Source: Parasedimentitalea marina
Lineage (GTDB): Bacteria > Pseudomonadota > Alphaproteobacteria > Rhodobacterales > Rhodobacteraceae
Assembly (NCBI RefSeq): GCF_004006175.1
Contig: NZ_CP033219.1
Span: 2,666,001 to 2,730,000 of the forward strand
Reading direction: 5' to 3'
DNA length: 64,000 nucleotides
Shown: piece by piece, positions 1-64,000 of the stretch
How the letters are laid out: each line of letters starts with the position of its first letter
Position numbering within the stretch: the first letter of the stretch is position 1
Position numbers and translations under genes: made by a program
The notes under the pieces: generated by a model
Seen by the model: only the letters and a program-made list of their open reading frames with translations
Database searches by the model: none
Told to the model about the DNA's origin: nothing

Positions 1-242
1 ATTTGTTTTATTCGCGCTGCCTTTGTTCACGCACTTTGTATGCTGCAAGATGCACGAAAGTATTTTTCAACGGGCCGCTTTGCAGCATGGCACGTGTTGG
101 GAATAACCGGTCAAGGCTCGTTGCCGTCGTTGATGGTTGAAACCTGATTCTGGCAGCATGAGGTCCGCTCTAGAGAAGTCGAGGCAATCAGTTTTCGTGT
201 GCGGCATTCGAATTCACAAACGTTGCACCTTGGTTACTTTGG

Positions 243-1678
243 GCTGGAACCGGCCATTAGACGGGTTTTGCATAGATGGCGGCTTTGGACCGTTACTCCA
301 GTTGGATCAACAACAGTAATGATGGCAAGGTCCGCAGGCGAGATGGGAACAGACCGACGGCACACCATTTGGACCGCGCATGCAGTCACCCTGCCCCGGT
401 ATGCCAGACTAGAGTTGGCTTTTGGAGCGAATCCTGAGCATCCCGGAAGGTAAGCGCTATACCCCGTTTTATGACGCAGCTCCCGCAAATAGCTGTGGGT
501 GTCTGCGGCTTAGCCCCGCCGAAAATTTGGCAGTATGGTCGCTGTTCCACTGACCACCTTTATCTAGCTGAATGCCTTGGTCTCGCCCGATGACAAGGCG
601 GCAGTGACTGGGCTGATGCACACTTTCTCTCGCGAGTACCGTGACCTTGAACACTTGATAAGGCCACGCGATGACCACTCCTGACCTGCCCCACCCAAAA
701 CCAACAGCCCAAGTTGAACTTTACTTCGAGGTCCTGGGCCTGGACGACACTCTCCGGTTTTTAGAAGCCTTCGGTGGCACCGAAATCTATATTGCAGGCA
801 ACCCCGGAACCCTCTCCAGCGTCGTTGCTGTGGTGGGGTACGACAAGGCCAAGGCGTTGACGGAAAATCTCACCGGTTACAATCTCGTGTCCCTCTGGCC
901 AAAAAGTGGCGGGCCCGCGCGTAAAAAGCCCAGAGTTTGTTAACGGTTCAGATCGCGCGCAAACTCTGTGTGACCGATGTGGCAGTGCGGAATTGGTTGA
1001 GGGCGGACGCGAACAAGGAAGCTGCCCGCTGAGATTGCCCCCCCCCTGGCCTCCCATTCAATGCTTCAACCCGTCTTCGATGTTTCGCGACAACGGCGTT
1101 CAAAGACGGTTTAAAGACGCGTTCAAACCACCGATTTGAACGGTTTGCCCGCTGTTAGGAGACACTTGATACTGCAGTAACCGGAAGAGCCCAGAGGATG
1201 CCGGAAGAACCCGGATAGAACCTTACAAACAAGGGGTTTTGTGACGGTGGGCCGCATCCTGGGTAGGTTTGATGGGTGTCCTTCAAAACAGCTTAAAACG
1301 GGCATTTAACGCCGTATGTCCAATATTGAGACATCAAACTTTGCAAATTACCCTGTCCTCCGTGAGAGCCTTATATTTAGGGTTGATCGGCCATTCTAAC
1401 CGTCTCGGCACCCTACCAAGTGAGCGTCTTCCTAGGGACGGAACTGGGAAATCCTGCGCCAAGTTTATTCACGACTTCCCGGAAAAGGATTAGTTGATAA
1501 TAATCAAAGAGATATATGCATTTGATAAGTTCCGTTGCGTGCAGGAAGTGGGAAGCGTTTTTGGGGAGAACTGACACATGGTGCCCCCGTCTGGGATCCG
1601 AGAACGGCACCAGTTTCGTACACTTTCTTCCGATACCGACCCTTCGCCGCGTCCAGCACCAACGGCAGCTATGCGCAG
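243..1678. repeat. 1.44-kb duplicated segment, copy A
   Basis: This segment recurs at 32366-33802 with only scattered substitutions and one extra C in a poly-C run near 1041. Both edges fall in blocks of the dispersed intergenic repeat family: GGGCTGGAACCGGCC on the left and an inverted GCAGCTATGCGCAG / CTTTGCAAAG block on the right (about 1645-1700). Inside are a Mor-like reading frame (671-943) and a conserved hairpin, GTTCAAA (1121-1127) paired with TTTGAAC (1135-1141). No other gene is credible in 944-2036. Bases 1-242 show nothing recognisable. The near identity implies a recent duplication or gene conversion. Confidence 0.9.
671..943 (+). pseudogene. Mor-like phage activator fragment (N-terminal part)
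   Basis: The 90-residue product carries the pattern FGGTEIYIAG..., a following short loop and a K-A-L segment. This resembles the N-terminal half of the Mor-like protein at 14791-15186 (RGGREVYLAKDPAPG...). The C-terminal helix-turn-helix half expected of a Mor activator is missing, and the frame stops just after a basic tail. The frame immediately upstream (about 570-690) also reads as the C-terminus of a small protein overlapping this start, as expected for compact phage genes. I infer a remnant of a second, different Mu-like prophage. A nearly identical copy lies at 32793-33065. A functional small protein cannot be excluded. Confidence 0.45.
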
Positions 1679-2036
1679 GAAGCGCCCTTTGCAAAGTCTG
1701 GGCGGATTCCCAGGTGCGGCCATTCGTCCCGAGAACAGCGAACAGTAGAGACTGGTCCACTTTGACTGACGGTACGAGCGACTTTTGCGGCGTCAAAGCG
1801 TGGATGCCGAATGCCAGATAATCCAAAGCAATGGATCTAGTCGGCAGTTCACGGCCCAAAGCTGAAATGAGCAGGTGGAAGGTGGCAGGTGGAGGGAAAG
1901 GTAACAGTTAGCTGCAGGTGCGCAAACTTGGAGTGAGAAATGCGTAAAACCAACGCAAAACTCAAGATGTTATTAAGTCAGCCAATGTATTGTCTACCTG
2001 TGATGTAGGCATAAACCACTTGGTACGGAATCCAAA

Positions 2037-4427
2037 ATGAGCATTCGCAAGTCCATTGTTTGGCCCGTTACCATCCTTGCTACATGTCTGCTCTGTATTG
2101 CCGCATTAGTTGGCGCTCTCTTCAATTGGAGCATACAGCGGCAAATCGTTGCAAACGAAGACATTTCTGAACTTACCCTTCTGATATCAGATGTTAATTC
2201 CGGGGTTTTAACCGCCGAGATTTTTGTGCAAAGCGCATTTTTGGGCACAGTACAATTTGACAGAGATACCACCCTAGCCAAGTTTGAGCGTTACATTTCA
2301 GAAGTGAATGCCGATATGCAAGCGATCCTAGAAATGGGTCAGCATTCCGCTCTAACCGACGCAATTTATGATCTGATTTCATCCTATGGGAACTGGTATC
2401 GCGAGACAAAAACCGTCTTAAATAATGGGCAGCCTGCAACTCAAAACAACCTGATTGAAAACAATGGCTTGCTAGGTGAAATTACCGAAAAAACCCGCAA
2501 AATTTCGTTCTTGGCCCGTGAAATGACGCGCGAGCAAATTCAAGAGATCCGACAGCGCAACAAGATGCTCTCTCTCCTGTCTCTTGCTATCGCCAGCTTG
2601 CTATCTGGCCTAGCGATCACCTATGCGGTCAAGACAGCAAGTAGTCTGACGTTCAATCTGCAAGCAGCGCTGGGTCGCATTATTAGTATGTCAGAAGACG
2701 TTGATCCCGCGCCCGCCCCGGTTAACGATAATTTTGAAGAACTCCTACAAGCCATTCATGTTCTCGAAGCGGCGATGCTAGAGAAAAAGAGGATGTCTCA
2801 ACATCTTCTTGAGGCCAAGAAGAAAGCTGAAGAGGCCACAAAGGCAAAATCTCGCTTTCTTGCAACAATGACCCATGAACTGCGTACACCGATCAGCGGG
2901 GTAATTGGGTTGGCTGAACTGTTGTCAGGAACCAAAATCAATCCAGACCAAAGATTCTACGTTAGCTCCATCCAGAGCTCCTCTGAGGATCTGTTGCAAA
3001 TCGTAAATGATCTGTTGGACTTTTCGGCAATAGAAGCCTCTCAAATCGCCTTAACCTCCAAAGTGTTTTGCCTGAAGGCGCTTGTCTCCAGCGTTTCCAA
3101 TCTATTGCAGCCCAAATTCGAGCAGAATGGAATTAAACTGTTGATCGACATCCCTGGCGACGTTCCAGATCTGTTCATTGGAGATGCAGGGCGTTTACGC
3201 CAAATTCTAATCAACTTGACTGGAAACGCCATCAAATTCACCCCAGAAGGGCATGTTGTCATAGCCGTACGCTACTCACAGAACGAGATGCGTCCGTTGA
3301 CAATATCGGTACAGGACACCGGAATCGGCATTGAGGAAACACAGCGAGATCGTATTTTCGAAGCCTTTCAACAAGTCCAGGATGATCTGAACCGAAATTT
3401 CGAGGGCACGGGCCTCGGCCTAGCAATTACTTCCAGATTGGTTGAGATGATGGGTGGGACAATTTCAGTCAGTTCTCAACTGAATGTGGGTTCACAATTC
3501 ACGGTCTCGTTGGACTTACCTACAGAACCGGCGCTAACTAAGCGTGATGCGATTTCGAGTTATAAAAGCGTCCAAAGCTCCACAATCGCCTTCGTGTCGA
3601 ACGATCCCTTAGCGCAGGCCCTATTCGAACGCGATTTTATCCCGTTTGCCGCGCAAATCAACACGACGGATCGGCTGACCGGTTTCTTTTGGGAACAGGA
3701 TACGTCACCCGATATTGTCGTGCTGGACTATCCATTTGATCGCGACACGCCAGTTACAAGCGGATTGTCTATTTGTGACCAGCTATGGTCAAATTCAACT
3801 CAGGAAAAAGTCCCAGTGATTTTCCTAAGTGAGCTCAAAACCATGGCTGCATTGAATGACTTGCAAAACCATGGGCCTGTCAAAATTCTACCCAAACCTC
3901 TGCGACAAGAGCTTCTGTTGCAGGAAATCTCTGCACTTTTACAGGAGAAAGCGCCAAACGACGCATCCTGTTCTGAGCAGACCGACACAAAGCTAGCGAT
4001 CTACTACACAGATGTCATCCCCAAGATATTGATCGCGGAGGACAACAAGACCAACCAGTTTGTGTTGCGCAAACTCTTGGAACCGACAGGGGCCAATCTC
4101 AGTTTCTGCGGCGATGGTCTGGAGGCCGTCAAAGTGTTTCGCGAACAGCCGTTTAATTTGGTTTTGATGGATGTTTCAATGCCTGGACTAGATGGATTAA
4201 GCGCCACAAAAGAAATACGCGCTTTCGAGGCTGAAAATCGTCGCGAAGAATGCCCAATCATCGCAATTACGGCAAATGCCTCAAAAACCGACCAGGAGAA
4301 ATGCTTAGCTGCAGGCATGTCCTGTGCGTTGGCGAAACCCGTCAGAAAACAGGAATTATACAACGCATTGGCACGATGGATTCCCCGTGCCCCATTGCAC
4401 TCAAAGCCTTATTCAGAGCGAAATTAG
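2037..4427 (+). CDS. hybrid sensor histidine kinase with C-terminal receiver
   Basis: This is an inner-membrane hybrid histidine kinase of 796 residues. Two membrane segments (about 12-30 and 177-198) flank a periplasmic sensing region of roughly 145 residues with no domain I recognise. A coiled linker leads to the HisKA box with phospho-accepting His280 (THELRTP). The ATPase domain follows, with an N box (NLTGNAIKF), DTGIGI and GTGLGLAI. A second region near 520-650 looks like a degenerate receiver. A clear receiver follows at about 665-785, with acidic residues AEDN and phospho-acceptor Asp712 (LMDVSMPG). The ATG is chosen because it directly precedes the first membrane segment. There is no regulator or target gene beside it, so it is an orphan kinase; the partner may be a separate Hpt protein. 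Confidence 0.93.
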   Translation: MSIRKSIVWPVTILATCLLCIAALVGALFNWSIQRQIVANEDISELTLLISDVNSGVLTAEIFVQSAFLGTVQFDRDTTLAKFERYISEVNADMQAILEMGQHSALTDAIYDLISSYGNWYRETKTVLNNGQPATQNNLIENNGLLGEITEKTRKISFLAREMTREQIQEIRQRNKMLSLLSLAIASLLSGLAITYAVKTASSLTFNLQAALGRIISMSEDVDPAPAPVNDNFEELLQAIHVLEAAMLEKKRMSQHLLEAKKKAEEATKAKSRFLATMTHELRTPISGVIGLAELLSGTKINPDQRFYVSSIQSSSEDLLQIVNDLLDFSAIEASQIALTSKVFCLKALVSSVSNLLQPKFEQNGIKLLIDIPGDVPDLFIGDAGRLRQILINLTGNAIKFTPEGHVVIAVRYSQNEMRPLTISVQDTGIGIEETQRDRIFEAFQQVQDDLNRNFEGTGLGLAITSRLVEMMGGTISVSSQLNVGSQFTVSLDLPTEPALTKRDAISSYKSVQSSTIAFVSNDPLAQALFERDFIPFAAQINTTDRLTGFFWEQDTSPDIVVLDYPFDRDTPVTSGLSICDQLWSNSTQEKVPVIFLSELKTMAALNDLQNHGPVKILPKPLRQELLLQEISALLQEKAPNDASCSEQTDTKLAIYYTDVIPKILIAEDNKTNQFVLRKLLEPTGANLSFCGDGLEAVKVFREQPFNLVLMDVSMPGLDGLSATKEIRAFEAENRREECPIIAITANASKTDQEKCLAAGMSCALAKPVRKQELYNALARWIPRAPLHSKPYSERN

Positions 4428-4589
4428 AAATTTAAATAAACTTGCCTCGCTACTGCCAGCATGCTGGTTTTTTAAACTCGAAACTTATGGCAGTTACCGT
4501 GCAGTTCACGACAGCGTAAATCGCAGCAGACATTACTTAGTTCTCACCCTGAACATTGCCGTTGTTGGTGCAAACCTCAGCGAAAGGCG

Positions 4590-4690
4590 GTTCTCCACCC
4601 TTTTTGCTTCAGGCGTCCTCCATGCTGCACTGCACACCAATGTCGTAGAAGGGCTGGCTCCTGCCGTTAGACGGGTTTGGGTCGATTCCG
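4590..4690 (-). repeat. dispersed intergenic repeat, inverted orientation
   Basis: Read on the minus strand it shows the family blocks CCGTCTAACGGC, CAGCCCTTCTACGACATTGG and GTGCAGCATGGAGG. It abuts the truncated end of the IS5 relic, so the transposase frame runs directly into repeat sequence. Confidence 0.75.
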
Positions 4691-5265
4691 AGGAAAAACA
4701 ACGTGTTTCTGGCGGCAATCGCCCCGTGGCATTTACGCGTGTCATATGCGCCATCAGCTGTGACACTGCCGATGCCCTGATTGGACGGGATTTGGTTCAG
4801 AAGATCTGGCAACTCCGGCGCATCTCCAACGTTACTACTGGTGACTTCAACCGTTCGATCTTCCAGCGTTTCCTTGTCGATGCCTACGTGTATCCTACGC
4901 CAGAAGCGGCGTTTGGGGCCGCCATGCTTGCGGGCGTTCCATTCCTCTTCACCTTCAGCTTGAATCCCCATTTTATCGATAAAAATTCAGTGGCCCGGTG
5001 GAGCCACAGTACGACAGGTTCACAATCAGCGTTCGCTAGCGGTGGCATAAGGTGGTGATGTCCGGGACTGCCCAATCCAGCCCGGCCAACCGCAAAAAGA
5101 TTTGGGCGAACCCGTTCGTCTGGCGAAGCGGCGTGCCAAACAAAACCTTCAGCGCCAGACAGATCTGAAGGGCGGCGTCACTTGAACTGCTGTTGGCGAT
5201 TGCACTACCCGTTTGGTAGCGTGGTTCAATCAATCTCTGGATCAAACCTTATCGACATCCATCCG
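4690..5265 (-). pseudogene. IS5-family transposase relic
   Basis: Three overlapping minus-strand frames together recover an IS5-type transposase. The first, about 5245-5040, contains SDAALQICLALKVLFG and LAGLDWAVPD. The next covers the DSTGI-equivalent region around 4985. The last, 4971-4690, contains EWNARKHGGPKRRFWR and VTADGAYDTRKCH, which is the DDE neighbourhood. The order is correct but frameshifts separate the pieces. The C-terminal third, with the catalytic glutamate, is missing; the frame is cut just after DTRKCH and continues as dispersed repeat. The plus-strand frame across this region is a shadow. It is inactive. Confidence 0.85.
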
Positions 5266-5430
5266 CGCTGCTTCAAGCTGTCATTGTAAGATGATCAATT
5301 CTTGGTCTTGTACTTGGTAGAGGCCCAACCGCTCATGCCGTAAGCTATCACGCTGAATTCATGAGATGAATTCCCTCGGCCAATTTGTGCAACAAAGCTC
5401 TAGGAAAGTTCCACTCCCACTTCAAAAACA

Positions 5431-6261
5431 ATGTCAGACAATGTTGACATAATGTCAGACAAAGGCAATGGTACACCGACTCGCCAACGAAGGGGCCACT
5501 ACGTGTCGGACAACCACCCTAAGACTAAACAGACGAAAGCGGCCGCCGCTGAGGACCTGCTGCGACATCTTCAGCCGCTGGAATCCGGGCGAGGTGTGCT
5601 GGATGCATTGGTTGAAATGATCGAAGCTGCGAACCTTCAGGTTGGAGACCGGCTGCCGCCCGAAGTTGAACTTGCACGCCGTTTGAACGTTGGGCGATCC
5701 ACCATTCGCGAGGCGCTAAAGGCCTGGCAGGGCATGGGCATTGTTGTACGCAATAAAGGCGCGGGAACGACGCTTGCGGCTGAGATTTCAACGAGCTCTA
5801 TCCGCATACCATTGACCCTGAAAGTTGAGGCCGAAAGCCTGCTGCGAACCCATGCGGTACGTCGCCCGCTCGAGGTTGAGGCTGTAAGGATTGCCACCCG
5901 GCTGGCGACCGACCAGCAGCGCAAGGTTATCACCGCAAGAATGGCTGAGCTGATAGCAGTGTACGAGGCCAACGAAGATTGGCGTCCGGCTGATGCCAGG
6001 TTTCATAGCGCAATCTATGAGGCGTCCGGAAACCCCTTGTTTCAACAGTTGATTTCGCAGATCCACGGCGCGTTTCACGACATCTACAAAACACCATTTG
6101 GTACGCCTCATCTGGGTCAGGCCAGCATCCCGCTGCATCGCCCACTGGCCGAGGCGATTACTGCCGGAGATGTCGATACCGCTGCGAGATTGTCTGCTGA
6201 AATTAGCGACATAGTAGAACAGGAAGTTCTCGAAGTGATGAAGGGTCAGAAACGTGACTAA
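5431..6261 (+). CDS. GntR-family (FadR subfamily) transcriptional regulator
   Basis: This is a DNA-binding repressor or activator that probably senses the substrate of the downstream transporter. The winged helix-turn-helix spans about residues 60-120 (GDRLPPEVELARRLNVGRSTIREALKAW). The C-terminal all-helical FCD-type domain follows, with likely metal or ligand ligands in the DARFHSAIYEASGN stretch and at HRPLAEAI. The start is uncertain. ATG 5431 and ATG 5452 both fall inside operator palindromes, and GTG 5503, preceded by AAGGGG, is an attractive alternative giving 252 residues. The 3' end overlaps the next gene by 8 bp, so it is co-transcribed with the PLP enzyme and importer. Confidence 0.9.
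   Translation: MSDNVDIMSDKGNGTPTRQRRGHYVSDNHPKTKQTKAAAAEDLLRHLQPLESGRGVLDALVEMIEAANLQVGDRLPPEVELARRLNVGRSTIREALKAWQGMGIVVRNKGAGTTLAAEISTSSIRIPLTLKVEAESLLRTHAVRRPLEVEAVRIATRLATDQQRKVITARMAELIAVYEANEDWRPADARFHSAIYEASGNPLFQQLISQIHGAFHDIYKTPFGTPHLGQASIPLHRPLAEAITAGDVDTAARLSAEISDIVEQEVLEVMKGQKRD
5432..5512. promoter_or_regulatory. three TGTCnGACA operator palindromes
   Basis: Perfect TGTC-n-GACA palindromes lie at 5432-5440, 5453-5461 and 5504-5512. The first two are 21 bp apart, two helical turns, on the same face of the helix. Short palindromes of this size are typical targets of FadR-type GntR regulators, so the adjacent regulator probably binds here and controls itself and the operon. All three overlap the possible N-terminal codons of the regulator (each would encode an SD dipeptide), which suggests that the true start lies downstream. 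Confidence 0.6.
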
Positions 6262-7414
6262 CGACAGCGAAAGCCTGGAAATATCGACACTATTGGCGGC
6301 TGCGTTTGGCGGCGCTCATGGCTCTGTCACGCCACCAATCGTGCAAAGCTCATTGTTCACCTTTGACAGTTATCAGGCTTTTGAGGACCGGATGGCGGGT
6401 CGCAGCGACACTGCCATCTACACCCGTGTGCAAAACCCGACTGTGGCCGCATTCGAGGCGCTGATGGCCACAGCCGAGCAGGGAGAGGCCGCCGTTGGTT
6501 TTGCCTCGGGTATGGCTGCGATCTCTTCGACCATTATCGCCTTTGTTAAACCCGGCGACCGTATCGCTTGCGTGGAACATGCCTATCCTGACTCATATCG
6601 TTTGTTTGAGCGACTGTTGCGTCCTTTCGGCGTTGAAATCTCGTATCATTCGATAGCAGCGTTAGAGAACGACCCTGACTTGCTAAAAGGCGTAAAGCTC
6701 GCCTATCTGGAAAGTCCCAATTCGGTCGTGTTCGAGCCAATGAACCTGCCCAAGGTGGCAGAGCACGCGCGGCGGCATGGGGCGCTGACCGTGATCGACA
6801 ATTCCTGGGCAACGCCCATTTTCCAAAACCCGCTTACGCTTGGAATTGATATTGTCGTTCACTCGGCCTCAAAGTTCATATCGGGGCATTCGGACACTGT
6901 GGCTGGCGTTGTTGTGTCTTCGAATGAATTGATCAACCGAATCCGCGATCTGTCGCTATCGCTGCTGGGTGGCAAACTTGCGCCGTTCGAGGCCTTCCTA
7001 CTCACACGTGGGCTGCGCACACTGGATGCACGGATGCGGCAGCATCAAGCCACGGCGAATACATTTGTCGACCGGTTGTCTAATTTGCCCTGCGTAACGC
7101 GGGTACATTCACCCGGTGCGAATTCGGTGCCAGGTCTACGCGGACGCTCTGGCCTGATGTCATTCGAACTAGACGATAGCATAGACATTCCGCGCCTGTC
7201 CGATGCGCTCAGCCTGTTCAGGCTGGGGGTCAGTTGGGGTGGTTTTGAGAGCTTGATACTGCCTGCGCGTGTGGCACTTGCACAGGCTGGCGAAGAAAAT
7301 TCGATGCAGCGGTTCGGCGTTTCGCCGTCGCTGATGCGGATCAGCCTTGGACTGGAGAATGTCGACGATCTTTGGGCGGATTTTGAGTCCGCCCTGAGCA
7401 AGAGTGCCGCGTAA
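6254..7414 (+). CDS. PLP-dependent cystathionine beta-lyase-like enzyme (MetC family)
   Basis: This is a fold-type I PLP enzyme of the Cys/Met metabolism family, 386 residues, the usual length. Visible family features are the N-terminal YTRVQNPTVAAFE tetramer/PLP region, GFASGMAAIS, the VIDNSWATP aspartate contact and the Schiff-base Lys207 (HSASKFISGHSD), followed by a C-terminal SWGGFESL segment. Family members cleave or exchange C-S bonds in cystathionine-type substrates. The gene overlaps the GntR gene and is followed 40 bp later by an ABC importer, so it probably acts on the imported compound rather than in general methionine synthesis. The substrate is unknown, and beta-lyase versus gamma-lyase or synthase activity cannot be decided here. 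Confidence 0.85.
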   Translation: MTNDSESLEISTLLAAAFGGAHGSVTPPIVQSSLFTFDSYQAFEDRMAGRSDTAIYTRVQNPTVAAFEALMATAEQGEAAVGFASGMAAISSTIIAFVKPGDRIACVEHAYPDSYRLFERLLRPFGVEISYHSIAALENDPDLLKGVKLAYLESPNSVVFEPMNLPKVAEHARRHGALTVIDNSWATPIFQNPLTLGIDIVVHSASKFISGHSDTVAGVVVSSNELINRIRDLSLSLLGGKLAPFEAFLLTRGLRTLDARMRQHQATANTFVDRLSNLPCVTRVHSPGANSVPGLRGRSGLMSFELDDSIDIPRLSDALSLFRLGVSWGGFESLILPARVALAQAGEENSMQRFGVSPSLMRISLGLENVDDLWADFESALSKSAA

Positions 7415-7454
7415 CGCGACACCAAAAAAAACCACATTACCAACCGGAGGAAAC

Positions 7455-8714
7455 ATGAGACATCTCTTCAAGAGTATAGGGGTCGCCGCGACACTGCTGG
7501 CGTCATCGGCCTACGCAGACACAACTTTGAAACTGGTCGAAGTCATCACCAGCCCAGCACGCACGGAAACGTTGCAGGCACTGGTGAACAACTATGAGGC
7601 CGCGAATGACGGTGTCACAGTAGAAATCATTAGCCTGCCCTGGGGTCAGGCCTTTGAAAAGCTGGCCACGATGGTGGCCGGGGGCGATGTTCCCGATGTC
7701 GTTGAAATGCCAGATTCGTGGCTAGCGCTTTACGCAGGGTCCGACCAGTTGGCCAGTCTTGAGGAGCATATTTCTGGCTGGGACCACGGCGAGACTCTAA
7801 CGCAGAAAACACTGGATATGGCACGCCAATCTGGCGACGCATACATGATCCCCTATGGGTTTTATCTGCGCGCCATGTTCTACAACAAAAAATTGCTCGC
7901 AGAAGCAGGGGTCGATGGCCCGCCCGCGACGATGGCAGAGTTCATGGAGGCCTCAAAGATGGTTTCTGCGCTGCCTGGCAAGTCAGGATACTGCCTCCGT
8001 GGTGGCCCCGGTGGCACCAATGGCTGGATCATGATGGCGGCCGGAATGAACGGCACCAATGATTTTTTCACTGAGGACGGAAAAAGCCGTTTGAATGAAC
8101 CCGGCTCGGTCAAAGGTATCCAGTTCATGCTTGATCTGTACCAGAACGGCTATGCGCCCAAGGACAGCGTCAACTGGGGATTCAATGAAATCGTCGCTGG
8201 TTTCTATTCGGGCACCTGCGCATTCCTGGATCAGGACCCTGACGCATTGATCGCAATTGCCGAGCGTATGCCAGCCGACGATTTTGCCGTTATCCCAATG
8301 CCAACGGGCCCTTCTGGCAAGGCATTCCCGACTATTGGATTTGCTGGCTGGTCCGTGTTTAAGTCAACCGAGCATGAAGATGACGCTTGGAACCTGGTCG
8401 CGGCATTGTCCAACCCTGAAGCAAACTCCACATGGTCAAAGCACGTTGGCGTAATCCCGATTCATGAAGGTGCAGATCAGGATCCGCATTTCCAGACCGA
8501 GCAGTTCAAGGGCTGGTTCGACGAGCTGAACGGCGCACAGTATGAGCCAACGATCATGCCGACCTACCTCGAACAATGGGGGTACTTTGGCAGCACAATG
8601 GTGATTGAAACCGCACAAGAGGCCCTGCTGGGTCAGCGCAGCGCACAAGATCTTGCCGATGAATGGGCCGCCTTCCTAACAGCGGAACATGCCAAGTGGA
8701 AAGCCGCGCAGTGA
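7455..8714 (+). CDS. ABC importer solute-binding protein (family 1, sugar type)
   Basis: This is the periplasmic receptor of the importer. The ATG at 7455 follows GGAGG by 5 bases and begins a clean Sec signal peptide (MRHLFKSIGVAATLL...SAYA), giving 419 residues; an upstream in-frame start at 7404 overlaps the previous gene and is rejected. The mature part has the family-1 pattern: TLKLVEVI near the N-terminus, VEIISLPWGQAFEKLATMVAGGDVPDVV, and FAGWSVFK late in the chain. Maltose and glycerol-3-phosphate receptors share this fold, so a sugar or sugar-like ligand is likely. The stop overlaps the next start. Confidence 0.92.
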   Translation: MRHLFKSIGVAATLLASSAYADTTLKLVEVITSPARTETLQALVNNYEAANDGVTVEIISLPWGQAFEKLATMVAGGDVPDVVEMPDSWLALYAGSDQLASLEEHISGWDHGETLTQKTLDMARQSGDAYMIPYGFYLRAMFYNKKLLAEAGVDGPPATMAEFMEASKMVSALPGKSGYCLRGGPGGTNGWIMMAAGMNGTNDFFTEDGKSRLNEPGSVKGIQFMLDLYQNGYAPKDSVNWGFNEIVAGFYSGTCAFLDQDPDALIAIAERMPADDFAVIPMPTGPSGKAFPTIGFAGWSVFKSTEHEDDAWNLVAALSNPEANSTWSKHVGVIPIHEGADQDPHFQTEQFKGWFDELNGAQYEPTIMPTYLEQWGYFGSTMVIETAQEALLGQRSAQDLADEWAAFLTAEHAKWKAAQ

Positions 8715-9646
8715 TTACGCGCAAACATAATGTGGTGGAGCCCGGTGAAAACCGGGCTCGGCGCTCGCTCTACTGGCAGTATGCGGTCGAACCTTTCTTT
8801 TATCTGTCCCCAGCGATCATCCTGATCGGAGCCGTGATGCTGATGCCGCTGGTGATTGGTATTTCATATTCTTTCCAGGCCATTGATCTGCTGCGCCCAT
8901 TCAACACCGGTTGGGTGGGTTTCGAGAATTACACAAAGCTTTGGTCGGATCGCAAATTCTGGCTTGCATTGGAAAACACATTTTGGTGGACGTTCTGGTC
9001 GATCACGCTTCAGTTTTTTCTGGGTCTCGGGTTGGCAATGCTTCTCAACACTCAATTTTACGGCAAAAAGCTTTTTCAGGCGCTGGTGTTTCTACCCTGG
9101 GCCGTGCCCACTTTTTTGTCGGCGCTGACCTGGGCCTGGTTGTTCAACCCGGTGATCGGCCCTATCCCGCATTGGTTGACAGCATTGGGAGTATTGTCAG
9201 AACCCTACAACATTCTGGGTGACCCCGATCTAGCACTTTGGGGCCCGATTACAGCTAACGTCTGGTTTGGTGTTCCGTTCTTTGCCATCACGCTACTTGC
9301 AGCATTACAGTCCATTCCCGGCGATATGTATGAAGCCGCAGAAATCGACGGTGCCAGCACATGGCAGGCTTTCACCAAGATCACCCTGCCCTTTCTGGCT
9401 CCGATGATTGCTATCACCGTGATGCTGAGGACTATCTGGATCGCTAACTTCGCCGATTTGATCTTTGTCATGACTGGTGGCGGTCCGGCAAGTTCAACAC
9501 AGATTGTATCCTCGTATATCTTCACAACCGCCTTCAGAAAGCTAGACTTTGGCTACGCGTCAGCCATTGCAGTCGCGCTGTTAGGCATCTTGATGGTCTA
9601 TGCCGTCATTCTTCTGGTGCTTCGCAAGAAGCTGGTAAAGTTCTGA
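8711..9646 (+). CDS. ABC importer permease (MalF type)
   Basis: This is the first membrane subunit of the importer. The likely start is GTG 8711, which overlaps the stop of the receptor gene (GTGA) and gives 311 residues; starting farther upstream would put the N-terminus inside the receptor gene. About six membrane segments are visible. The cytoplasmic EAA loop that docks on the ATPase is EAAEIDGASTWQAFTKITLP. The loop and the order receptor-MalF-MalG-ATPase are standard for carbohydrate importers of the CUT1 type. Confidence 0.9.
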   Translation: MITRKHNVVEPGENRARRSLYWQYAVEPFFYLSPAIILIGAVMLMPLVIGISYSFQAIDLLRPFNTGWVGFENYTKLWSDRKFWLALENTFWWTFWSITLQFFLGLGLAMLLNTQFYGKKLFQALVFLPWAVPTFLSALTWAWLFNPVIGPIPHWLTALGVLSEPYNILGDPDLALWGPITANVWFGVPFFAITLLAALQSIPGDMYEAAEIDGASTWQAFTKITLPFLAPMIAITVMLRTIWIANFADLIFVMTGGGPASSTQIVSSYIFTTAFRKLDFGYASAIAVALLGILMVYAVILLVLRKKLVKF

Positions 9647-9653
9647 GACTCCG

Positions 9654-10496
9654 ATGATTTTCACACAGATACAGCGCCCTGCAATGACTCTCGGAAAATA
9701 TGCGGCAATTCTGTTTTACCTGACGTTTGCGCTGTTTCCTTTGTATTGGCTGTTGAAGATCGCAGTGACACCAGACAGGTTGATCTATTCTGACGGAACC
9801 CGGGCCTGGCCCAGCGAATTCACTCTTTCAAATTTTTCGGCAGTCCTTTTTCAAACTGACTTTTTGTCGTATTTCTCCAATTCTCTGGTAGTTTCATTAG
9901 GTACTGCAGGATTGACCACGATTTTCGCTGCAAGTGCCGGGTACGCCTTCTCTCGGTTCAATTTTGGCGGCAAGAAGATCATTATCGCAGTGATGTTGAT
10001 TACGCAGATGTTTCCGCTGCTGATGATCATCGCCCCGATCTACAAGGTTGTCGCAAGTCTGGGCCTGCTCAATTCACTGACCAGCCTGATCATCGTCTAC
10101 ACTGCCTTCAACATCCCCTTTGCAACCTTCCTGATGCAATCCTTCTTTGACGGCATCCCCAAAGATCTGGAAGAAGCTGCGATGATGGACGGTTGTTCGC
10201 GATTTCAGGCGCTGCGCAAGGTTATCTTTCCACTGACATTGCCTGGGCTCGGGGCCACACTGGGCTTTGTGTTCACCGCCGCATGGTCAGAGTTGTTGTT
10301 CGCACTGATGCTGATCAGCAAGAACGACACCATGACATTCCCCGTTGGGCTTTTGACCTTCGTGTCAAAGTTCTCTGTCGATTGGGGACAAATGATGGCC
10401 GCCGGAGTACTGGCACTGGTGCCTAGCTGTCTCTTCTTTATCTTCATTCAACGCTATCTTGTGCAGGGCCTGACGTCCGGCGCGGTCAAAGGGTAA
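9654..10496 (+). CDS. ABC importer permease (MalG type)
   Basis: This is the second membrane subunit, 280 residues with about six membrane spans. The EAA loop reads EEAAMMDGCSRFQALRKVIF, followed by PLTLPGLGA, as in MalG-type permeases. It lies 7 bp after the first permease gene and 9 bp before the ATPase gene, so all are translated from one message. The N-terminus is cytoplasmic and the segment FPLYWLLKIAVTP is characteristic. Confidence 0.92.
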   Translation: MIFTQIQRPAMTLGKYAAILFYLTFALFPLYWLLKIAVTPDRLIYSDGTRAWPSEFTLSNFSAVLFQTDFLSYFSNSLVVSLGTAGLTTIFAASAGYAFSRFNFGGKKIIIAVMLITQMFPLLMIIAPIYKVVASLGLLNSLTSLIIVYTAFNIPFATFLMQSFFDGIPKDLEEAAMMDGCSRFQALRKVIFPLTLPGLGATLGFVFTAAWSELLFALMLISKNDTMTFPVGLLTFVSKFSVDWGQMMAAGVLALVPSCLFFIFIQRYLVQGLTSGAVKG

Positions 10497-10505
10497 AAGG
10501 CAAAA

Positions 10506-11585
10506 ATGGCACGTATCCAACTTAAGAACGTCGCAAAAAGCTATGGCTCTGTCGAAGTCTTGCGCAACATTAACCTGGACATTCGGGATGGAGAGTTCGT
10601 TGTCCTTGTCGGGCCATCTGGCTGTGGCAAGTCAACACTGTTGCGGATGATTGCAGGGTTAGAACCAATCACCGCCGGTGATTTTGAAATTGATGACAAA
10701 CGTATGAACGATGTGCGCCCCCGTGATCGCGACATCGCAATGGTATTCCAATCTTACGCGCTCTATCCGCATATGGATGTGGCGCGGAATATGGGTTTTT
10801 CGATGGAAATCCGAGGCGACGCTGCTGAAACACGCAAAAACCGTGTCACCGAAGTCGGTAAGACCCTTGGGTTGAGTAGCCTGTTACAGCGACTGCCAAA
10901 AGAACTATCAGGCGGTCAGCGTCAGCGGGTTGCCATGGGGCGGGCCATTATCCGCGACCCACGGGCGTTCCTGTTCGATGAGCCACTTTCAAATCTGGAT
11001 GCAGCACTGCGTGTTGAAATGCGTCTGGAAATCGCGCGCCTGCATCAGAAATTGAGCGCGACCATGATCTATGTGACCCATGATCAGGTTGAGGCCTTGA
11101 CCCTGGCTGACCGTATCGTCGTTCTAGACAACGGCAATGTTCAGCAAGTCGGAAGCCCTCTGGATCTATATGAGCAGCCCGCAAATAAATTCGTTGCACA
11201 ATTCATCGGATCTCCCACGATGAATGTCGTGCCAGTGTCCCCTGCCAAGGGCGGGGTGACACTGGCCAATGGGTTGTTTTTATCCACTCCGCATCTGGCT
11301 GACACCAGTGAGGCTTTTGAGCTGGGCATTCGACCAGAGCATATCGATGTTGTGGCAGATGATGGACAGTGCCTGACCGCTGTAGCCGACGTGGTCGAAC
11401 ATCTTGGCTCTGACACCAATATTTACGCGTTGGTTGACGGTCTTGGGCCGATGATGGTGCGTGTGCACGGAAATATTGCAACCAAATCCGGTGATCGGTT
11501 TGGTCTAAGGCTTAGGGCTCCCAACGCCCATATCTTTGGGTTTGACGGCAGAGCCCTTGCGCGCGCCATATCACGGGCGGCCTGA
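10506..11585 (+). CDS. ABC importer ATPase (MalK/UgpC type)
   Basis: This is the energising subunit, 359 residues, of CUT1 type with a C-terminal regulatory domain. It shows Walker A GPSGCGKST, Q-loop MVFQSYALYPHM, signature LSGGQRQRVAMGRA, Walker B AFLFDEPLSNLDA and the switch histidine in YVTHDQVEAL. The C-terminal part from about 240 has the TOBE-like GIRPEH region. It is the last gene of the GntR operon. A weak inverted pair CTCAG/CTGAG follows the stop, with no T run. Confidence 0.94.
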   Translation: MARIQLKNVAKSYGSVEVLRNINLDIRDGEFVVLVGPSGCGKSTLLRMIAGLEPITAGDFEIDDKRMNDVRPRDRDIAMVFQSYALYPHMDVARNMGFSMEIRGDAAETRKNRVTEVGKTLGLSSLLQRLPKELSGGQRQRVAMGRAIIRDPRAFLFDEPLSNLDAALRVEMRLEIARLHQKLSATMIYVTHDQVEALTLADRIVVLDNGNVQQVGSPLDLYEQPANKFVAQFIGSPTMNVVPVSPAKGGVTLANGLFLSTPHLADTSEAFELGIRPEHIDVVADDGQCLTAVADVVEHLGSDTNIYALVDGLGPMMVRVHGNIATKSGDRFGLRLRAPNAHIFGFDGRALARAISRAA

Positions 11586-12764
11586 ACTCAGAAATCCTGA
11601 GCAAGATTGCTAACGTCATCCAATGTGTCGATCAATCTACTAACCCTTTAAAACTAATGATATAGAGGCGGTTTAAAAGTTCCTTTGTGTGCAGGATCTA
11701 GGAGCCCAAAGGGGTCGTTCTTTAACCAAGAGCGGTAAATGAGGTCAAGGTTCTCCTAATCGAGCCCAAAGGAAAACCCAACTCGGTCGATTTTGGTCGA
11801 GAGCCGACCCCGAAGCCTCGCATCTGATTTGAAACTGCGGCGAAGAAGCGGACATACAGATGCGTCGCCGCATCAAGTAAGAAGGGCTCGCTCGGGGCAT
11901 TCGCTACGCGTCGCGCCAATGCCTGCTCAGCTGTACCTGACTGCGGATGCTCAATTGCAAAATATGTTTAAGTATTTGGCAAAGTTCGTGGATTTCGTAT
12001 GAGGGTCTATTAGCTATCTCCGCTATTCCTAACTTGGAAACGGAGCGCCAGATTTTTCGCATACCTGCTGATGTTAAAAGCAGTCCAGTTTTGACACGTT
12101 TTGGCCCAATCCACATATACTGACGTCGGTCGGAGGTGCAGCAAACTGCAATAAAGACTCTTACCAGCCCTTAGCTAAAGTGGCCACGAACGGCGGCTGT
12201 AGTCCGTTTGCTACATTATTGGATGAGTGAAGCGGCCCAGTTTCTGTACCATGCACATTTCGACTGGAAGTCGGAGACCAATCATTTACTGCGGTCTACG
12301 TGAGCGGCGGCGAGAGCATCAATTGGTCCCTCTTCAATCGCCCACAAAAGTAAAGAATGGACCATTGCGAACCTTGGTGCAAATCACGTCTAACGGCCGC
12401 TTCCAACCCACTTCTTGCCGACGGAGCGGCGAATGAGCCGGGAGCGGACCGCGTCACGCTCCTTTACAGTGTCTAGGAAAATCTGTTTTTTGCCCTCGAT
12501 ACCGTTTTCCAGAACTTCAAGTCATTGAGTTTCATCAGTACTATCATAATTGCGCTGGTTTCTGCGCAACGGATCCGAATGTACATCTAGCCTACTCAAC
12601 AAACTATTTTCTTTGTTTTCAATGAAATTGATACGGTCAAAGCAGGTGTGCGGGAAGGAAAGATCAAGTTTCCTTGGGTTTGAGATTATTGAACGATTTT
12701 TCACCTCGAAGTGAAAAACCTACCTCTTCTTTCTGCTTATGCGACCGGCAATGTAGCGATATCC
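11586..12764. other. 1.2-kb gene-free spacer with a repeat block
   Basis: No gene is supported here. The only recognisable element is a plus-oriented piece of the dispersed repeat at about 12375-12430 (CGTCTAACGGCCGCTTCCAA). From 12500 to 12720 the DNA is noticeably richer in A+T. The stretch ends abruptly where Mu-like transposase homology begins, so it replaces the missing left end of that element. Confidence 0.6.
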
Positions 12765-13850
12765 GGCACAGATCCGCGACAGATCGGCCCTGTCCGCCAT
12801 GGAAGCGGTCAACGCCGATTGCCACAAGATCGACGTCTTTGTTGAGTGGCCAGACGGCACCATAAACCGGCCACAGATTGTTGCGTTTCAGGACTTATAC
12901 TCCGACAAGATCCTGTCCTGGCGGGTGGACCATGACCCAAACAAAGTCATGGTAATGGCCGCGTTTGGGGAAATGGTGGAACACTGGGGCATTCCACGGC
13001 GCTGCCTGTTCGACAACGGGCGCGAATTTGCCAACAATTGGATGACAGCGGGTGCGCCAACCCGTTTTCAGTTCAAGATCTGCAAAGACGATCCAAAAGG
13101 CGTCTTGCCACTGTTAGGCATTCAGATGCACTGGGCCACTCCGGCGCATGGCCAGGCTAAACCGATTGAACGGGCGTTTCGCGATCTTGCCAGCGACGTA
13201 GCCAAGGACCCGCGCTTTGCCGGGGCCTATGTTGGCAACCGCCCGGACGCCAAACCAGAGAATTATGGCAGCCGCGCCATCAAAGCGGCTGAGTTTATTG
13301 AAGTTCTGGAAGAGGGCATCCTTGAACACAACGCCCGCCCTGGTCGGCGGTCAGGCAATGCCAAGGGCAGGTCCTTTGATGAGATCTTCGCCAAGAGCTA
13401 TGAAAACGCCCCGATTCAGAAGGCCACAGAAGAGCAACGCCGCCTTTGGCTCATGGGGCAAGCCAGCGCCAAGCTGCACAAAAACAGCGGACAACTGACC
13501 TTCCACGGCAACGTCTATCACTGCGATTGGATGAGTCAGGACGCTGGGCGCAAGATCATTGTCCGGTATGACCCTGAGGATCTGCACAGCGGCGTCCACA
13601 TATATGGACCAGATGGCGACTATCTTGGCTTTGCTGAATGCCAGCAAAAGATCGGTTTCTTTGATCTGGAGGGCGCACGATCCACTGCCAGCCGGCGTAG
13701 CAAAATCGTCAAAGCTGAGAAGGCCCTGCGCGACCTGCACCGGCCCATACCAGTTGACCAGATTGTCGCCGATATGAACAAGACCCGCACCACAACCAGC
13801 CCCCTGATGGAGGCCAAAGTGGTGACGGGGATGTTCCCGACCGCGCCATC
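12765..13850 (+). pseudogene. truncated MuA-type transposase
   Basis: Compared with the 709-residue copy at 39860, this fragment lacks roughly the first 250 residues (the end- and enhancer-binding domains) and the last 100. The catalytic core is present, with the DDE residues in NADCHK, LFDNGRE and KPIERAF. About nine residues in ten match the other copy. Near 13849 the frame jumps into the DUF3164 gene out of register and soon stops at 13917. An ATG at 12799 is available but is only internal to the gene. It is inactive as a transposase, though a truncated core protein might be made. Confidence 0.9.
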
Positions 13851-14072
13851 GTCACTAACGCCTTCAACACAGACAAAGAAGGTCAGATCAATCGCGCTGA
13901 GATATTCAAGCTCCTGAGCCTGGAGATCCAGGACACCCGCTGGCAGCGCGCTATGCGGGCCATCCGAGACGCCATGCGTGTGGTTGGCAAAGCAACTTAT
14001 GTGCGCTGCTACCAACGCCCCACACCGGATGCCAAGTGGCAGCACATCACCATTGATCTAGCCAAAGCCTGA
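13849..14072 (+). pseudogene. DUF3164-family gene, 3' fragment
   Basis: The frame reads AIVTNAFNTDKEGQINRAEI and continues to a C-terminus ending ITIDLAKA at 14070. This matches the last third of the gene at 44555. Its 5' two-thirds were lost in the deletion that fused it to muA. It is useful as a comparison: it has CAA where copy 2 has the amber codon TAG, and so shows the natural C-terminus of the family. Confidence 0.85.
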
Positions 14073-14085
14073 AGGGGAGCTCAAA

Positions 14086-14337
14086 ATGCCGATGACAAAC
14101 GAAGAATTTCGCGCGCGCCTGCATTCCAGTTTTAGCGCCTCTACCACCGCCCAGGCCCGCGCCATGATGACATTGTTCGGGCGACTTACCCTGCTCATCA
14201 GTGACGCCAAGAGCGCTGGCATCACCGCTGCCGACATGAACCTGATCATCCAGGAAGAAATGGCGACTGCTGACCGCCGTCTGGCCGGGTTTGCGGATCG
14301 GTTTCCTCAGGATGCCAACCTGGACATGGAGGCCTGA
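14086..14337 (+). CDS. small phage protein upstream of gemA (copy 1)
   Basis: This 83-residue protein has no recognised domain. It is preceded by AAGGGGAG and lies 1 bp before the gemA start. Its counterpart in copy 2 (45234-45494) has the same length class and shared positions (ARAxMT..GRLT, ATADRRLA against ARSDRRLA) but is clearly diverged, unlike the mor and C genes downstream. Position and size match the small unknown genes of Mu-like early operons. Confidence 0.65.
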   Translation: MPMTNEEFRARLHSSFSASTTAQARAMMTLFGRLTLLISDAKSAGITAADMNLIIQEEMATADRRLAGFADRFPQDANLDMEA

Positions 14338-14338
14338 C

Positions 14339-14794
14339 ATGAGCCGCGCCCTGCAACAAAAGATCCACATCGGTTGCCGCGAACTTGGCCTGGACGGTGA
14401 CGCGCGCCGTGCCTTGCAGCTTGTAGTGACCGGTAAGAAATCCATGAAAGACATAAGCGACGCCGACCTTTTTAAGGTGCTTAAACGGCTAAAAGCCGAC
14501 GGCTTTAAAACCTCTTCAAAGGGTAAGAAAAAGCATAAACCAGCCCCGCGCCCGGATCTGCGCCTGGTGCATGTGGTTTGGACCAAGCTCGGCGACGCAG
14601 GCGAGCTGCGTGACCCCAGCCGCGCCGGGCTGAATAAATTCATTCGCGACCAGTTTGGCAACGCCTGGGGCTCGGTTCCTGCCGACATCGACATGTTGCG
14701 CAATCACAAACAAATAAATGCCGTGATCCAAGCCCTGAAGGCCTGGGGAGCGCGCGCTGGCATCGGTTTTGACTGGGCGGAGCATCGCAAGTGA
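14339..14794 (+). CDS. GemA-like (Mu gp16 family) regulatory protein, copy 1
   Basis: This 151-residue early protein matches the gp16/GemA family of Mu-like phages, whose Mu member affects host supercoiling and gene expression. Visible features are the N-terminal RALQQKIHIGCRELGLDGDARR, a KSMKD turn, the basic SSKGKKKHKPAPRPDLRL segment, and RDPSRAGLNKFIR...WGSVPADIDMLR near the C-terminus. About three-quarters of residues match copy 2. ATG 14339 follows the previous stop directly, and its stop overlaps the next GTG by 4 bp. Confidence 0.82.
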   Translation: MSRALQQKIHIGCRELGLDGDARRALQLVVTGKKSMKDISDADLFKVLKRLKADGFKTSSKGKKKHKPAPRPDLRLVHVVWTKLGDAGELRDPSRAGLNKFIRDQFGNAWGSVPADIDMLRNHKQINAVIQALKAWGARAGIGFDWAEHRK

Positions 14795-15186
14795 GCGATG
14801 GCTTCAAGCCATATCTACCCGGCGTTCTGGCGCTGATCGCTGATGAGATCAGCGTCGACCTTGCCGTACGCCTGGGCAAACAGCGCGGCGGTCGCGAGGT
14901 CTATCTCGCCAAGGACCCTGCCCCCGGTTGTTCCCTTTCGAAACTTGTCGGGCAAGCCAATGCCCAAAAGCTCTACAAGCTGCTCGGCAGCGGCAAGATT
15001 CTGGTGCCTGCCGGAAACATCAGCGGGCAAACCGGACGGCGCCAACGGATCGCCATGCTGCTGGACCAAGGCTTGAGCCATTCCCTCATTGCCGCAGAGG
15101 TCGACGTTCATATCCGGACTGTGGAACGCATGTCAGCAGAACTGCGCTGCCCTAAGGATCAGCGCCAGTCTGATCTTTTCCTCTAA
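14791..15186 (+). CDS. Mor-type middle transcription activator, copy 1
   Basis: This is a 131-residue Mor/C family activator. The N-terminal dimerisation part has DLAVRLGKQRGGREVYLAKDP. A C-terminal helix-turn-helix follows (RIAMLLDQGLSHSLIAAEVDVHIRTVERM). In Mu, Mor turns on the middle promoter, which drives C. Here it lies after gemA and before a 394-bp gap and a second Mor/C-like gene, exactly the Mu order, which supports the assignment. The start is GTG overlapping the gemA stop. Confidence 0.8.
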   Translation: MSDGFKPYLPGVLALIADEISVDLAVRLGKQRGGREVYLAKDPAPGCSLSKLVGQANAQKLYKLLGSGKILVPAGNISGQTGRRQRIAMLLDQGLSHSLIAAEVDVHIRTVERMSAELRCPKDQRQSDLFL

Positions 15187-15580
15187 ATCCTGATCGACCT
15201 AACTGGTGATCGCGCCGGATGATCTCCGCCGTCTGCAGGCCTGTTGAGAAAATCCACCCTCCCACACTCTGGTTTTCATTCCTAAGCAGGAAAAAGGCAG
15301 TATTTTGCCTATTCATTCCGTTTCACCCCAGCAAGCAGAGAACTGCAGGCCGGACCTGTTCTGAGGATCGCCGTTAAATACCACTTAAACGGGACAGCAT
15401 CGCGGTTGTGATAATTTCCGCCCCGAAGTAGCGTTCAGGCGGAAAGTGACCTCAGCGGCCCGCAAATCGAGCCCCTGAGATCTCGCCAAATCTCCGACAA
15501 AATTTGCCCAGCGCGTTTTGGCTTTGGACCCGACACGTGACGGGGCGGTACACACCGACGAGTGCCGGCATCAAGATCCT
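15187..15580 (+). promoter_or_regulatory. mor-to-C intergenic region, candidate middle promoter
   Basis: This 394-bp gap is almost identical to the one in copy 2 (46339-46732), although non-coding DNA normally diverges faster than genes. CTGCAGGCC occurs twice, near 15233 and 15343, each followed by CCTGTT or a close match, which could be activator-binding sites. By analogy with Mu it should contain the Mor-dependent promoter for the downstream C-like gene. No experimental signal can be assigned from sequence alone. Confidence 0.45.
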
Positions 15581-16000
15581 ATGCCAGACACACACGCCCC
15601 CCTGAACCTACTAACCTGTGATGAAATGATTGATCTCGGGATGACCGTCCCTGAGATCCTCGAAGAGCTGGAAGACAGCCTTGGTCCGGACGCCGTCTGG
15701 AAGTTGACAGGTCTCTTTGGCGGTACTGAAACCAACATTCCGCATCAGCACAGCTTGGCGCGCTCAATCCTAACCGAGCAACTTGGTGATCAGATCAGCT
15801 ATTGGCTGTTCATGACCTATGGTCCGGGGCGGATCCAAATCCCGCTTGGGCCGCATTCCAGCCGAGCCCTTAAAATGGCCGCCTTCCGAGCCGCGCTTCT
15901 CACCCGCCAGCCCCACCGCAAAATTTCCCGCTCCCTGGGCTGTCACGTTCGCACAGTTGAACGCGCCAAGCGCGAACTGGTCACAGCTGGGTTTCTCTAG
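15581..16000 (+). CDS. C-like late activator (Mor/C family), copy 1
   Basis: This 139-residue protein has LGDQISYWLFMTYGPGRIQIP in the middle, the GGREVYL-equivalent of Mor/C proteins. A C-terminal helix-turn-helix follows (AAFRAALLTRQPHRKISRSLGCHVRTVERAKREL). Position after mor matches Mu C, which activates late head, tail and lysis genes; no such genes follow. ATG 15581 is preferred over the upstream in-frame start at 15518 because the family begins near MPDTHAP in both copies. Confidence 0.75.
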   Translation: MPDTHAPLNLLTCDEMIDLGMTVPEILEELEDSLGPDAVWKLTGLFGGTETNIPHQHSLARSILTEQLGDQISYWLFMTYGPGRIQIPLGPHSSRALKMAAFRAALLTRQPHRKISRSLGCHVRTVERAKRELVTAGFL

Positions 16001-16049
16001 AGCGGTTGGGGTTTGCCCCAGACACGACTTTTCGCTGGCGCTACATGTA

Positions 16050-16200
16050 ACGAACGACCTAAAGCCGCCATCTATGCCAAACCCGTCTAACGGCTGCATC
16101 CAGCCCTTCTACGACATTCGTGTTGGGTGCAGCATGACGCGGTATATCGAGCAAAAAGGGCGGATTTCGGACTTTCGCTGCGCGTCGCTCGAATACCTGT
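16050..16200 (+). repeat. dispersed intergenic repeat at the Mu right boundary
   Basis: It contains AAAGCCGCCATCTATGCCAA, CCGTCTAACGGC, CAGCCCTTCTACGACATTCG, GCAGCATGACGCGGTATAT and an AAAGGGCGG block. The first blocks are shared with copy 2 (47210-47262). The two sequences then diverge, so the Mu homology ends inside a chromosomal repeat. The rest of 16200-16636 holds only the palindrome described next. Confidence 0.8.
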
Positions 16201-16270
16201 TAAGCGGACTAAGTATGAATTCGCTGAAAGTGTACGTGTACCAATGGCTGCTTTTTAGGCGTCGTGGAAC

Positions 16271-16286
16271 AGATCACGTGTGATCT
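16271..16286. promoter_or_regulatory. AGATCAC-GT-GTGATCT inverted repeat
   Basis: Perfect 7-base arms are separated by 2 bases, about 350 bp upstream of the Hint-domain gene. The size fits a dimeric regulator site or Lux-box-like operator, but no regulator is adjacent and the distance is large. Confidence 0.3.
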
Positions 16287-16636
16287 GATAGCACCTCATA
16301 TCAGAAATTTGACCACCAGCATCGCCAATCGGTGCACTTTCGCGTTAATATTTCTGAAATAAAAGTCCCGCGCGCAAAGCCGGGGAACTGACTGAGGCAG
16401 ACATGGCATACAACAAGAGCGATATTGGTCGGTCGGAATCCGTGTATTTCAAGGGATATGGAATGCTCAGGCGAGCACTCATTGAGATACCCCTTTGTCA
16501 AAGCAACAAAACAAAACGGGGTGACCATGCTCGTCCAAAAATGAGTTGTATACCATTTGTGTCCAGTGCGATGTCCGGCATAGGCAACAGGCCCCACTTG
16601 ACTGACGTTTCTCTGATCGCGCGGAAAAACTAGGTT

Positions 16637-17614
16637 ATGGCACAATACACAGTTACAGCCTTCAGGTGGACTGGAACCTATTATAACGCTCTGTACAATA
16701 CGGCCTACACCGCAACAATCGATGATGATGATGCTTTCCTACATGGTTCGAGTGATGGCAACGAGACTGTCAGCATTAATGGCGGTTCGTTTGGCGCTAC
16801 CGCAGGCCAACCATATGACATTGATGTGTCGTTTACAGACACCGGTGGCAGTTCACATGTTGAGACATTCTACTTTTTTAATACGGGTGGCGGTTGGTAT
16901 TTCATTCCGGGGCCGGGATCGGCGTTTACCGTCGGTTCGACTTTAGGCAGCTACCAAAGCCACACGGCAACTCCCACGGCCTATACCACTATTACATGTT
17001 TTGTGCGCGGGACATTGATCGGAACAGACAATGGCCCTATCCCTGTAGAAAAATTGCAGGCGGGAGATAAAGTCCTATCCACAGACGGCGAATTCAAAGT
17101 TTTGCGGATTCCTATGAGCCGAAAGTTGCGCGCCCAAGAAATATGCGACAATCCTAACTTGGCACCAGTACGCATCATGGCTGGCGCCTTGGGGAATGGC
17201 ATGCCAAATCGCGACCTGTTGGTCTCCCGCCAACATCGCATGCTGGTATCTTCAAGAGTTTGCGAACGGATGTTTGGTCGACCAGACGCGTTGGTTGCGG
17301 CAATCAGATTGACGGAATTACCCGGAGTTTTTGTTGAACCGGCTCACGAGGACGTTGAGTATTTTCACCTCCTCTTTGATCGCCACGAAGTGGTTTTTGC
17401 GGAAGGTGCGCCAACGGAAAGCTTTTTCGCCGGTCCTGAGGCACTTAAGTCAATGAGGCCAGAAGCGCGGGAAGAAATCCTAACCATCCTTCCGGAAATC
17501 TGCGAGCTAGATTTCTCACCTGAACCTGCCTGCCACATACCATCCAGCAAACGCCAGAAAAGCCTCATTGCCCGGCACATAAAAAACAATCGACCTCTCA
17601 TTTGTAAGGCCTAA
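16637..17614 (+). CDS. Hint-domain protein
   Basis: This 325-residue protein joins an N-terminal beta-rich, Gly/Thr/Asp-rich region (about 1-118) to a Hedgehog/intein (Hint) domain. The domain starts at Cys121 (CFVRGTLIGTDNGPIPVEKL, then AGDKVLS), with a later VSRQHRML segment. Hint domains carry out self-splicing or cleavage through the N-terminal cysteine. In alphaproteobacteria many stand alone, often on secreted RTX-like proteins, with unproven processing roles. No extein-like C-terminal Asn junction is evident. The AGG before ATG is weak. It is monocistronic. Confidence 0.85.
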   Translation: MAQYTVTAFRWTGTYYNALYNTAYTATIDDDDAFLHGSSDGNETVSINGGSFGATAGQPYDIDVSFTDTGGSSHVETFYFFNTGGGWYFIPGPGSAFTVGSTLGSYQSHTATPTAYTTITCFVRGTLIGTDNGPIPVEKLQAGDKVLSTDGEFKVLRIPMSRKLRAQEICDNPNLAPVRIMAGALGNGMPNRDLLVSRQHRMLVSSRVCERMFGRPDALVAAIRLTELPGVFVEPAHEDVEYFHLLFDRHEVVFAEGAPTESFFAGPEALKSMRPEAREEILTILPEICELDFSPEPACHIPSSKRQKSLIARHIKNNRPLICKA

Positions 17615-17800
17615 GCCGACATTCGCTGCGTAGCAGAGACTCTGCAGGTCGGGGCTCGGACCAGCCGTTCGCTGCGGTCGCCACTCGCGGCATGTCGGCG
17701 CTTCCTCAGGGCCAACTTTGCAAAGGTCGCTAATTGCGCATAGCCGCCGTTGGTGGTGATCGCGTCTAATGGCCGGTTCCAGCCCAAAGCAGTCATGGCC
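17615..17800 (+). repeat. dispersed intergenic repeat
   Basis: The repeat reads CCGACATTCGCTGCG, ACTTTGCAAAGGTCGCTAA, TGCGCATAGCCGCCGTTGG, CGTCTAATGGCCGGTTCCAG in plus orientation. It fills most of the gap between the Hint gene and the convergent cytochrome gene. Confidence 0.8.
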
Positions 17801-17981
17801 CTGTCGGCGCCTGAGGGCAAAAGCCGACATTTGCAACGAGATGAACCAATGATCGCACTGCGGGCAAAACGGTCATTTCCACATTTCGATGAATGGCTGC
17901 AATGCTGCGCAAAGTCGTTCAAACCAGCGCCCAGTAATACAATAGGCAGCGCGGTGATTGTGCAGACTTTTTATGGTCGCC

Positions 17982-18512
17982 CTAGCTACGCTTTCCAAAC
18001 CACATGCGACTGATCAACCGATCTCGCAAGTACAACTGGTGATAGGCCCAACCAGCGACATGAAGACCGATCAAGACAAGAAGGACGGTCGCTATTATGC
18101 CGTGCACGGTTCGAGCTGTGAAAACACTGAAGTTGGGCGGTAAGGCTGCATCGGACGCTCCGAAGACGATCGAGAACAGGTCAGCTGAATAAGCTAGTGC
18201 AATGCCGCTGCCCACCATCGAAAAAACCAACGCATACAGTCCCAAATGCGCCAGTTTAGCGCCGGAATTCAGCACTGCACTGCCCGCATCCGCATGGGGT
18301 GGAGCCTTGGCGAAGACCCGCACTAGTAGTCGCGTGATCATAAGCGCCCCAATTGTCAGCCCCCAAATCATATGGCCGGTCAGCCCAAACATCTTGTCTG
18401 GGCTATCGTTTGGGATCTCGGCCAGACTAGGCCCGCCAAGAATAAGAGCGACAAAGATCATTACCGCGATGAGCCAATGAAGGCCAACGAGAAAGGGATG
18501 ATATCGTTTCAT
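17982..18512 (-). CDS. cytochrome b561 family protein
   Basis: This is a four-span diheme membrane cytochrome, 176 residues, the normal size for the bacterial b561 (CybB) family, which passes electrons within the inner membrane. Conserved histidines are visible in YHPFLVGLHWLIA (span 1), GLTGHMIWG (span 2), and ARTVHGIIATVLLVLIGLHVAG (span 4). It is divergent from the LysR gene, with about 120 bp between the starts, so that regulator may control it. Confidence 0.9.
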   Translation of the reverse strand: MKRYHPFLVGLHWLIAVMIFVALILGGPSLAEIPNDSPDKMFGLTGHMIWGLTIGALMITRLLVRVFAKAPPHADAGSAVLNSGAKLAHLGLYALVFSMVGSGIALAYSADLFSIVFGASDAALPPNFSVFTARTVHGIIATVLLVLIGLHVAGWAYHQLYLRDRLISRMWFGKRS

Positions 18513-18636
18513 TGTGTGGTCCAGTCATTGAGAGGCGCCGCAATGCGAGCAAAGAAGAATAGGTTCAATCCAGTCTATCTATTTCCCCACCAATCACCTA
18601 CGAAACAAATAGAACGGTTTGTTACATAGGTGGAAC

Positions 18637-19536
18637 ATGCGTACGTTTGATTGGGAACTCCTGCCACATTTTCTTGCCGTTGCTCGCGCGGGTAGTTTGC
18701 GGAACGCAGCAGAAATGGTCGGTGCCAGCTACGGCACTGTCAATCGAAGTATTCAGGCGCTGGAATCCAGCTATGGCGTGAGATTGTTTCACAGGTCCCA
18801 ACGGGGCTTTTCGTTGACCGAATTCGGAGAAGCTCTGTTGCCGATGGCAGAAGAGGCTGAACAAAAAATATTCGCCGCGCGCAAACGGGTTGAAGGGCTT
18901 GATCGTAGCGAGGCAGGCAAAATACGGTTCTCGCTGACACCAACGCTTGCTTACGACATTGTGGCACCGATTGTTGCGCGCTTTAGTGATCAATTTCCTG
19001 AGATCGATATTGAGATGAGACTGACTTCCGAAGTCGAATCGATCACCAATGATAAAACCGACATATCGCTGCGTGCCGCCCACGAGGTGACCGAAGATGT
19101 GGTCGCGCGTAAACTGTTCCAGCTAGAGATTGGCGTTTATGCCAGCAAAGATTACCTTAAACAGAAGGTCCCCATAGCGGGGCAAGGCGGAACGGGTCTC
19201 ACATGGATTGGCACTCCGACGAAGGGTGCCCCTGAAAGCTGGACGCAACGCTCGCCTTTTCCGAGTGCAACGCTGCGCCACGAGGTATCGGATGGACAGA
19301 TGAGAATGCGCCTCGTGAACCTGTCTGTCGGCATGTCACATATGTCAACCCTCTTTGAGCCCGTTTTTCCAAACCTTCGCAGGGTGCCGGGAACGGAGTT
19401 GTCCCCCGGTCCTTGGCTATGGTTGCTCCTCCACTCAGACTTAAGAAGAACAGTGCGCGTCCGGCGTTTTGTCGACTTTCTGACGGAAGAAATGCGAGCC
19501 TTGCACAAGACGGGAAAGCACGGCCCATTCAGCTAA
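18637..19536 (+). CDS. LysR-family transcriptional regulator
   Basis: This 299-residue regulator has an N-terminal winged helix (LPHFLAVARAGSLRNAAEMV...VNRSIQALESSYGVRLFHRSQRGFSLTEFG). The LysR substrate-binding domain starts near 90 (GKIRFSLTPTLAYDIVAPIV). ATG 18637 follows AGGTGG and gives the usual start close to the helix-turn-helix; 18619 would add six residues. It is divergent from cytochrome b561, the classical LysR arrangement. The ligand is unknown. Confidence 0.9.
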   Translation: MRTFDWELLPHFLAVARAGSLRNAAEMVGASYGTVNRSIQALESSYGVRLFHRSQRGFSLTEFGEALLPMAEEAEQKIFAARKRVEGLDRSEAGKIRFSLTPTLAYDIVAPIVARFSDQFPEIDIEMRLTSEVESITNDKTDISLRAAHEVTEDVVARKLFQLEIGVYASKDYLKQKVPIAGQGGTGLTWIGTPTKGAPESWTQRSPFPSATLRHEVSDGQMRMRLVNLSVGMSHMSTLFEPVFPNLRRVPGTELSPGPWLWLLLHSDLRRTVRVRRFVDFLTEEMRALHKTGKHGPFS

Positions 19537-19619
19537 CGTTTGCACGCCCATGTTCAGTGAACACTTAAAGCAAAGCGAGATTGGAGGGGCACCACAATTA
19601 AGTGCGGAAGGTGCATTTC

Positions 19620-19680
19620 TGTCCATAGCCGCCGTTGGTGACAAACCCGTCTAACGGCCGGTTCCAGCCCAAAGCAGACC
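19620..19680 (+). repeat. dispersed intergenic repeat, short form
   Basis: Only the blocks CCATAGCCGCCGTTGGTGA and CCCGTCTAACGGCCGGTTCC are present, between the ends of the LysR gene and the convergent kinase gene. Confidence 0.75.
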
Positions 19681-19838
19681 AGTTGCCTAGTACATATCAA
19701 CTGGTCTGGTCATGCAGAAAGGCCGGCGAACGAACGTTTTCTGAAGTCGATAAAGACGGCAGCTTTGAGTCGAAATTGGTTGTTCACAACAGCGCCAGCT
19801 TTCAATTTATCCGTCACAATCACAGTTGCGAAGGATAC

Positions 19839-22082
19839 TTAAGAAGGATGAATTTTCATCATTTGAGATCCGCTTTTATCGACATCACCACTAACTTCAG
19901 CCACTGCGCTCAAGAGAGCTTTTCTTCGAAACGGTTTGCGCAAGAATGAGGTGCATGAATCCCATGATGGAGATAAATCTGTCGGAAAGTTCGAATGACC
20001 TGATGTGAAGATGCCCTTTAAATCCGGATCTAAAGACTTAGCATGCTTAAATAACTCATGCCCTTGTAGGTTGCCCGGCATGGCAACATCTGTAATCAAT
20101 AGGTCAAATTTCTGACTCTTTGAAAAAATTTCTGCTGCTTCATCGCCGCTCTTTGCAATCAGAACTTCAAACCCAGATTGAGTAAGAAAAGTTGCCATTT
20201 TTGCAAGTAGCACCGGCTCATCTTCGACCAACAGAATACTGCGTGTACTGGCCCTACCTTTTTCCACAACCTCTTGATTGCGGCGCTCGGCATTCCGTTC
20301 GCTATGAAACACCCTATAGTAGAGCGTGAATGTCGTGCCCTCGTTGACCACACTATTGACTGTTACATGACCGCCAAACTGTTTGGTGAAGCTCATTACC
20401 ATTGCCAAGCCTAGCCCAGTACCTACCCCTGCCGATTTTGTTGTGAAGAAAGGATCGAAAATTTTTGCAATTTTTGACTTGGGTATTCCCGATCCAGTGT
20501 CCTGTACGCTAACCGACACATATTCTCCCGGTGAAATACCTTGATCGACAAGCTCTCTGTCTGCTGTACCCACGCAGATATTACGAGCCGAGATTGTTAT
20601 TCTTCCCCCATCATCCATCGCATCCCTGGCGTTGATGATCAGGTTAAGAAGAGTTGTGACAGCTATGCTTTCATCGGCACTTATTCTCCAAATACTGCTG
20701 GGTATGTCATCGAAGACTTCAATATTGTCGGGAAGCACCCGCCTGACCCATCGCAATATACTATTGGCAACATCATGGTAATTAACCGATTTAACTTGAA
20801 CATCTTCAGCATGTGAAAACGAGAGCATATTCTGGGTCAGATCCGCCCCTCGTTCAGCAGCTTCCAGTACAACATCAATTTCCTTTAAATGAGTTGCGTC
20901 TTCGATAATCTCTTGTAGGAACTCCAACTGGAACATGATGACGGCTAGGATGTTGTTAAAGTCATGCGCGATGCCTCCGGCGAGGTTTCCAACCAATTCC
21001 ATTTTCTGGGTTTGACGCAGTTTTTCTTCTAGAAAATTGATCCGGCTGACGTCTTGAACGACGACATCAACAATGGCGGTCTCTGACTCATCTGTCCACC
21101 GAACCTGAAAAGCCCGGCGAAGTTTTCGAGTTTCAAACTTTTCAGTTTCAATTTCAATGACTTCTTCATATTGAGCGTTCCCGCCCCTTTCATGAAAGTT
21201 CTCCAACGTCATGCAACTGACCTTGATCACCCCCTCCCAAAGAGTGGCGATCTGTTCAGTATTCTCTCCCTGGTGGCCGACACCGTGAAGGTCCGAGAAG
21301 TTCTCGTCAAACGATACGATTTCGCGACTTTCAGGATTAACAATACAGCTGGCCAGCCCTGTAATCCGCACTGCGTTTTGCAACCTAATTTGGGCATCAC
21401 CTGCACGTTTTTCTTCGGTAATGTAATTCTCTCGGAGACCGTTAAATGAGTCTAGCAGTATTGCAATTTCATGAGGCGGATCATCGACTGAAACATAGAG
21501 TTCGTTAATGCGACCACGCGTAGACCTGATTTGGTGAGATATTTCCGCCATCGGTCGGATAAATTCCCGCCAGATCAATGCCAGTATCAAGGCACCCACC
21601 GCCAATATTCCAACCGCCAGAATCGATACTTCCTGAAGTAGTAACCGCGGTTGCGTCAGGCTATTTTCTTGAATGCGCCGCCCAAATCGGATCATTCCAA
21701 AATCTTCTGAGCTATGCGCATCAGGAGAACGAAGGGGTAGTTCATTTACCAACAGTCCGTCTTCTTCAATCGCCTCACCGACGATCAGATTGAACCCCGC
21801 TTGGTCCCGCACTTCGATCCAGGCATAGCTATCAATAGCAACCAAGTTCCTTACAGTCTCGGCAACTGAATCTCGATCCAAACTCCACAGTTGGTTTTGT
21901 ATCGTTTTCGCGATCAGCTCGTTATCGTTACTGAAGCTCTCTTTGGAGTTTTCAATTCGACGACTGGAATCGAAATACAAAATAATCAGTATCGACACCG
22001 TCGCTAATAAAGCGATGGGAACAATCACCAGAAAAACCGACCTAAAGAAAATCGATTTTCTTTTTAAAAATGTCACAGCCAA
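19839..22082 (-). CDS. hybrid sensor histidine kinase with C-terminal receiver
   Basis: This 747-residue membrane kinase has spans at about 13-36 and 155-177 around a periplasmic region of about 115 residues. A linker and PAS-like segment (about 235-350) follow. His373 lies in the GGIAHDFNN phospho-box. ATPase motifs are NLIINARDAM, DTGSGIP and GTGLGLAMV. The receiver from about 615 has LLVEDEP and Asp665 (ITDVAMPG). It lies 65 bp downstream of a periplasmic amino-acid-type binding protein on the same strand, suggesting that the binding protein supplies the signal. The response partner is not in the window. Confidence 0.92.
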   Translation of the reverse strand: MAVTFLKRKSIFFRSVFLVIVPIALLATVSILIILYFDSSRRIENSKESFSNDNELIAKTIQNQLWSLDRDSVAETVRNLVAIDSYAWIEVRDQAGFNLIVGEAIEEDGLLVNELPLRSPDAHSSEDFGMIRFGRRIQENSLTQPRLLLQEVSILAVGILAVGALILALIWREFIRPMAEISHQIRSTRGRINELYVSVDDPPHEIAILLDSFNGLRENYITEEKRAGDAQIRLQNAVRITGLASCIVNPESREIVSFDENFSDLHGVGHQGENTEQIATLWEGVIKVSCMTLENFHERGGNAQYEEVIEIETEKFETRKLRRAFQVRWTDESETAIVDVVVQDVSRINFLEEKLRQTQKMELVGNLAGGIAHDFNNILAVIMFQLEFLQEIIEDATHLKEIDVVLEAAERGADLTQNMLSFSHAEDVQVKSVNYHDVANSILRWVRRVLPDNIEVFDDIPSSIWRISADESIAVTTLLNLIINARDAMDDGGRITISARNICVGTADRELVDQGISPGEYVSVSVQDTGSGIPKSKIAKIFDPFFTTKSAGVGTGLGLAMVMSFTKQFGGHVTVNSVVNEGTTFTLYYRVFHSERNAERRNQEVVEKGRASTRSILLVEDEPVLLAKMATFLTQSGFEVLIAKSGDEAAEIFSKSQKFDLLITDVAMPGNLQGHELFKHAKSLDPDLKGIFTSGHSNFPTDLSPSWDSCTSFLRKPFRRKALLSAVAEVSGDVDKSGSQMMKIHPS

Positions 22083-22147
22083 TTTCTAACGCCCCAATTT
22101 ATAGGCGAAAATGACCTCTATGATTATGGTGAATCTCTTCATTTTCG

Positions 22148-22924
22148 TCACTCCCAGTCCATCACGCTGTACTTGGAAAGGATCTCATCTAACTCACCCG
22201 AGCGCCTCATCTTGTTCAGAGTTTCGTCAAAAATAAGGGCATATTCTTTTGAAAAAGGGCTATTGGGTGTGAATCCAATATAGAAAGGCACCTGCGTTAA
22301 ACAGCCAGCATTTTCCAGTTTTTCACTGGCTTCCGCATTGTTTAAGAAAAACTCAGTGATCAATCTGTCCTGAACGATTGCATCGACTCTGCCCAGTCTG
22401 ACAAGGCCAACTAATCGTTCCATCATTCCAATTTCACTGCCCGTCAGCGAAATTTTATTCTCGGGCTTGCTCTCAAAAAACGCATCTAATTCCCCATAGG
22501 AATAACCGGAAACAGTGCCGATAACAATTTCTGACAAGTCATCTATTTTAGTATACTTCCAAGTGGCACCGTCTTTTACAAAAAAACAGTTTTGTGTTTT
22601 TCCAATTGGCTCTTCTGGAAATACAAGACTCGGGGCTTCGTCTTGATATAATCCGACCAGTGCATCAACGGTTCCCTGTTCGACCATGTTAATTTGTCTG
22701 AGGAAGGGAGCGGATCTGTAAGTAATTGAGTGCCCCATCTTTTCGAATACTTTATTGACGATCTCCACGCTAAAACCGGGAGTTTCAACGTTAACGACGC
22801 CAGATTCTTCGAAAATATATGGTCTCCAGTCTCCCGTTGCGAATACCAGTTCTTCCGAAATTAGAGAACTAGGCACTGCGCACATAAATCCCAGAAACAT
22901 ACTCGAGCTGAGTGTTTTCAGCAT
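22148..22924 (-). CDS. periplasmic solute-binding protein (family 3)
   Basis: This SBP_bac_3 protein binds small polar ligands in the periplasm. ATG 22924 is preceded by GAGGAG at 8 bases and begins a signal peptide (MLKTLSSSMFLGFMCAVPSS). The 258-residue chain shows VFATGDWRPYIFEE, a GFSVEIVNKVFEKMG helix, a DALVGLY element, and GRVDAIVQDR. There is no ABC permease or ATPase nearby; the next gene is a sensor kinase, so a signalling role is more likely than transport. Confidence 0.88.
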   Translation of the reverse strand: MLKTLSSSMFLGFMCAVPSSLISEELVFATGDWRPYIFEESGVVNVETPGFSVEIVNKVFEKMGHSITYRSAPFLRQINMVEQGTVDALVGLYQDEAPSLVFPEEPIGKTQNCFFVKDGATWKYTKIDDLSEIVIGTVSGYSYGELDAFFESKPENKISLTGSEIGMMERLVGLVRLGRVDAIVQDRLITEFFLNNAEASEKLENAGCLTQVPFYIGFTPNSPFSKEYALIFDETLNKMRRSGELDEILSKYSVMDWE

Positions 22925-23660
22925 AACTATCGCTCCTCGAAACGCTGAATTTATCAACAGGCCGTTTAGCAGTTCCACCACGCGAGATTAGGAAATAGCA
23001 ATTGGCGACCAGAGGATCATTACGTAGCTCAGTATCTTCGTAAGTCTAACGTAAAATCGGACCTACCCATCGAACCAAACATCGCGAAATGGGTTCTTGG
23101 ATTTCTTTCAAGCCAATGAACTAAAAGGTCAGATCAGTTCAATGATCGGAAAGGGCTTTAGTCGTCTGTGTCACAAGATTTCTTGAATACCTTCAAAGGG
23201 ACACACTACGCCGTCGTCGTATTGCCCATTCGGTCGTTTGTGGCTCAATTTGTCACTGCGTTGCAGCGATTTTTTCTTCCGGTAGTCGTGTCCAAATTAT
23301 TTTTTTGAAGGTCGACCTCCGGAGGCCATCACAAGGAAAAATATGAACCCCACTCTTGTAGCAACAGGGAAGTCCGCTTTTGGGTGAAGCGGTCATTCAC
23401 CGCAATCTCAATTAGGATCAGCTATGGGCCGATCGCACCCAGGCTAGCATATAGTGATCCCGACTTTGCAAAGTCCGCTCCCTGCGCATTGCTGCCATTG
23501 GTGCTGGTTACGTCTAATGGCCGGTCCCAGCCCTTCTACGACATTCACGCTGAGTGCAGCATGACGCGGTATATGGGGAACTAAGTGCGGCGAGCCACCA
23601 TTCGCTGCGACAGGTGCCAAAATCTGCTGAGCGGGGGCGAGTTCAATGCAGTCTTGAAAT
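22925..23660 (+). repeat. gene-free spacer with dispersed repeat (about 23455-23625)
   Basis: No gene is supported. The repeat part reads ACTTTGCAAAGTCCGCTCC, TGCGCATTGCTGCCATTGG, CGTCTAATGGCC, CCCTTCTACGACATTCACG, GCAGCATGACGCGGTATAT, ending with CATTCGCTGCGAC. This is one of the most complete examples in the window. A CCTCCGGAGG palindrome near 23315 has no following T run. Confidence 0.75.
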
Positions 23661-23662
23661 GT

Positions 23663-24157
23663 TTAGGGACGCGGAAAATAGAGATCATGTAAGACCCCAA
23701 GCATGAGAGCAACACCAAGGATGAACCCGCCCAAAATGATCGGGAGGAAGACACCGCTGAGAAAACTCATGCCCTCAATGCGTGTTCGAAGATTAGTTTT
23801 CCGAACCTGAAACACAGGGGCTTTAGGTTTGAGAGCTAGTGGATGTAAATGGTGCGCCAAGCAGTGGGCGGTTGTCGTGAACAGTTGATAAACGATAAGG
23901 CTACCCACGATAGTATAGGTCCAAAATCCGGCGTCATGGGTTTTGATGACGAAGATATATATGATGAATAAAAGGGCCAATACGCCGACTGTTAACGTGT
24001 AACCAATGTGGGACAACGGAATTATTTCAACGCTGTTGTCACAAGTGTTACATTGATATCTGATCACTGAATTGTAGCGATCCCATGTTTTCGATACAGC
24101 CTTCATTCTAGCGGTGTCACTACAGGTACACTGTCTATCTTGGCAGTTGGGATGCAT
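23663..24157 (-). CDS. small membrane protein with N-terminal cysteine cluster
   Basis: Unrecognised protein of 164 residues. The N-terminus is rich in cysteine (CQDRQCTC, then CNTC), suggesting a small zinc-ribbon-like knuckle. Two hydrophobic segments follow (about 60-80 and 85-105), then a histidine-rich HCLAHHLHPL loop and a C-terminal span. ATG 24157 has AAGGA 7 bases upstream; an earlier in-frame ATG at 24184 lies inside the upstream gene. It follows the next listed gene by 16 bp and is probably co-transcribed with it. Confidence 0.65.
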   Translation of the reverse strand: MHPNCQDRQCTCSDTARMKAVSKTWDRYNSVIRYQCNTCDNSVEIIPLSHIGYTLTVGVLALLFIIYIFVIKTHDAGFWTYTIVGSLIVYQLFTTTAHCLAHHLHPLALKPKAPVFQVRKTNLRTRIEGMSFLSGVFLPIILGGFILGVALMLGVLHDLYFPRP

Positions 24158-24173
24158 GGCTGTGTCCTTATTC

Positions 24174-24410
24174 CTAAACCGCATTGGACCTTTGGGTGAT
24201 TTTGCACCGTTTGCGGTGCTGCAGGCCCGTAACTAAGGCCCAAAGCCATACTATCAGCCACAGTATTAATCCGAAAAACGCTAGAAAAACGGTGCGAACC
24301 AGAATGAAAGCCGCAAGCGAAAGGGTGAGCTGAATGAAGCTGTTAAAGAATTTCTTCATCAGCAGAGAGCCCAGACCGGGAATCATCAAATTGCAAATAA
24401 TCCCGATCAA
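24174..24410 (-). CDS. small hydrophobic membrane protein
   Basis: This 78-residue protein has two or three hydrophobic segments. It begins GIICNLMIPGLGSLLMKKF and ends in a basic tail (LQHRKRCKITQRS). The N-terminal GLGSLLMKK pattern recalls short TM2-like bacterial membrane proteins, but the assignment is tentative. It forms a two-gene unit with the cysteine-cluster membrane protein. Confidence 0.55.
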   Translation of the reverse strand: MIGIICNLMIPGLGSLLMKKFFNSFIQLTLSLAAFILVRTVFLAFFGLILWLIVWLWALVTGLQHRKRCKITQRSNAV

Positions 24411-24630
24411 CCCAATAGCCTCTCTTGGAGCTTCAGCCCACTAAACCCCAAGCTCAGATCCATTGGCTCTAGATGATCGTGGATTTTTTTACAGTTAACT
24501 TATAGTAAACGTGGAGCCGGGAATATTAGGACATTTGCACTAAGGACGTGTCCAGTATCGTTGGCTTCGTTTTAGCACAGGAATAGCTTTAACAGTCGGT
24601 AAGTATTGGAGGGTGGAAAAGAGATTTGAT

Positions 24631-25251
24631 ATGACGAAAGACATGATCATTGTTGCCGACGACCACCCAATTTTCCGCGAGGGAATGACGAGGATCATTC
24701 GTCGCGTCCTGCCAGGGACGATCCTGGAAGCGGCCGAATTTGGATCTCTCTTGAGCCACATAGAAGATGACAACCATCCGACCCTTCTAATTTTGGATTT
24801 GGTTTTTCCAGGTTTTGACGGGGCAAATTCCGTCGGGCATCTGCGGCAAAAATGTTCGCAATCTGCAATCATCGTGGTCTCGATGAACGAAGACCCAAAA
24901 ATAGCGCGCTCAATGTTAGCGGCGGGGGCAAATGGGTATATTTCAAAATCGGTCCTTCCTGAGCAAATTCAAAAAGCCATCGCAGATGTTTTGGACGGCG
25001 AGGTTGTCATGCTGCTAGAAGCTCAGCCAGAAAACGACCTCGAAAAACCGGACGTCACCTTGGGTCTGTCGCCCCGCCATATCGACCTACTAGTACGCCT
25101 TGGTCAGGGCAAATCCAATAAAGAGATTGCCAGAGAACTCGATATTTCGCCTTTCACCGTGCGGGCACATATGTCTGCCCTCTTCAAAAAACTGGATGTC
25201 TCAACCCGGGCAAGTGCCGCTGCAATTGCTGCGCTCAATGGATTGGTCTAA
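24631..25251 (+). CDS. NarL/FixJ-family response regulator
   Basis: This 206-residue regulator has a receiver with acidic pair ADDH, phospho-acceptor Asp56 (LILDLVFPG) and Lys in ISKSVLP. The C-terminal LuxR-type helix-turn-helix reads LSPRHIDLLVRLGQGKSNKEIARELDISPFTVRAHMSALFKKL. ATG 24631 places the receiver at the normal distance; an upstream start at 24613 adds six residues. It is convergent with a hybrid kinase gene ending 16 bp away, its likely partner. Confidence 0.93.
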   Translation: MTKDMIIVADDHPIFREGMTRIIRRVLPGTILEAAEFGSLLSHIEDDNHPTLLILDLVFPGFDGANSVGHLRQKCSQSAIIVVSMNEDPKIARSMLAAGANGYISKSVLPEQIQKAIADVLDGEVVMLLEAQPENDLEKPDVTLGLSPRHIDLLVRLGQGKSNKEIARELDISPFTVRAHMSALFKKLDVSTRASAAAIAALNGLV

Positions 25252-25267
25252 GTGGGGAATAGGCCGT

Positions 25268-26998
25268 TTACCGCATCGCCAAAAGCGTTGAGCGCAACTC
25301 ACGAGGTGAAACAGGTTTGAGAAGTGTCCAGTGCCCGGCCGTCTTGGCGGAGAATTCAAGTTCGGGCGTTAAGGTTCCAGAGATGATAAGCGTCGGGATT
25401 TTTTGGTCGTAATGCTCGATAATTTTCTGTGCCAGCTCAAGACCGTTGTTCTCGATGTTCAGGTGCATATCGCTGATCACCACGTCCGGTGCAGTTTTGG
25501 GGAAGCTCAGTGAATGCGGCTCGATTGCAACGACCTCATAGTTCCACTTTAATAATAGCAACTGCAATCCCGCAAGTATCTGCGGGTTGTCATCTATTAC
25601 CATAATCGTCTGGTTTTTCGGTTGAGCATGGGCGCCTGAAACTATGCTCTGTTCCAGATCGATCGGCTTGTCGACAACCTTCAGGTCGCACAGCGCAAGA
25701 TGGGAACCACGGCTTTCTATTGATTGCAGTTCAATCGAAAAATCCAAAAGTTTCGCCGTTCTGGCGACAATCGCCAACCCAAGGCCAAGCCCTTCTACGC
25801 GATTTGGTCCCTCCGGATTGCCGCGCTCAAACTCACAAAAGACCCGTGATTGCAACTCTTCAGACATGCCAGAACCCTGGTCTAGAACTTCCACTGAAAC
25901 ACAATCGTGGCGCCGACGTACTCCAACCAAAACCCGTTTCCCTCTTGAGTAATTAACGGCGTTGAAAACTAGATTTTGCAAAATAGAAGTCAACAATGCC
26001 TTGTCTGTTTCGACCCATACAGAGGTAGCAACATGCGCTAATTCCGTTTTGTGCTCCCTCGCTTCGGGTCGAGCCTGACGCACCACTTGCTCGATGACAT
26101 CGTTGAGTTCAAAGACACTAATGTCCTCTTGAATGGCGCCGGTTTCAAGCGAGGTGATATTAAGCAATGATTTGAAGAGATTGGCTAAATTGTCAACTGA
26201 GGTATCTATGGTGTCGAGTATTTTCCTACCCTCTTCATTTATAGATTGGTCTCGCAAGCATTCAGAGAGCAAACCAATTGCATGGATGGGTTGGCGCAAA
26301 TCATGATTAGCTTGGACGAGAAATTGTGTCTTAGCCAAATTGGCTGCGTTTGCCTCTTGTGCTGCGCGCTCAAACTTCTGCGCAAGATCCAAATTTTCTA
26401 CCTTTGTCGCGAGATAATCAGAGAGCTCTTCACTGGTATCATTGGCCAGCCGACACAGCATACCCATGAAAATCAACACCAAAATCCCAAGCAGGATGTA
26501 GTCTCCTCCCAACATGAAAATGCGCAGAGCAAGTAGGCCCGTGAAAGGGATGACATAAACATAAAATGAGAACCGAAAAATCCCCAAGGAGCGTGAGGCC
26601 GAGGCACAGGCACCAGCAACAATGGCCATTTGAATAGAAAAATGAGCGGGGTTTTCAACATCCAGACCAAGAGCGACAAACAGTCCCCAACTTAAACCCA
26701 CAACGGCAAAAAGCCTATGCAGACGTATTTGCCATGCGGAAAGATCAAAATCAGTAGTCGATGTTTTTGGCACGGATTTCGTGAGCTGGTGAAGCAAAAT
26801 GGGGGTTCCAAAGATCTCCCATGTCGCCCAAACGACCAGCACAAAAACGGGTAAAACATCCCACGCCAGATAGGTCAGAACTATAAATGACGCGATATGA
26901 CCGAAATAGATCTTAGCAGGTGCACGTGCAAAAAGTTTTGCCCGGTCCTCGGTGTAATCACTGGGGGGAATGCGCAATATTGCCAAATGGGTCTCCAA
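25268..26998 (-). CDS. hybrid sensor histidine kinase with receiver
   Basis: This 576-residue protein starts with about six predicted membrane spans (35-205), a coiled coil, then His232 in ANHDLRQPIHAIG. This is the HisKA variant common in NarL-partnered hybrid kinases. ATPase motifs include NLVFNAVNYSRG, VLDQGSGM and GLGLGLAIV. The C-terminal receiver has MVIDDNP and Asp510 (ISDMHLN). It is convergent with the response regulator at 24631, so the pair probably forms one pathway. No periplasmic sensor domain is seen; sensing is likely within the membrane. Confidence 0.92.
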   Translation of the reverse strand: METHLAILRIPPSDYTEDRAKLFARAPAKIYFGHIASFIVLTYLAWDVLPVFVLVVWATWEIFGTPILLHQLTKSVPKTSTTDFDLSAWQIRLHRLFAVVGLSWGLFVALGLDVENPAHFSIQMAIVAGACASASRSLGIFRFSFYVYVIPFTGLLALRIFMLGGDYILLGILVLIFMGMLCRLANDTSEELSDYLATKVENLDLAQKFERAAQEANAANLAKTQFLVQANHDLRQPIHAIGLLSECLRDQSINEEGRKILDTIDTSVDNLANLFKSLLNITSLETGAIQEDISVFELNDVIEQVVRQARPEAREHKTELAHVATSVWVETDKALLTSILQNLVFNAVNYSRGKRVLVGVRRRHDCVSVEVLDQGSGMSEELQSRVFCEFERGNPEGPNRVEGLGLGLAIVARTAKLLDFSIELQSIESRGSHLALCDLKVVDKPIDLEQSIVSGAHAQPKNQTIMVIDDNPQILAGLQLLLLKWNYEVVAIEPHSLSFPKTAPDVVISDMHLNIENNGLELAQKIIEHYDQKIPTLIISGTLTPELEFSAKTAGHWTLLKPVSPRELRSTLLAMR

Positions 26999-27124
26999 TC
27001 CAGAGCGCCATCCTACTTGGGTAGGCCTTCAAGGCAACTAGTACATTTACCCTAATATGTTGGTCGACAAATTCGTCGTAGGAACGTGTCAGCGAGCCTC
27101 TGAAAGAGAAAAGAAAGATCCAAT

Positions 27125-27463
27125 ATGTCAAACTCAATTAGAACAAAGACAAACGCAATAATGGTTGCATCCGCCTTGGCTATTGGCGGTGTGTTTGCAG
27201 CGAGTGCAGCAAGTGCACAAGGGGATTTGTACTATATGCATAACGCAAGCGCCTTTTATGTTTGGTCAGACCTTCCTAGATGTGAAATCGATTTGGCGCG
27301 CAGTGGCAACACATGTGTTTCCTGGGGAAGCAGCAAATGTGGACGCAAAGTTTGGGCCACTGTGGCGACCACAAACGTTGCACGTGATAAGTTGGGGCGC
27401 AATGACGCCGTGGTTTTGAGGCATACCAACGGCAATTCCGAATTTTGTAGACTAGAACCATGA
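27125..27463 (+). CDS. small exported protein
   Basis: This 112-residue protein has a long signal peptide (to about ASAASAQ, residue 36). The short mature domain, about 76 residues, has four cysteines (RCEIDL, TCVSWG, KCGRKV, FCRLEP). It is not recognised. It is the first of three genes for exported proteins; its stop overlaps the next ATG by 4 bp. Confidence 0.7.
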   Translation: MSNSIRTKTNAIMVASALAIGGVFAASAASAQGDLYYMHNASAFYVWSDLPRCEIDLARSGNTCVSWGSSKCGRKVWATVATTNVARDKLGRNDAVVLRHTNGNSEFCRLEP

Positions 27464-27873
27464 TCAGCTTATCGTCAATAAGGTCGGCCGCGGTTTTGGC
27501 GTTGACACTGCTCGCAACACAGTCCGCTACAGCAGGATGTGCCTTTTCAAAGGCACCTGCTGCAGGCGAATATGGTGGATTTACATTTTATCGAGGCTTG
27601 ATGCACCAAAAAGACCCAGAGACAGGCAAGACCTTGGATGCAAATCGAGCCGTCACTGTCGGGCATATCTCAGATTGTGCACAGGTCTGTCTGAACGATC
27701 CAGCCTGTACGGGCGTTACCTACCGACGTACAACGGTAGGGCAATGCCTGACCTACGCTGGGTATGATTTTGAAACTGGTCGTCCTATGGGATTGGCCAT
27801 TTCGTACTCGTCCGAAATCAAAGCAACCTCGGCACTCGTTCGCGCTTGGTTTCAAGGTCCGACATGCCAATAG
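27460..27873 (+). CDS. exported PAN/Apple-like domain protein
   Basis: This 137-residue protein has a signal peptide (LALTLLATQSATAG) and one compact domain with cysteines in the PAN/Apple order: CAFSKAP, DCAQVCLNDPACTGVTYR and QCLTYAG. The FTFYRGLMHQ opening is also typical. PAN domains bind carbohydrates or proteins outside the cell. ATG 27460 overlaps the previous stop and the next gene starts 8 bp later, so the three exported proteins are one operon. Confidence 0.75.
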   Translation: MISLSSIRSAAVLALTLLATQSATAGCAFSKAPAAGEYGGFTFYRGLMHQKDPETGKTLDANRAVTVGHISDCAQVCLNDPACTGVTYRRTTVGQCLTYAGYDFETGRPMGLAISYSSEIKATSALVRAWFQGPTCQ

Positions 27874-27881
27874 GATCATCT

Positions 27882-28421
27882 ATGAAACAGAACTCCCCCA
27901 TCATTCGTTGGATCGGCAGACTTGCCAGCCTGAGTTTGATTGCTGTGCTGGTAACTGGCAGCACAGCATTGGCGCAGTCATGGAAAGCCATTGAAAGTAG
28001 AAACCCGATGGGACTTCACTCGCTGTCCCTTTCTGTGCAAAAGCATGAATTCGCCTTGCAAATTGGTTGCGATGAATCGGGACAAGAGACCCGTCAGTTG
28101 AAAATGATGTTTTTTGGGCCGGCACTGCCGCGCCTCTATGGCACCGACGGCCAAACCGAAACTCTCTTGCTACATTTTACCCAGGCCTCGGAACCTTCCT
28201 ACACATTTGAATGGGACGTCTACTATTTTGATGGTGGTCCCGGCGATCAAGCCTGGATCGGCGACCTCACTGTAAATGAGTATTTCTTGCACGAATTCTC
28301 ACAGGCCATCGATATAGATATCTTGAATTCAGACTTAGAATTGATCTACCGCTTCCCTGCAAAAGGCACTGGCGCGGGCGTCAAGGATATTTGGCAGGTC
28401 TGCGGGATTGGCTCAGAATAG
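27882..28421 (+). CDS. exported protein of unknown function
   Basis: This 179-residue protein begins at ATG 27882 (MKQNSPIIRWIGRL), giving a normal signal peptide ending STALAQ; a TTG 12 codons earlier overlaps the PAN gene and is rejected. The mature domain is acidic and beta-rich, with two cysteines (QIGCDESG, WQVCGIG) that could pair. I do not recognise it. It is the last gene of the trio; no terminator is evident after it. Confidence 0.7.
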   Translation: MKQNSPIIRWIGRLASLSLIAVLVTGSTALAQSWKAIESRNPMGLHSLSLSVQKHEFALQIGCDESGQETRQLKMMFFGPALPRLYGTDGQTETLLLHFTQASEPSYTFEWDVYYFDGGPGDQAWIGDLTVNEYFLHEFSQAIDIDILNSDLELIYRFPAKGTGAGVKDIWQVCGIGSE

Positions 28422-28629
28422 CGGGTTCAACGGATTTTGGACCAGCAAGATAAGCTCGAAGTACATCGCGGAATTCTTAGATATTTCCGTCGTTCTCGCA
28501 AAAGAAAGATAGACTATCCCGAGCCTTCTAGGCGCTGATAGATATGTAAAATCTGCCGTTTGTTCGAACCGCAGTTAATGTCCACAGTTGCTCTCAGTGT
28601 AGTATTCCATTTCTATCCTGGGCTAGGAG

Positions 28630-28800
28630 TTAACGTTAGACGGGTTTTGCAGGAACGGCCGCAATGGGCCGTTCATGTCCTATCAAGGCGAGCCGCGGCC
28701 AGACTTTGCAAGTGCCGCTAACTGCACATTGCTGCCGTTGATGCTGGCTACAGCGAATGGCGGCATTCCACCCTTCAGGCTGAAATGTGCCTGGTGCGGC
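28630..28800 (+). repeat. dispersed intergenic repeat, rearranged form
   Basis: It contains GTTAGACGGGTTTTGC (inverted block), ACGGCCGCAATGGGCCG, ACTTTGCAAGTGCCGCTAAC, GCACATTGCTGCCGTTG and GAATGGCGGCATTCCACCC. Blocks of opposite orientation are joined, which shows recombination between copies. No gene is present in 28422-28890. Confidence 0.7.
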
Positions 28801-28891
28801 ATTGACCTCAAATGTAGCTAGATCCGGTAGTATTCTGCGTCTCACATGAAAGTCTTGAGTGGGCCGACTGTGAAATCGGCCCAACGTGCTA

Positions 28892-29452
28892 GATTTCAAC
28901 GGCTTCAGATATTGCCAGAGCGTCTTCCAGCTCAACACCGAGGTATCTGACTGTGCTGTCCATCTTTGTGTGGCCAAGCAAAAGCTGAACCGCACGTAGG
29001 TTTCCCGTCTTCTTATAGATCTGCGAAACCTTGGTCCGGCGCATCGAATGCGTTCCGTAAGCGCTTGGCTCAAGCCCAATGGGTTTAACCCATTCACAAA
29101 CCAGTCGCGCATATTGGCGTGTCGATATGTGCAAGCGTTCGTGGAACCGCCCCGGCCACAAATACCTGGACCCAATCATCATGGGTTCGTCCATCCAGCG
29201 TAGGAGCGATTGTCGCGTTCTCTCAGTGACCTCAAATCGGACTGGCATTTGGGTTTTTATCTGGAGGATCGACGCGCGCTCTTTGACTTGTCCAGCCGCA
29301 AAAACGTCAGATCGCGGTGGTTGTTCGCGATCTCCAAGCGAGCGCGAATTGCCCAGACATGTTTGGGCAGAAGCGGTTTCTTTTGTCCAACAATGCGCCC
29401 CCTGTTCCATGCCGGGCGGCTAGACCAAATGGCGGGCAAATGTAGTGTTTGC
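28892..29452 (-). pseudogene. tyrosine recombinase/integrase relic
   Basis: Two minus-strand frames recover a compact tyrosine recombinase. About 29452-29265 gives RIVGQKKPLLPKHVWAIR and ARLEIANNHRDL. The next frame, to 28892, gives SDVFAAGQVKERASILQIK, WPGRFHERLHISTRQYARL, then SYGTHSMRRTK-like catalytic HxxR, LLLGHTKMDSTVRYLG with the terminal Tyr. The link between the two frames, which should carry the first catalytic Arg (family text SKLRGCDLV), is deleted. It is inactive, the remnant of an integrated element. Confidence 0.85.
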
Positions 29453-29589
29453 ATGATGGTTTCTCCAGTCCTCCACGCCCATCCACACCGCCAACCGGAC
29501 GTTGACACAGCTGTCTAACACGGGCGGGGAAGGCGGCGCAGTGTAAGCCCGGGTACTGCACCTTACACATTTCGATCTAAAGGAGGGGG

Positions 29590-29690
29590 CGGACCTTCGC
29601 TGCGGTCATCCCTAACGGCAGCAATGCGCAGATAACGACCTTTGCAAAGACTGGCCGCCTCCCCGAAGCGGACGTTCGGTAGCCTAAATA
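29590..29690 (-). repeat. dispersed intergenic repeat, inverted orientation
   Basis: The blocks CCTTCGCTGCGGTCATC, CCCTAACGGCAGCAATGCGC and GACCTTTGCAAAGACTGG occur in the reverse order of the plus-oriented copies. The gap 29453-29722 has no gene. Confidence 0.7.
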
Positions 29691-29722
29691 CGTTGGCCAC
29701 TTTGGAGCCTTCCCCACAGTGT

Positions 29723-29926
29723 TTACAGCTCTGAAGAGACACAGTCTGAAGCATTGATATGACTGCCAGCCTCGCGAACTAAGTCGTGAACACGACCTGC
29801 ATCATCGATTTCATGAGAGAGTAGCAAAGCTAGCTTCGCGAGAAACAACTCGGACTTGTCCGGGCCTACAGAATCAAGGCTTGCCGCAAGAGTGTCATAC
29901 ACGCGTTCCAAATCAGTCGGGGTCAT
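29723..29926 (-). CDS. DUF2783 family protein
   Basis: This 67-residue protein matches the DUF2783 pattern (TPTDLERVYDTLAASLDSVGPDKSELFLAKLALLLSHEI). The family is found next to FAD-dependent monooxygenase genes. Its start overlaps the monooxygenase stop by 4 bp, giving translational coupling. Its role is unknown; a partner or stability subunit for the hydroxylase is a reasonable inference. Confidence 0.85.
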   Translation of the reverse strand: MTPTDLERVYDTLAASLDSVGPDKSELFLAKLALLLSHEIDDAGRVHDLVREAGSHINASDCVSSEL

Positions 29927-31530
29927 AGCGAAACTCCTGCCAGTGCATATTTCAGTCCAAGCTCGATAGCGTTGGCTTTGGCCTCAAACCAACGTGCTGC
30001 GATATGCAGATCCGGGCGCACCAGGTACGCGCTTGACCTACCTGCCGAAAGCAACTTGGCGGCTTCCGAGCCGGTATCAACGACAATGATATCAACGCTG
30101 GGAAAATCCATATTCTTGGCAAGACTTTCATCAAATATTATCAACGAAAAACCTTCACCCAAAGTTTCCGACAGGTAGCCATCGCCCTGTCGTGCCTCGG
30201 GCAACACAGCTCCTGCGGGAGGGCCGCCGGAAAACGCGGGATCGTCAGCGCTGACCACCGGGCTGTCGGCATAAGTATAGGGAGTCATTTGGCGTGGGTT
30301 TGCCAATTCCCCAGCAAATGAGTGGCTGAGCGCAAGGTTCAGGGCCGCGTTTCGCATCACTTCCCAACCGCGCGTAGGCGGTGTCATGAACCGTGCTGAT
30401 TTGGTCGCATTTGAAAACACATCCAACGTGGCGCCACGACGTTCCGGCGTATAGCTGTCAAGCAATGCGGCTCCCGCTTTGCCTTGCATCACCCAGGCAA
30501 GTTTCCACGCAATATTTTGTGCGTCCGCCAATCCGTTGTTCAGCCCACGTACGCCGAAAATTGGCACAACATGCGCAGAGTCGCCGATAAAGAAAATCCG
30601 CCCATCGCGGTAGTCGTCCAAGGCGAGGGTATTAGCAGAATAGACACTCCACCATTCCAATTCCCAATCACCATCATAGCCAACCTCCTTCAAAACGGAG
30701 GAGACAGAAGCACGCACTGTGCTTTCCGTCATGGCGTCAGCCTCATCCTCGTTATCGGCCAATTGGTAATCAATCCGCCAGATATTATCCGGCTGTTTGT
30801 GAATCAGGATGGTTGCCCCCCGTCTACAATCGGGATCAAACAACGCTCGGCGAATGGTTGGATAGTCATGTGACATTTGCACATCTGCTATTACATACCG
30901 CCCCTCGTAGTTTTCTCCTTTGAGACGCAGTCCACGCATCTGGCGCACTTGGCTGCGCGCCCCATCCGCAGCCAACACGTAGCTTGCATCAAGCGCGTAG
31001 CTACCATGGGGATCTGTCACTTCAAGTTTGACGCCCTCATCAATATCCCCAACACGCACGACTCTGCTTCGCCAGCGCGTCTCGATCAGGGGGTTGCGCT
31101 CAACCGCATCCCACAGAAACTGCTCGATATATTGTTGTTGAAGGTTGTACATCGGGCGGTATTTTTCTTGATCACCATCAGGCATCTGGAATTCCAGAAT
31201 TTGTTTGCCTCGGTAAAAACTACGCCCGGTGGTCCACCCCAACGATTTTTGCAAAAAAGGTGCGACGGCACCGATGCGATCAAGAATATAAAAACTTGAT
31301 CGCGCCACACATATTGCTCGGCTGCCATCATTGAACGTCGGCTTTGCGTCGAAAACGACCGACGCTACGCCCTCGCGGGCAAGGGCAAGTGCCGCCGTCA
31401 TTCCAATGGGTCCAGCCCCGACGATAGCAACTGGGGCAGGGTCTGCCAGGCCAGCCCGTTCGGTTGGCGCATCAAAATGCGGGTAAGTAAAATAGAGTGA
31501 ATCTGTTTCGCTACGTCCTGCGGGTCTCAT
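29923..31530 (-). CDS. FAD-dependent aromatic hydroxylase (MhpA-like)
   Basis: This 535-residue class A flavoprotein monooxygenase would use NAD(P)H and O2 to hydroxylate a phenolic substrate. It shows the Rossmann GAGPIGMTAALALAREG, the DG motif AADGARSQVR and the GD motif FFIGDSAHVVPIFGVRGLNN. An additional C-terminal thioredoxin-like region spans 430-535. ATG 31530 has GGAGA 7 bases upstream. It is coupled to DUF2783 and divergent from a LuxR regulator with 71 bp between the starts. The aromatic substrate is unknown; neighbouring ring-cleavage genes are absent. Confidence 0.9.
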   Translation of the reverse strand: MRPAGRSETDSLYFTYPHFDAPTERAGLADPAPVAIVGAGPIGMTAALALAREGVASVVFDAKPTFNDGSRAICVARSSFYILDRIGAVAPFLQKSLGWTTGRSFYRGKQILEFQMPDGDQEKYRPMYNLQQQYIEQFLWDAVERNPLIETRWRSRVVRVGDIDEGVKLEVTDPHGSYALDASYVLAADGARSQVRQMRGLRLKGENYEGRYVIADVQMSHDYPTIRRALFDPDCRRGATILIHKQPDNIWRIDYQLADNEDEADAMTESTVRASVSSVLKEVGYDGDWELEWWSVYSANTLALDDYRDGRIFFIGDSAHVVPIFGVRGLNNGLADAQNIAWKLAWVMQGKAGAALLDSYTPERRGATLDVFSNATKSARFMTPPTRGWEVMRNAALNLALSHSFAGELANPRQMTPYTYADSPVVSADDPAFSGGPPAGAVLPEARQGDGYLSETLGEGFSLIIFDESLAKNMDFPSVDIIVVDTGSEAAKLLSAGRSSAYLVRPDLHIAARWFEAKANAIELGLKYALAGVSL

Positions 31531-31601
31531 GGCATTCTCCAGTAATTCCCCTTCAGACTAAGAAGATATGCGAACAACGTCTGTCCCCTTTAGGAGGGGA
31601 C

Positions 31602-32318
31602 ATGTTATGGACCCTCATGACCTCGACAGCCCACTATATAGACCTCTGCCTCGCTCGTTTGGGGACAGACACCTTCGCTCAGGCTTTTTGCGACTTCGTT
31701 GAGAGACTCGGCACCGATCAAATCATGGTGTTTTCTATCGAAAAACGCCAGGCAACTTGCCTGATGTCTCGCCATTTTAGCCAAACCGCATTGGCCAATG
31801 AACTTGCGGCGATGTACCTTGATGGTTGGTACAGAAACGACCCGCTTTTGCCTGAGTTGTTGGCATCCTCGCCCGGTACAGTAACTCTTCGTTCCCTAGA
31901 TGATGTATCAAAGGACATGGATGCCGAATACCGCCAAAAATTCTTTGACACACCAGGCCTTCTTACCAAAACAACCCTGCTTGGTGTGGGAAGCGATTTG
32001 CGGCTCTTCATTAGCCTTTATCAAACGGGAACCTCAACAGCCCCGCTTGATCCTGACTTATTTGTATTGGTAGGCCGGCTCGCACTATTGCATTTCGAAC
32101 AGCAAGTCGGATCCGACGCACCAGCACTACTGGATGTTCTCAGCACGCGTGAACGCACAGTTTGCCTCGGTATCTTGGCAGGCCAGAAAACGGAACTTAT
32201 CGCTGCTAATATTGGCGTCGCACCCTCTACCGTCGTGACCTACCGAAAACGCGCCTACAGCAAACTCGGTATAAGCTCGCGTGCCAGCCTATTTGCTCTG
32301 TGCCGCACGTCATCATGA
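31602..32318 (+). CDS. LuxR-family regulator, probable autoinducer-type
   Basis: This is a 238-residue regulator. ATG 31602 follows AGGAGGGG; ATG 31617 is an alternative. A helical N-terminal domain of about 170 residues (YIDLCLARLGTDTFAQAFCDF, WYRNDPLLPELL) resembles autoinducer-binding or related ligand domains. It lacks an obvious full set of the usual Trp/Tyr/Asp contacts, so a non-AHL ligand is possible. The C-terminal helix-turn-helix is LSTRERTVCLGILAGQKTEL...GVAPSTVVTYRKRAYSKLGI. It is divergent from the hydroxylase operon, the likely target. Confidence 0.88.
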   Translation: MLWTLMTSTAHYIDLCLARLGTDTFAQAFCDFVERLGTDQIMVFSIEKRQATCLMSRHFSQTALANELAAMYLDGWYRNDPLLPELLASSPGTVTLRSLDDVSKDMDAEYRQKFFDTPGLLTKTTLLGVGSDLRLFISLYQTGTSTAPLDPDLFVLVGRLALLHFEQQVGSDAPALLDVLSTRERTVCLGILAGQKTELIAANIGVAPSTVVTYRKRAYSKLGISSRASLFALCRTSS

Positions 32319-32365
32319 ACGTCGACTATCATAGTGAAAGGTTTCGGTCCTGGGTCTGAAAAGGG

Positions 32366-33802
32366 CTGGAACCGGCCATTAGACAGGTTTTGCATAGATG
32401 GCGGCTTTGGACCGTTACTCCAGTTGGATCAACAACAGTAATGATGGCAAGGTCCGCAGGCGAGATGGGAACAGACCGACGGCACGCCATTTGGACCGCG
32501 CATGCAGTCACCCTGCCCCGGTATGCCAGACTAGAGTTGGCTTTTGGAGCGAATCCTGAGCATCCCGGAAGGTAAGCGCTATACCCCGTTTTATGACGCA
32601 GCTCCCGCAAATAGCTGTGGGTGTCTGCGGCTTAGCCCCGCCGAAAATTTGGCAGTATGGTCGCTGTTCCACTGACCACCTTTATCTAGCTGAATGCCTT
32701 GGTCTCGCCCGATGACAAGGCGGCAGTGACTGGGCTGATGCACACTTTCTCTCGCGAGTACCGTGACCTTGAACACTTGATAAGGCCACGCGATGACCAC
32801 TCCTGACCCGCCCCACCCAAAACCAACAGCCCAAGTTGAACTTTACTTCGAGGTCCTGGGCCTGGACGACACTCTCCGGTTTTTAGAAGCCTTCGGTGGC
32901 ACCGAAATCTATATTGCAGGCAACCCCGGAACCCACTCCAGCGTCGTTGCTGTGGTGGGGTACGACAAGGCCAAGGCGTTGACGGAAAATCTCACCGGTT
33001 ACAACCTCGTGTCCCTCTGGCCAAAAAGTGGCGGGCCCGCGCGTAAAAAGCCCAGAGTTTGTTAACGGATCAGGTCGCGCGCAAACTCTGTGTGACCGAT
33101 GTGGCAGTACGGAATTGGCTGAGGGCGGACGCGAACAAGGAAGCTGCCCGCTGAGATTGCCCCCCCCCCTGGCCTCCCATTCAATGCTTCAACCCGTCTT
33201 CGATGTTTCGCGACAACGGCGTTCAAAGACGGTTTAAAGACGCGTTCAAACCACCGATTTGAACGGTTTGCCCGCTGTTAGGAGACACTTGATACTGCAG
33301 TAACCGGAAGAGCCCAGAGGATGCCGGAAGAACCCGGATAGAACCTTACAAACAAGGGGTTTTGTGACGGTGGGCCGCATCCTGGGTAGGTTTGATGGGT
33401 GTCCTTCAAAACAGCTTAAAACGGGCATTTAACGCCGTATGTCCAATATTGAGACATCAAACTTTGCAAATTACCCTGTCCTCCGTGAGAGCCTTATATT
33501 TAGGGTTGATCGGCCATTCTAACCGTCTCGGCACCCTACCAAGTGAGCGTCTTCCTAGGGACGGAACTGGGAAATCCTGCGCCAAGTTTATTCACGACTT
33601 CCCGGAAAAGGATTAGTTGATAATAATCAAAGAGATATATGCATTTGATAAGTTCCGTTGCGTGCAGGAAGTGGGAAGCGTTTTTGGGGAGAACTGACAC
33701 ATGGTGCCCCCGTCTGGGATCCGAGAACGGCACCAGTTTCGTACACTTTCTTCCGATACCGCCCCTTCGCCGCGTCCAGCACCAACGGCAGCTATGCGCA
33801 GA
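32366..33802. repeat. 1.44-kb duplicated segment, copy B
   Basis: Direct copy of 243-1678 at an offset of 32122-32123 bases. The hairpin GTTCAAA/TTTGAAC recurs at 33244-33264. The right edge continues as another dispersed-repeat variant to about 33850 (ATTGCTACCTTTGCAAAGTT). No gene other than the Mor-like fragment at 32793 is credible up to 33918. Confidence 0.9.
32793..33065 (+). pseudogene. Mor-like phage activator fragment, second copy
   Basis: This 90-residue frame is the same as that at 671-943 except for two amino-acid changes (L to P, L to H). It has the FGGTEIYIAG core but no C-terminal helix-turn-helix. The preserved frame in both copies may simply reflect recent duplication. Confidence 0.45.
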
Positions 33803-33918
33803 TTGCTACCTTTGCAAAGTTTGGCCCGTTTTCCGACAGCGGCCTTTCGTGTCGCGTGCGGCGAAAGCCGGGTGAGAGCCCTTTCTGACAGATGCTGCGG
33901 AGCTCACGAATGTCTGCT

Positions 33919-34497
33919 TCAGCAAGCTTCGGCCTCTCCCACTAAATCAGTTTCACCTGCCATCAAAAAAATGAAATCAATTTTGCTGTCATATGAAAGT
34001 ACAAAGCGGACGGGTTGACTGCGCTCAGTTCTGCTTTCAACAACTCGCAGATATTTTTCGTTTCGATCACCGCACTGTTTTATTGCCGCCAATCTTCCTT
34101 GTGAAACCTCGGCGTCTGCCCACGTGTTGAAGGCATCTATTACTTGACCATAGTTAATGGTGTCGCCGCGACCTTCTGCGGCCAGGCTATGCCACTGAAC
34201 TTGGCATCCATAAAAGTTGCCTTCATAGGTATTTAAGTCAGACAGCGATACATGCGCATCGAATGGCATCCATGCGCGTCCTGTTGTTGCTCCGATGCTG
34301 AGGGCTGTATCTCTGGGCAACGGGTCTAAACCGTTTCCGTTTATAGTCTGCTCATCCAATAATGATGGTACACATCTATCAAAAAACAGCTCGGACATCC
34401 AAAGGGCGGGAATGTTCTGTTCGTCGGCGTAGACGGTGCTCACAGAGAACGCCAGAATGACCCCCCACGGAATTTTCAAATATTTGGCAGAAATCAT
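33919..34497 (-). CDS. secreted protein of unknown function
   Basis: This 192-residue protein has a signal peptide (VILAFSVSTVYA). The mature chain has four cysteines (DRCVPSLL, YGCQVQW, IKQCGDRN and a terminal C). Motifs such as AWMPFDAHVS and EGNFYGCQV are not ones I recognise. AGGGG lies 8 bases before ATG. It stands alone between repeat blocks. Confidence 0.65.
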   Translation of the reverse strand: MISAKYLKIPWGVILAFSVSTVYADEQNIPALWMSELFFDRCVPSLLDEQTINGNGLDPLPRDTALSIGATTGRAWMPFDAHVSLSDLNTYEGNFYGCQVQWHSLAAEGRGDTINYGQVIDAFNTWADAEVSQGRLAAIKQCGDRNEKYLRVVESRTERSQPVRFVLSYDSKIDFIFLMAGETDLVGEAEAC

Positions 34498-34599
34498 TTG
34501 AATTGGCCCCTACTTGTAATGTCACCCGGCAAGTGCCGTAGCTGGCTTTACTGGGCATCTCTCGGTTGAGGCTCAACTATAAAGCAGACCTTGAGTACG

Positions 34600-34850
34600 A
34601 AGTCACGAGTGTCGGCTTTGTCCGCATTCTGTGAACTCGCGACCCGCGCAGCGAAGGTCTGCTGTCGCAAATTAGCATAGACGACCGTGGGTCCGATTCG
34701 GGCTGACTGCTGCCGTTAGACGCGGCCACCACCAACGGCAGCTCTACGCAGAAAGCACCCTTTGCAAAGTCTGGCCGCGACTTGCCGTGATATGACGTGA
34801 ACGGCCCAGACCGGACCTTCGAACGGTCCGCAGCCAACTGCTGGTCAGAG
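34600..34850 (-). repeat. dispersed intergenic repeat, inverted, multi-block
   Basis: The blocks are GTGTCGGCTTTGTCCGC, TGCTGCCGTTAGACGC, CACCAACGGCAGCTCTACGC, CCTTTGCAAAGTCTGGCCG and GACCGGACCTTCGAACGGTC. The last block recurs near 58870 in the opposite direction. The rest of 34498-35388 has no gene that I can support. Confidence 0.7.
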
Positions 34851-35388
34851 CACAAACTCACTGATGCCGTACTTTGCACCAATATCCGCTTCGGTGCGCA
34901 AGTCATGAAGGCTTTTGCACCAGGGCTTTAGTGTGGGGCAGTGGGCGCTGGTTGTAGTGATGCACAATCAGGCGTTTTCGCGCGTATTCGGTCGTTTATC
35001 TTGGGGAGTCAACATCGTCCAGACAAGGCGTGAGTTGCTCATCTCTAGTCGCTTCCCTTCCTTCGTCTCTCCCAAGTCTTCGCTGTCAGTCTGGTCCAAG
35101 ACTTCAAACGGTTGCCGGTTGACCACGTGATTTCCGAAATGCAGCTTGAAAATGCTCCCAGAGTGATGTCGCCCGTTACTGTTTCATCGACGTTCTTTAC
35201 CACTAGCGCGGTGTGTGTAGGATTTTAGTGTAAAGCGCATGACTTTATTGCCCTCTGTGGTTTGGTTTAGGTGCGCTTGATCCAACAACCAGGGAGAGCA
35301 TAACATGGGGTGTAATTCAGAGCAAGTTGAGCTAACATCTACAAAGACACCAGAACAGATGCCTTGTATTGATAGAGTGAGGATCGAG

Positions 35389-36021
35389 ATGTTTCGACGT
35401 CAATTTGTGTTTTTAACGCTTTTTAGTGGACTATTTTCGGGTTCGTTGGCGAATGCACAGCGATGCGATGGCGGGCAAGTAATTTTCCTAATAAACCCAA
35501 ATCAAAGTAGAGCGGCAAGCGCTCTGCTGGAAGGGGCAATGGAGGCAGCGGGCGATCAGGATGTTTTACATTGCAATCCAAAAATCGAATACATCGAAAT
35601 AGGCAACTCCTTTGGAGGAGTGCTTAACGTACTCGATAGAACGTCAAAAGAGTTTGATAACGCGGTGGTTGTTGGAGCCTTTGGTGAGGGTATTGGTCGG
35701 AAGTATGCCGCACAGTATCCGAATATTGCTTACTTGGACGTTCTGCCAAGTGGAATAAATGTCAGCGCCAGTACTGAAAACTACTATGCATTAAGAGCTG
35801 ATGGCTTTGGAAGTTGGGACGTTGACTTTCGAAAACAAGGCATTGCTGCTATGGACTTGTCAGTTGCAATGGCGAATTCGTTTTATCAAAACGAAAATGG
35901 TTCGGTACACAATAGGCCGTTCGCGCCCAGCATATTTGGAGACCAACTCGAAGGAGCCATAAACTCCTACGAAATAGATACATATACAAATGAGGTTAAG
36001 GTTATTGGAGGTCGCAATTAG
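35389..36021 (+). CDS. exported protein, first gene of an AT-rich cassette
   Basis: ATG 35389 follows GAGGATCGAG and starts a signal peptide (VFLTLFSGLFSGSLANAQ); longer in-frame starts at 35305 and 35359 would bury it. The 210-residue chain has alternating strands and helices (GQVIFLINPNQSRAASALLEG, VVVGAFGEGIGRKYAAQYPN, IAYLDVLPSG). The pattern faintly recalls one lobe of a periplasmic binding protein, but no family is recognised. The next gene starts 3 bp after the stop. A+T content is visibly above that of the flanks. Confidence 0.7.
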   Translation: MFRRQFVFLTLFSGLFSGSLANAQRCDGGQVIFLINPNQSRAASALLEGAMEAAGDQDVLHCNPKIEYIEIGNSFGGVLNVLDRTSKEFDNAVVVGAFGEGIGRKYAAQYPNIAYLDVLPSGINVSASTENYYALRADGFGSWDVDFRKQGIAAMDLSVAMANSFYQNENGSVHNRPFAPSIFGDQLEGAINSYEIDTYTNEVKVIGGRN

Positions 36022-36024
36022 AAG

Positions 36025-36351
36025 ATGGCGGATTCTGTTGGGAAGGATTTATTAGGGCCTGTGATCACTATGATCGGTTGGATGACTCCAATCGTTATTG
36101 GACTAATAGCTATTGGTCGCAATCCATCTATCTCTACTGAGATAGCTGGGCAAATTTGGTATAGTATGTTTGCTTTTTTAGTAATTTATGCCTGTGCAAT
36201 CTCGCATATAGTAATTTGCGCGATCGATATTTGGGGGCGTCGCACTCCACCAGTAAGCCCGTTTTTTTCCTTTCTTGCAACTTTCATGCTATTTTCGATG
36301 TCAGTGATATATTGGATAGCAATTTTTCTGATTGGGTTTGCAAATGACTGA
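36025..36351 (+). CDS. membrane protein, second gene of the cassette
   Basis: This 108-residue protein has three hydrophobic segments (about 14-32, 45-70, 80-105) joined by short loops (GRNPSIST, DIWGRRTPPVS). It is not recognised. It lies 3 bp after the exported protein and overlaps the next gene by 8 bp, so the three are translationally coupled. Confidence 0.65.
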   Translation: MADSVGKDLLGPVITMIGWMTPIVIGLIAIGRNPSISTEIAGQIWYSMFAFLVIYACAISHIVICAIDIWGRRTPPVSPFFSFLATFMLFSMSVIYWIAIFLIGFAND

Positions 36352-36664
36352 ATTGCTTTCACCAGACCACCGGTATGAATTGCTGCGCTTTAATGGACTA
36401 AGGGTATACCTTGAGGATCAAGGTAAGAGAAATGTTTTTACTGAAGTAATAGTTTCGTTCAGGGACGACAATCAACAATCGACTGAATTTCTCAACCCAC
36501 ATTTTCAAGTTGAAGTAATAAAAGGGTACCTACTTTTCTATGGAGATGATTTGAAGGATTTGGTGAACCAAATTTTTCCGCAAGCCTCAGATTCCGATAA
36601 AGAAAATGTTATGGAGATGATTGCCAGATACTACATTGATGTCGTTGATGGCCACATCCAATAA
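36344..36664 (+). CDS. cytoplasmic protein, third gene of the cassette
   Basis: This 106-residue protein starts at ATG 36344 inside the previous gene. It is acidic and mixed alpha/beta (VYLEDQGKRNVFTEVIVSFR, YLLFYGDDLKDLVNQIF). There is no signal peptide and no known motif. Together the three genes place one product in each compartment: periplasm, membrane, cytoplasm. Confidence 0.6.
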   Translation: MTELLSPDHRYELLRFNGLRVYLEDQGKRNVFTEVIVSFRDDNQQSTEFLNPHFQVEVIKGYLLFYGDDLKDLVNQIFPQASDSDKENVMEMIARYYIDVVDGHIQ

Positions 36665-36774
36665 TTTCCCCTTAGAAAGGCGTTCTGGGTTTCTCTCGGT
36701 CTGCAAAATCATAGGGCCATAATAACTATCTGAGGGAACCCTAAAGGCGCTTGGACCAACTTGGCATCCAAACT

Positions 36775-37010
36775 CTAAGCCGACATTGGCGCCGGTGCAG
36801 CGAATTGGTGCTTTGTCCGCAGTTTGCCAGTTCATGGGCGGCGCAGCGAACGGCGGCATCCCGCCTTTCTTGCTTCAGACGTCCCCCGTGCTGCATTGCG
36901 CACCAATGTCTTAGAAGGGCTGGAAGCAGCCGTTAGACGGGCTTGGCGCGAACGGCGGATTTGGGCCAAGTGCTCCAGTTGGACTGACAACAGCGGCCTA
37001 TATTGTCCGG
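36775..37010 (-). repeat. dispersed intergenic repeat beside the Mu left end
   Basis: Inverted family blocks: AAGCCGACATTGGCGCCGG, GAACGGCGGCATCCCGCC, TGCTGCATTGCGCACC, AGAAGGGCTGGAAGCAGCCG, TTAGACGGGCTTGGC. It directly precedes the Mu-like element, so both ends of copy 2 lie in this repeat. Confidence 0.75.
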
Positions 37011-37243
37011 CACCCTGGTCGCTCGTGACAATCGCAGTGAATGGCTGCTAAGCATTTCCTATAACTGCGGAGCAATCTGGCGGCTGCAGGAAACCGCCTC
37101 CAAGAACTAATAAGAACACTTTCAAAAATCGCTCGGTAAAAATCGTTAGCGTTACATTTTACACCAATCACATCGCCCATATTTTTAGGCCCCTCGAAAT
37201 GCATAGAGGTAGGGACATTTCAATAAAATTAGGCAATAAGAAT

Positions 37244-37393
37244 ATGAACGAACAACCAATAAACGCCATGGATTTGCTAAATATCGTAGCATTGGTCGAA
37301 GCTTTGGAAAAGACACAGCCGGGCTGGGGCATTGAACAATTTCGCAAGGCAGTAGCCCGAGTAAAACTACTCGGGGCGAGCGCTCTGCAATAG
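37244..37393 (+). CDS. possible small left-end phage protein
   Basis: This 49-residue frame (MNEQPINAMDLLNIVALVEA...) ends 27 bp inside the convergent repressor gene. It is helical and acidic-basic mixed, with no motif. The ribosome-binding site is weak. It could be a real small phage gene or chance. Confidence 0.3.
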   Translation: MNEQPINAMDLLNIVALVEALEKTQPGWGIEQFRKAVARVKLLGASALQ

Positions 37394-37702
37394 GCGACTG
37401 ACCAAGCCGGCTTCTCTCTCAGATAGAGTGGACGCTGCTTCAACGACTTCCCGCATTTCCTTGTTGGAGGTCGTACTCGAAAATAGGAAGACCGGATCAA
37501 TATTTGCAATTCTGCAAATCGTCAGAATTTTATCGACTGTAGGATTGATCCGCCCGTTCAGCATCCTACTGACATATTCCCCGTTAAAACCAGCCTCCAC
37601 TGACAGCGCCTTGTAGCTAAGGCGCCGGTCATCAATCGCTTGTTTCAAGCGTTCTCGCCAAGCATCTTCTGGCTGTGCATCTATCTTGGGGTCACTTTTC
37701 AT
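37367..37702 (-). CDS. phage repressor (XRE helix-turn-helix)
   Basis: This 111-residue protein has an XRE helix-turn-helix (LSYKALSVEAGFNGEYVSRMLNGRINPTVDKILTICRIANI). It is transcribed away from the early operon, as the Mu c repressor is. ATG 37702 is chosen because the longer in-frame extension (to 37846) would cover the operator region and overlap the ner promoter. The C-terminal tail is short, with no peptidase domain, so induction would not be by LexA-like self-cleavage. Confidence 0.8.
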   Translation of the reverse strand: MKSDPKIDAQPEDAWRERLKQAIDDRRLSYKALSVEAGFNGEYVSRMLNGRINPTVDKILTICRIANIDPVFLFSSTTSNKEMREVVEAASTLSEREAGLVSRLLQSARPE

Positions 37703-37863
37703 CTGGCCATTGTGGCATGGAAATATAGTTCCCGCAAATGGAAATAAAGATCCTGACAGCACCGAGCTGAATACATCAAGTGGTTTTATATGTCTAGTTT
37801 CTTGAATTAACTGTTGTCTTGTTAGACTTATATGCATATCCTCCATACCTGAATGGAGGACTG
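37703..37863. promoter_or_regulatory. lysis-lysogeny switch region with operators and hairpin
   Basis: Between the divergent repressor and Ner-like genes, ATGGAAATA occurs at 37717-37725 and 37738-37746, exactly 21 bp (two turns) apart, suiting a dimeric or cooperatively bound repressor. A perfect inverted repeat TCCTCCAT-n6-ATGGAGGA lies at 37839-37860; its right arm contains the GGAGGA ribosome-binding site of the next gene (ATG 37864). It could act as an operator or as an RNA hairpin masking that site. Confidence 0.6.
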
Positions 37864-38220
37864 ATGACAGGCAAGACCAACATTAGACAATTAAGCGGCC
37901 TACAGTTTGCCGCCTTCTTGAAAACGGAGATGGCACACCGCAATGCTGGCCTAGGTAGGCTCACCTATGAAAAACTGGGCAGAGCTTGCGGCGTTTCGGG
38001 AAAACGCCTTAGGCAACTTGCCGACGAAAAAAACGCAGGCAATCCTTCGGCACTTACAATCAGACTCGTACTTTTCACATTGGGTTATGAGGTTGACAGC
38101 CCAGAACACGACGTGGTTCCGCACCTTCAAGACAAGGGTGCGTATTCCGAGGGTATCCATGGAAAAACTCGCCAAAGATCGGGGGCCTCCAACGCACCGC
38201 CGACTCAGAGGGTTTCATGA
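37864..38220 (+). CDS. Ner-like early phage DNA-binding protein
   Basis: This 118-residue protein has a helix-turn-helix-like core (LTYEKLGRACGVSGKRLRQLADEKNAGNPSALTIRLVLFTLGYEV). It is the first rightward gene opposite the repressor, the Ner position in Mu, where Ner dampens early transcription. GGAGGA precedes ATG 37864, and an upstream in-frame ATG at 37819 lies before the hairpin and is rejected. The stop overlaps the next ATG. Confidence 0.65.
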   Translation: MTGKTNIRQLSGLQFAAFLKTEMAHRNAGLGRLTYEKLGRACGVSGKRLRQLADEKNAGNPSALTIRLVLFTLGYEVDSPEHDVVPHLQDKGAYSEGIHGKTRQRSGASNAPPTQRVS

Positions 38221-38495
38221 CCTTCACCCACACTCACTCCCGATCCAACCACGCCCCTGCTCGGGCCCGGTTGGACAACTCTCCCGGTGGCCATGGGGAT
38301 GCGCCACTGGGGGCTTTTTATTCACGCCCAACACTCGCGGAGACGGGCCCCAACCATTGCACATTACTGCAGAGACGCTGGGGCCGACGCGCTTGGCTTG
38401 GCACCGCCCTTTTCTGGCTCGGCGAGATCCTCGGCGCGGCCTCACTTTTCATAATCATGATTATTGGACTTTTTGCAGGAGACATTTTTCGATGA
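38217..38495 (+). CDS. small phage membrane protein
   Basis: This 92-residue protein has a hydrophilic, histidine- and proline-rich N-terminal half and one C-terminal membrane span (LFIIMIIGLFAGDIF) preceded by basic residues. Its start overlaps the Ner-like stop and its stop overlaps the next ATG. No family is recognised. Confidence 0.6.
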   Translation: MTFTHTHSRSNHAPARARLDNSPGGHGDAPLGAFYSRPTLAETGPNHCTLLQRRWGRRAWLGTALFWLGEILGAASLFIIMIIGLFAGDIFR

Positions 38496-38923
38496 GTTTT
38501 GAACAGCAATGTCAGGCCATGGCGACAGCGCCAATGACCGCGCCAGAACGCCTATCCGGCTTGATAGAAGCCGCTGCCAGGCACACACGCCTCGCGGCCC
38601 TCAGAGCGGATCTGACAGAGCAACTGACCTCAGTGAAATCCGGGTCTGCATCCGCAGAGAGTATTGCCCACGATCTCGACGACACAGTCGAAGCAGAATG
38701 CCTGGCACAGGAAAAGGTGACCGCTTGGGCCACAGCATTATTAAACGACCGAACGCTTGCCGACTGCCAGCGTTTCCTCGCTAACCGCGACCAGTTCCAG
38801 AAGGCTGTTGAGCGGGAAAAACTGGCGCGTACACGACCAAAAGATCGCACTAGGTTCACTGCGCTCTGGAACCGTCTTGTCGGCAATCGCAAGGCCGCCC
38901 AGGCCCCCTCCCCGACCCGCTAA
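38492..38923 (+). CDS. phage early protein, helical
   Basis: This 143-residue protein is mostly alpha-helical with coiled-coil character (LSGLIEAAARHTRLAALRADLTEQL, DQFQKAVEREKLARTRPKDR). It is not recognised. ATG 38492 overlaps the preceding stop; the frame is open far upstream, but that part is out of context with the two earlier genes. Confidence 0.6.
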   Translation: MSFEQQCQAMATAPMTAPERLSGLIEAAARHTRLAALRADLTEQLTSVKSGSASAESIAHDLDDTVEAECLAQEKVTAWATALLNDRTLADCQRFLANRDQFQKAVEREKLARTRPKDRTRFTALWNRLVGNRKAAQAPSPTR

Positions 38924-38946
38924 ATTTTCATTTAGGAGCATCCCCC

Positions 38947-39855
38947 ATGCGTCCCCCACGCCTGATTGAAGTTAAAGACATACCACTTGAAGAGATTGAC
39001 ACATCGAACCGGTTGCGCCCGGTGTCTGAAACGGCAGTTAAAAGCCTGTCACACTCGATTGAGACCCAAGGTCTGATGTCCGAGATCCAAGTCCGCAAAG
39101 TCAAGAAAACCGGCAAGCTGCGGCTGATTGCCGGCGGTCACCGGATGGCAGCGTTTCGCGCCCTGGGCCGCACTGAAATTCCCGCCAAGGTCTGGGACTG
39201 TACAGATGACTGGGCAATGCTGGCAGAGATTGACGATAACCTTGCCCATGCCGAGCTTAACACTTTGGATTTGGCAGTATTCCTTGCCCGTCGCAAAGAA
39301 GTATATGAGCGGGCCTATCCTGAGACAAAAGCAGCAACCGGGGCAGACTTGGTCGCAAAACGTTGGGATACGGCGGACAACATGTCCGTCGTATCATTTG
39401 TAACCGCAACAGCCGACAAAATGGGCGTCGACGAGCGCACAATTCGACGGCTTGTTGCTGCGGGCCGGTCCCTTGGCCCCCGCGAGATCCAAGAGCTACG
39501 GGACGCCCCAAAGAGGGTGTCCCTTTCCGACCTGCAGACAATTGCCAAGTGCGGATCAACAACGGATCGGTATGACATTTGCCGCGCCCTGGGCGATGGT
39601 ACCGCCAAGTCCGCCAAGGAGGTTTTGGCCCGTAAGAAAGCCCCCGGCGCTACGGTAAAAGACCCCGTTGAGAAAGCCCATGGCAAGATCAGTGACGCCT
39701 ATACACGGGCACCAAAAGAAGCCCGCCGGCGGTTTGCCGATGAACACCGCGACGAGTTGCTGGAGCTATTAGGCGCAGACGTCCCAACTGTGAGCGACGA
39801 GACCCCCGAAACAGACGCCGAAATCCTCCCATTCAACTCAAAACGGGCGGGTTGA
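38947..39855 (+). CDS. ParB/Spo0J-like N-terminal domain protein
   Basis: This 302-residue protein has the ParB N-terminal fold: the EVKDIPLEEIDTSNRLRP opening, LSHSIETQGLMSEIQVRK, and LIAGGHRMAAFRALG, the GxxR-type nucleotide loop. A helix-turn-helix (MGVDERTIRRLVAAG) follows, then an acidic C-terminus. Some Mu-like phages of Rhodobacterales carry ParB-like proteins before the transposase. The role could be DNA binding at the ends or host interaction. TTTAGGAGC lies 7 bases before ATG. Confidence 0.8.
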   Translation: MRPPRLIEVKDIPLEEIDTSNRLRPVSETAVKSLSHSIETQGLMSEIQVRKVKKTGKLRLIAGGHRMAAFRALGRTEIPAKVWDCTDDWAMLAEIDDNLAHAELNTLDLAVFLARRKEVYERAYPETKAATGADLVAKRWDTADNMSVVSFVTATADKMGVDERTIRRLVAAGRSLGPREIQELRDAPKRVSLSDLQTIAKCGSTTDRYDICRALGDGTAKSAKEVLARKKAPGATVKDPVEKAHGKISDAYTRAPKEARRRFADEHRDELLELLGADVPTVSDETPETDAEILPFNSKRAG

Positions 39856-39859
39856 TCCG

Positions 39860-41989
39860 ATGGGCATTATTGAACCCAAACAAATCTGGTGGACGGCAGA
39901 GGAGCTGGCCAAGGCTGGTCTGCCGGAATTGCCGGGCAGCAAGCGCGGCATAAACTCGATTGCCGAGCGTCAGGAATGGCGGTCCATTGAAGGTTGCGCC
40001 AAGCGCAAAGTCGGGCGCGGCGGTGGCTGGATGTATCATTGGTCTCTGTTACCATTGGCGGCGCGGCTCAAGCTGTTGAAAGAGGCCGCCTCGATCCCCG
40101 ACGCGCGCCCGGATCGGGGGGTTGCCTGGGCAACGTTTGATCGCTTGCCCGAGAGCGTCAAGGCAAAGGCCAAATCGCGGCTGGCCACCCTTCAAATTGT
40201 CAACACTCTGCACTTTACCGGCGTGACCCATGTTTACGCGGTTGCCGAGGCCGCGCGCCAGTGTGGATCGTCGCCTCGCAGTCTCTACAACTGGCTTGAG
40301 TTGATCGAAGGCATCCCCCCAGAGGACCACCTGGCCTATCTGGTGCCGCGCAATCGCCTAGCGATACGAAAGCCCATCAAAGCACCCAGCAACCAAGCGT
40401 TTATGGACTATTTGAAGAGCCTTTACTTGCGCCTTGAGCAGCCGACTTATGCCCAGTGCTATCGGCTGGCGTGCAAGAAGGCCGGGCAAGAAGCCTGGGA
40501 GGTATTGGCCAGTAAGACGGCACAGCGCCGTTTGAACGCAGAAGTGCCCCGTGTCTCACAGGTCTTTTGGCGCGAAGGCGTCAACGGTTTGATGCGCTGT
40601 TACCCAGCACAGATCCGCGACAGATCGGCCTTGACCGCCCTAGAAGCCGTCAACGCTGACTGCCACAAGATCGACGTCTTTGTTGAGTGGCCAGACGGCA
40701 CCATAAACCGGCCGCAGATTGTGGCGTTTCAGGACTTATACTCAGGCAAGATCCTGTCCTGGCGGGTGGATCATGATCCAAACAAAGTCATGGTTATGGC
40801 TGCCTTTGGGGAAATGGTTGAGAACTGGGGTATTCCACGGCGCTGCCTTTTCGACAATGGACGGGAGTTTGCCAACAAGTGGATGACGGCGGGTGCGCCA
40901 ACCCGGTTCCGGTTCAAGATCTGTGATGACGATCCTAAAGGCGTCTTGCCGCTCTTGGGCATTCAGATGCACTGGGCAACCCCGGCCCATGGCCAGGCTA
41001 AGCCAATTGAGCGGGCGTTTCGCGATCTTGCCAGCGACGTGGCCAAAGACCCGCGCTTTGCCGGGGCCTATGTCGGCAACCGCCCGGGCGCCAAGCCTGA
41101 GAACTACATGAGCCGCGCCATAAAAGCGGCTGAGTTTATAGATGCTCTTGAAGGTGGCATTCTTGAACACAACGCCCGCCCCGGTCGGAAATCCCCCACC
41201 GCCAAAGGCCGCTCATTTGATGAGACCTTTGAAGAGAGCTATGCGATTGCGCCCATTCAGAAGGCTACTGAGGAACAACGCCGCCTTTGGATGATGGGGC
41301 AAGCCAGCGCCAAGCTGCACAAAAACAGCGGCCAACTGACCTTCCACGGCAACGTCTATCACTGCGATTGGATGAGCCAGGACGCCGGTCGCAAGATCAT
41401 TGTCAGGTTTAACCCCGAGGATCTGCACAGCGGCGTCCACATATATGGCCCCGAGGGCGACTATCTTGGCTTTGCCGAGTGCCAGCAAAAGGTCGGCTTC
41501 TTTGATCTTGAAGGCGCGCGGTCCACCGCCCGCCGCCGTCGCCAGATTGTCAAAGCTGAGAAGGCCCTGCGCGATCTGCACCGACCAGTATCAATCGACC
41601 AAATTGCGGCCGATATGAACAAGACCCGCGCCAAGACCAGCCCCCTGATGGAAGCCAAAGTGGTGACAGGGATGTTCCCAAAGCAGCCTCAGGTGAAGAC
41701 GTTTCAGGATCACACGAACCGAGACGCGACGGACGCACGGGACGCTTTGATCCTGGAATATTCCACCAAGAAACCGGAGCGCGCCTCAGAAGCGTTTGAA
41801 GTCGCAAGAACCCCGGATGGCCGGTTCAAACAGGTTCAGGACATTCAAAAGCGCCAGAAAGCCGGAACGCCAATTGGCACCCGCGAAGCGGCCTGGTTGG
41901 AAGGCTTCCTGAACCACCCCGAATATGAGGGCCTGTTGGCCGTCAAGCAGAGCATTGGCCGAAACACCGGAAACAAAACTGGCCGGTAG
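39860..41989 (+). CDS. MuA-type DDE transposase
   Basis: This 709-residue phage transposase joins element ends to target DNA. The N-terminal part carries helix-turn-helix domains for end and enhancer binding (WWTAEELAKAGLPELPGS). The RNase H-like core has the catalytic triad Asp267 (NADCHK), Asp332 (LFDNGRE) and Glu384 (KPIERAF), matching D269, D336 and E392 of Mu. The beta-barrel and MuB-contact tail follow. The last codons look damaged: a +1 frame from 41985 reads GSFKKKRRLDDPQSDDKQ to a stop at 42041, probably the original C-terminus. The loss of about 18 residues could weaken MuB or ClpX contact. Confidence 0.93.
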   Translation: MGIIEPKQIWWTAEELAKAGLPELPGSKRGINSIAERQEWRSIEGCAKRKVGRGGGWMYHWSLLPLAARLKLLKEAASIPDARPDRGVAWATFDRLPESVKAKAKSRLATLQIVNTLHFTGVTHVYAVAEAARQCGSSPRSLYNWLELIEGIPPEDHLAYLVPRNRLAIRKPIKAPSNQAFMDYLKSLYLRLEQPTYAQCYRLACKKAGQEAWEVLASKTAQRRLNAEVPRVSQVFWREGVNGLMRCYPAQIRDRSALTALEAVNADCHKIDVFVEWPDGTINRPQIVAFQDLYSGKILSWRVDHDPNKVMVMAAFGEMVENWGIPRRCLFDNGREFANKWMTAGAPTRFRFKICDDDPKGVLPLLGIQMHWATPAHGQAKPIERAFRDLASDVAKDPRFAGAYVGNRPGAKPENYMSRAIKAAEFIDALEGGILEHNARPGRKSPTAKGRSFDETFEESYAIAPIQKATEEQRRLWMMGQASAKLHKNSGQLTFHGNVYHCDWMSQDAGRKIIVRFNPEDLHSGVHIYGPEGDYLGFAECQQKVGFFDLEGARSTARRRRQIVKAEKALRDLHRPVSIDQIAADMNKTRAKTSPLMEAKVVTGMFPKQPQVKTFQDHTNRDATDARDALILEYSTKKPERASEAFEVARTPDGRFKQVQDIQKRQKAGTPIGTREAAWLEGFLNHPEYEGLLAVKQSIGRNTGNKTGR

Positions 41990-42054
41990 CTTCAAAAAGA
42001 AACGCCGCCTGGATGACCCCCAAAGCGACGACAAGCAGTGAACGAGGAGTGAGC

Positions 42055-42801
42055 ATGTCATACCTATCAGAAATCGGCAACGCCGTCAGGCCGCTGACCA
42101 ACGTGGCCAAAATGGCTGGGCTGCTCAAAGAGCTGCAGAGTCGCACCTGGGGCGCACCAGGCTTTGGGGTGTTTCATGGGCCGCCCGGATACGGAAAGAC
42201 CTTTGGGGCCATTTTCTGCGCTGATCAATTGGATGCTATCCATTTGGCGGTCCAAAGCGAATGGAGCAAAAAATTCTTCCTGCAGCAGCTGTTGCGCGAG
42301 CTTGGCCGCCCGATCAAAGGGACGGTGCCAGAGCTGGTCCAGATGGCAAATGAAGCGCTGGCGATAGATGCGCGACCGCTGATCATTGATGAGGCCGATT
42401 ACCTGATCTCAAAGGGGATTTTGAATATCGTCCGTGACCTGCACGACGGGTCACAAATTCCCATCTTGCTGATCGGCATGGAAAACTTCCCCCAGCTTCT
42501 GAACAGACACGATCAATTCAAAAGCCGGGTGCTGTCCTGGTCCGAGGCCCTGCCCGCCGACATGACTGACGCCCGCCACCTGGCGGATATGGTTTCCCCT
42601 CCGGGCATCACCCTTCAGGACGATCTGTTGGCGATCATTCGAGAGCGTCACACCGGCAACGCGCGTTGGATCGTTAAAGAGGTCTCCCACGTCTGCAGCG
42701 AGGCCAAGAAACTGGGCTTGGTCGATATTTCCAAAGCCACGTGGGGTGGTTTGGACTTTATGCGCGACACCGCGCCGGTTCCGAGGGGTGGCTTGAAGTG
42801 A
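42055..42801 (+). CDS. MuB-type AAA+ transposition ATPase
   Basis: This 248-residue protein delivers target DNA to MuA. It shows Walker A GPPGYGKTFG and Walker B PLIIDEADYL, and sensor-like LLIGMENFPQLL. It is shorter than Mu B (312) because it lacks an N-terminal domain, as in several Mu-like phages. ATG 42055 has GAGGAG 7 bases upstream; the upstream frame at 42013 lies in the muA tail. The stop overlaps the next GTG. Confidence 0.9.
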   Translation: MSYLSEIGNAVRPLTNVAKMAGLLKELQSRTWGAPGFGVFHGPPGYGKTFGAIFCADQLDAIHLAVQSEWSKKFFLQQLLRELGRPIKGTVPELVQMANEALAIDARPLIIDEADYLISKGILNIVRDLHDGSQIPILLIGMENFPQLLNRHDQFKSRVLSWSEALPADMTDARHLADMVSPPGITLQDDLLAIIRERHTGNARWIVKEVSHVCSEAKKLGLVDISKATWGGLDFMRDTAPVPRGGLK

Positions 42802-43676
42802 TCGAAGTGCATGTCAGACACGGCGTTGAGCAGGAATTGCTGGACTTCATGCGCTCACAGTTGCGGTTTACCGAGCTGGATGTCGCCACCCACTGCTCAG
42901 CCAAAGACACTGTGCGCGACCGGTTCCTGCAGATGATGCGAGAGATTGGCGCTATCGTTCCTTGTGGCAGTGACGGTCGCCAGCACTTCCTGACCACCTG
43001 GGGTGAAGCTGAAGCCGCGAACATCGAAGCTCTGGCAAAAGCTGGGTCTCTGTCCGACAAGACGCCCCATGCCCGGCTGCTCGACCTGATAGAGATCGCA
43101 AGCACCGAGGGCGTGCACGTCGATATTCCAACCTGGACACCACGCAGCCCAGAGGAAGCGAAGATCTGGCGTTATATCGCCAAGCGCCCTTACTTCACCG
43201 CTGCGGATGTTGAAGCGGTTTTCCCACTGGACCCCATCATGCGGACGGGCTTCCTGCGCAGGCTGAAGGCCGCAAAGGTTATTCGGTTTTGGGGCCGTGA
43301 CGGCGCCAAGGTCTATTATACAACGCAATCAGCCAGGGACGGCCGGAATACGGCGCGCGACCTGCGCGCCACAGTCGAGGGTGCGATCTGGACCGCTATT
43401 CGGATCAAGAAACGGTTCCGGCCCAATGACCTGCTCACGGCCCTGCGCCAGTCTCGCCAGGACATCACGATGGGTGATGTAACACGATACTGCCGCACGC
43501 TAACGCTGGCTGGCTTTATCAAGCCGCCAAAGCCAACGGCCAGGATCACTGGCGACACCCCGTTGCTGCTGATCAACAACGCCGGTCCCCTGCCCCCACA
43601 AAAGCGCAGCATGACGGTGATCGTCGATCCGAACGAAGACAAAATCGTCTACTCACCGATGGGACAATTCCAATGA
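42798..43676 (+). CDS. phage protein with winged-helix repeats
   Basis: This 292-residue protein probably starts at GTG 42798 (overlapping the MuB stop). It contains at least three segments that look like winged helices: RDRFLQMMREIGAIVPCGSDGRQHFLTTWG, TGFLRRLKAAKVIRFWGRDGAKVYYTT, and MGDVTRYCRTLTLAGFIKPP. The function is unknown; a DNA-binding early protein is likely. It overlaps the next gene by 4 bp. Confidence 0.65.
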   Translation: MIEVHVRHGVEQELLDFMRSQLRFTELDVATHCSAKDTVRDRFLQMMREIGAIVPCGSDGRQHFLTTWGEAEAANIEALAKAGSLSDKTPHARLLDLIEIASTEGVHVDIPTWTPRSPEEAKIWRYIAKRPYFTAADVEAVFPLDPIMRTGFLRRLKAAKVIRFWGRDGAKVYYTTQSARDGRNTARDLRATVEGAIWTAIRIKKRFRPNDLLTALRQSRQDITMGDVTRYCRTLTLAGFIKPPKPTARITGDTPLLLINNAGPLPPQKRSMTVIVDPNEDKIVYSPMGQFQ

Positions 43677-44062
43677 GCAACCGCTTGATCATAGCGCAAG
43701 ACGGCTGGGGCGAGATCATTCCTGATTGGATCGAGGTGCTCATCCGCGAATGTGACCAGACCTCCCAAAACCGCGTGGCCAAGCGGCTGGACCTCAGCGC
43801 CGCCGTCGTTAGCCAGTCCATTCGCAACAGCTATGCCGGCAACCTGTCGCGCATCGAAAGCACTGTCCGCGATACCTACATGAACGCCCCGGTGGACTGC
43901 CCGGCGCTTGGCGGCAAAGTCGAAAGCCCAACCTGTCTGAAGTGGCGTCGCCGCGCCGACAAGTTGGAATCGTCAAGCCCAATGCGGGTGATGATGTTCA
44001 ACGCCTGTCGCGCCTGCCCGCGCTATCGCAGCCAAGCCGAGGGAGACGACGATGATGTTTAA
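43673..44062 (+). CDS. phage helix-turn-helix protein with cysteine-rich tail
   Basis: This 129-residue protein has an N-terminal helix-turn-helix (NRVAKRLDLSAAVVSQSIRNSYAGN). Cysteines in the C-terminal half (VDCPALGG, PTCLKWRR, NACRACPRY) could bind zinc. The gene overlaps both neighbours. Similar small HTH proteins occur in Mu-like phages, but the role is not known. Confidence 0.65.
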   Translation: MSNRLIIAQDGWGEIIPDWIEVLIRECDQTSQNRVAKRLDLSAAVVSQSIRNSYAGNLSRIESTVRDTYMNAPVDCPALGGKVESPTCLKWRRRADKLESSSPMRVMMFNACRACPRYRSQAEGDDDDV

Positions 44063-44558
44063 AGGCAATCAAGATCCGCAGAAGCTGCGCGATGTTCTGG
44101 GCGCGAACCTCAGACGGCTGACCAAGGGGTTAAAAATCACTCAAGTGGCCCGTGATCTGGACATACACCGCACCCAGTTCAACCGCTACCTCCGCGGCGA
44201 AAGTTTCCCAGGTCCTGAGTTGCTGGCACGGATTTGTCGTCACTTCAAAGTGGACGCCAACATCATGATCCGGCCGATTGATGAGACGCCAGAGACCCCC
44301 GAACGCATCGCCCTACGCCATGCCATTCAGGCAAGTCGGTTTGATTGTGCCGGAGATTTACCGCTGACGCTGACCACTTTGCGCGCGTTTCGCTCAACGG
44401 AAACCGCCCGTTTCATTCTGGCCCAAAGTGCTGGCACGGTAAACGGCTGCGAGTTCGACCTGCTGGCTGAGGAAGCCGGGTTCTCTGGCCTCCCCCAGAA
44501 CCCCGCCTTGATCCTTGAGGCCGCATCCAAGCCACCCCAAAACGAGGTAGTACAATGA
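44052..44558 (+). CDS. phage XRE-family DNA-binding protein
   Basis: This 168-residue protein has an N-terminal XRE domain (LRRLTKGLKITQVARDLDIHRTQFNRYLRGESFPGPELLARICRHFKV). The alpha/beta tail of about 85 residues has no recognised motif. It may modulate early transcription alongside the repressor and the Ner-like protein. It overlaps the preceding gene by 11 bp and the next by 4 bp. Confidence 0.75.
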   Translation: MMFKGNQDPQKLRDVLGANLRRLTKGLKITQVARDLDIHRTQFNRYLRGESFPGPELLARICRHFKVDANIMIRPIDETPETPERIALRHAIQASRFDCAGDLPLTLTTLRAFRSTETARFILAQSAGTVNGCEFDLLAEEAGFSGLPQNPALILEAASKPPQNEVVQ

Positions 44559-45163
44559 CCAATCCCCCCTCCAACCAATTCGAGCCTGCGCCGATCCCAG
44601 ACGGTCGCGTCACTGCAAACGGCAATACCTACATGACGGATGCCAAGGGCGGCCTGATACCGATAGACCTGGTCAAAGCTCAGGATCAACTCCAGGACGA
44701 AACAGTGCGCAAGATAGTTAGTCACGGGCTAGCCCTCAGTGCCCAGACCTCCCGGTTCAAAGAGCATGTCTTTGACGACATCGGCTCCTTTGAAGCCATC
44801 CTGGAACAGGAATACGGATCCACCATCGGCGGCGCGAAGGGCAACAAGACGCTGATGAGCTATGACGGATTGTTCAAAGTTCAGGTTGCCGTTGCCGACA
44901 AGTTTGACTTTGGCGCGGAGCTGCAGGTCGCCAAGGGCATTGTGGATGAATGCCTGAATGAGTGGTCTGCCGATGCGCCGGTCGAATTGCGGGCCATCGT
45001 GACCAACGCCTTCAACACCGACAAAGAAGGTCAGATCAATCGGGCTGAGATCTTCAAGTTGTTGCACCTGGAGATCCAGGATGAGCGCTGGCAGCGCGCC
45101 ATGACAGCCATTCGCGATGCCATGCGAGTGGTTGGCACCGCCACTTATGTGCGCTGCTACTAG
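44555..45163 (+). CDS. DUF3164-family phage protein, cut by an amber codon
   Basis: This 202-residue product matches the DUF3164 proteins of Mu-like early operons (YMTDAKGGLIPIDLVKAQDQLQDE, GAKGNKTLMSYDGLFKVQVAV). The function is not established. The TAG at 45161-45163 interrupts a frame that otherwise continues 18 codons to 45220 (DAKWQHITIDLAKA). Copy 1 has CAA at this site. Loss is confined to the end, so activity may survive. Confidence 0.82.
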   Translation: MTNPPSNQFEPAPIPDGRVTANGNTYMTDAKGGLIPIDLVKAQDQLQDETVRKIVSHGLALSAQTSRFKEHVFDDIGSFEAILEQEYGSTIGGAKGNKTLMSYDGLFKVQVAVADKFDFGAELQVAKGIVDECLNEWSADAPVELRAIVTNAFNTDKEGQINRAEIFKLLHLEIQDERWQRAMTAIRDAMRVVGTATYVRCY

Positions 45164-45233
45164 CGCCCGGCTCCTGATGCCAAGTGGCAGCACATCACCA
45201 TTGATCTAGCCAAAGCCTGAAGGGGGAATTCCT

Positions 45234-45494
45234 GTGCCCAAGTCTAAGGAAAAATACCGCCTAAAGCTGCGTCAAAATCTCAGCGCCTACGCGACCAGCC
45301 AGACCCGCGCGTCGATGACCCTGGGAGGTCGGCTGACAGTTCTCAGGCTACAGGCCACTGTTGCTGGCCTGACTGACGTCGACCTTGCAGACATTACCGC
45401 CGAGGAAACCGCACGGTCGGATCGTCGATTGGCGCGGATCACGGCTTTGCACCCTGTTGGACCCGTCGTTCATGTCGAGGACATCCAATCATGA
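45234..45494 (+). CDS. small phage protein upstream of gemA (copy 2)
   Basis: This 86-residue protein starts at GTG 45234 after AGGGGGAAT. It has no recognised domain and is mostly helical (LKLRQNLSAYATSQTRASMT, DLADITAEETARSDRRLAR). It is a diverged counterpart of 14086-14337. Its stop overlaps the gemA ATG. Confidence 0.65.
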   Translation: MPKSKEKYRLKLRQNLSAYATSQTRASMTLGGRLTVLRLQATVAGLTDVDLADITAEETARSDRRLARITALHPVGPVVHVEDIQS

Positions 45495-45946
45495 CCCGCG
45501 CCCTGCAACAAAAGATCCACGTCGGTTGCCGCCAGCTTGGTTTGGACGGTGACGCCCGCCGCGCTCTGCAGCTCGCTGTAACCGGCAAGCATTCCATGAA
45601 GGACATGGACCACGCCGAACTCTTGATGCTGATCAAACGGCTTAATAGCGATGGCTTTAAACCCTCTTCAAAGGGTCCCAAAAAACACAAAGCCGCCTCA
45701 CGCCCAGATTTGCGCCTAGTCCACGTTCTTTGGCGCAAGCTTGGCGAGGCCGGCGCGTTGCGCGATCCCAGCCGCGCCGGGCTGAACAAGTTCATTCGCG
45801 CGCGGTTCGGCAACACCTGGGGCTCGGTTCCGGCTGATGTCGACATGCTCCGCCAGTGGTCCCAGATCAATGCCGTCATCCAGGCGCTCAAAAATTGGGG
45901 CGCTCGGGCTGACATCGACTTTGACTGGGCGGAGCATCGCAAGTGA
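45491..45946 (+). CDS. GemA-like (Mu gp16 family) regulatory protein, copy 2
   Basis: This 151-residue protein has RALQQKIHVGCRQLGLDGDARR, a KHSMKDM turn, basic SSKGPKKHKAASRPDLRL, and WGSVPADVDMLR. Differences from copy 1 are concentrated in residues 30-60 and near the C-terminus. It overlaps the mor GTG by 4 bp. Confidence 0.83.
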   Translation: MTRALQQKIHVGCRQLGLDGDARRALQLAVTGKHSMKDMDHAELLMLIKRLNSDGFKPSSKGPKKHKAASRPDLRLVHVLWRKLGEAGALRDPSRAGLNKFIRARFGNTWGSVPADVDMLRQWSQINAVIQALKNWGARADIDFDWAEHRK

Positions 45947-46338
45947 GCAATGGCTTCAAGCCATATCTACCCGGCGTTCTGGCGCTGATCGCTGACGAAA
46001 TCAGCGTCGACCTTGCGGTACGCCTGGCCAAACAGCGCGGCGGCCGCGAGATCTATATCGCCAAGGACCCTGCCCCCGGTTGCTCTCTCTCAAAAATCGT
46101 CGGGCAAGCCAATGCGCAAAAGCTCTACAAACTGCTCGGCAGCGGCAAGATGTTGGTGCCCGCCGGAAACATCTGCGGTCAAACCGGACGCCGCCAGCGG
46201 ATCGCCATGCTGCTGGACCAGGGCTTGAGCCATTCGATCATTGCCGCAGAGGTCGACGTTCATATCCGGACTGTGGAACGCATGTCAGCAGAACTGCGCT
46301 GCGCTAAGGATCAGCGCCAGTCCGATCTATTCCTCTAA
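45943..46338 (+). CDS. Mor-type middle transcription activator, copy 2
   Basis: This 131-residue protein differs from copy 1 at only about ten positions. The GGREIYIAKDPAPG loop and the C-terminal helix-turn-helix are intact. It should activate the promoter in the following 394-bp gap. GTG start, coupled to gemA. Confidence 0.8.
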   Translation: MSNGFKPYLPGVLALIADEISVDLAVRLAKQRGGREIYIAKDPAPGCSLSKIVGQANAQKLYKLLGSGKMLVPAGNICGQTGRRQRIAMLLDQGLSHSIIAAEVDVHIRTVERMSAELRCAKDQRQSDLFL

Positions 46339-46732
46339 ATCCTGATCGATCTAACTGGTGATCGCGCCGGATGATCTCCGTCGTCTGCAGGCCTGTTGAG
46401 AAAATCCACCCTCCCGCACTCTGGTTTTCATTCCTAAGCAGGAAAAAGGCAGTATTTTGCCTATTCAATCCGTTTCACCCCAGCAAGCAGAGAACTGCAG
46501 GCCGGACCTGTTCTGAGGATCGCCGTTAAATACCACTTAAACGGGGCAGCATCGCGGTTGTGATAATTTCCGCCCCGGAGTAGCGTTCAGGCGGAAAGTG
46601 ACCTCAGCGGCCCGCATATCGAGCCCCTGAGATCTCGCCAAATCTCCGACAAAATTTGCCCACCGCGTTTTGGCTTTGGACCCGACACGTGACGGGGCGG
46701 TACGCACCGACGAGTGTCGGCATCAAGATCCT
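46339..46732 (+). promoter_or_regulatory. mor-to-C intergenic region, copy 2
   Basis: Nearly base-for-base identical to 15187-15580, with only a handful of substitutions. It keeps the doubled CTGCAGGCC elements near 46385 and 46495 and should contain the middle promoter. Confidence 0.45.
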
Positions 46733-47152
46733 ATGCCAGACACACACGCCCCCCCGAACCTACTAACCTGTGATGAAATGATTGATCTCGGGATGACCGT
46801 CCCTGAGATCCTCGAAGAGCTGGAAGACAGCCTTGGTCCGGACGCCGTCTGGAAGCTCACAGGCCTCTTTGGCGGCACTGAAACCAACATCCCACATCAG
46901 CACAGCCTGGCGCGCTCAATCCTAACCGAGCAGCTTGGTGATCAGATCAGCCATTGGCTGTTCAAGACCTATGGTCCGGGGCGGATCCAAATCCCGCTTG
47001 GGCCGCATTCCAGCCGAGCCCTTAAAATGGCCGCCTTCCGAGCCGCGCTTCTCACCCGCCAGCCCCACCGCAAAATTGCTCGTTCCCTGGGTTGCCACGT
47101 TCGTACAGTTGAGCGGGCCAAGCGCGAACTGGTAGCAGCTGGGTTTATCTAG
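46733..47152 (+). CDS. C-like late activator (Mor/C family), copy 2
   Basis: This 139-residue protein has LGDQISHWLFKTYGPGRIQIP and the helix-turn-helix TRQPHRKIARSLGCHVRTVERAKREL. It is intact, yet no late genes follow for it to activate. A GGGG-TTTG-CCCC mini-hairpin lies just after the stop in both copies, without a T run. Confidence 0.75.
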   Translation: MPDTHAPPNLLTCDEMIDLGMTVPEILEELEDSLGPDAVWKLTGLFGGTETNIPHQHSLARSILTEQLGDQISHWLFKTYGPGRIQIPLGPHSSRALKMAAFRAALLTRQPHRKIARSLGCHVRTVERAKRELVAAGFI

Positions 47153-47199
47153 AGCGGTTGGGGTTTGCCCCAGACACGACCTTTCGCTGGCGCTACATG

Positions 47200-47380
47200 T
47201 AACGAACGACCCAAAGCCGCCATCTATGCCAAACCCGTCTAACGGCTGCATCCAGCCCTTTTAAGACTTTGGTGCGCGGTGCAGCATCCGACACTAAGGG
47301 CGGACAGCGACCCCTCGCTGCGAGATCCGCTCCAACGACGGCTATGCTCAGTAAGTGTGCTTTGCAAAGTCACGAGTGTT
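47200..47380 (+). repeat. dispersed intergenic repeat at the Mu right boundary, copy 2
   Basis: AAAGCCGCCATCTATGCCAA and CCGTCTAACGGC are shared with 16060-16100. The sequence then follows a different branch of the family (GTGCGCGGTGCAGCATCC, CGGCTATGCTCAGTAAG, GCTTTGCAAAGTCACG). The switch point is near 47262. Confidence 0.75.
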
Positions 47381-47421
47381 ACTAAATTCCATCGTTGATT
47401 GTCCCCATGGAAATAACAAAT

Positions 47422-48477
47422 TTAGTGCGTCCTGCGTCGCAGAAGCCAGACGAAAAAAACGCCGCCAATCAGGCCAGTGACAATCCCGATGGGCAAGTCA
47501 TCAGGTGCCATTATCGTACGTGCGATGATGTCCGACCAAAGTAAGTATATTGCGCCAAAAAGACCGGCTATTGGCAAGACATGCGCGTAATCTCCTCCGA
47601 CCATCAGCCGAACAATATGAGGGATCATTAGACCAACAAAGCCAATGATCCCAGAAAATGCGACCATTACGCCGGTTATCAACGCGCCGGTCATAAAGAT
47701 CATCAACCGAAAGCGGCTAACAGAAATGCCAAGGGTTGATGCTGTTTCATCACCGATGGTCATCGCATTCAAATTAGCTGAATTCAGCCAAAGATATGTG
47801 CCACAAAAGCACAAAACCACCAACGGATAAACAAGCTGTCCCCATTGCGCGAGCCCTAGTCCCCCAAGCATCCAGAATACGACCGTATGGGTAGCGCGCG
47901 GATCACCTAGGAAAATCAGAATGTTTGCCAGTGACATAATGATAAACGACACTGCAACCCCGGCAAGAATAAGCCTGTCTGCACTGGTGGCAGAGGCAAA
48001 TTGTGACACGGCAAGAACCAATACCGTCGCCCCCAACGCCCCAAGGAACGCCAGCAAAGGCACAGTCAAAAGGCCTAGGAACATACCCGTGTGCAAAAGC
48101 GCAAGGATCGCCCCAAACGCTCCGCCTGCTGAGATTCCAAGCAAATGAGGGTCCGCCAAAGGGTTCCGTGTGACGGCTTGCAAGCTTGCCCCAACCATTG
48201 CTAGGCCAGCGCCAACAAGACATGCCAATAATGCACGGGGAAACCGTATATCCCAGACAATTGCTTCGCGCCCGGCGGACCAATCTTGGGTAATGAATCC
48301 GGGGAGAATTTTGTTCAAAAGGATTCCCCAGACTGTTGATAGCGGAATTGAAATTGCGCCAACGCTGACAGCAATCGAAATGGAGAGGACAAGAACAATC
48401 AGCCCGCCACCCATAACGGAGCCAAAGCCTACCCAACTTGTTTTCTTTAACTTTCTTGCCCTCTCAACAGTCATCAT
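47422..48477 (-). CDS. corrinoid-type ABC permease (BtuC/FecCD family)
   Basis: This 351-residue inner-membrane permease has about ten spans and typical FecCD motifs: RFPRALLACLVGAGLAMVGA, NPLADPHLLGISAGGAFGA, and SGIIGFVGLMIPHIVRLMVG. The family moves ferric siderophores, heme or vitamin B12. The cobalamin riboswitch at the head of this operon indicates corrinoid uptake. Its start overlaps the binding-protein stop by 4 bp. Confidence 0.88.
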   Translation of the reverse strand: MMTVERARKLKKTSWVGFGSVMGGGLIVLVLSISIAVSVGAISIPLSTVWGILLNKILPGFITQDWSAGREAIVWDIRFPRALLACLVGAGLAMVGASLQAVTRNPLADPHLLGISAGGAFGAILALLHTGMFLGLLTVPLLAFLGALGATVLVLAVSQFASATSADRLILAGVAVSFIIMSLANILIFLGDPRATHTVVFWMLGGLGLAQWGQLVYPLVVLCFCGTYLWLNSANLNAMTIGDETASTLGISVSRFRLMIFMTGALITGVMVAFSGIIGFVGLMIPHIVRLMVGGDYAHVLPIAGLFGAIYLLWSDIIARTIMAPDDLPIGIVTGLIGGVFFVWLLRRRTH

Positions 48478-49421
48478 TCAGTCCGGAATGCAGCTGAAAG
48501 TGTCTTTACAGCAGCAATGTTTCGCGGACCTGGGGTTGCCTCAACATATTCCAAAGTTACAAAACGGTCGTTTTTGACGGCATCAATGTTTGCGAAGGCT
48601 GGGTTCGACATCATGAACGCGCGTTTCTCTTCAGCCGTTACTTCGCCGTAGTTTACGATGACAATGACTTCAGGGTTACGTTCGACCACTGCTTCCCACC
48701 CAATGGTCGACCAGCTTTTTTCCAAATCATTCATAACGTTGATGCCGCCAGCAGCCTCAATTAAGGCATTTGGCATTGCATATCGCCCTGCCGTAAAAGG
48801 CACATCTTCACCACTGTCATAAACAAACACACGGGGTGCTTGCGGTAATGGCATAAGGCCAGCAGAAAATTGGGCAAGGTCCTCTCGGTATCCAAAAACA
48901 AGGGCTTCGGCAGTATCACTTACGTTAAATATCTTCCCCAAATTCAAGATGTCATTATACATGTCATTCATGCTGACGGCATCTTTCTCACCGATGTGAA
49001 TGCAGCTTTCCGTCAGCTCATAGACATTAATCCCAAAGGGCGCGAGGGTCTCTGGCGTGACTTCGCCACCGACCTTCATGCCGTAATTCCAACCGGCAAA
49101 ATAGAAGTCGGCATCGGCACCAATCAACACTTCTTTATTGGGATACTTGGATGACAGTTCAGGTAGCTCTTGAACGCCTTCGGTCATGGTTGCATCCAGG
49201 GTCTTCCAGCCCGAGATTCCTGTATAGCCAACCATCCGATCCGCAAGGCCCAGTACTAACATCATCTCGGTCAGATTCACGTCATTCGAGATTGCAGCCT
49301 GTGGAGGTTTGTCAAAAGTAACCGCACGATTACAGCTTTGCACTGTGATTTCTGCAAGCCCACTGTTGGCAAGAAGTGTTGTCATCATCGCGGACGCGAG
49401 TGCTGTATACATAAGTTTCAT
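48474..49421 (-). CDS. corrinoid-type ABC binding protein (BtuF/FecB fold)
   Basis: This 315-residue periplasmic receptor has a signal peptide (LASAMMTTLLANSGLA). The two-lobe cluster-A3 fold is shown by CNRAVTFDKPPQAAI, NLTEMMLVLGLADRMVGYTG, EVIVIVNYG and a long bridging helix region. Many homologues are called iron receptors; the riboswitch argues for a B12-type ligand. It is coupled on both sides by 4-bp overlaps. Confidence 0.85.
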   Translation of the reverse strand: MKLMYTALASAMMTTLLANSGLAEITVQSCNRAVTFDKPPQAAISNDVNLTEMMLVLGLADRMVGYTGISGWKTLDATMTEGVQELPELSSKYPNKEVLIGADADFYFAGWNYGMKVGGEVTPETLAPFGINVYELTESCIHIGEKDAVSMNDMYNDILNLGKIFNVSDTAEALVFGYREDLAQFSAGLMPLPQAPRVFVYDSGEDVPFTAGRYAMPNALIEAAGGINVMNDLEKSWSTIGWEAVVERNPEVIVIVNYGEVTAEEKRAFMMSNPAFANIDAVKNDRFVTLEYVEATPGPRNIAAVKTLSAAFRTE

Positions 49422-50215
49422 ATGGTGTTCCTTTGGTCAGGTAGGTGGAAAGAAAGATGTTGTGTATTGCTTGGGCGCAGGTATTCACGACGGGCCTTAA
49501 TACGAAAAGCTTCGGAAACCTGCGCCTCTGTCAGCACCGTGTCAGGACGACCGAACCCGATTGTGTGACCATTCTCCAAAAGCAAAATTTGGTCACAGAT
49601 CTGCGATGCCATATTCAGGTCGTGTAGCGAGACAATAATAGTCAGGTCGAGTTCCCGGATCAGTGCCAGAACCTCTAACTGGTGGCGGATATCAAGGTGG
49701 TTTATTGGTTCGTCCAACACCAATACTTGCGGCTGTTGTGCCAATGCTCGCGCCACCATTACCCGTTGGCGCTCTCCGCCTGATAAAGTCAACAAATCGC
49801 GGAAAGAAAGGCTCTGCAGGCCAAGCCGTGAAAGCACCTCATCCACGATGTCTGCGTCTCGCGCGCCGGGCGTCGAATATCCCAATCGATGCGGAGTGCG
49901 GCCCAATGCCACGACCTCCCGCACTGTTAAACCAAAGGACGTTGGTTGTTCCTGCAACACGGCGGCAACTTTGCGAGCCGCGGAACGCGGTGGCATGCCC
50001 CATATATCTTGCCCATCAATAAGGATGTGTCCTGATGAGGGGGAGTAGTAGCGATAAATCATCCGCAACAGGGTAGATTTCCCCGCGCCATTGGGCCCAA
50101 CCACCCCCAAGACCTGACCAGCGTTCACCTCGAAGCTGGTGGGTTGCAGCAGGAGCGGTTGATTTTTACGTGGGGCCCAACTGAGGTTTTCAGCGATAAG
50201 ACTAGCGGCATTCAT
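49418..50215 (-). CDS. corrinoid-type ABC ATPase (BtuD/FecE family)
   Basis: This 265-residue ATPase has Walker A GPNGAGKSTLL, signature LSGGERQRVMVARA, Walker B VLVLDEPINHLD and switch His in VSLHDLNMA. ATG 50215 overlaps the DUF1636 stop; the frame extends upstream to 50278 inside that gene. Co-transcribed with the receptor and permease. Confidence 0.9.
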   Translation of the reverse strand: MNAASLIAENLSWAPRKNQPLLLQPTSFEVNAGQVLGVVGPNGAGKSTLLRMIYRYYSPSSGHILIDGQDIWGMPPRSAARKVAAVLQEQPTSFGLTVREVVALGRTPHRLGYSTPGARDADIVDEVLSRLGLQSLSFRDLLTLSGGERQRVMVARALAQQPQVLVLDEPINHLDIRHQLEVLALIRELDLTIIVSLHDLNMASQICDQILLLENGHTIGFGRPDTVLTEAQVSEAFRIKARREYLRPSNTQHLSFHLPDQRNTI

Positions 50216-50616
50216 GATAGGCGCACCTCGCTGTCTTCCAGCGCTATGATGGCCGCTGGCAGACGGGCGAGTGTGCATTTGCGCGGGTTTTCCGGGCGAT
50301 CAACTGATGAACACCAGGCCTCTCTCTCCACCGCATACTGACGGGCAAAGACGACCAAGTCATCGATGTCATCGCCAGGGTCAATGTCGCCAAACAGATG
50401 CGTCGCGTTACGCGTCCCATGATAGGCAACTGTACAGGGCCGATCACATCCCACCATATAGGCAACGCCTGATACAACGAACTCTTCAGAGATTGCATCT
50501 CCCCCAGCAAAAATGGCCGCGCGCAGCTGCGCAATCAATTCATAGCCGGGCCTGCATAGGGTGCCCTTATGCTTGCATGACGTGCATATTGTAATTCTGT
50601 GTGTTGGTGATCCCAT
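50212..50616 (-). CDS. DUF1636 family cysteine-rich protein
   Basis: This 134-residue protein has cysteines in ICTSCKHKGTLCRPG, VGCDRPCTVAYHG and PRKCTLARLP, consistent with a metal site or ferredoxin-like fold. DUF1636 genes commonly lie near B12 and CobW-type genes in alphaproteobacteria. As the first gene after the riboswitch it should be made when cobalamin is scarce. A role in corrinoid handling or metal supply is inferred. GGAGGG precedes ATG. Confidence 0.8.
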   Translation of the reverse strand: MGSPTHRITICTSCKHKGTLCRPGYELIAQLRAAIFAGGDAISEEFVVSGVAYMVGCDRPCTVAYHGTRNATHLFGDIDPGDDIDDLVVFARQYAVEREAWCSSVDRPENPRKCTLARLPAAIIALEDSEVRLS

Positions 50617-50729
50617 GTCGCCCTCCGCGAAAACGCGGGGTACAAAGCAGACATGTATTTCCGAACGGAATAATCCGTAAAGCCATCATGGCCTCCTGTC
50701 CGGACACCCCGCCCGGGTTGAAGTTGCAT

Positions 50730-50920
50730 CGATGATGGCAGGTCTCCTGACTTGTGGGTTTTCGCTTGCCCGAACCTTCCCAAACGCTTGCGCGTTCAGT
50801 GGTGTTCACCGGGTTTGCTCGCCACTTACAGTTGCGGGGGCAGTTACGGATTCGGCGCCTGTTGGCTATTCCTCACCGTATTCCCATTTCATTCTGGAAT
50901 CACATTCGGCTTCCAGAAAC
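50730..50920 (-). promoter_or_regulatory. cobalamin (B12) riboswitch
   Basis: Read on the minus strand, the RNA contains GGGAATACGGTGAGGAAT, then CGAATCCGTAACTGCCCC and CGCAACTGTAAGTGGCGAGC, the conserved core of the cobalamin riboswitch. It ends with the B12 box AGTCAGGAGACCTGCC (forward 50737-50752). A peripheral hairpin (ACGCGCAAGCGTTTGGGAAGG) lies between. It stands about 115 bp upstream of the DUF1636 start and should switch off this operon when the vitamin is abundant. Confidence 0.92.
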
Positions 50921-50999
50921 CATCAATGCGGTATGTCCGGCAAAAAGTTCAAAACGTCAAGAGCTCTGCTCGTCTCTTTGAGCTGAAAGTGTGAATATG

Positions 51000-51240
51000 C
51001 TGCGCCAAGGTCCAACGGCAGGTAAGGGCCGTTCATGCACTCTCGTGACGCATGAGGCTTCGACTTTGCAAAGCCCGCTATCTGCGCATTGCTGCCATTG
51101 GTGGTGATCGCGTCTAATGGCTGGTTCCAGCCCTTCTACGACGTTGGTTCCGGGTGCAGCATGACGCGGCATATGGGGCACAAAGGGCGGAATGCCGCCG
51201 TTCGCTGCGCCGCGCATGAACTGGCAAACTGCGGACTTTG
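51000..51240 (+). repeat. dispersed intergenic repeat, nearly full-length
   Basis: The blocks occur in order: GGCAGGTAAGGGCCGTTCATG, GACTTTGCAAAGCCCGCTA, TGCGCATTGCTGCCATTGG, CGTCTAATGGCTGGTTCCAG, CCCTTCTACGACGTTGG, GCAGCATGACGCGGCATATG, AAAGGGCGGAATGCCGCC, GTTCGCTGCGCCGCGC. It is a good reference copy. The rest of 51241-51836 shows no gene. Confidence 0.8.
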
Positions 51241-51836
51241 CCGACCTCCGGTTCTTGTACTTCGCTTGCGCAGCAATTACTCGCGCGTGCAACAAATATA
51301 CCGCTGCGGCGCGGCGCTTGTCGCCGAAGCCGCCATTCAGCAGGGTCATGAGACGCAGAACTCAGACTGTGGTTTCGCCGCAAGCCGCGGGAACCATCGG
51401 GACGTGGGCTTTATCAACCTTTGGTTCTCAGTCTTCGCCGGCACAGCATCGCTTTCCACCTATTGAGGACAAAATGTAGCAAATCAACTAACCTGCTCCT
51501 CACTGAATCCATGCTTGCGGCACGCCTCAGCGGTCGGCACCCAGACTTCCCCGCTCTTTGATCACCCTGTGATTTGGGTTTCCGTGAAACGGCACTTTCA
51601 CATTCGTTTCCTCTTAAGAAAGGTTGAGCAAACTTAACATCAGAACGATTCATGTTACGGGGGACAGATCACTTGACTCCACAGCTTCGAACGGAATTTC
51701 CCTGTCACGCTGGTCTTGGCCACAGTGCAGGTTCGTGACATAGCTCAACATTCAAACCGGGCGGAAACTATGGTTGCGATCAGCGAACTATTTTCAGACC
51801 TAAATCCGATGAATGTCCATTTCGAAAGGAATCGCA

Positions 51837-52808
51837 ATGTTCTTCAAAAACCCTCTCGAGAAGTATGCATCTTCTCTTTCCAGTAACTTCTTGAGGGCGA
51901 TCAACGGTCCATACTTCTGCAAGAGCCTGCGAGAGATTTCAAAAGCCCGTTATGAAGATATCGCAACACAACCCGAAAACGAAGTCTACCTCGTTGGAAA
52001 ACGAAGCGACCGCGAAGACGAAATGCTGAATGCGACCCTGACGGAGGACCAGCTTTTCTACCGCCAGAATGGCTATGTGATCAAACGGAATTTCATTCCC
52101 CATGATCTGATTGCGGAGTATCTGGAACTTCGCAAGAAGCTTAATCTGGGTGATGCGGGCTTTGGCACTCCGGTCAGTTATGTAGAACACCCCGAGATCC
52201 GGAGGATCGCCTTGTTCCCTGAACTGGTGAAACTGTTCCGCGATCTGCATGGCATGGATATGGGTTTACTGGTGACACACACCCGCCATCGATCGACGGA
52301 ACGGGGATGGCATCCGGACGGCTATCTTGACGCCGCGGAGGCGCTGCCCCGGGCCGGAGTCTGGTTTGCTCTTGATGACATTGACCCGCGCTCCGGACCT
52401 TTTGAGTACATCGCAGGGAGCCACCGATGGAAAATGGTCAACAATCAGATGCTCAACACTTTCCTCAAACCCGAATACAGATGGCCGCAGGCGCATTTCG
52501 GAGCGCAGAAAGGTGAATTGACTTGGGGTGGCATAGTTGAGGCTATCATCGACCCAATTGTCATGAAGAAAATCGAGCAGGAAAACCTGAAGGTCGAATC
52601 CTTTTGCCCGACCAAGGGTGATGTCTTAATCTGGCATGGAAGGCTGATCCATCGCGGCGCCGTGCCAGAGGTGCGTGGACTTTCCCGACCATCCATTATA
52701 GGGCAATACGTTCCACTGCACGAAAAGGGTCGCGGCATGTTCATGCGGAATCCGGAAGGCGGATTCTTTCTTGTCCGACCTTCTCTTCATGACGCTGTAA
52801 AGTTCTGA
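51837..52808 (+). CDS. phytanoyl-CoA dioxygenase (PhyH) family protein
   Basis: This 323-residue protein belongs to the Fe(II)/2-oxoglutarate-dependent oxygenases. The iron triad is visible: His159 and Asp161 (GWHPDGYL), and His272 (LIHRGAVP). RGLSRPSI follows, where Arg would bind 2-oxoglutarate. ATG 51837 has AAAGGA 7 bases upstream. It is convergent with the sulfotransferase gene, the stops 28 bp apart, at the edge of a glycan cluster, so hydroxylation of a lipid or sugar precursor is possible. The substrate is unknown. Confidence 0.85.
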   Translation: MFFKNPLEKYASSLSSNFLRAINGPYFCKSLREISKARYEDIATQPENEVYLVGKRSDREDEMLNATLTEDQLFYRQNGYVIKRNFIPHDLIAEYLELRKKLNLGDAGFGTPVSYVEHPEIRRIALFPELVKLFRDLHGMDMGLLVTHTRHRSTERGWHPDGYLDAAEALPRAGVWFALDDIDPRSGPFEYIAGSHRWKMVNNQMLNTFLKPEYRWPQAHFGAQKGELTWGGIVEAIIDPIVMKKIEQENLKVESFCPTKGDVLIWHGRLIHRGAVPEVRGLSRPSIIGQYVPLHEKGRGMFMRNPEGGFFLVRPSLHDAVKF

Positions 52809-52836
52809 GATCTGCCCTCAAACGCGTACTTCATTT

Positions 52837-53703
52837 TCAGCGCCGCCAATTTGTCGGAAGCTCATAGCCGAGTTCTTCGACCTCACTGGCGATCCGTTCG
52901 ATGTCAGTGTCAAACAGTTCAGGAAAGAAATCCGGCATTGGTCGCTCGGCGGAAACGTTCACTTTTTTGACAATTTTTTCTGAGGGATATTCGTGCGCAC
53001 GAATCCCCAGGAAATCCTCTAGGGATGCAAGCGCTTCGTCAGGGCGAGAAAAGAGATCTTCGTAGAATTGAACATACAACATCTGCCGTGAAAGTCCGGC
53101 AGTCATCTTTCGAAGCGCGTCGCCATATTCACAATTGTCCCAGATGAAAGGCCGCTTTGCGAACGCATAGAACTCCTCGGGGCTCCAGCTATCAAGCTGA
53201 TCTGCCTGCCCGGTCACCTGTAGGTGGAATTTCAGGTGGCTCCATAGCCGGTCAAGCGGGTTGCGCATTGTATAGAGCACTCTCAGCTTGCCACATTTGC
53301 CTGCGATTTCATGCCATGCATGGGCCGGTAGCAGCGCGTGAAAATTGGAAAAATCGCAACTATACTGACCGGGCCGCTTTGCGCGGAACAGATTGGCGTA
53401 CCATTTGTCGTCAACCGGATCGTCAAAATAGGCGTCGAGGAACTGCAGGTTCCGTTTTACGACCCGTATATTCGACCGGGCAGGGTCAATGCGGCCAAGA
53501 ACACGAGCATTTGCGTTCGCCATCCTGCGTTCATCGCTCAGAATTGCCTCGTGACCGTAACTGAAGTGAAAGTAGTGGAGTTCTTTTTCCGGTGTGAAAT
53601 ACAGTTCTGGATGCGCCTGCATGACGGAATACAGCCATGTCGTCCCGCACTTCGAAGCCCCGACGCTGAGGAAGAGGGCGTCAAACGGTCTGTCTTCGGT
53701 CAT
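52837..53703 (-). CDS. sulfotransferase
   Basis: This 288-residue protein should transfer sulfate from PAPS. The 5'-phosphosulfate loop is SVGASKCGTTWLYSVM, and the 3'-phosphate site is VLYTMRNPLDRLWSHLKFH. The C-terminal part has the usual DFLGI segment. ATG 53703 overlaps the flavoprotein stop by 4 bp; the frame extends to 53796 within that gene. Being in a glycosyltransferase operon, it probably sulfates a surface glycan or glycolipid. Confidence 0.9.
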   Translation of the reverse strand: MTEDRPFDALFLSVGASKCGTTWLYSVMQAHPELYFTPEKELHYFHFSYGHEAILSDERRMANANARVLGRIDPARSNIRVVKRNLQFLDAYFDDPVDDKWYANLFRAKRPGQYSCDFSNFHALLPAHAWHEIAGKCGKLRVLYTMRNPLDRLWSHLKFHLQVTGQADQLDSWSPEEFYAFAKRPFIWDNCEYGDALRKMTAGLSRQMLYVQFYEDLFSRPDEALASLEDFLGIRAHEYPSEKIVKKVNVSAERPMPDFFPELFDTDIERIASEVEELGYELPTNWRR

Positions 53704-54992
53704 CCGGTCGTTTCCTTGTCGTGTTCGCCCTGCACTTGCTGCCGAACGGCGCTTATCCCACTTCTTAACGCCCGCCCCATCAGCATGTCTTCCCATCTTC
53801 CAAACTTGCCCACAAGGTGAACATCGGATGCCGCCAGAGCATTATGAGCCCGCGCAACAAAATTCGGAGTGTCGGCATTCATAATGATCGCCGAATGCTC
53901 GACGGAAGCGGTATCGGTAAAAGCAAGCTGTGCATCGGGAGTTATCATTCCCAGTTCGATCAATTGCCTTATTGCGTCTTTCGGATCCGTGGCCAGAGAT
54001 TTTTGCGCGCCGGGTACGCGGCCTGCCTCTAGCATCAGCAGGGCCTCACCTGGAGGACAGCAATGGTCAGAGTAGGCGGACAGAACCGTAAGGCGGTGAA
54101 AACCAATGTTGTTTGAGGCGATCCGTGCAAAGTCATAGTCGCGCGTCCAATTTTCCCGCAGAGCAAGATAGATAATGTCAGAGCTGGCATAGGGCAATGC
54201 TTCCTCAATCTCGCGAGAACTGAACGGGCACTCCTCCAGTAGTCTTAACAACTCAGGCAGGGGCAACGATGAATAAAGGGATGCAAATTCCACGCTTGAC
54301 CCGTCCGACAACCATGCCCTTTTTTCCTTGAGAGACAGACGAACCAACTTGCAATCGTATAGCAGTCGCCGTTGATCGAGCACTTTCAGCAAATGTGTGG
54401 AGAGCGCGCCCACACCCACATTCTCGGGATAAAGGTAGGATGATTCACCGACGTTCGCCTTGCATGCTGGCAGAACCCGGCGGTTCCACTTTGGTGGCAG
54501 GGTCTCGAGATCGACGCAAAGTCGCTTGCGATCATACGGAATTAGAAAGCGTGCTGCGATGTCAAAACCAAAAGTGTCGATGAGGTAGCTTAGGTAGTTT
54601 GGAACACTTTGATCAGAGTGACCGGTCGCCACTATATCCGGCAGCGATCCGGCATTGTCACCCAGCGGAAGATGGACGGGAACCGGATGACCGTCGACAT
54701 CGCAGAAGAAGACGCTGTTCGAGCGATGATGCCGAACCCGGATATCCTCTCCCAATGCCATCCAACGCAGCAGATCGGCGTCGAAATCCAGCATTATATG
54801 TGGTCCGTAGTCGAGCCGGTATTCATTGACCGTTCTGCTTTGCGCCCAGCCCCCCGGCTCTTGTTTTGCTTCGATGGCCAGCCAGTCTTCCCCGGCTTCA
54901 TCCAAGGACCGCGCGGCGCCGATGCCACTCATGCCCAATCCGACCACAAGGTGTATTTTGCCTTCGCTGGTTTTAACGCTTCTATTGGTCAT
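53700..54992 (-). CDS. FAD-dependent oxidoreductase, UDP-galactopyranose mutase-like
   Basis: This 430-residue flavoprotein has the N-terminal dinucleotide-binding motif LVVGLGMSGIGAARSLDEAG, then EAKQEPGGWAQSRTVNEYRLDYGPHIM, as in protoporphyrinogen-oxidase and UDP-galactopyranose-mutase-like proteins. LIPYDRKRLCVDLETLPPKW is also a family-type segment. In this setting it may make or modify an activated sugar. It overlaps the glycosyltransferase gene by 11 bp (ATG 54992) and the sulfotransferase gene by 4 bp. Confidence 0.8.
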   Translation of the reverse strand: MTNRSVKTSEGKIHLVVGLGMSGIGAARSLDEAGEDWLAIEAKQEPGGWAQSRTVNEYRLDYGPHIMLDFDADLLRWMALGEDIRVRHHRSNSVFFCDVDGHPVPVHLPLGDNAGSLPDIVATGHSDQSVPNYLSYLIDTFGFDIAARFLIPYDRKRLCVDLETLPPKWNRRVLPACKANVGESSYLYPENVGVGALSTHLLKVLDQRRLLYDCKLVRLSLKEKRAWLSDGSSVEFASLYSSLPLPELLRLLEECPFSSREIEEALPYASSDIIYLALRENWTRDYDFARIASNNIGFHRLTVLSAYSDHCCPPGEALLMLEAGRVPGAQKSLATDPKDAIRQLIELGMITPDAQLAFTDTASVEHSAIIMNADTPNFVARAHNALAASDVHLVGKFGRWEDMLMGRALRSGISAVRQQVQGEHDKETTG

Positions 54993-56151
54993 GAAGCACC
55001 TCGTCGTAGATCTTTTGCAACTCCTTGTATTGGGTAGAGACGGGTCGCAGAGATGCGGTTGGTGGGGGAGTCGTGAACCGGAGAGGGTCGCGATCCAGCG
55101 CGTGTAACAAACCAATCAATTCCTCTGCATTCTCCACGCCGAAAGTGTAGCCGTTGATCCCCGAAACGATGTGATCCGCAGCGGCCCCCAGATTTGACGC
55201 AAGGACCCAGCAGTCGGCCAGACTTGCCTCGCGCGACACCAGGTTAAAGCTTTCCGGCCAAAGCGACGGAACGACCACAACATCAGAATCGGCGTACAGT
55301 GATGCTACTTTCTCAGTCGGTACATAGCCAATGGTGCAGACGTCGGTGTCGCCCCACCTGCCATCGCGTGAGAACCCCTCACGACGGGCGTGGTCGATCA
55401 CCGTGATATGGACATGAGACAATTGCGCTTTCAGAACAGCCGCACGCAGTAGATGATAACCCTTCCGCGCATCGACCCCTCCCATATAGAGAAGACGCAC
55501 TTTTTTGGTGGCAGATTTTGACTGCGTTGCAAAAGGAGACACGCCATTTTCATTAACGACAATTTCGTCGCACAGCCCGGTGGAAACCAGAATGTCGCGA
55601 AACGTCTGTGATACAGTGAGAACCCGATCGAACTTCGAAATGGCGGCACTCAACGCATCCATGCGGTTGCGGGCCGCTGCGGGTTCGCGCGCGCGATAAT
55701 TATAGATGGCCGGTTGTAGATCTTGGTCAATCATGAAGAGGTCGTCTGCTACCCACCAACCGTCATGCATTGTCAGAATTGACGGGATGCCGCGCGCCTT
55801 GACCGCTTCTACCAATTCCAGCCCCATTCTCTGGATGCAATGGAAATGGACAAGATCAGGCTGGACACGGTCCAGAAAGCGGGTGAAGGGCCCCACGATG
55901 TCGTCACGCTGAACAAGACGTTCCATGTCATCCAGCCAAGGGCAGGCCACGGCAAAGATAGGAATCCCGCGATGAAGCCAGGTTTCGTGCCGGTCGGGCT
56001 GATTGTTTCCAAACAATGTGCAGAACACCCCGCAAGCATCGTAACGTTCGTCCGCTATCATGCAGTCGATATTGTCTTCGATTACGCGCGATGCGCCGCC
56101 CTTGGATTGCGGCGGAAAGCTGACATTCACAATGAGGACGCGGTGGCTCAT
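54982..56151 (-). CDS. glycosyltransferase family 4 type
   Basis: This 389-residue GT-B enzyme has an N-terminal lobe opening VLIVNVSFPPQSKGGASRV and a LTMHDGWWVADD segment. The C-terminal donor-binding lobe has LLYMGGVDARKGYHLL, VVVPSLWPESFNLVSREASL and a GINGYTFG tail. ATG 56151 overlaps the upstream stop (ATGA). It probably adds a sugar in the same surface polysaccharide pathway as its neighbours. Confidence 0.9.
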   Translation of the reverse strand: MSHRVLIVNVSFPPQSKGGASRVIEDNIDCMIADERYDACGVFCTLFGNNQPDRHETWLHRGIPIFAVACPWLDDMERLVQRDDIVGPFTRFLDRVQPDLVHFHCIQRMGLELVEAVKARGIPSILTMHDGWWVADDLFMIDQDLQPAIYNYRAREPAAARNRMDALSAAISKFDRVLTVSQTFRDILVSTGLCDEIVVNENGVSPFATQSKSATKKVRLLYMGGVDARKGYHLLRAAVLKAQLSHVHITVIDHARREGFSRDGRWGDTDVCTIGYVPTEKVASLYADSDVVVVPSLWPESFNLVSREASLADCWVLASNLGAAADHIVSGINGYTFGVENAEELIGLLHALDRDPLRFTTPPPTASLRPVSTQYKELQKIYDEVLHDQ

Positions 56152-58574
56152 GCGTAAAGTTCGATCTGTGCAATGATGTCTTTCAACGTCGCGCATTGTG
56201 AATCGAAAGAAAACCCTTCTGAAACGGCACGCTGCGCCGCATCTCCGATGCGCCTGCGATCAGATGCCGATGCAGAAAGTGCGCTGATCGGGGTCACGAA
56301 ATCGTCACCATCTACCAACAATCCAGTAACACCGTCCTCGATACATCTTTCATAGGCAGATGTCGGCGCCAGGACAGACGGAATTCCCAGCATGCTTGCT
56401 TCCAGCCACTTGATCTCGCTTTTGCAGTCGGTGAATGCACTTTTTTCGAGCGGGACTACATTCAAATCGAAGCCCGCAAGTGTGGAAAGATATGTTGGAT
56501 AGTCCCAGCCAAGGTTGATGTGGCCGATTGATTTCCGGGCCGTCTGGTCCAGTTGGTCAAACAATTCGTCGAACGAGCCGCAAAGCGAGAAATGAACTTT
56601 GCCCTGAAACGCTTCGGCGATCTTGATGGCTTGCGGTACAAAGACCTGTGCAACGTAGTCCTTGTGCGACTTGGTGGCAGAGCCGACGAACACCCGAATG
56701 AGGTCACCGTCGCCCGGGTCAGGCACCGGACCAAGCGAACGCAGCGCGGCCTGATGCACTGAATCAATCCCGTTTGGAAAAACAAAGGACCGCTCTGACC
56801 GAACAAGCGCCCCTAGATAATCTGAAAGCGCTTCTGTAGAGGCGATTCCAAAGTCGCAGCAGCGGGCGACAGCTGCGTAGAGAAACGGCAGGACCCTTAG
56901 TTCGGAATACTGTTGATCGTCGACTCCTGCACCGTAACTTTCGCGCGCCTCGGGAAAGAAATCAGGATCCAGTATCAGGTCGTCAATTTCAAAGACCGTG
57001 GGTATTTTCAGGGCTTTGGCGCGATTAAGCAGCTTTAGCACGCTATAGTAAGCGGGAGTTCTATATAGAATCCAGATATCGAATAGAGCACTTTCTGCAG
57101 CTGCTTTTTCGGCTTCACTGTGGACATTGAAAACAGTTGCATTCAGTCCGAGCGTCTCAAGATACTCCAACTTCTGATCGATGCGGTAGCGCTTGCATTG
57201 AGGCAGTGACATGTCTGCCAGTATGCCTATCCGTCGCACTTGCGGTTTGCGGAGTGCGTGCTGTTTCTTCCCCAGACCTGACCGGAAAGACGGGATCGCG
57301 CTCAAAACCTCAACAAACTGACCTGAGGTCTCCCGTTCGCCTGGCATCGTACGATCCGACTTGGCCGTGACCTGAAGTGCTCTATGCACCTCCCTATGCC
57401 AAAGGCTGACGGTCTCGTGGATCTTGTCCATTGCGAAAACGGATCCACTTTCATGACCCGCGGCCTTCTGCGCGTGGCGGACGGCTTGAGGGTGTTTTCC
57501 TTGTTCCGCGAGCACCGAGGCCATATGGAAATTGTTCCAAAAAGCGGAGAGGCTGTCGTGAGGTGCCATGTCTCTGGTCGGCGTGGCCTCGCCATGTGAG
57601 AGCGCATACTGGCATGAGAACCTGTCGATCACAGCGCTGCGAACGCCCGCCTTTCTCAATTCGAACGCCGCATGCAAGAAACCGCGTGATTTGATTTCGT
57701 CCAGACGCTCCATCCGCGCATCAATGATGCTGACTAGTGCGATGCTGTTGTCCTTTGGCAGGTGGTAACCGTGTTCCAAACCAATGCTGATGAAGTGCGC
57801 GAACGCCTGAATTTCGTTGAATTCGCTGCAGGCACCTTGATTCCGTGTAACATACTCTCGGTGGTCAAAACCGTCATAGACAAGGGCGCCGTCGCCGCAA
57901 TAATGCTGCAACAAGTGTGCCATGCTTACAAACGTCTGGTCGCCGCTTGAAGAATCTGCCCACTTTTCCTGTATCTCTAGCGCACTCAATTTGCTGTCGT
58001 ATAGAGCGTTGTAAAACTCCACATCCGGGGTAAGTTCATACGAGAATGGCAGGATGTCCGTCGAAAAATTCTCAGCGAAGTGTCGAATTGCACTCGCGCG
58101 TGTCGGATGGCTTATTCTCCAGTGATTGCACGTTCGAATGTAGCTCAAGTCGATCGTGTTCGCCTCGAAGCTCGACCGCATCCAAAATGCACGACTACGC
58201 CCAGGCGTTCTTCCAGCTAGGCGAACGAGCGTGCCCCGAGATACTCTGGCGAACTTCTTGAGGAGACCCAATTTCCGTTCCAAAGCCTCGTCGGAGCCAA
58301 ATACGACAACCCATTCATCACGGAAACGTCGGTTCGAGACGGTGGACGACAGCTCCCTGCGTTCGAACAACCCATGGGACAAGAAATGCAGGAACGGACA
58401 TGCATGGGCAGCAGCTACGTCCGTGTTTGCCGCCAAATAGTACGCGTCATCGAAGTACCGATCGATAGATCGAAGAAGTTCAACTGTCCGGTGATCAAGG
58501 AACATCCACTTCAACAGGCGATCCAAAAAGTTTGTTTTTGTTAGTAACAAATCTTCCAACATCAAATTTTTCAA
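56148..58574 (-). CDS. large glycosyltransferase with N-terminal scaffold region
   Basis: This 808-residue protein is the first gene of the operon. The N-terminal part has the motif FDDAYYLAANTDVAAAHACP...FLSHGLFERREL, recalling the YLxxNPDV...HYxxxGxxEGR module of multi-domain rhamnan/capsule glycosyltransferases. A middle region (about 200-420) has no clear family. The C-terminal 380 residues form a GT-B-like transferase (RRIGILADMSLPQCKRYRI, PTVFEIDDLILDPDFF, VFPNGIDS, and LEASMLGIPSVLAPTSAYE). It is likely cytoplasmic; no membrane span is seen. Confidence 0.82.
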   Translation of the reverse strand: MKNLMLEDLLLTKTNFLDRLLKWMFLDHRTVELLRSIDRYFDDAYYLAANTDVAAAHACPFLHFLSHGLFERRELSSTVSNRRFRDEWVVVFGSDEALERKLGLLKKFARVSRGTLVRLAGRTPGRSRAFWMRSSFEANTIDLSYIRTCNHWRISHPTRASAIRHFAENFSTDILPFSYELTPDVEFYNALYDSKLSALEIQEKWADSSSGDQTFVSMAHLLQHYCGDGALVYDGFDHREYVTRNQGACSEFNEIQAFAHFISIGLEHGYHLPKDNSIALVSIIDARMERLDEIKSRGFLHAAFELRKAGVRSAVIDRFSCQYALSHGEATPTRDMAPHDSLSAFWNNFHMASVLAEQGKHPQAVRHAQKAAGHESGSVFAMDKIHETVSLWHREVHRALQVTAKSDRTMPGERETSGQFVEVLSAIPSFRSGLGKKQHALRKPQVRRIGILADMSLPQCKRYRIDQKLEYLETLGLNATVFNVHSEAEKAAAESALFDIWILYRTPAYYSVLKLLNRAKALKIPTVFEIDDLILDPDFFPEARESYGAGVDDQQYSELRVLPFLYAAVARCCDFGIASTEALSDYLGALVRSERSFVFPNGIDSVHQAALRSLGPVPDPGDGDLIRVFVGSATKSHKDYVAQVFVPQAIKIAEAFQGKVHFSLCGSFDELFDQLDQTARKSIGHINLGWDYPTYLSTLAGFDLNVVPLEKSAFTDCKSEIKWLEASMLGIPSVLAPTSAYERCIEDGVTGLLVDGDDFVTPISALSASASDRRRIGDAAQRAVSEGFSFDSQCATLKDIIAQIELYA

Positions 58575-58729
58575 GGCATCAACAGCCAGTTACTATCTTG
58601 AAGCTTCTTCTGCAATGCTCCACTCTTGATTGCACTCTAACGCGTTCCGAGGCTTGATTCTAAGTGTTTTCCGCCAAGAACTACAATGCTGCAACGTTCT
58701 CCTTGGTCTAGTTGCAGATCCTTCTTTCG

Positions 58730-58995
58730 AGATGCACGAACGGCCGCTTCTCCCTCTGTGCGGCGGCATGGAAATCTTCGCTCATACCGCATTTTTGTGC
58801 TGCGAGCGCACGCAGCGAGAAAATTCAAGGTACAGTTTGGGCTCCAACCTGCAGTTGGCTGCAGACCGTTCGAAGGTCCGGTCTGGGCCGGTTGTCTCAT
58901 TTCAAGACATCTGGGGCGACCACTTTGCAAAGGTCGGTATCTGCGCATAGCCGCCATTGGAGGTGACCCCAGTGAAGGTCCGGAACCCGCTCTTT
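58730..58995. repeat. dispersed intergenic repeat, rearranged form
   Basis: It contains GCACGAACGGCCGCTTCTCC, GACCGTTCGAAGGTCCGGTC (opposite to 34815-34835), CCACTTTGCAAAGGTCGG, CTGCGCATAGCCGCCATTGG. The gap 58575-59031 has no gene. Shared but reordered blocks again indicate recombination among copies. Confidence 0.7.
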
Positions 58996-59031
58996 GTGTC
59001 GAAATGAGCTTGGTGCAGTCCATTAGGAGAC

Positions 59032-60354
59032 TTACTTAGCAGCGCTCTTAACTTCATACTTCAGACCCTTGGCAGTGTTCTGCGCAAAGCCCTTCCAGTA
59101 GCTGTGGTCTTCCTTAGGGGTGCCATCCTCATTCATCGACCAGACACCGGCGTTGGAAACCTCAACCAGATCAAGGTAGGTGGCCTTCTCTGAGTCACCT
59201 TTCAAATGGGTATCCATCCACGCGGTGACAAAATGCTGGGCGATATTATTCATGCGCACCGTGTCCCAAACCGGATCAGAATAATGCTCTGAGATGTTAA
59301 AGCCCTTGTCTTCGCTGAAGTAATAGCTCTCCTTCGGCGCTGGCATTGGTGCTGCGGAATTGTGACCGCCATTCACATAGGTCAGCAATGCGTGCGGCAG
59401 ACCTGACGCGTTTTCCCAGATCGCCCGAACGCCCTCTTCATAGAGCGACGTTTCATCCTGCGACCCTGCGATGAACATCATCGGAATCTGAATACCTGCC
59501 AAGCCATCAGCGCTCCAGAAGCCAGTGTTCATGCCCCATGGGCCAATGGCCACTGCAGTTTTAATACGTGCGTCGGGCAATGCGTTATGTGTATCGCTGC
59601 CTGCCTGGTGGATACCAAGCGTTCCATGCGGCCCGCCCCAAGAATAGCCAACGGAGGCTTCTGTTACGCCGCCGCCAGCTGTAACGATCGCACCATATCC
59701 GCCCATGGAATAGCCGATGAGCCCGGCATTATCCGCATCATAGAGCCCGGCAAAATCGCCACCCTCATCAGTCATCTGCGCCATCTCTTCGAGCACAAAC
59801 AACTGATCGAGCGAGCGGTTCACAAGAGTGGAGCCAAAGGCAGCCTGCGTCCGGTACGTGCTATCAGTGTGGTCAATTGAAGCCACGACATAGCCCTTGG
59901 ACGCGATATTCTCTGCCAGATGTGACATCAAAAAACGGTTTCCGGGGTACCCGTGGCTGATCAAAATCAGCGGATAGCCCTTTCCTGCAGGGGCTGCATC
60001 ACGCACCGCGCGACCTTTCAGCGTCACTTCAGTGGCACCATCGCGCAGAAACGCTTTCATAGACGTATCGCCTGTCGCGCCTGCCTCAGCCGGATACCAC
60101 ATCTCAACCGTCAAAGGACGGTCATAAGTCGGGAATGTCGCAGGTCTGGCAGCGTCTGGCTCAATGGACAGGATATCAATTTGACCGGGGTTCACCATTT
60201 CAAGCTGGCGTACTCCAACTGTCATATCTCCATATCCGGCCAATTCGGGCGCATTGGGCAATTGAGTATCGATTGGGTTGTCAGCCATCAGGACGCTTCC
60301 TGTCATCGTCGCTACAAGGGCAAAAGGTATCATCGCTTCGGTGCGTCGTGTCAT
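59032..60354 (-). CDS. secreted alpha/beta hydrolase (dienelactone/PAF-hydrolase-like)
   Basis: This 440-residue exported hydrolase has an N-terminal signal (MTRRTEAMIPFALVATMTGS). ATG 60354 has GGAGGA 9 bases upstream; the frame opens farther up without signals. The oxyanion region is LILISHGYPGNRFLMSHLAE. The nucleophile is Ser216 (GYSMGGYG), and His is likely in YVNGGHNSAA. The fold resembles platelet-activating-factor acetylhydrolase and dienelactone hydrolase proteins. The substrate is unknown. Confidence 0.85.
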   Translation of the reverse strand: MTRRTEAMIPFALVATMTGSVLMADNPIDTQLPNAPELAGYGDMTVGVRQLEMVNPGQIDILSIEPDAARPATFPTYDRPLTVEMWYPAEAGATGDTSMKAFLRDGATEVTLKGRAVRDAAPAGKGYPLILISHGYPGNRFLMSHLAENIASKGYVVASIDHTDSTYRTQAAFGSTLVNRSLDQLFVLEEMAQMTDEGGDFAGLYDADNAGLIGYSMGGYGAIVTAGGGVTEASVGYSWGGPHGTLGIHQAGSDTHNALPDARIKTAVAIGPWGMNTGFWSADGLAGIQIPMMFIAGSQDETSLYEEGVRAIWENASGLPHALLTYVNGGHNSAAPMPAPKESYYFSEDKGFNISEHYSDPVWDTVRMNNIAQHFVTAWMDTHLKGDSEKATYLDLVEVSNAGVWSMNEDGTPKEDHSYWKGFAQNTAKGLKYEVKSAAK

Positions 60355-60634
60355 AATAGCTTTCCTCCAAAGTACTTGGATAGACCTAACGGGCATCCCG
60401 CCGAACGCAAGCATCACAGACATAACGTTGCGATACATTGCCAGCTACTGTCTCAAACACATCCCGCAGCACATCTCTGTTGTGGAAACGACTAATGCCA
60501 TTGATCCCCTACTGCCCGACGCCCGTATCACGGCACAGCGTGTCCAAGAGGCTTGATTGGGGCACAAAACAGCGCCAAGATGCAAGGGAAGGCACTCTAC
60601 TTGGCGAATGTCGGTTCAGCCTTTGGAGGCAACC

Positions 60635-61612
60635 ATGGCCATTACTGTTAAAACCAAGATCCCCAAGCCTGCCAAAAAAACATCCAACGTCTCCGGTGTC
60701 GATATGGCGGCGCTGGAAACCGAGTTGGACAAAAATTCTAGCTGGGGCAGCTATGCGGCGGCGCCAGTATTTTCGGCCAAATTTGATAAGTCGAAAAAGG
60801 TGAGTGAGATCACCGTGGCACTAAAGCCGGTAATCACGGTTCCAAAATGGAATGAATACGCCAGAAGCACCAAGAAGCGGCAGGCGGAATGGGATCGGAT
60901 GATCAAAGCGCTGGAGAAATATCTGTCCAGCCTGCACGCCCTGATGTTAGAGGCAGTGGCCAAGTTTGCGGCAGAGATGAAGGATAAGGATTTGGATAAA
61001 TCCGGACTTGGGGCTGCCACCAAAGAGGCCAAGGCGGCTTTTGCCAAGGCAGTTAAGGATTATACCAGCAAGACCTCGAACGGCAGCTCGGTGGGGGTGT
61101 ACCTAGACTATATCGAACCGGACCCTGCGACATTCAAGAAAACCGTGCCTGCGCCAAAATCCTCGACCTATACTGTGGCAGGCAAAACTATCGCGGCAGT
61201 GTTCAAGGTGCTGGACAAGCGGTCCTTTTGGGGGCGCTACCGCTCGCACCCCAAATACAAGGCGAGTTTTCAGCTGGATGGGCATGTAAAAACATTCACA
61301 CTGACCAGCAAGCCAACAATCATCATGCCCAAGTGGAAAGACTACTCCAAGGGTAACAAGGGTCAGAAAGCCAGTTGGGACAGTATGTGGAAGAGCCTCG
61401 ATGTCCATGAAAAGCACCACCACACTATTTTTTCAGACTGTGTGACGCAGCTTGGAAAGACCGTGATTAGCACCGAGATACTTGAGGAGGATCTGGAGGA
61501 GTTTTGGAAGGATGAAACCAGCAGCTGGCAGGACAAACAGGACGCGTTTGACGACAAAACGGATCACGGGGCCAACAAGGGTGTGGTGCTGGACGCCTCT
61601 TCTGATCCGTGA
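60635..61612 (+). CDS. DUF922-type putative zinc protease with internal duplication
   Basis: This 325-residue protein contains two similar halves. Half A (about 27-105) has SSWGSYAAAPVFSAKF, KPVITVPKWNEYARSTKK and WDRMIKALEKYLSSLH. Half B (about 186-268) has SFWGRYRSHPKYKASF, KPTIIMPKWKDYSKGNKG and WDSMWKSLDVHEKHHHTIF. Half B has the HExxH-type zinc motif (258-262); half A has lost it. DUF922 proteins are predicted secreted proteases, but no signal peptide is present here. ATG 60635 follows GGAGGCAACC. It stands alone. Confidence 0.8.
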   Translation: MAITVKTKIPKPAKKTSNVSGVDMAALETELDKNSSWGSYAAAPVFSAKFDKSKKVSEITVALKPVITVPKWNEYARSTKKRQAEWDRMIKALEKYLSSLHALMLEAVAKFAAEMKDKDLDKSGLGAATKEAKAAFAKAVKDYTSKTSNGSSVGVYLDYIEPDPATFKKTVPAPKSSTYTVAGKTIAAVFKVLDKRSFWGRYRSHPKYKASFQLDGHVKTFTLTSKPTIIMPKWKDYSKGNKGQKASWDSMWKSLDVHEKHHHTIFSDCVTQLGKTVISTEILEEDLEEFWKDETSSWQDKQDAFDDKTDHGANKGVVLDASSDP

Positions 61613-61615
61613 TGG

Positions 61616-61667
61616 CGGCGTTTAGGCGCAAGTATCACCGTTGCAGCTGATCAAACGCCGTTTTTTT
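61616..61667 (+). terminator. possible rho-independent terminator after the DUF922 gene
   Basis: CGGCGTTT at 61616-61623 pairs with AAACGCCG at 61653-61660, followed by seven T. The loop is long (about 29 bases), and the sequence also lies in the IS66 relic, so it may be coincidental. Confidence 0.35.
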
Positions 61668-62040
61668 GCTTCGGCCTCAGTTTTCCGTGTATCAACGATG
61701 GCCTGATATTCCCATTGCAGTAGCTCGCCGATACGGTTGACGGGATGATGCTGGATGCGTTCGAAGACCCAGGCAAGTCACGCTTCAGGATTAACACCGT
61801 TGAGTTTGCAGGTCTCGATCAGGGGATAGGCAATGGCGGCTGAGTTACCGCCAGTTTCCGAGCCCATAAAGAGATAATTCTTGCGGCCCAGAGCCACCGG
61901 CCGGACAGCGCGTTCGGCAGTGTTATTATCCAACTCCAGAACGCCGTGATCCAGATAGGGCCTCGCCTTGGTGAGACAGGTGAGCGCATACCTGATTGCC
62001 TTGGCCAGTGGCGTCTTGCCGGAGAGTTTAAGGCCTAGGG
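61622..62040 (-). pseudogene. IS66-family transposase relic (TnpC C-terminus)
   Basis: The frame shows KLSGKTPLAKAIRYALTC, YLDHGVLELDNNTAERAVRP, LGRKNYLFMGSETGGNSA and LIETCKLNGVNPEA, the C-terminal third of the IS66 TnpC protein. A TGA at 61778-61780 replaces the expected Trp codon after NPEA; beyond it the frame continues as LAWVFERIQHHPVNRIGELL. The N-terminal two-thirds and the accessory tnpA/tnpB genes are missing. It is joined at about 62036 to sequence also found beside the Mor-like fragments. Inactive. Confidence 0.88.
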
Positions 62041-62290
62041 TTTGTAAACGGTTCAGATCGCCCGCAATCTCTGCGTGACCGATATGGCAGTTCTTAATTG
62101 GCTGAGGGCTGAAGCAAACAAAGCCTCTGCCCGCTGAGATATCCATCGCCTGCCCCCCTTAGCCTCTCATTTAGGACTTCAACCCGTCTTCGGTGTTTTG
62201 CGACAACGGCGTTCAAAGACCGTTTAAAGGCCGTTTAAAGACGCGTTCAAACCGACGATTTGAACGGTTTACCCGCTTCCCGACTGGTTA
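62033..62290. repeat. diverged third copy of part of the duplicated segment
   Basis: It aligns with 930-1175 and 33052-33298. Shared text includes AACGGTTCAGATCGC, ACTTCAACCCGTCTTCG-like, CGACAACGGCGTTCAAAGAC and the hairpin GTTCAAA (62245-62251)/TTTGAAC (62259-62265). An extra CCGTTTAAAGG unit is inserted. The hairpin loop differs in sequence but the arms are conserved, consistent with a selected structure. 62291-62530 holds nothing recognisable. Confidence 0.7.
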
Positions 62291-62530
62291 CTGCAATAAT
62301 CTCTGTCCCAAAATGCCGATGCCGTACTGTTCAAACCTGAGCCCCGACGACACCTCAGATCACCGCCCGGTGTCCAGCGTTTGGAAAGGTTGCGCAATTG
62401 CAGTTTGAAATATGGAAGCACTTCCAACGCTCTGAGGGTGACCTCCGTCAAAACTGCCGCTAGGATGCCCTAAAACCCAAAAACAAGTTGCTGCAACTTT
62501 CTCTGTCCATCCGTGCAATAAAGTCTGTCC

Positions 62531-62572
62531 GGCTACAACAACGCTACATCTGGCTACAATCTCGCTACAACA
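62531..62572. promoter_or_regulatory. 21-base tandem GGCTACAA...GCTACA repeat
   Basis: Two adjacent units of 21 bases start GGCTACAA at 62531 and 62552, each with a second GCTACA 12 bases later. Four half-sites thus lie at near-regular spacing on one face of the helix. It is 220 bp upstream of prpE and is a candidate regulator site. Confidence 0.35.
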
Positions 62573-62600
62573 AGATTCTTAAGTTCATTTGCAGTCAGAA

Positions 62601-62674
62601 TTTGCAAATTTGCAATAATTGAAAACAACACTCGCGAACTCTTCGGGAGTGAACGGTTTGCAAAACTTTGCAGG
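62601..62674. promoter_or_regulatory. TTTGCAAA-type sites upstream of prpE
   Basis: TTTGCAAATTTGCAAT at 62601-62616 and TTTGCAAAACTTTGCAGG at 62657-62674 each hold two TTTGCAAA-like halves. PccR, a short-chain fatty acyl-CoA regulator of Rhodobacter sphaeroides, recognises paired TTTGCAAA elements, so propionyl-CoA-responsive control of prpE is plausible. The half-site spacing here is shorter than the described one. Confidence 0.45.
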
Positions 62675-62792
62675 CCGGGAATTACAAAATATGCAAATTC
62701 CACGCAGTTATCTGACGCTTAGTCCCGCAGGCGCCTTGCCCGCGCGCGTTTCTTCCGCCTAACTCTTGCCAGCGAGGTAGGAGGAGCACACG

Positions 62793-64000
62793 ATGTCATA
62801 CCAAGAACTCTATGAAGGCTGGAAGACCGATCCCGAAGGGTTCTGGATGCAGGCTGCAGAGGCAATCAGCTGGGATCAACGCCCAAGCAAAGCGCTGTTC
62901 AATGACGATGCCCCGTACTACGAATGGTTTGCCGATGCCCGTGTGAACACCTGCTACAATGCCGTTGATCGTCATGTCGAATCCGGACGTGGTGAACAGA
63001 CGGCAATCATTTACGACAGCCCGATCACCCACACCAAGCGCGAAATCTCATATGTTGAGTTGCGCAACCGGGTGGCCAGTCTGGCCGGCGCTTTGCGGGC
63101 CAAGGGTGTTGAAAAGGGCGACCGGGTCATCATCTACATGCCAATGATCCCCGAGGCTCTCGAGGCGATGTTGGCCTGTGCACGGATCGGTGCGGTGCAT
63201 TCGGTGGTATTTGGCGGTTTTGCGGCCAATGAGCTGGCAGTGCGGATTGATGACGCAAAGCCCAAGGCCATCATTGCGGCCTCTTGCGGGTTGGAACCCA
63301 ACCGGGTGGTACATTACAAGCCTTTGTTGGACGGTGCCATTGATCTGGCCGATCACAAACCTGATTTCTGCGTGATCTTTCAGCGTGAACAAAATGTTGC
63401 ACAGCTGGTCGAAGGTCGCGATGTCAACTGGCATGGCTTTCAGTATGGGGTCGAGCCAGCCGAATGTGTCCCGGTTGAGGGCAACCACCCCGCTTATATC
63501 CTATATACCTCGGGCACTACAGGGCAGCCAAAGGGCGTCATTCGCCACACCGCCGGTCAGTTGGTGGCGCTGAACTGGACCATGAAGAACATCTATAATG
63601 TCGATCCCGGCGATGTATTCTGGGCGGCGTCCGATGTGGGTTGGGTCGTGGGGCACAGTTACATCTGCTATGCGCCCCTGATCGCAGGCAACACGACCAT
63701 AGTGTTTGAGGGCAAGCCGATAGGCACTCCGGACGCCGGTACGTTTTGGCGGGTAATATCCGAGCATAAGGTCAAAAGCTTCTTCACCGCGCCAACGGCA
63801 TTTCGTGCCGTCAAACGCGAGGACCCGACCGGTGAATTCGTCAAAAAATATGACCTGTCAAACCTGGGCCAGGTCTATCTGGCCGGTGAGCGCGCCGACC
63901 CGGACACTATCTTGTGGGCACAGAAGCATCTGGGCGTGCCGGTGATTGACCACTGGTGGCAGACCGAAACCGGCTGGTCGATTGCGGCCAATCCACTGGG
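62793..64000 (+). CDS. prpE: propionyl-CoA synthetase (propionate-CoA ligase), partial
   Basis: This acyl-CoA synthetase activates propionate with ATP and CoA. About 402 codons of roughly 630 are inside the window; the 3' end is cut. The N-terminal cap (YQELYEGWKTDPEGFWMQAA) and the sequence WFADARVNTCYNAVDRHVE are typical of PrpE rather than Acs. AMP-forming motifs are YTSGTTGQPKGV, SDVGWVVGHSY and HWWQTETGW. AGGAGGAGC lies 8 bases before ATG 62793. Upstream TTTGCAAA-type sites suggest regulation by acyl-CoA status. Confidence 0.93.
   Translation, partial: MSYQELYEGWKTDPEGFWMQAAEAISWDQRPSKALFNDDAPYYEWFADARVNTCYNAVDRHVESGRGEQTAIIYDSPITHTKREISYVELRNRVASLAGALRAKGVEKGDRVIIYMPMIPEALEAMLACARIGAVHSVVFGGFAANELAVRIDDAKPKAIIAASCGLEPNRVVHYKPLLDGAIDLADHKPDFCVIFQREQNVAQLVEGRDVNWHGFQYGVEPAECVPVEGNHPAYILYTSGTTGQPKGVIRHTAGQLVALNWTMKNIYNVDPGDVFWAASDVGWVVGHSYICYAPLIAGNTTIVFEGKPIGTPDAGTFWRVISEHKVKSFFTAPTAFRAVKREDPTGEFVKKYDLSNLGQVYLAGERADPDTILWAQKHLGVPVIDHWWQTETGWSIAANPL

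What the first reader, a model, noticed from the sequence alone, without database searches (positions are those of the whole stretch)
12765..47210. Two Mu-like elements consisting only of the early region, ending at the same base
Seen: both copies run gemA-mor-C and then stop, with no lysis, head or tail gene, and pass into the same dispersed repeat at about 16110 and 47262. Known: Mu order is early genes, gemA, mor, C, then late genes. Inference: this may be a stable late-gene-less transposing element (a satellite that borrows another phage's late functions through its own C activator), or a prophage truncated once and then copied as a chromosomal segment. Mu inserts almost randomly, so identical flanks favour segmental copying unless the repeat blocks are part of the element.
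Basis: partly seen in the sequence, partly recalled or inferred. Interest (0 to 1): 0.8.

Follow-up and report, generated by a model that had tools for sequence, protein, structure and literature searches.

The report
Mu-like satellite without late genes
The window holds one whole and one broken copy of a 10-kb jumping element related to phage Mu that has no genes for making virus particles, yet keeps a switch gene behind the same DNA signal that some particle-making Mu-like phages of these bacteria carry before their lysis and head genes, which suggests that it lives off such phages.

Summary
E2 (window ~36,980-47,170) is a whole early region of a Mu-type element (repressor, ParB-like, MuA, MuB, DUF3164, GemA, Mor, C) that stops just after C. 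E1 (12,760-16,000) is a remnant, starting inside MuA and internally deleted. Twelve C-bearing loci (two partial) in 7 genomes of two genera were found; none has an intact late gene after C. C and Mor are under purifying selection (median dN/dS 0.17, 0.11). C starts 35 bp after a 17-bp dyad, CCCGWCANNYGWCRGGG. In 11 whole genomes it has 15 exact sites: before C in 10 elements, three before the endolysin gene or gene I of two prophages, two elsewhere. Two phages not used to define it also have it before endolysin, and before I where sequence is held. Satellite C and Mor and these phages' Mors share the recognition helix [ILV]RTVER; seven phages with other helices lack the dyad. Best reading: a natural transposing satellite whose C is wired to a helper's late operators, like P4 delta with P2 ogr. 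Packaging, the sign of C's action and exact ends are unproven, and only two of the seven genomes hold a dyad-bearing prophage.

The parts
36976..36993 (.). approximate left end of E2
   Evidence: left-most sequence shared with two other left ends in G404:C199; exact end base not determined
37367..37846 (-). repressor-like HTH gene (the part scanned starts at 37735)
   Evidence: PHROG 3 / 2439 repressor matches; E2, E3, E4 and E5 have diverged ones
37864..38220 (+). divergent small ORF at the ner position
38947..39855 (+). ParB-like protein of Mu-like roseophages
   Evidence: PF02195 2e-9, PHROG 3264 8e-70
39860..41989 (+). MuA transposase, open throughout
   Evidence: PF02914 3e-48; aligned with Mu transposase 4fcy, the acidic residues at the three catalytic positions (recalled positions) are kept
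42052..42801 (+). MuB-like transposition ATPase
   Evidence: PF13401, PHROG 296
43673..44062 (+). small early gene
   Evidence: PHROG 2119 1.6e-32
44052..44558 (+). HTH regulator
   Evidence: PF13560
44555..45163 (+). DUF3164 early protein
   Evidence: PF11363 1e-64
45491..45946 (+). GemA
   Evidence: PF06252 1e-20
45943..46338 (+). Mor-type activator, helix HIRTVER
   Evidence: PHROG 836 3e-20; 62% and 69% identical to Mor of E4 and of the P. arcticus late-gene-bearing prophage
46516..46626 (+). conserved leader block upstream of C (core 46526-46545)
   Evidence: conserved in the satellites; homologous block upstream of gene I in E4 (profile E 6e-23) and in the P. arcticus prophage (1e-6)
46681..46697 (+). 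17-bp dyad, candidate Mor/C operator, 35 bp before C
46733..47152 (+). C: second late-activator paralogue, helix HVRTVER, last gene of the element
   Evidence: PHROG 836 3e-19; dN/dS median 0.17; ATG and TAG checked
47153..47170 (+). conserved right boundary
12760..13838 (+). E1: 3' part of MuA
   Evidence: 87% to 40601-41679
13842..14070 (+). E1: 3' end of DUF3164 next to the internal deletion
   Evidence: 86% to 44990 on
14291..14794 (+). E1 GemA
14791..15186 (+). E1 Mor, open throughout
   Evidence: 93% aa to E2
15529..15545 (+). E1 dyad before C
15581..16000 (+). E1 C, open throughout
   Evidence: 96% aa to E2

Best explanation
E2 belongs to a lineage of natural Mu-type satellites. Shown: it carries a whole Mu early region and no virion gene; the lineage recurs at different sites in two genera; its last gene C is a second Mor/C-family activator kept under purifying selection; C sits behind a leader (block plus dyad) equivalent to the one before gene I of some late-gene-bearing phages; the dyad marks the endolysin and gene-I leaders of phages whose Mor has the same recognition helix as satellite Mor and C. 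Inferred: the element moves by its own MuA/MuB; when a helper of the E4 type is induced or infects, Mor proteins (the helper's and its own) switch on C, and C acts in trans at the helper's endolysin and I operators, so that the satellite times or tunes helper late expression and is packaged in helper particles, as laboratory mini-Mu is by Mu (recalled). It works like P4 delta on P2 late genes, but on a Mu-type chassis.
For: No late genes around satellites (exceptions told in the full report). Recurrence at different flanks. Purifying selection: C, 36 of 36 pairs at dN/dS 0.28 or less; Mor, 36 of 36 (8 satellites and E4) at 0.26 or less. Leader block before gene I in E4 and, looked for afterwards, in the P. 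arcticus prophage. Dyad: 15 exact sites in 11 genomes, 13 in satellites or the two prophages E4 and G429full; the 5 sites of G000 are its three C leaders and two leaders of E4. Two phages not used to define the dyad: L055 has it before the endolysin gene, G086 before endolysin and before I. E4 endolysin is GH108, gene I is Mu-like I protein PF10123, followed by gpT. Shared helix. Satellite E3 and prophage E4 share 4.56 kb at 98.6% identity, so they exchange DNA. P4 delta and ogr act on both elements' late genes: PMC8628076 (passages). Mu C binds a dyad in Plys, PI, PP and Pmom: PMC4287176 (passages).
Confidence: 0.55

Rival explanations
1. Interference cassette: mor-C is a phage-triggered brake. 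An incoming or induced helper's Mor turns on C through the dyad, and C competes at the helper's endolysin and I operators and spoils its late phase; remnants are kept because the host gains.
For: Mor and C stay open in remnants that lost MuA wholly or in part (E1, L050), and C pairs have low dN/dS. Satellites of other kinds lower helper capsid expression (PMC7567579, passages).
Against: The sign of C's action is untested. E1 and L050 could simply be young remnants; in R24 C itself is broken.
Confidence: 0.2
2. Decaying prophages: the elements are Mu-like prophages that lost their late genes and persist passively; the shared end reflects one old deletion spread by recombination.
For: Several copies are damaged; the region of copy G429a is listed as an 'incomplete' prophage in the 2013 genome paper of P. 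arcticus (PMC3910698, passages). Early genes are mixed with those of late-gene-bearing phages in trees.
Against: Purifying selection on C and Mor across two genera; in P14, G429a and G429b each of seven genes checked is open over 97-100% of the query; no late-gene-bearing phage with a close relative of this C was found (one search saw 394 genomes, searches find close relatives only).
Confidence: 0.2
3. Segmental copying: E1 and E2 are two copies of one chromosomal block and not separate insertions.
For: They share ~135 bp of right flank; the last 236 bp aligned are 91.5% identical.
Confidence: 0.05

Closest known systems
P4-like satellites of P2 (delta / ogr)
   Same: satellite carries a homologue of the helper's late activator; delta and ogr promote late genes of both elements (PMC8628076, passages)
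   Different: P4-like elements are defined there by integrase, alpha, Psu, Sid, delta and others; none of these is seen here. Here the mobility genes are MuA/MuB and the activator is of the Mor/C family
Mini-Mu elements (laboratory; recalled)
   Same: Mu ends plus A and B without late genes, packaged with helper Mu
   Different: engineered; these are natural and recurrent, with their own repressor, Mor and C
Mu-like roseophages vB_PeaS-P1 and vB_RhkS_P1
   Same: early genes ParB-like, MuA, MuB, DUF3164, GemA in the same order
   Different: they carry late genes; vB_PeaS-P1 and vB_ThpS-P1 are reported to lack Mor (PMC5488378, passages), though a Mor-family protein aligns in vB_PeaS-P1 here; no dyad in the 27 kb of each scanned
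PLE satellites of Vibrio
   Same: lower helper capsid transcription (PMC7567579, passages)
   Different: no Mu-type genes (recalled)
xre-luxR-luxI modules of Roseobacter prophages (PMC13345283, 2026 preprint, passages)
   Different: the passages seen do not mention satellites or a shared late operator ('satellite' 0 times)

Membership tests
Mu-type transposable element | MuA-type DDE transposase plus MuB | tested here: met
   both open in E2, P14, G429a, G429b
Mu-type transposable element | defined ends with 5-bp target duplication | tested here: inconclusive
   6 elements scanned, no convincing duplication; left end placed only to ~20 bp
Complete Mu-like phage | late genes (lysis, terminase, portal, capsid, tail) after the activator | tested here: not met
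Phage satellite | lacks virion genes yet is a distinct, recurring lineage | tested here: met
   12 loci, 7 genomes; C and Mor under selection
Phage satellite | is mobilised in helper particles | not testable with these tools
   needs induction and particle sequencing
Phage satellite | genes that act on a helper | tested here: inconclusive
   shared dyad and recognition helix; action itself untested
P4-like satellite | integrase, alpha, Psu, Sid, delta | tested here: not met
   none among the Pfam/PHROG matches of the E2 proteins scanned
Mor/C activator family | Mor domain with C-terminal HTH | tested here: met
   PHROG 836 for both; homologue P0016 (57% identical to C) bears PF08765. PF08765 did not match E2 Mor or C at 1e-3 and the genome search with it gave 0, although E4 Mor matches it at 1.6e-6

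The most novel reading that the evidence does not exclude
The first natural satellites built on a Mu-type transposon: self-mobile early regions whose only late-phase gene, C, senses and resets the late switch of Mu-like phages through an operator found almost nowhere else in the genome, and which are kept as a phage-triggered hijack or brake even after they lose their transposase.
Probability: 0.37. Interest if true: 0.9.

Novelty: new variant of a known kind. Interest (0 to 1): 0.75.

Why it matters
Known tailed-phage satellites use integrases or plasmid replication (recalled). Six paper searches listed no paper that, by title and start of abstract, treats a satellite of a transposable phage; listed were 20 of 56, 20 of 43, 15 of 20, 1 of 1, 1 of 1 and 2 of 2, from open-licence papers only. 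If true, trans-control of a helper's late genes arose again on a Mu chassis, a class of 'incomplete Mu-like prophages' is explained, and a 17-bp operator lets satellites and their helpers be found from sequence alone.

Tried and rejected
RNA structure in the mor-C leader: 4 of 4 sequences fold no better than shuffles (z -0.48 to 1.13) and no Rfam match. Coding block between mor and C: the frame is closed by stops in several copies (read by eye). Target duplications: 6 elements scanned, only scattered pairs. Empty site for E3 through its right neighbour: no close orthologue in the 7 other genomes of the genus. Empty site for E2 in G400: the FecC locus matches from window 47,255 on, but an IS110-like transposase (by eye) lies at that point, so it is not a clean empty site. 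More copies in viral contigs: C gave one distant Mor, Mor none. Structure of C: four tries, machine busy. Solved-structure searches with Mor and C: nothing useful. Helper co-occurrence: 4 of 7 C-bearing genomes have a Mu portal against 50 of 394 in the family, but three of the four are one genus and two of the four lack the dyad outside satellites, so I do not lean on it. An apparent counter-example, G086 (right helix, no dyad in the first 1.5 kb), was resolved only after fetching 20 kb; 13 other distant Mor loci in 11 genomes, for which about 3 kb each was held, showed no site with at most one mismatch but are for that reason not counted as negatives. Odds were lowered a little (0.60 to 0.55; novel case 0.40 to 0.37; decay rival 0.15 to 0.20) when rechecking showed that only two genomes hold a dyad-bearing prophage.

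Full report
What is there. The window is C1:2,666,001-2,730,000 of a 5.08-Mb genome in the genus of G304, which is Zongyanglinia (now Parasedimentitalea) huanghaiensis by contig and record names. E2 runs from about 36,980 to about 47,170: a repressor-like gene, small ORFs, ParB-like, MuA, MuB, small early genes, DUF3164, GemA, Mor and C. MuA keeps the catalytic acidic positions when aligned with Mu transposase 4fcy (positions recalled). E1 (12,760-16,000) is a remnant that starts inside MuA and lacks the stretch between 41,679 and 44,990 of E2.

Late-gene-bearing prophages. E4 (C1 ~1,714.6-1,678.5 kb) and E5 (~1,758-1,717 kb) have late genes after the activator, but their MuA is not in one open frame. 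E3 and E4 are 98.6% identical over 4,557 bp. In trees of MuA (12 rows; 7 left out for lack of an open frame over 80% of the query) and GemA (19 rows) satellites and late-gene-bearing phages are mixed; well-supported branches force at least 2 and 4 label changes. The Mor tree (11 rows, 8 left out) is unresolved. So the early region is exchanged, while the right cassette mor-leader-C marks the satellites.

Selection. dN/dS has median 0.17 (largest 0.28) over 36 pairs of nine satellite C genes, and 0.11 (largest 0.26) over 36 pairs of eight satellite Mor genes and E4's; R24, whose C is frame-broken, was not included. Several dS values are near saturation. Mor and C are open in E1 and L050, which have lost MuA in part or wholly.

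How it most likely works. In Mu, Mor binds a dyad in Pm and C a related dyad in Plys, PI, PP and Pmom (PMC4287176, passages). In the E4 type one Mor appears to serve endolysin and I directly. In the satellite the gene behind the I-type leader is C instead of the head genes. C can therefore be switched on with the helper's late genes and, having the same helix, can return to the helper's operators. That is the logic of P4 delta and P2 ogr (PMC8628076, passages). Whether C raises or lowers helper expression, and whether helper particles carry the element, is inference.

Print. Regions 3 (1,804,950-1,823,500, 'incomplete', hits to Mu-like phages) and 7 (2,247,246-2,280,565, 'intact', Mu-like) of P. 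arcticus in PMC3910698 (passages) hold copy G429a and the late-gene-bearing prophage; copy G429b is not among the eight regions shown there. Paper searches and their limits are told under Why it matters.

Noticed in passing
[not shown]
   Followed up: partly
window 241-1727 and 32363-33850: Two 1.49-kb stretches, 98% identical, with a Mor-family gene that seems cut before its HTH (PHROG 836, 6e-12) and an end like that of E4/E5; a part is 90% alike at C1:1641908-1642824.
   Followed up: partly
window, e.g. 16034-16240, 23461-23670, 36792-36990, 47186-47389, 51061-51269: Dispersed intergenic repeat, 35 merged copies in the 264 kb scanned; it lies at flanks of several Mu-like elements.
   Followed up: partly
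G000:C1:1657900-1759000: Three Mu-like elements (E3, E4, E5) in the same orientation within about 100 kb.
   Followed up: no
L130, L132, L131, L128 just after mor: Phages with other activator helices have other inverted repeats at the same place, as if operator and helix change together.
   Followed up: partly
G000:C1:1739978-1739997 (E5 portal gene), G400:C1:4434710 and 4479181: The 20-base leader core occurs with 2-3 mismatches inside portal sequence; unexplained.
   Followed up: no
L088:5134-6171: IS110-like transposase (by eye) at a dispersed repeat in the FecC locus of G400, where the match to E2's right flank begins.
   Followed up: no
L054:9261-10077: A repressor-like gene and a small ORF joined directly to the last 77 bp of C, as if an internal deletion had kept both ends; a MAG with masked bases.
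   Followed up: partly
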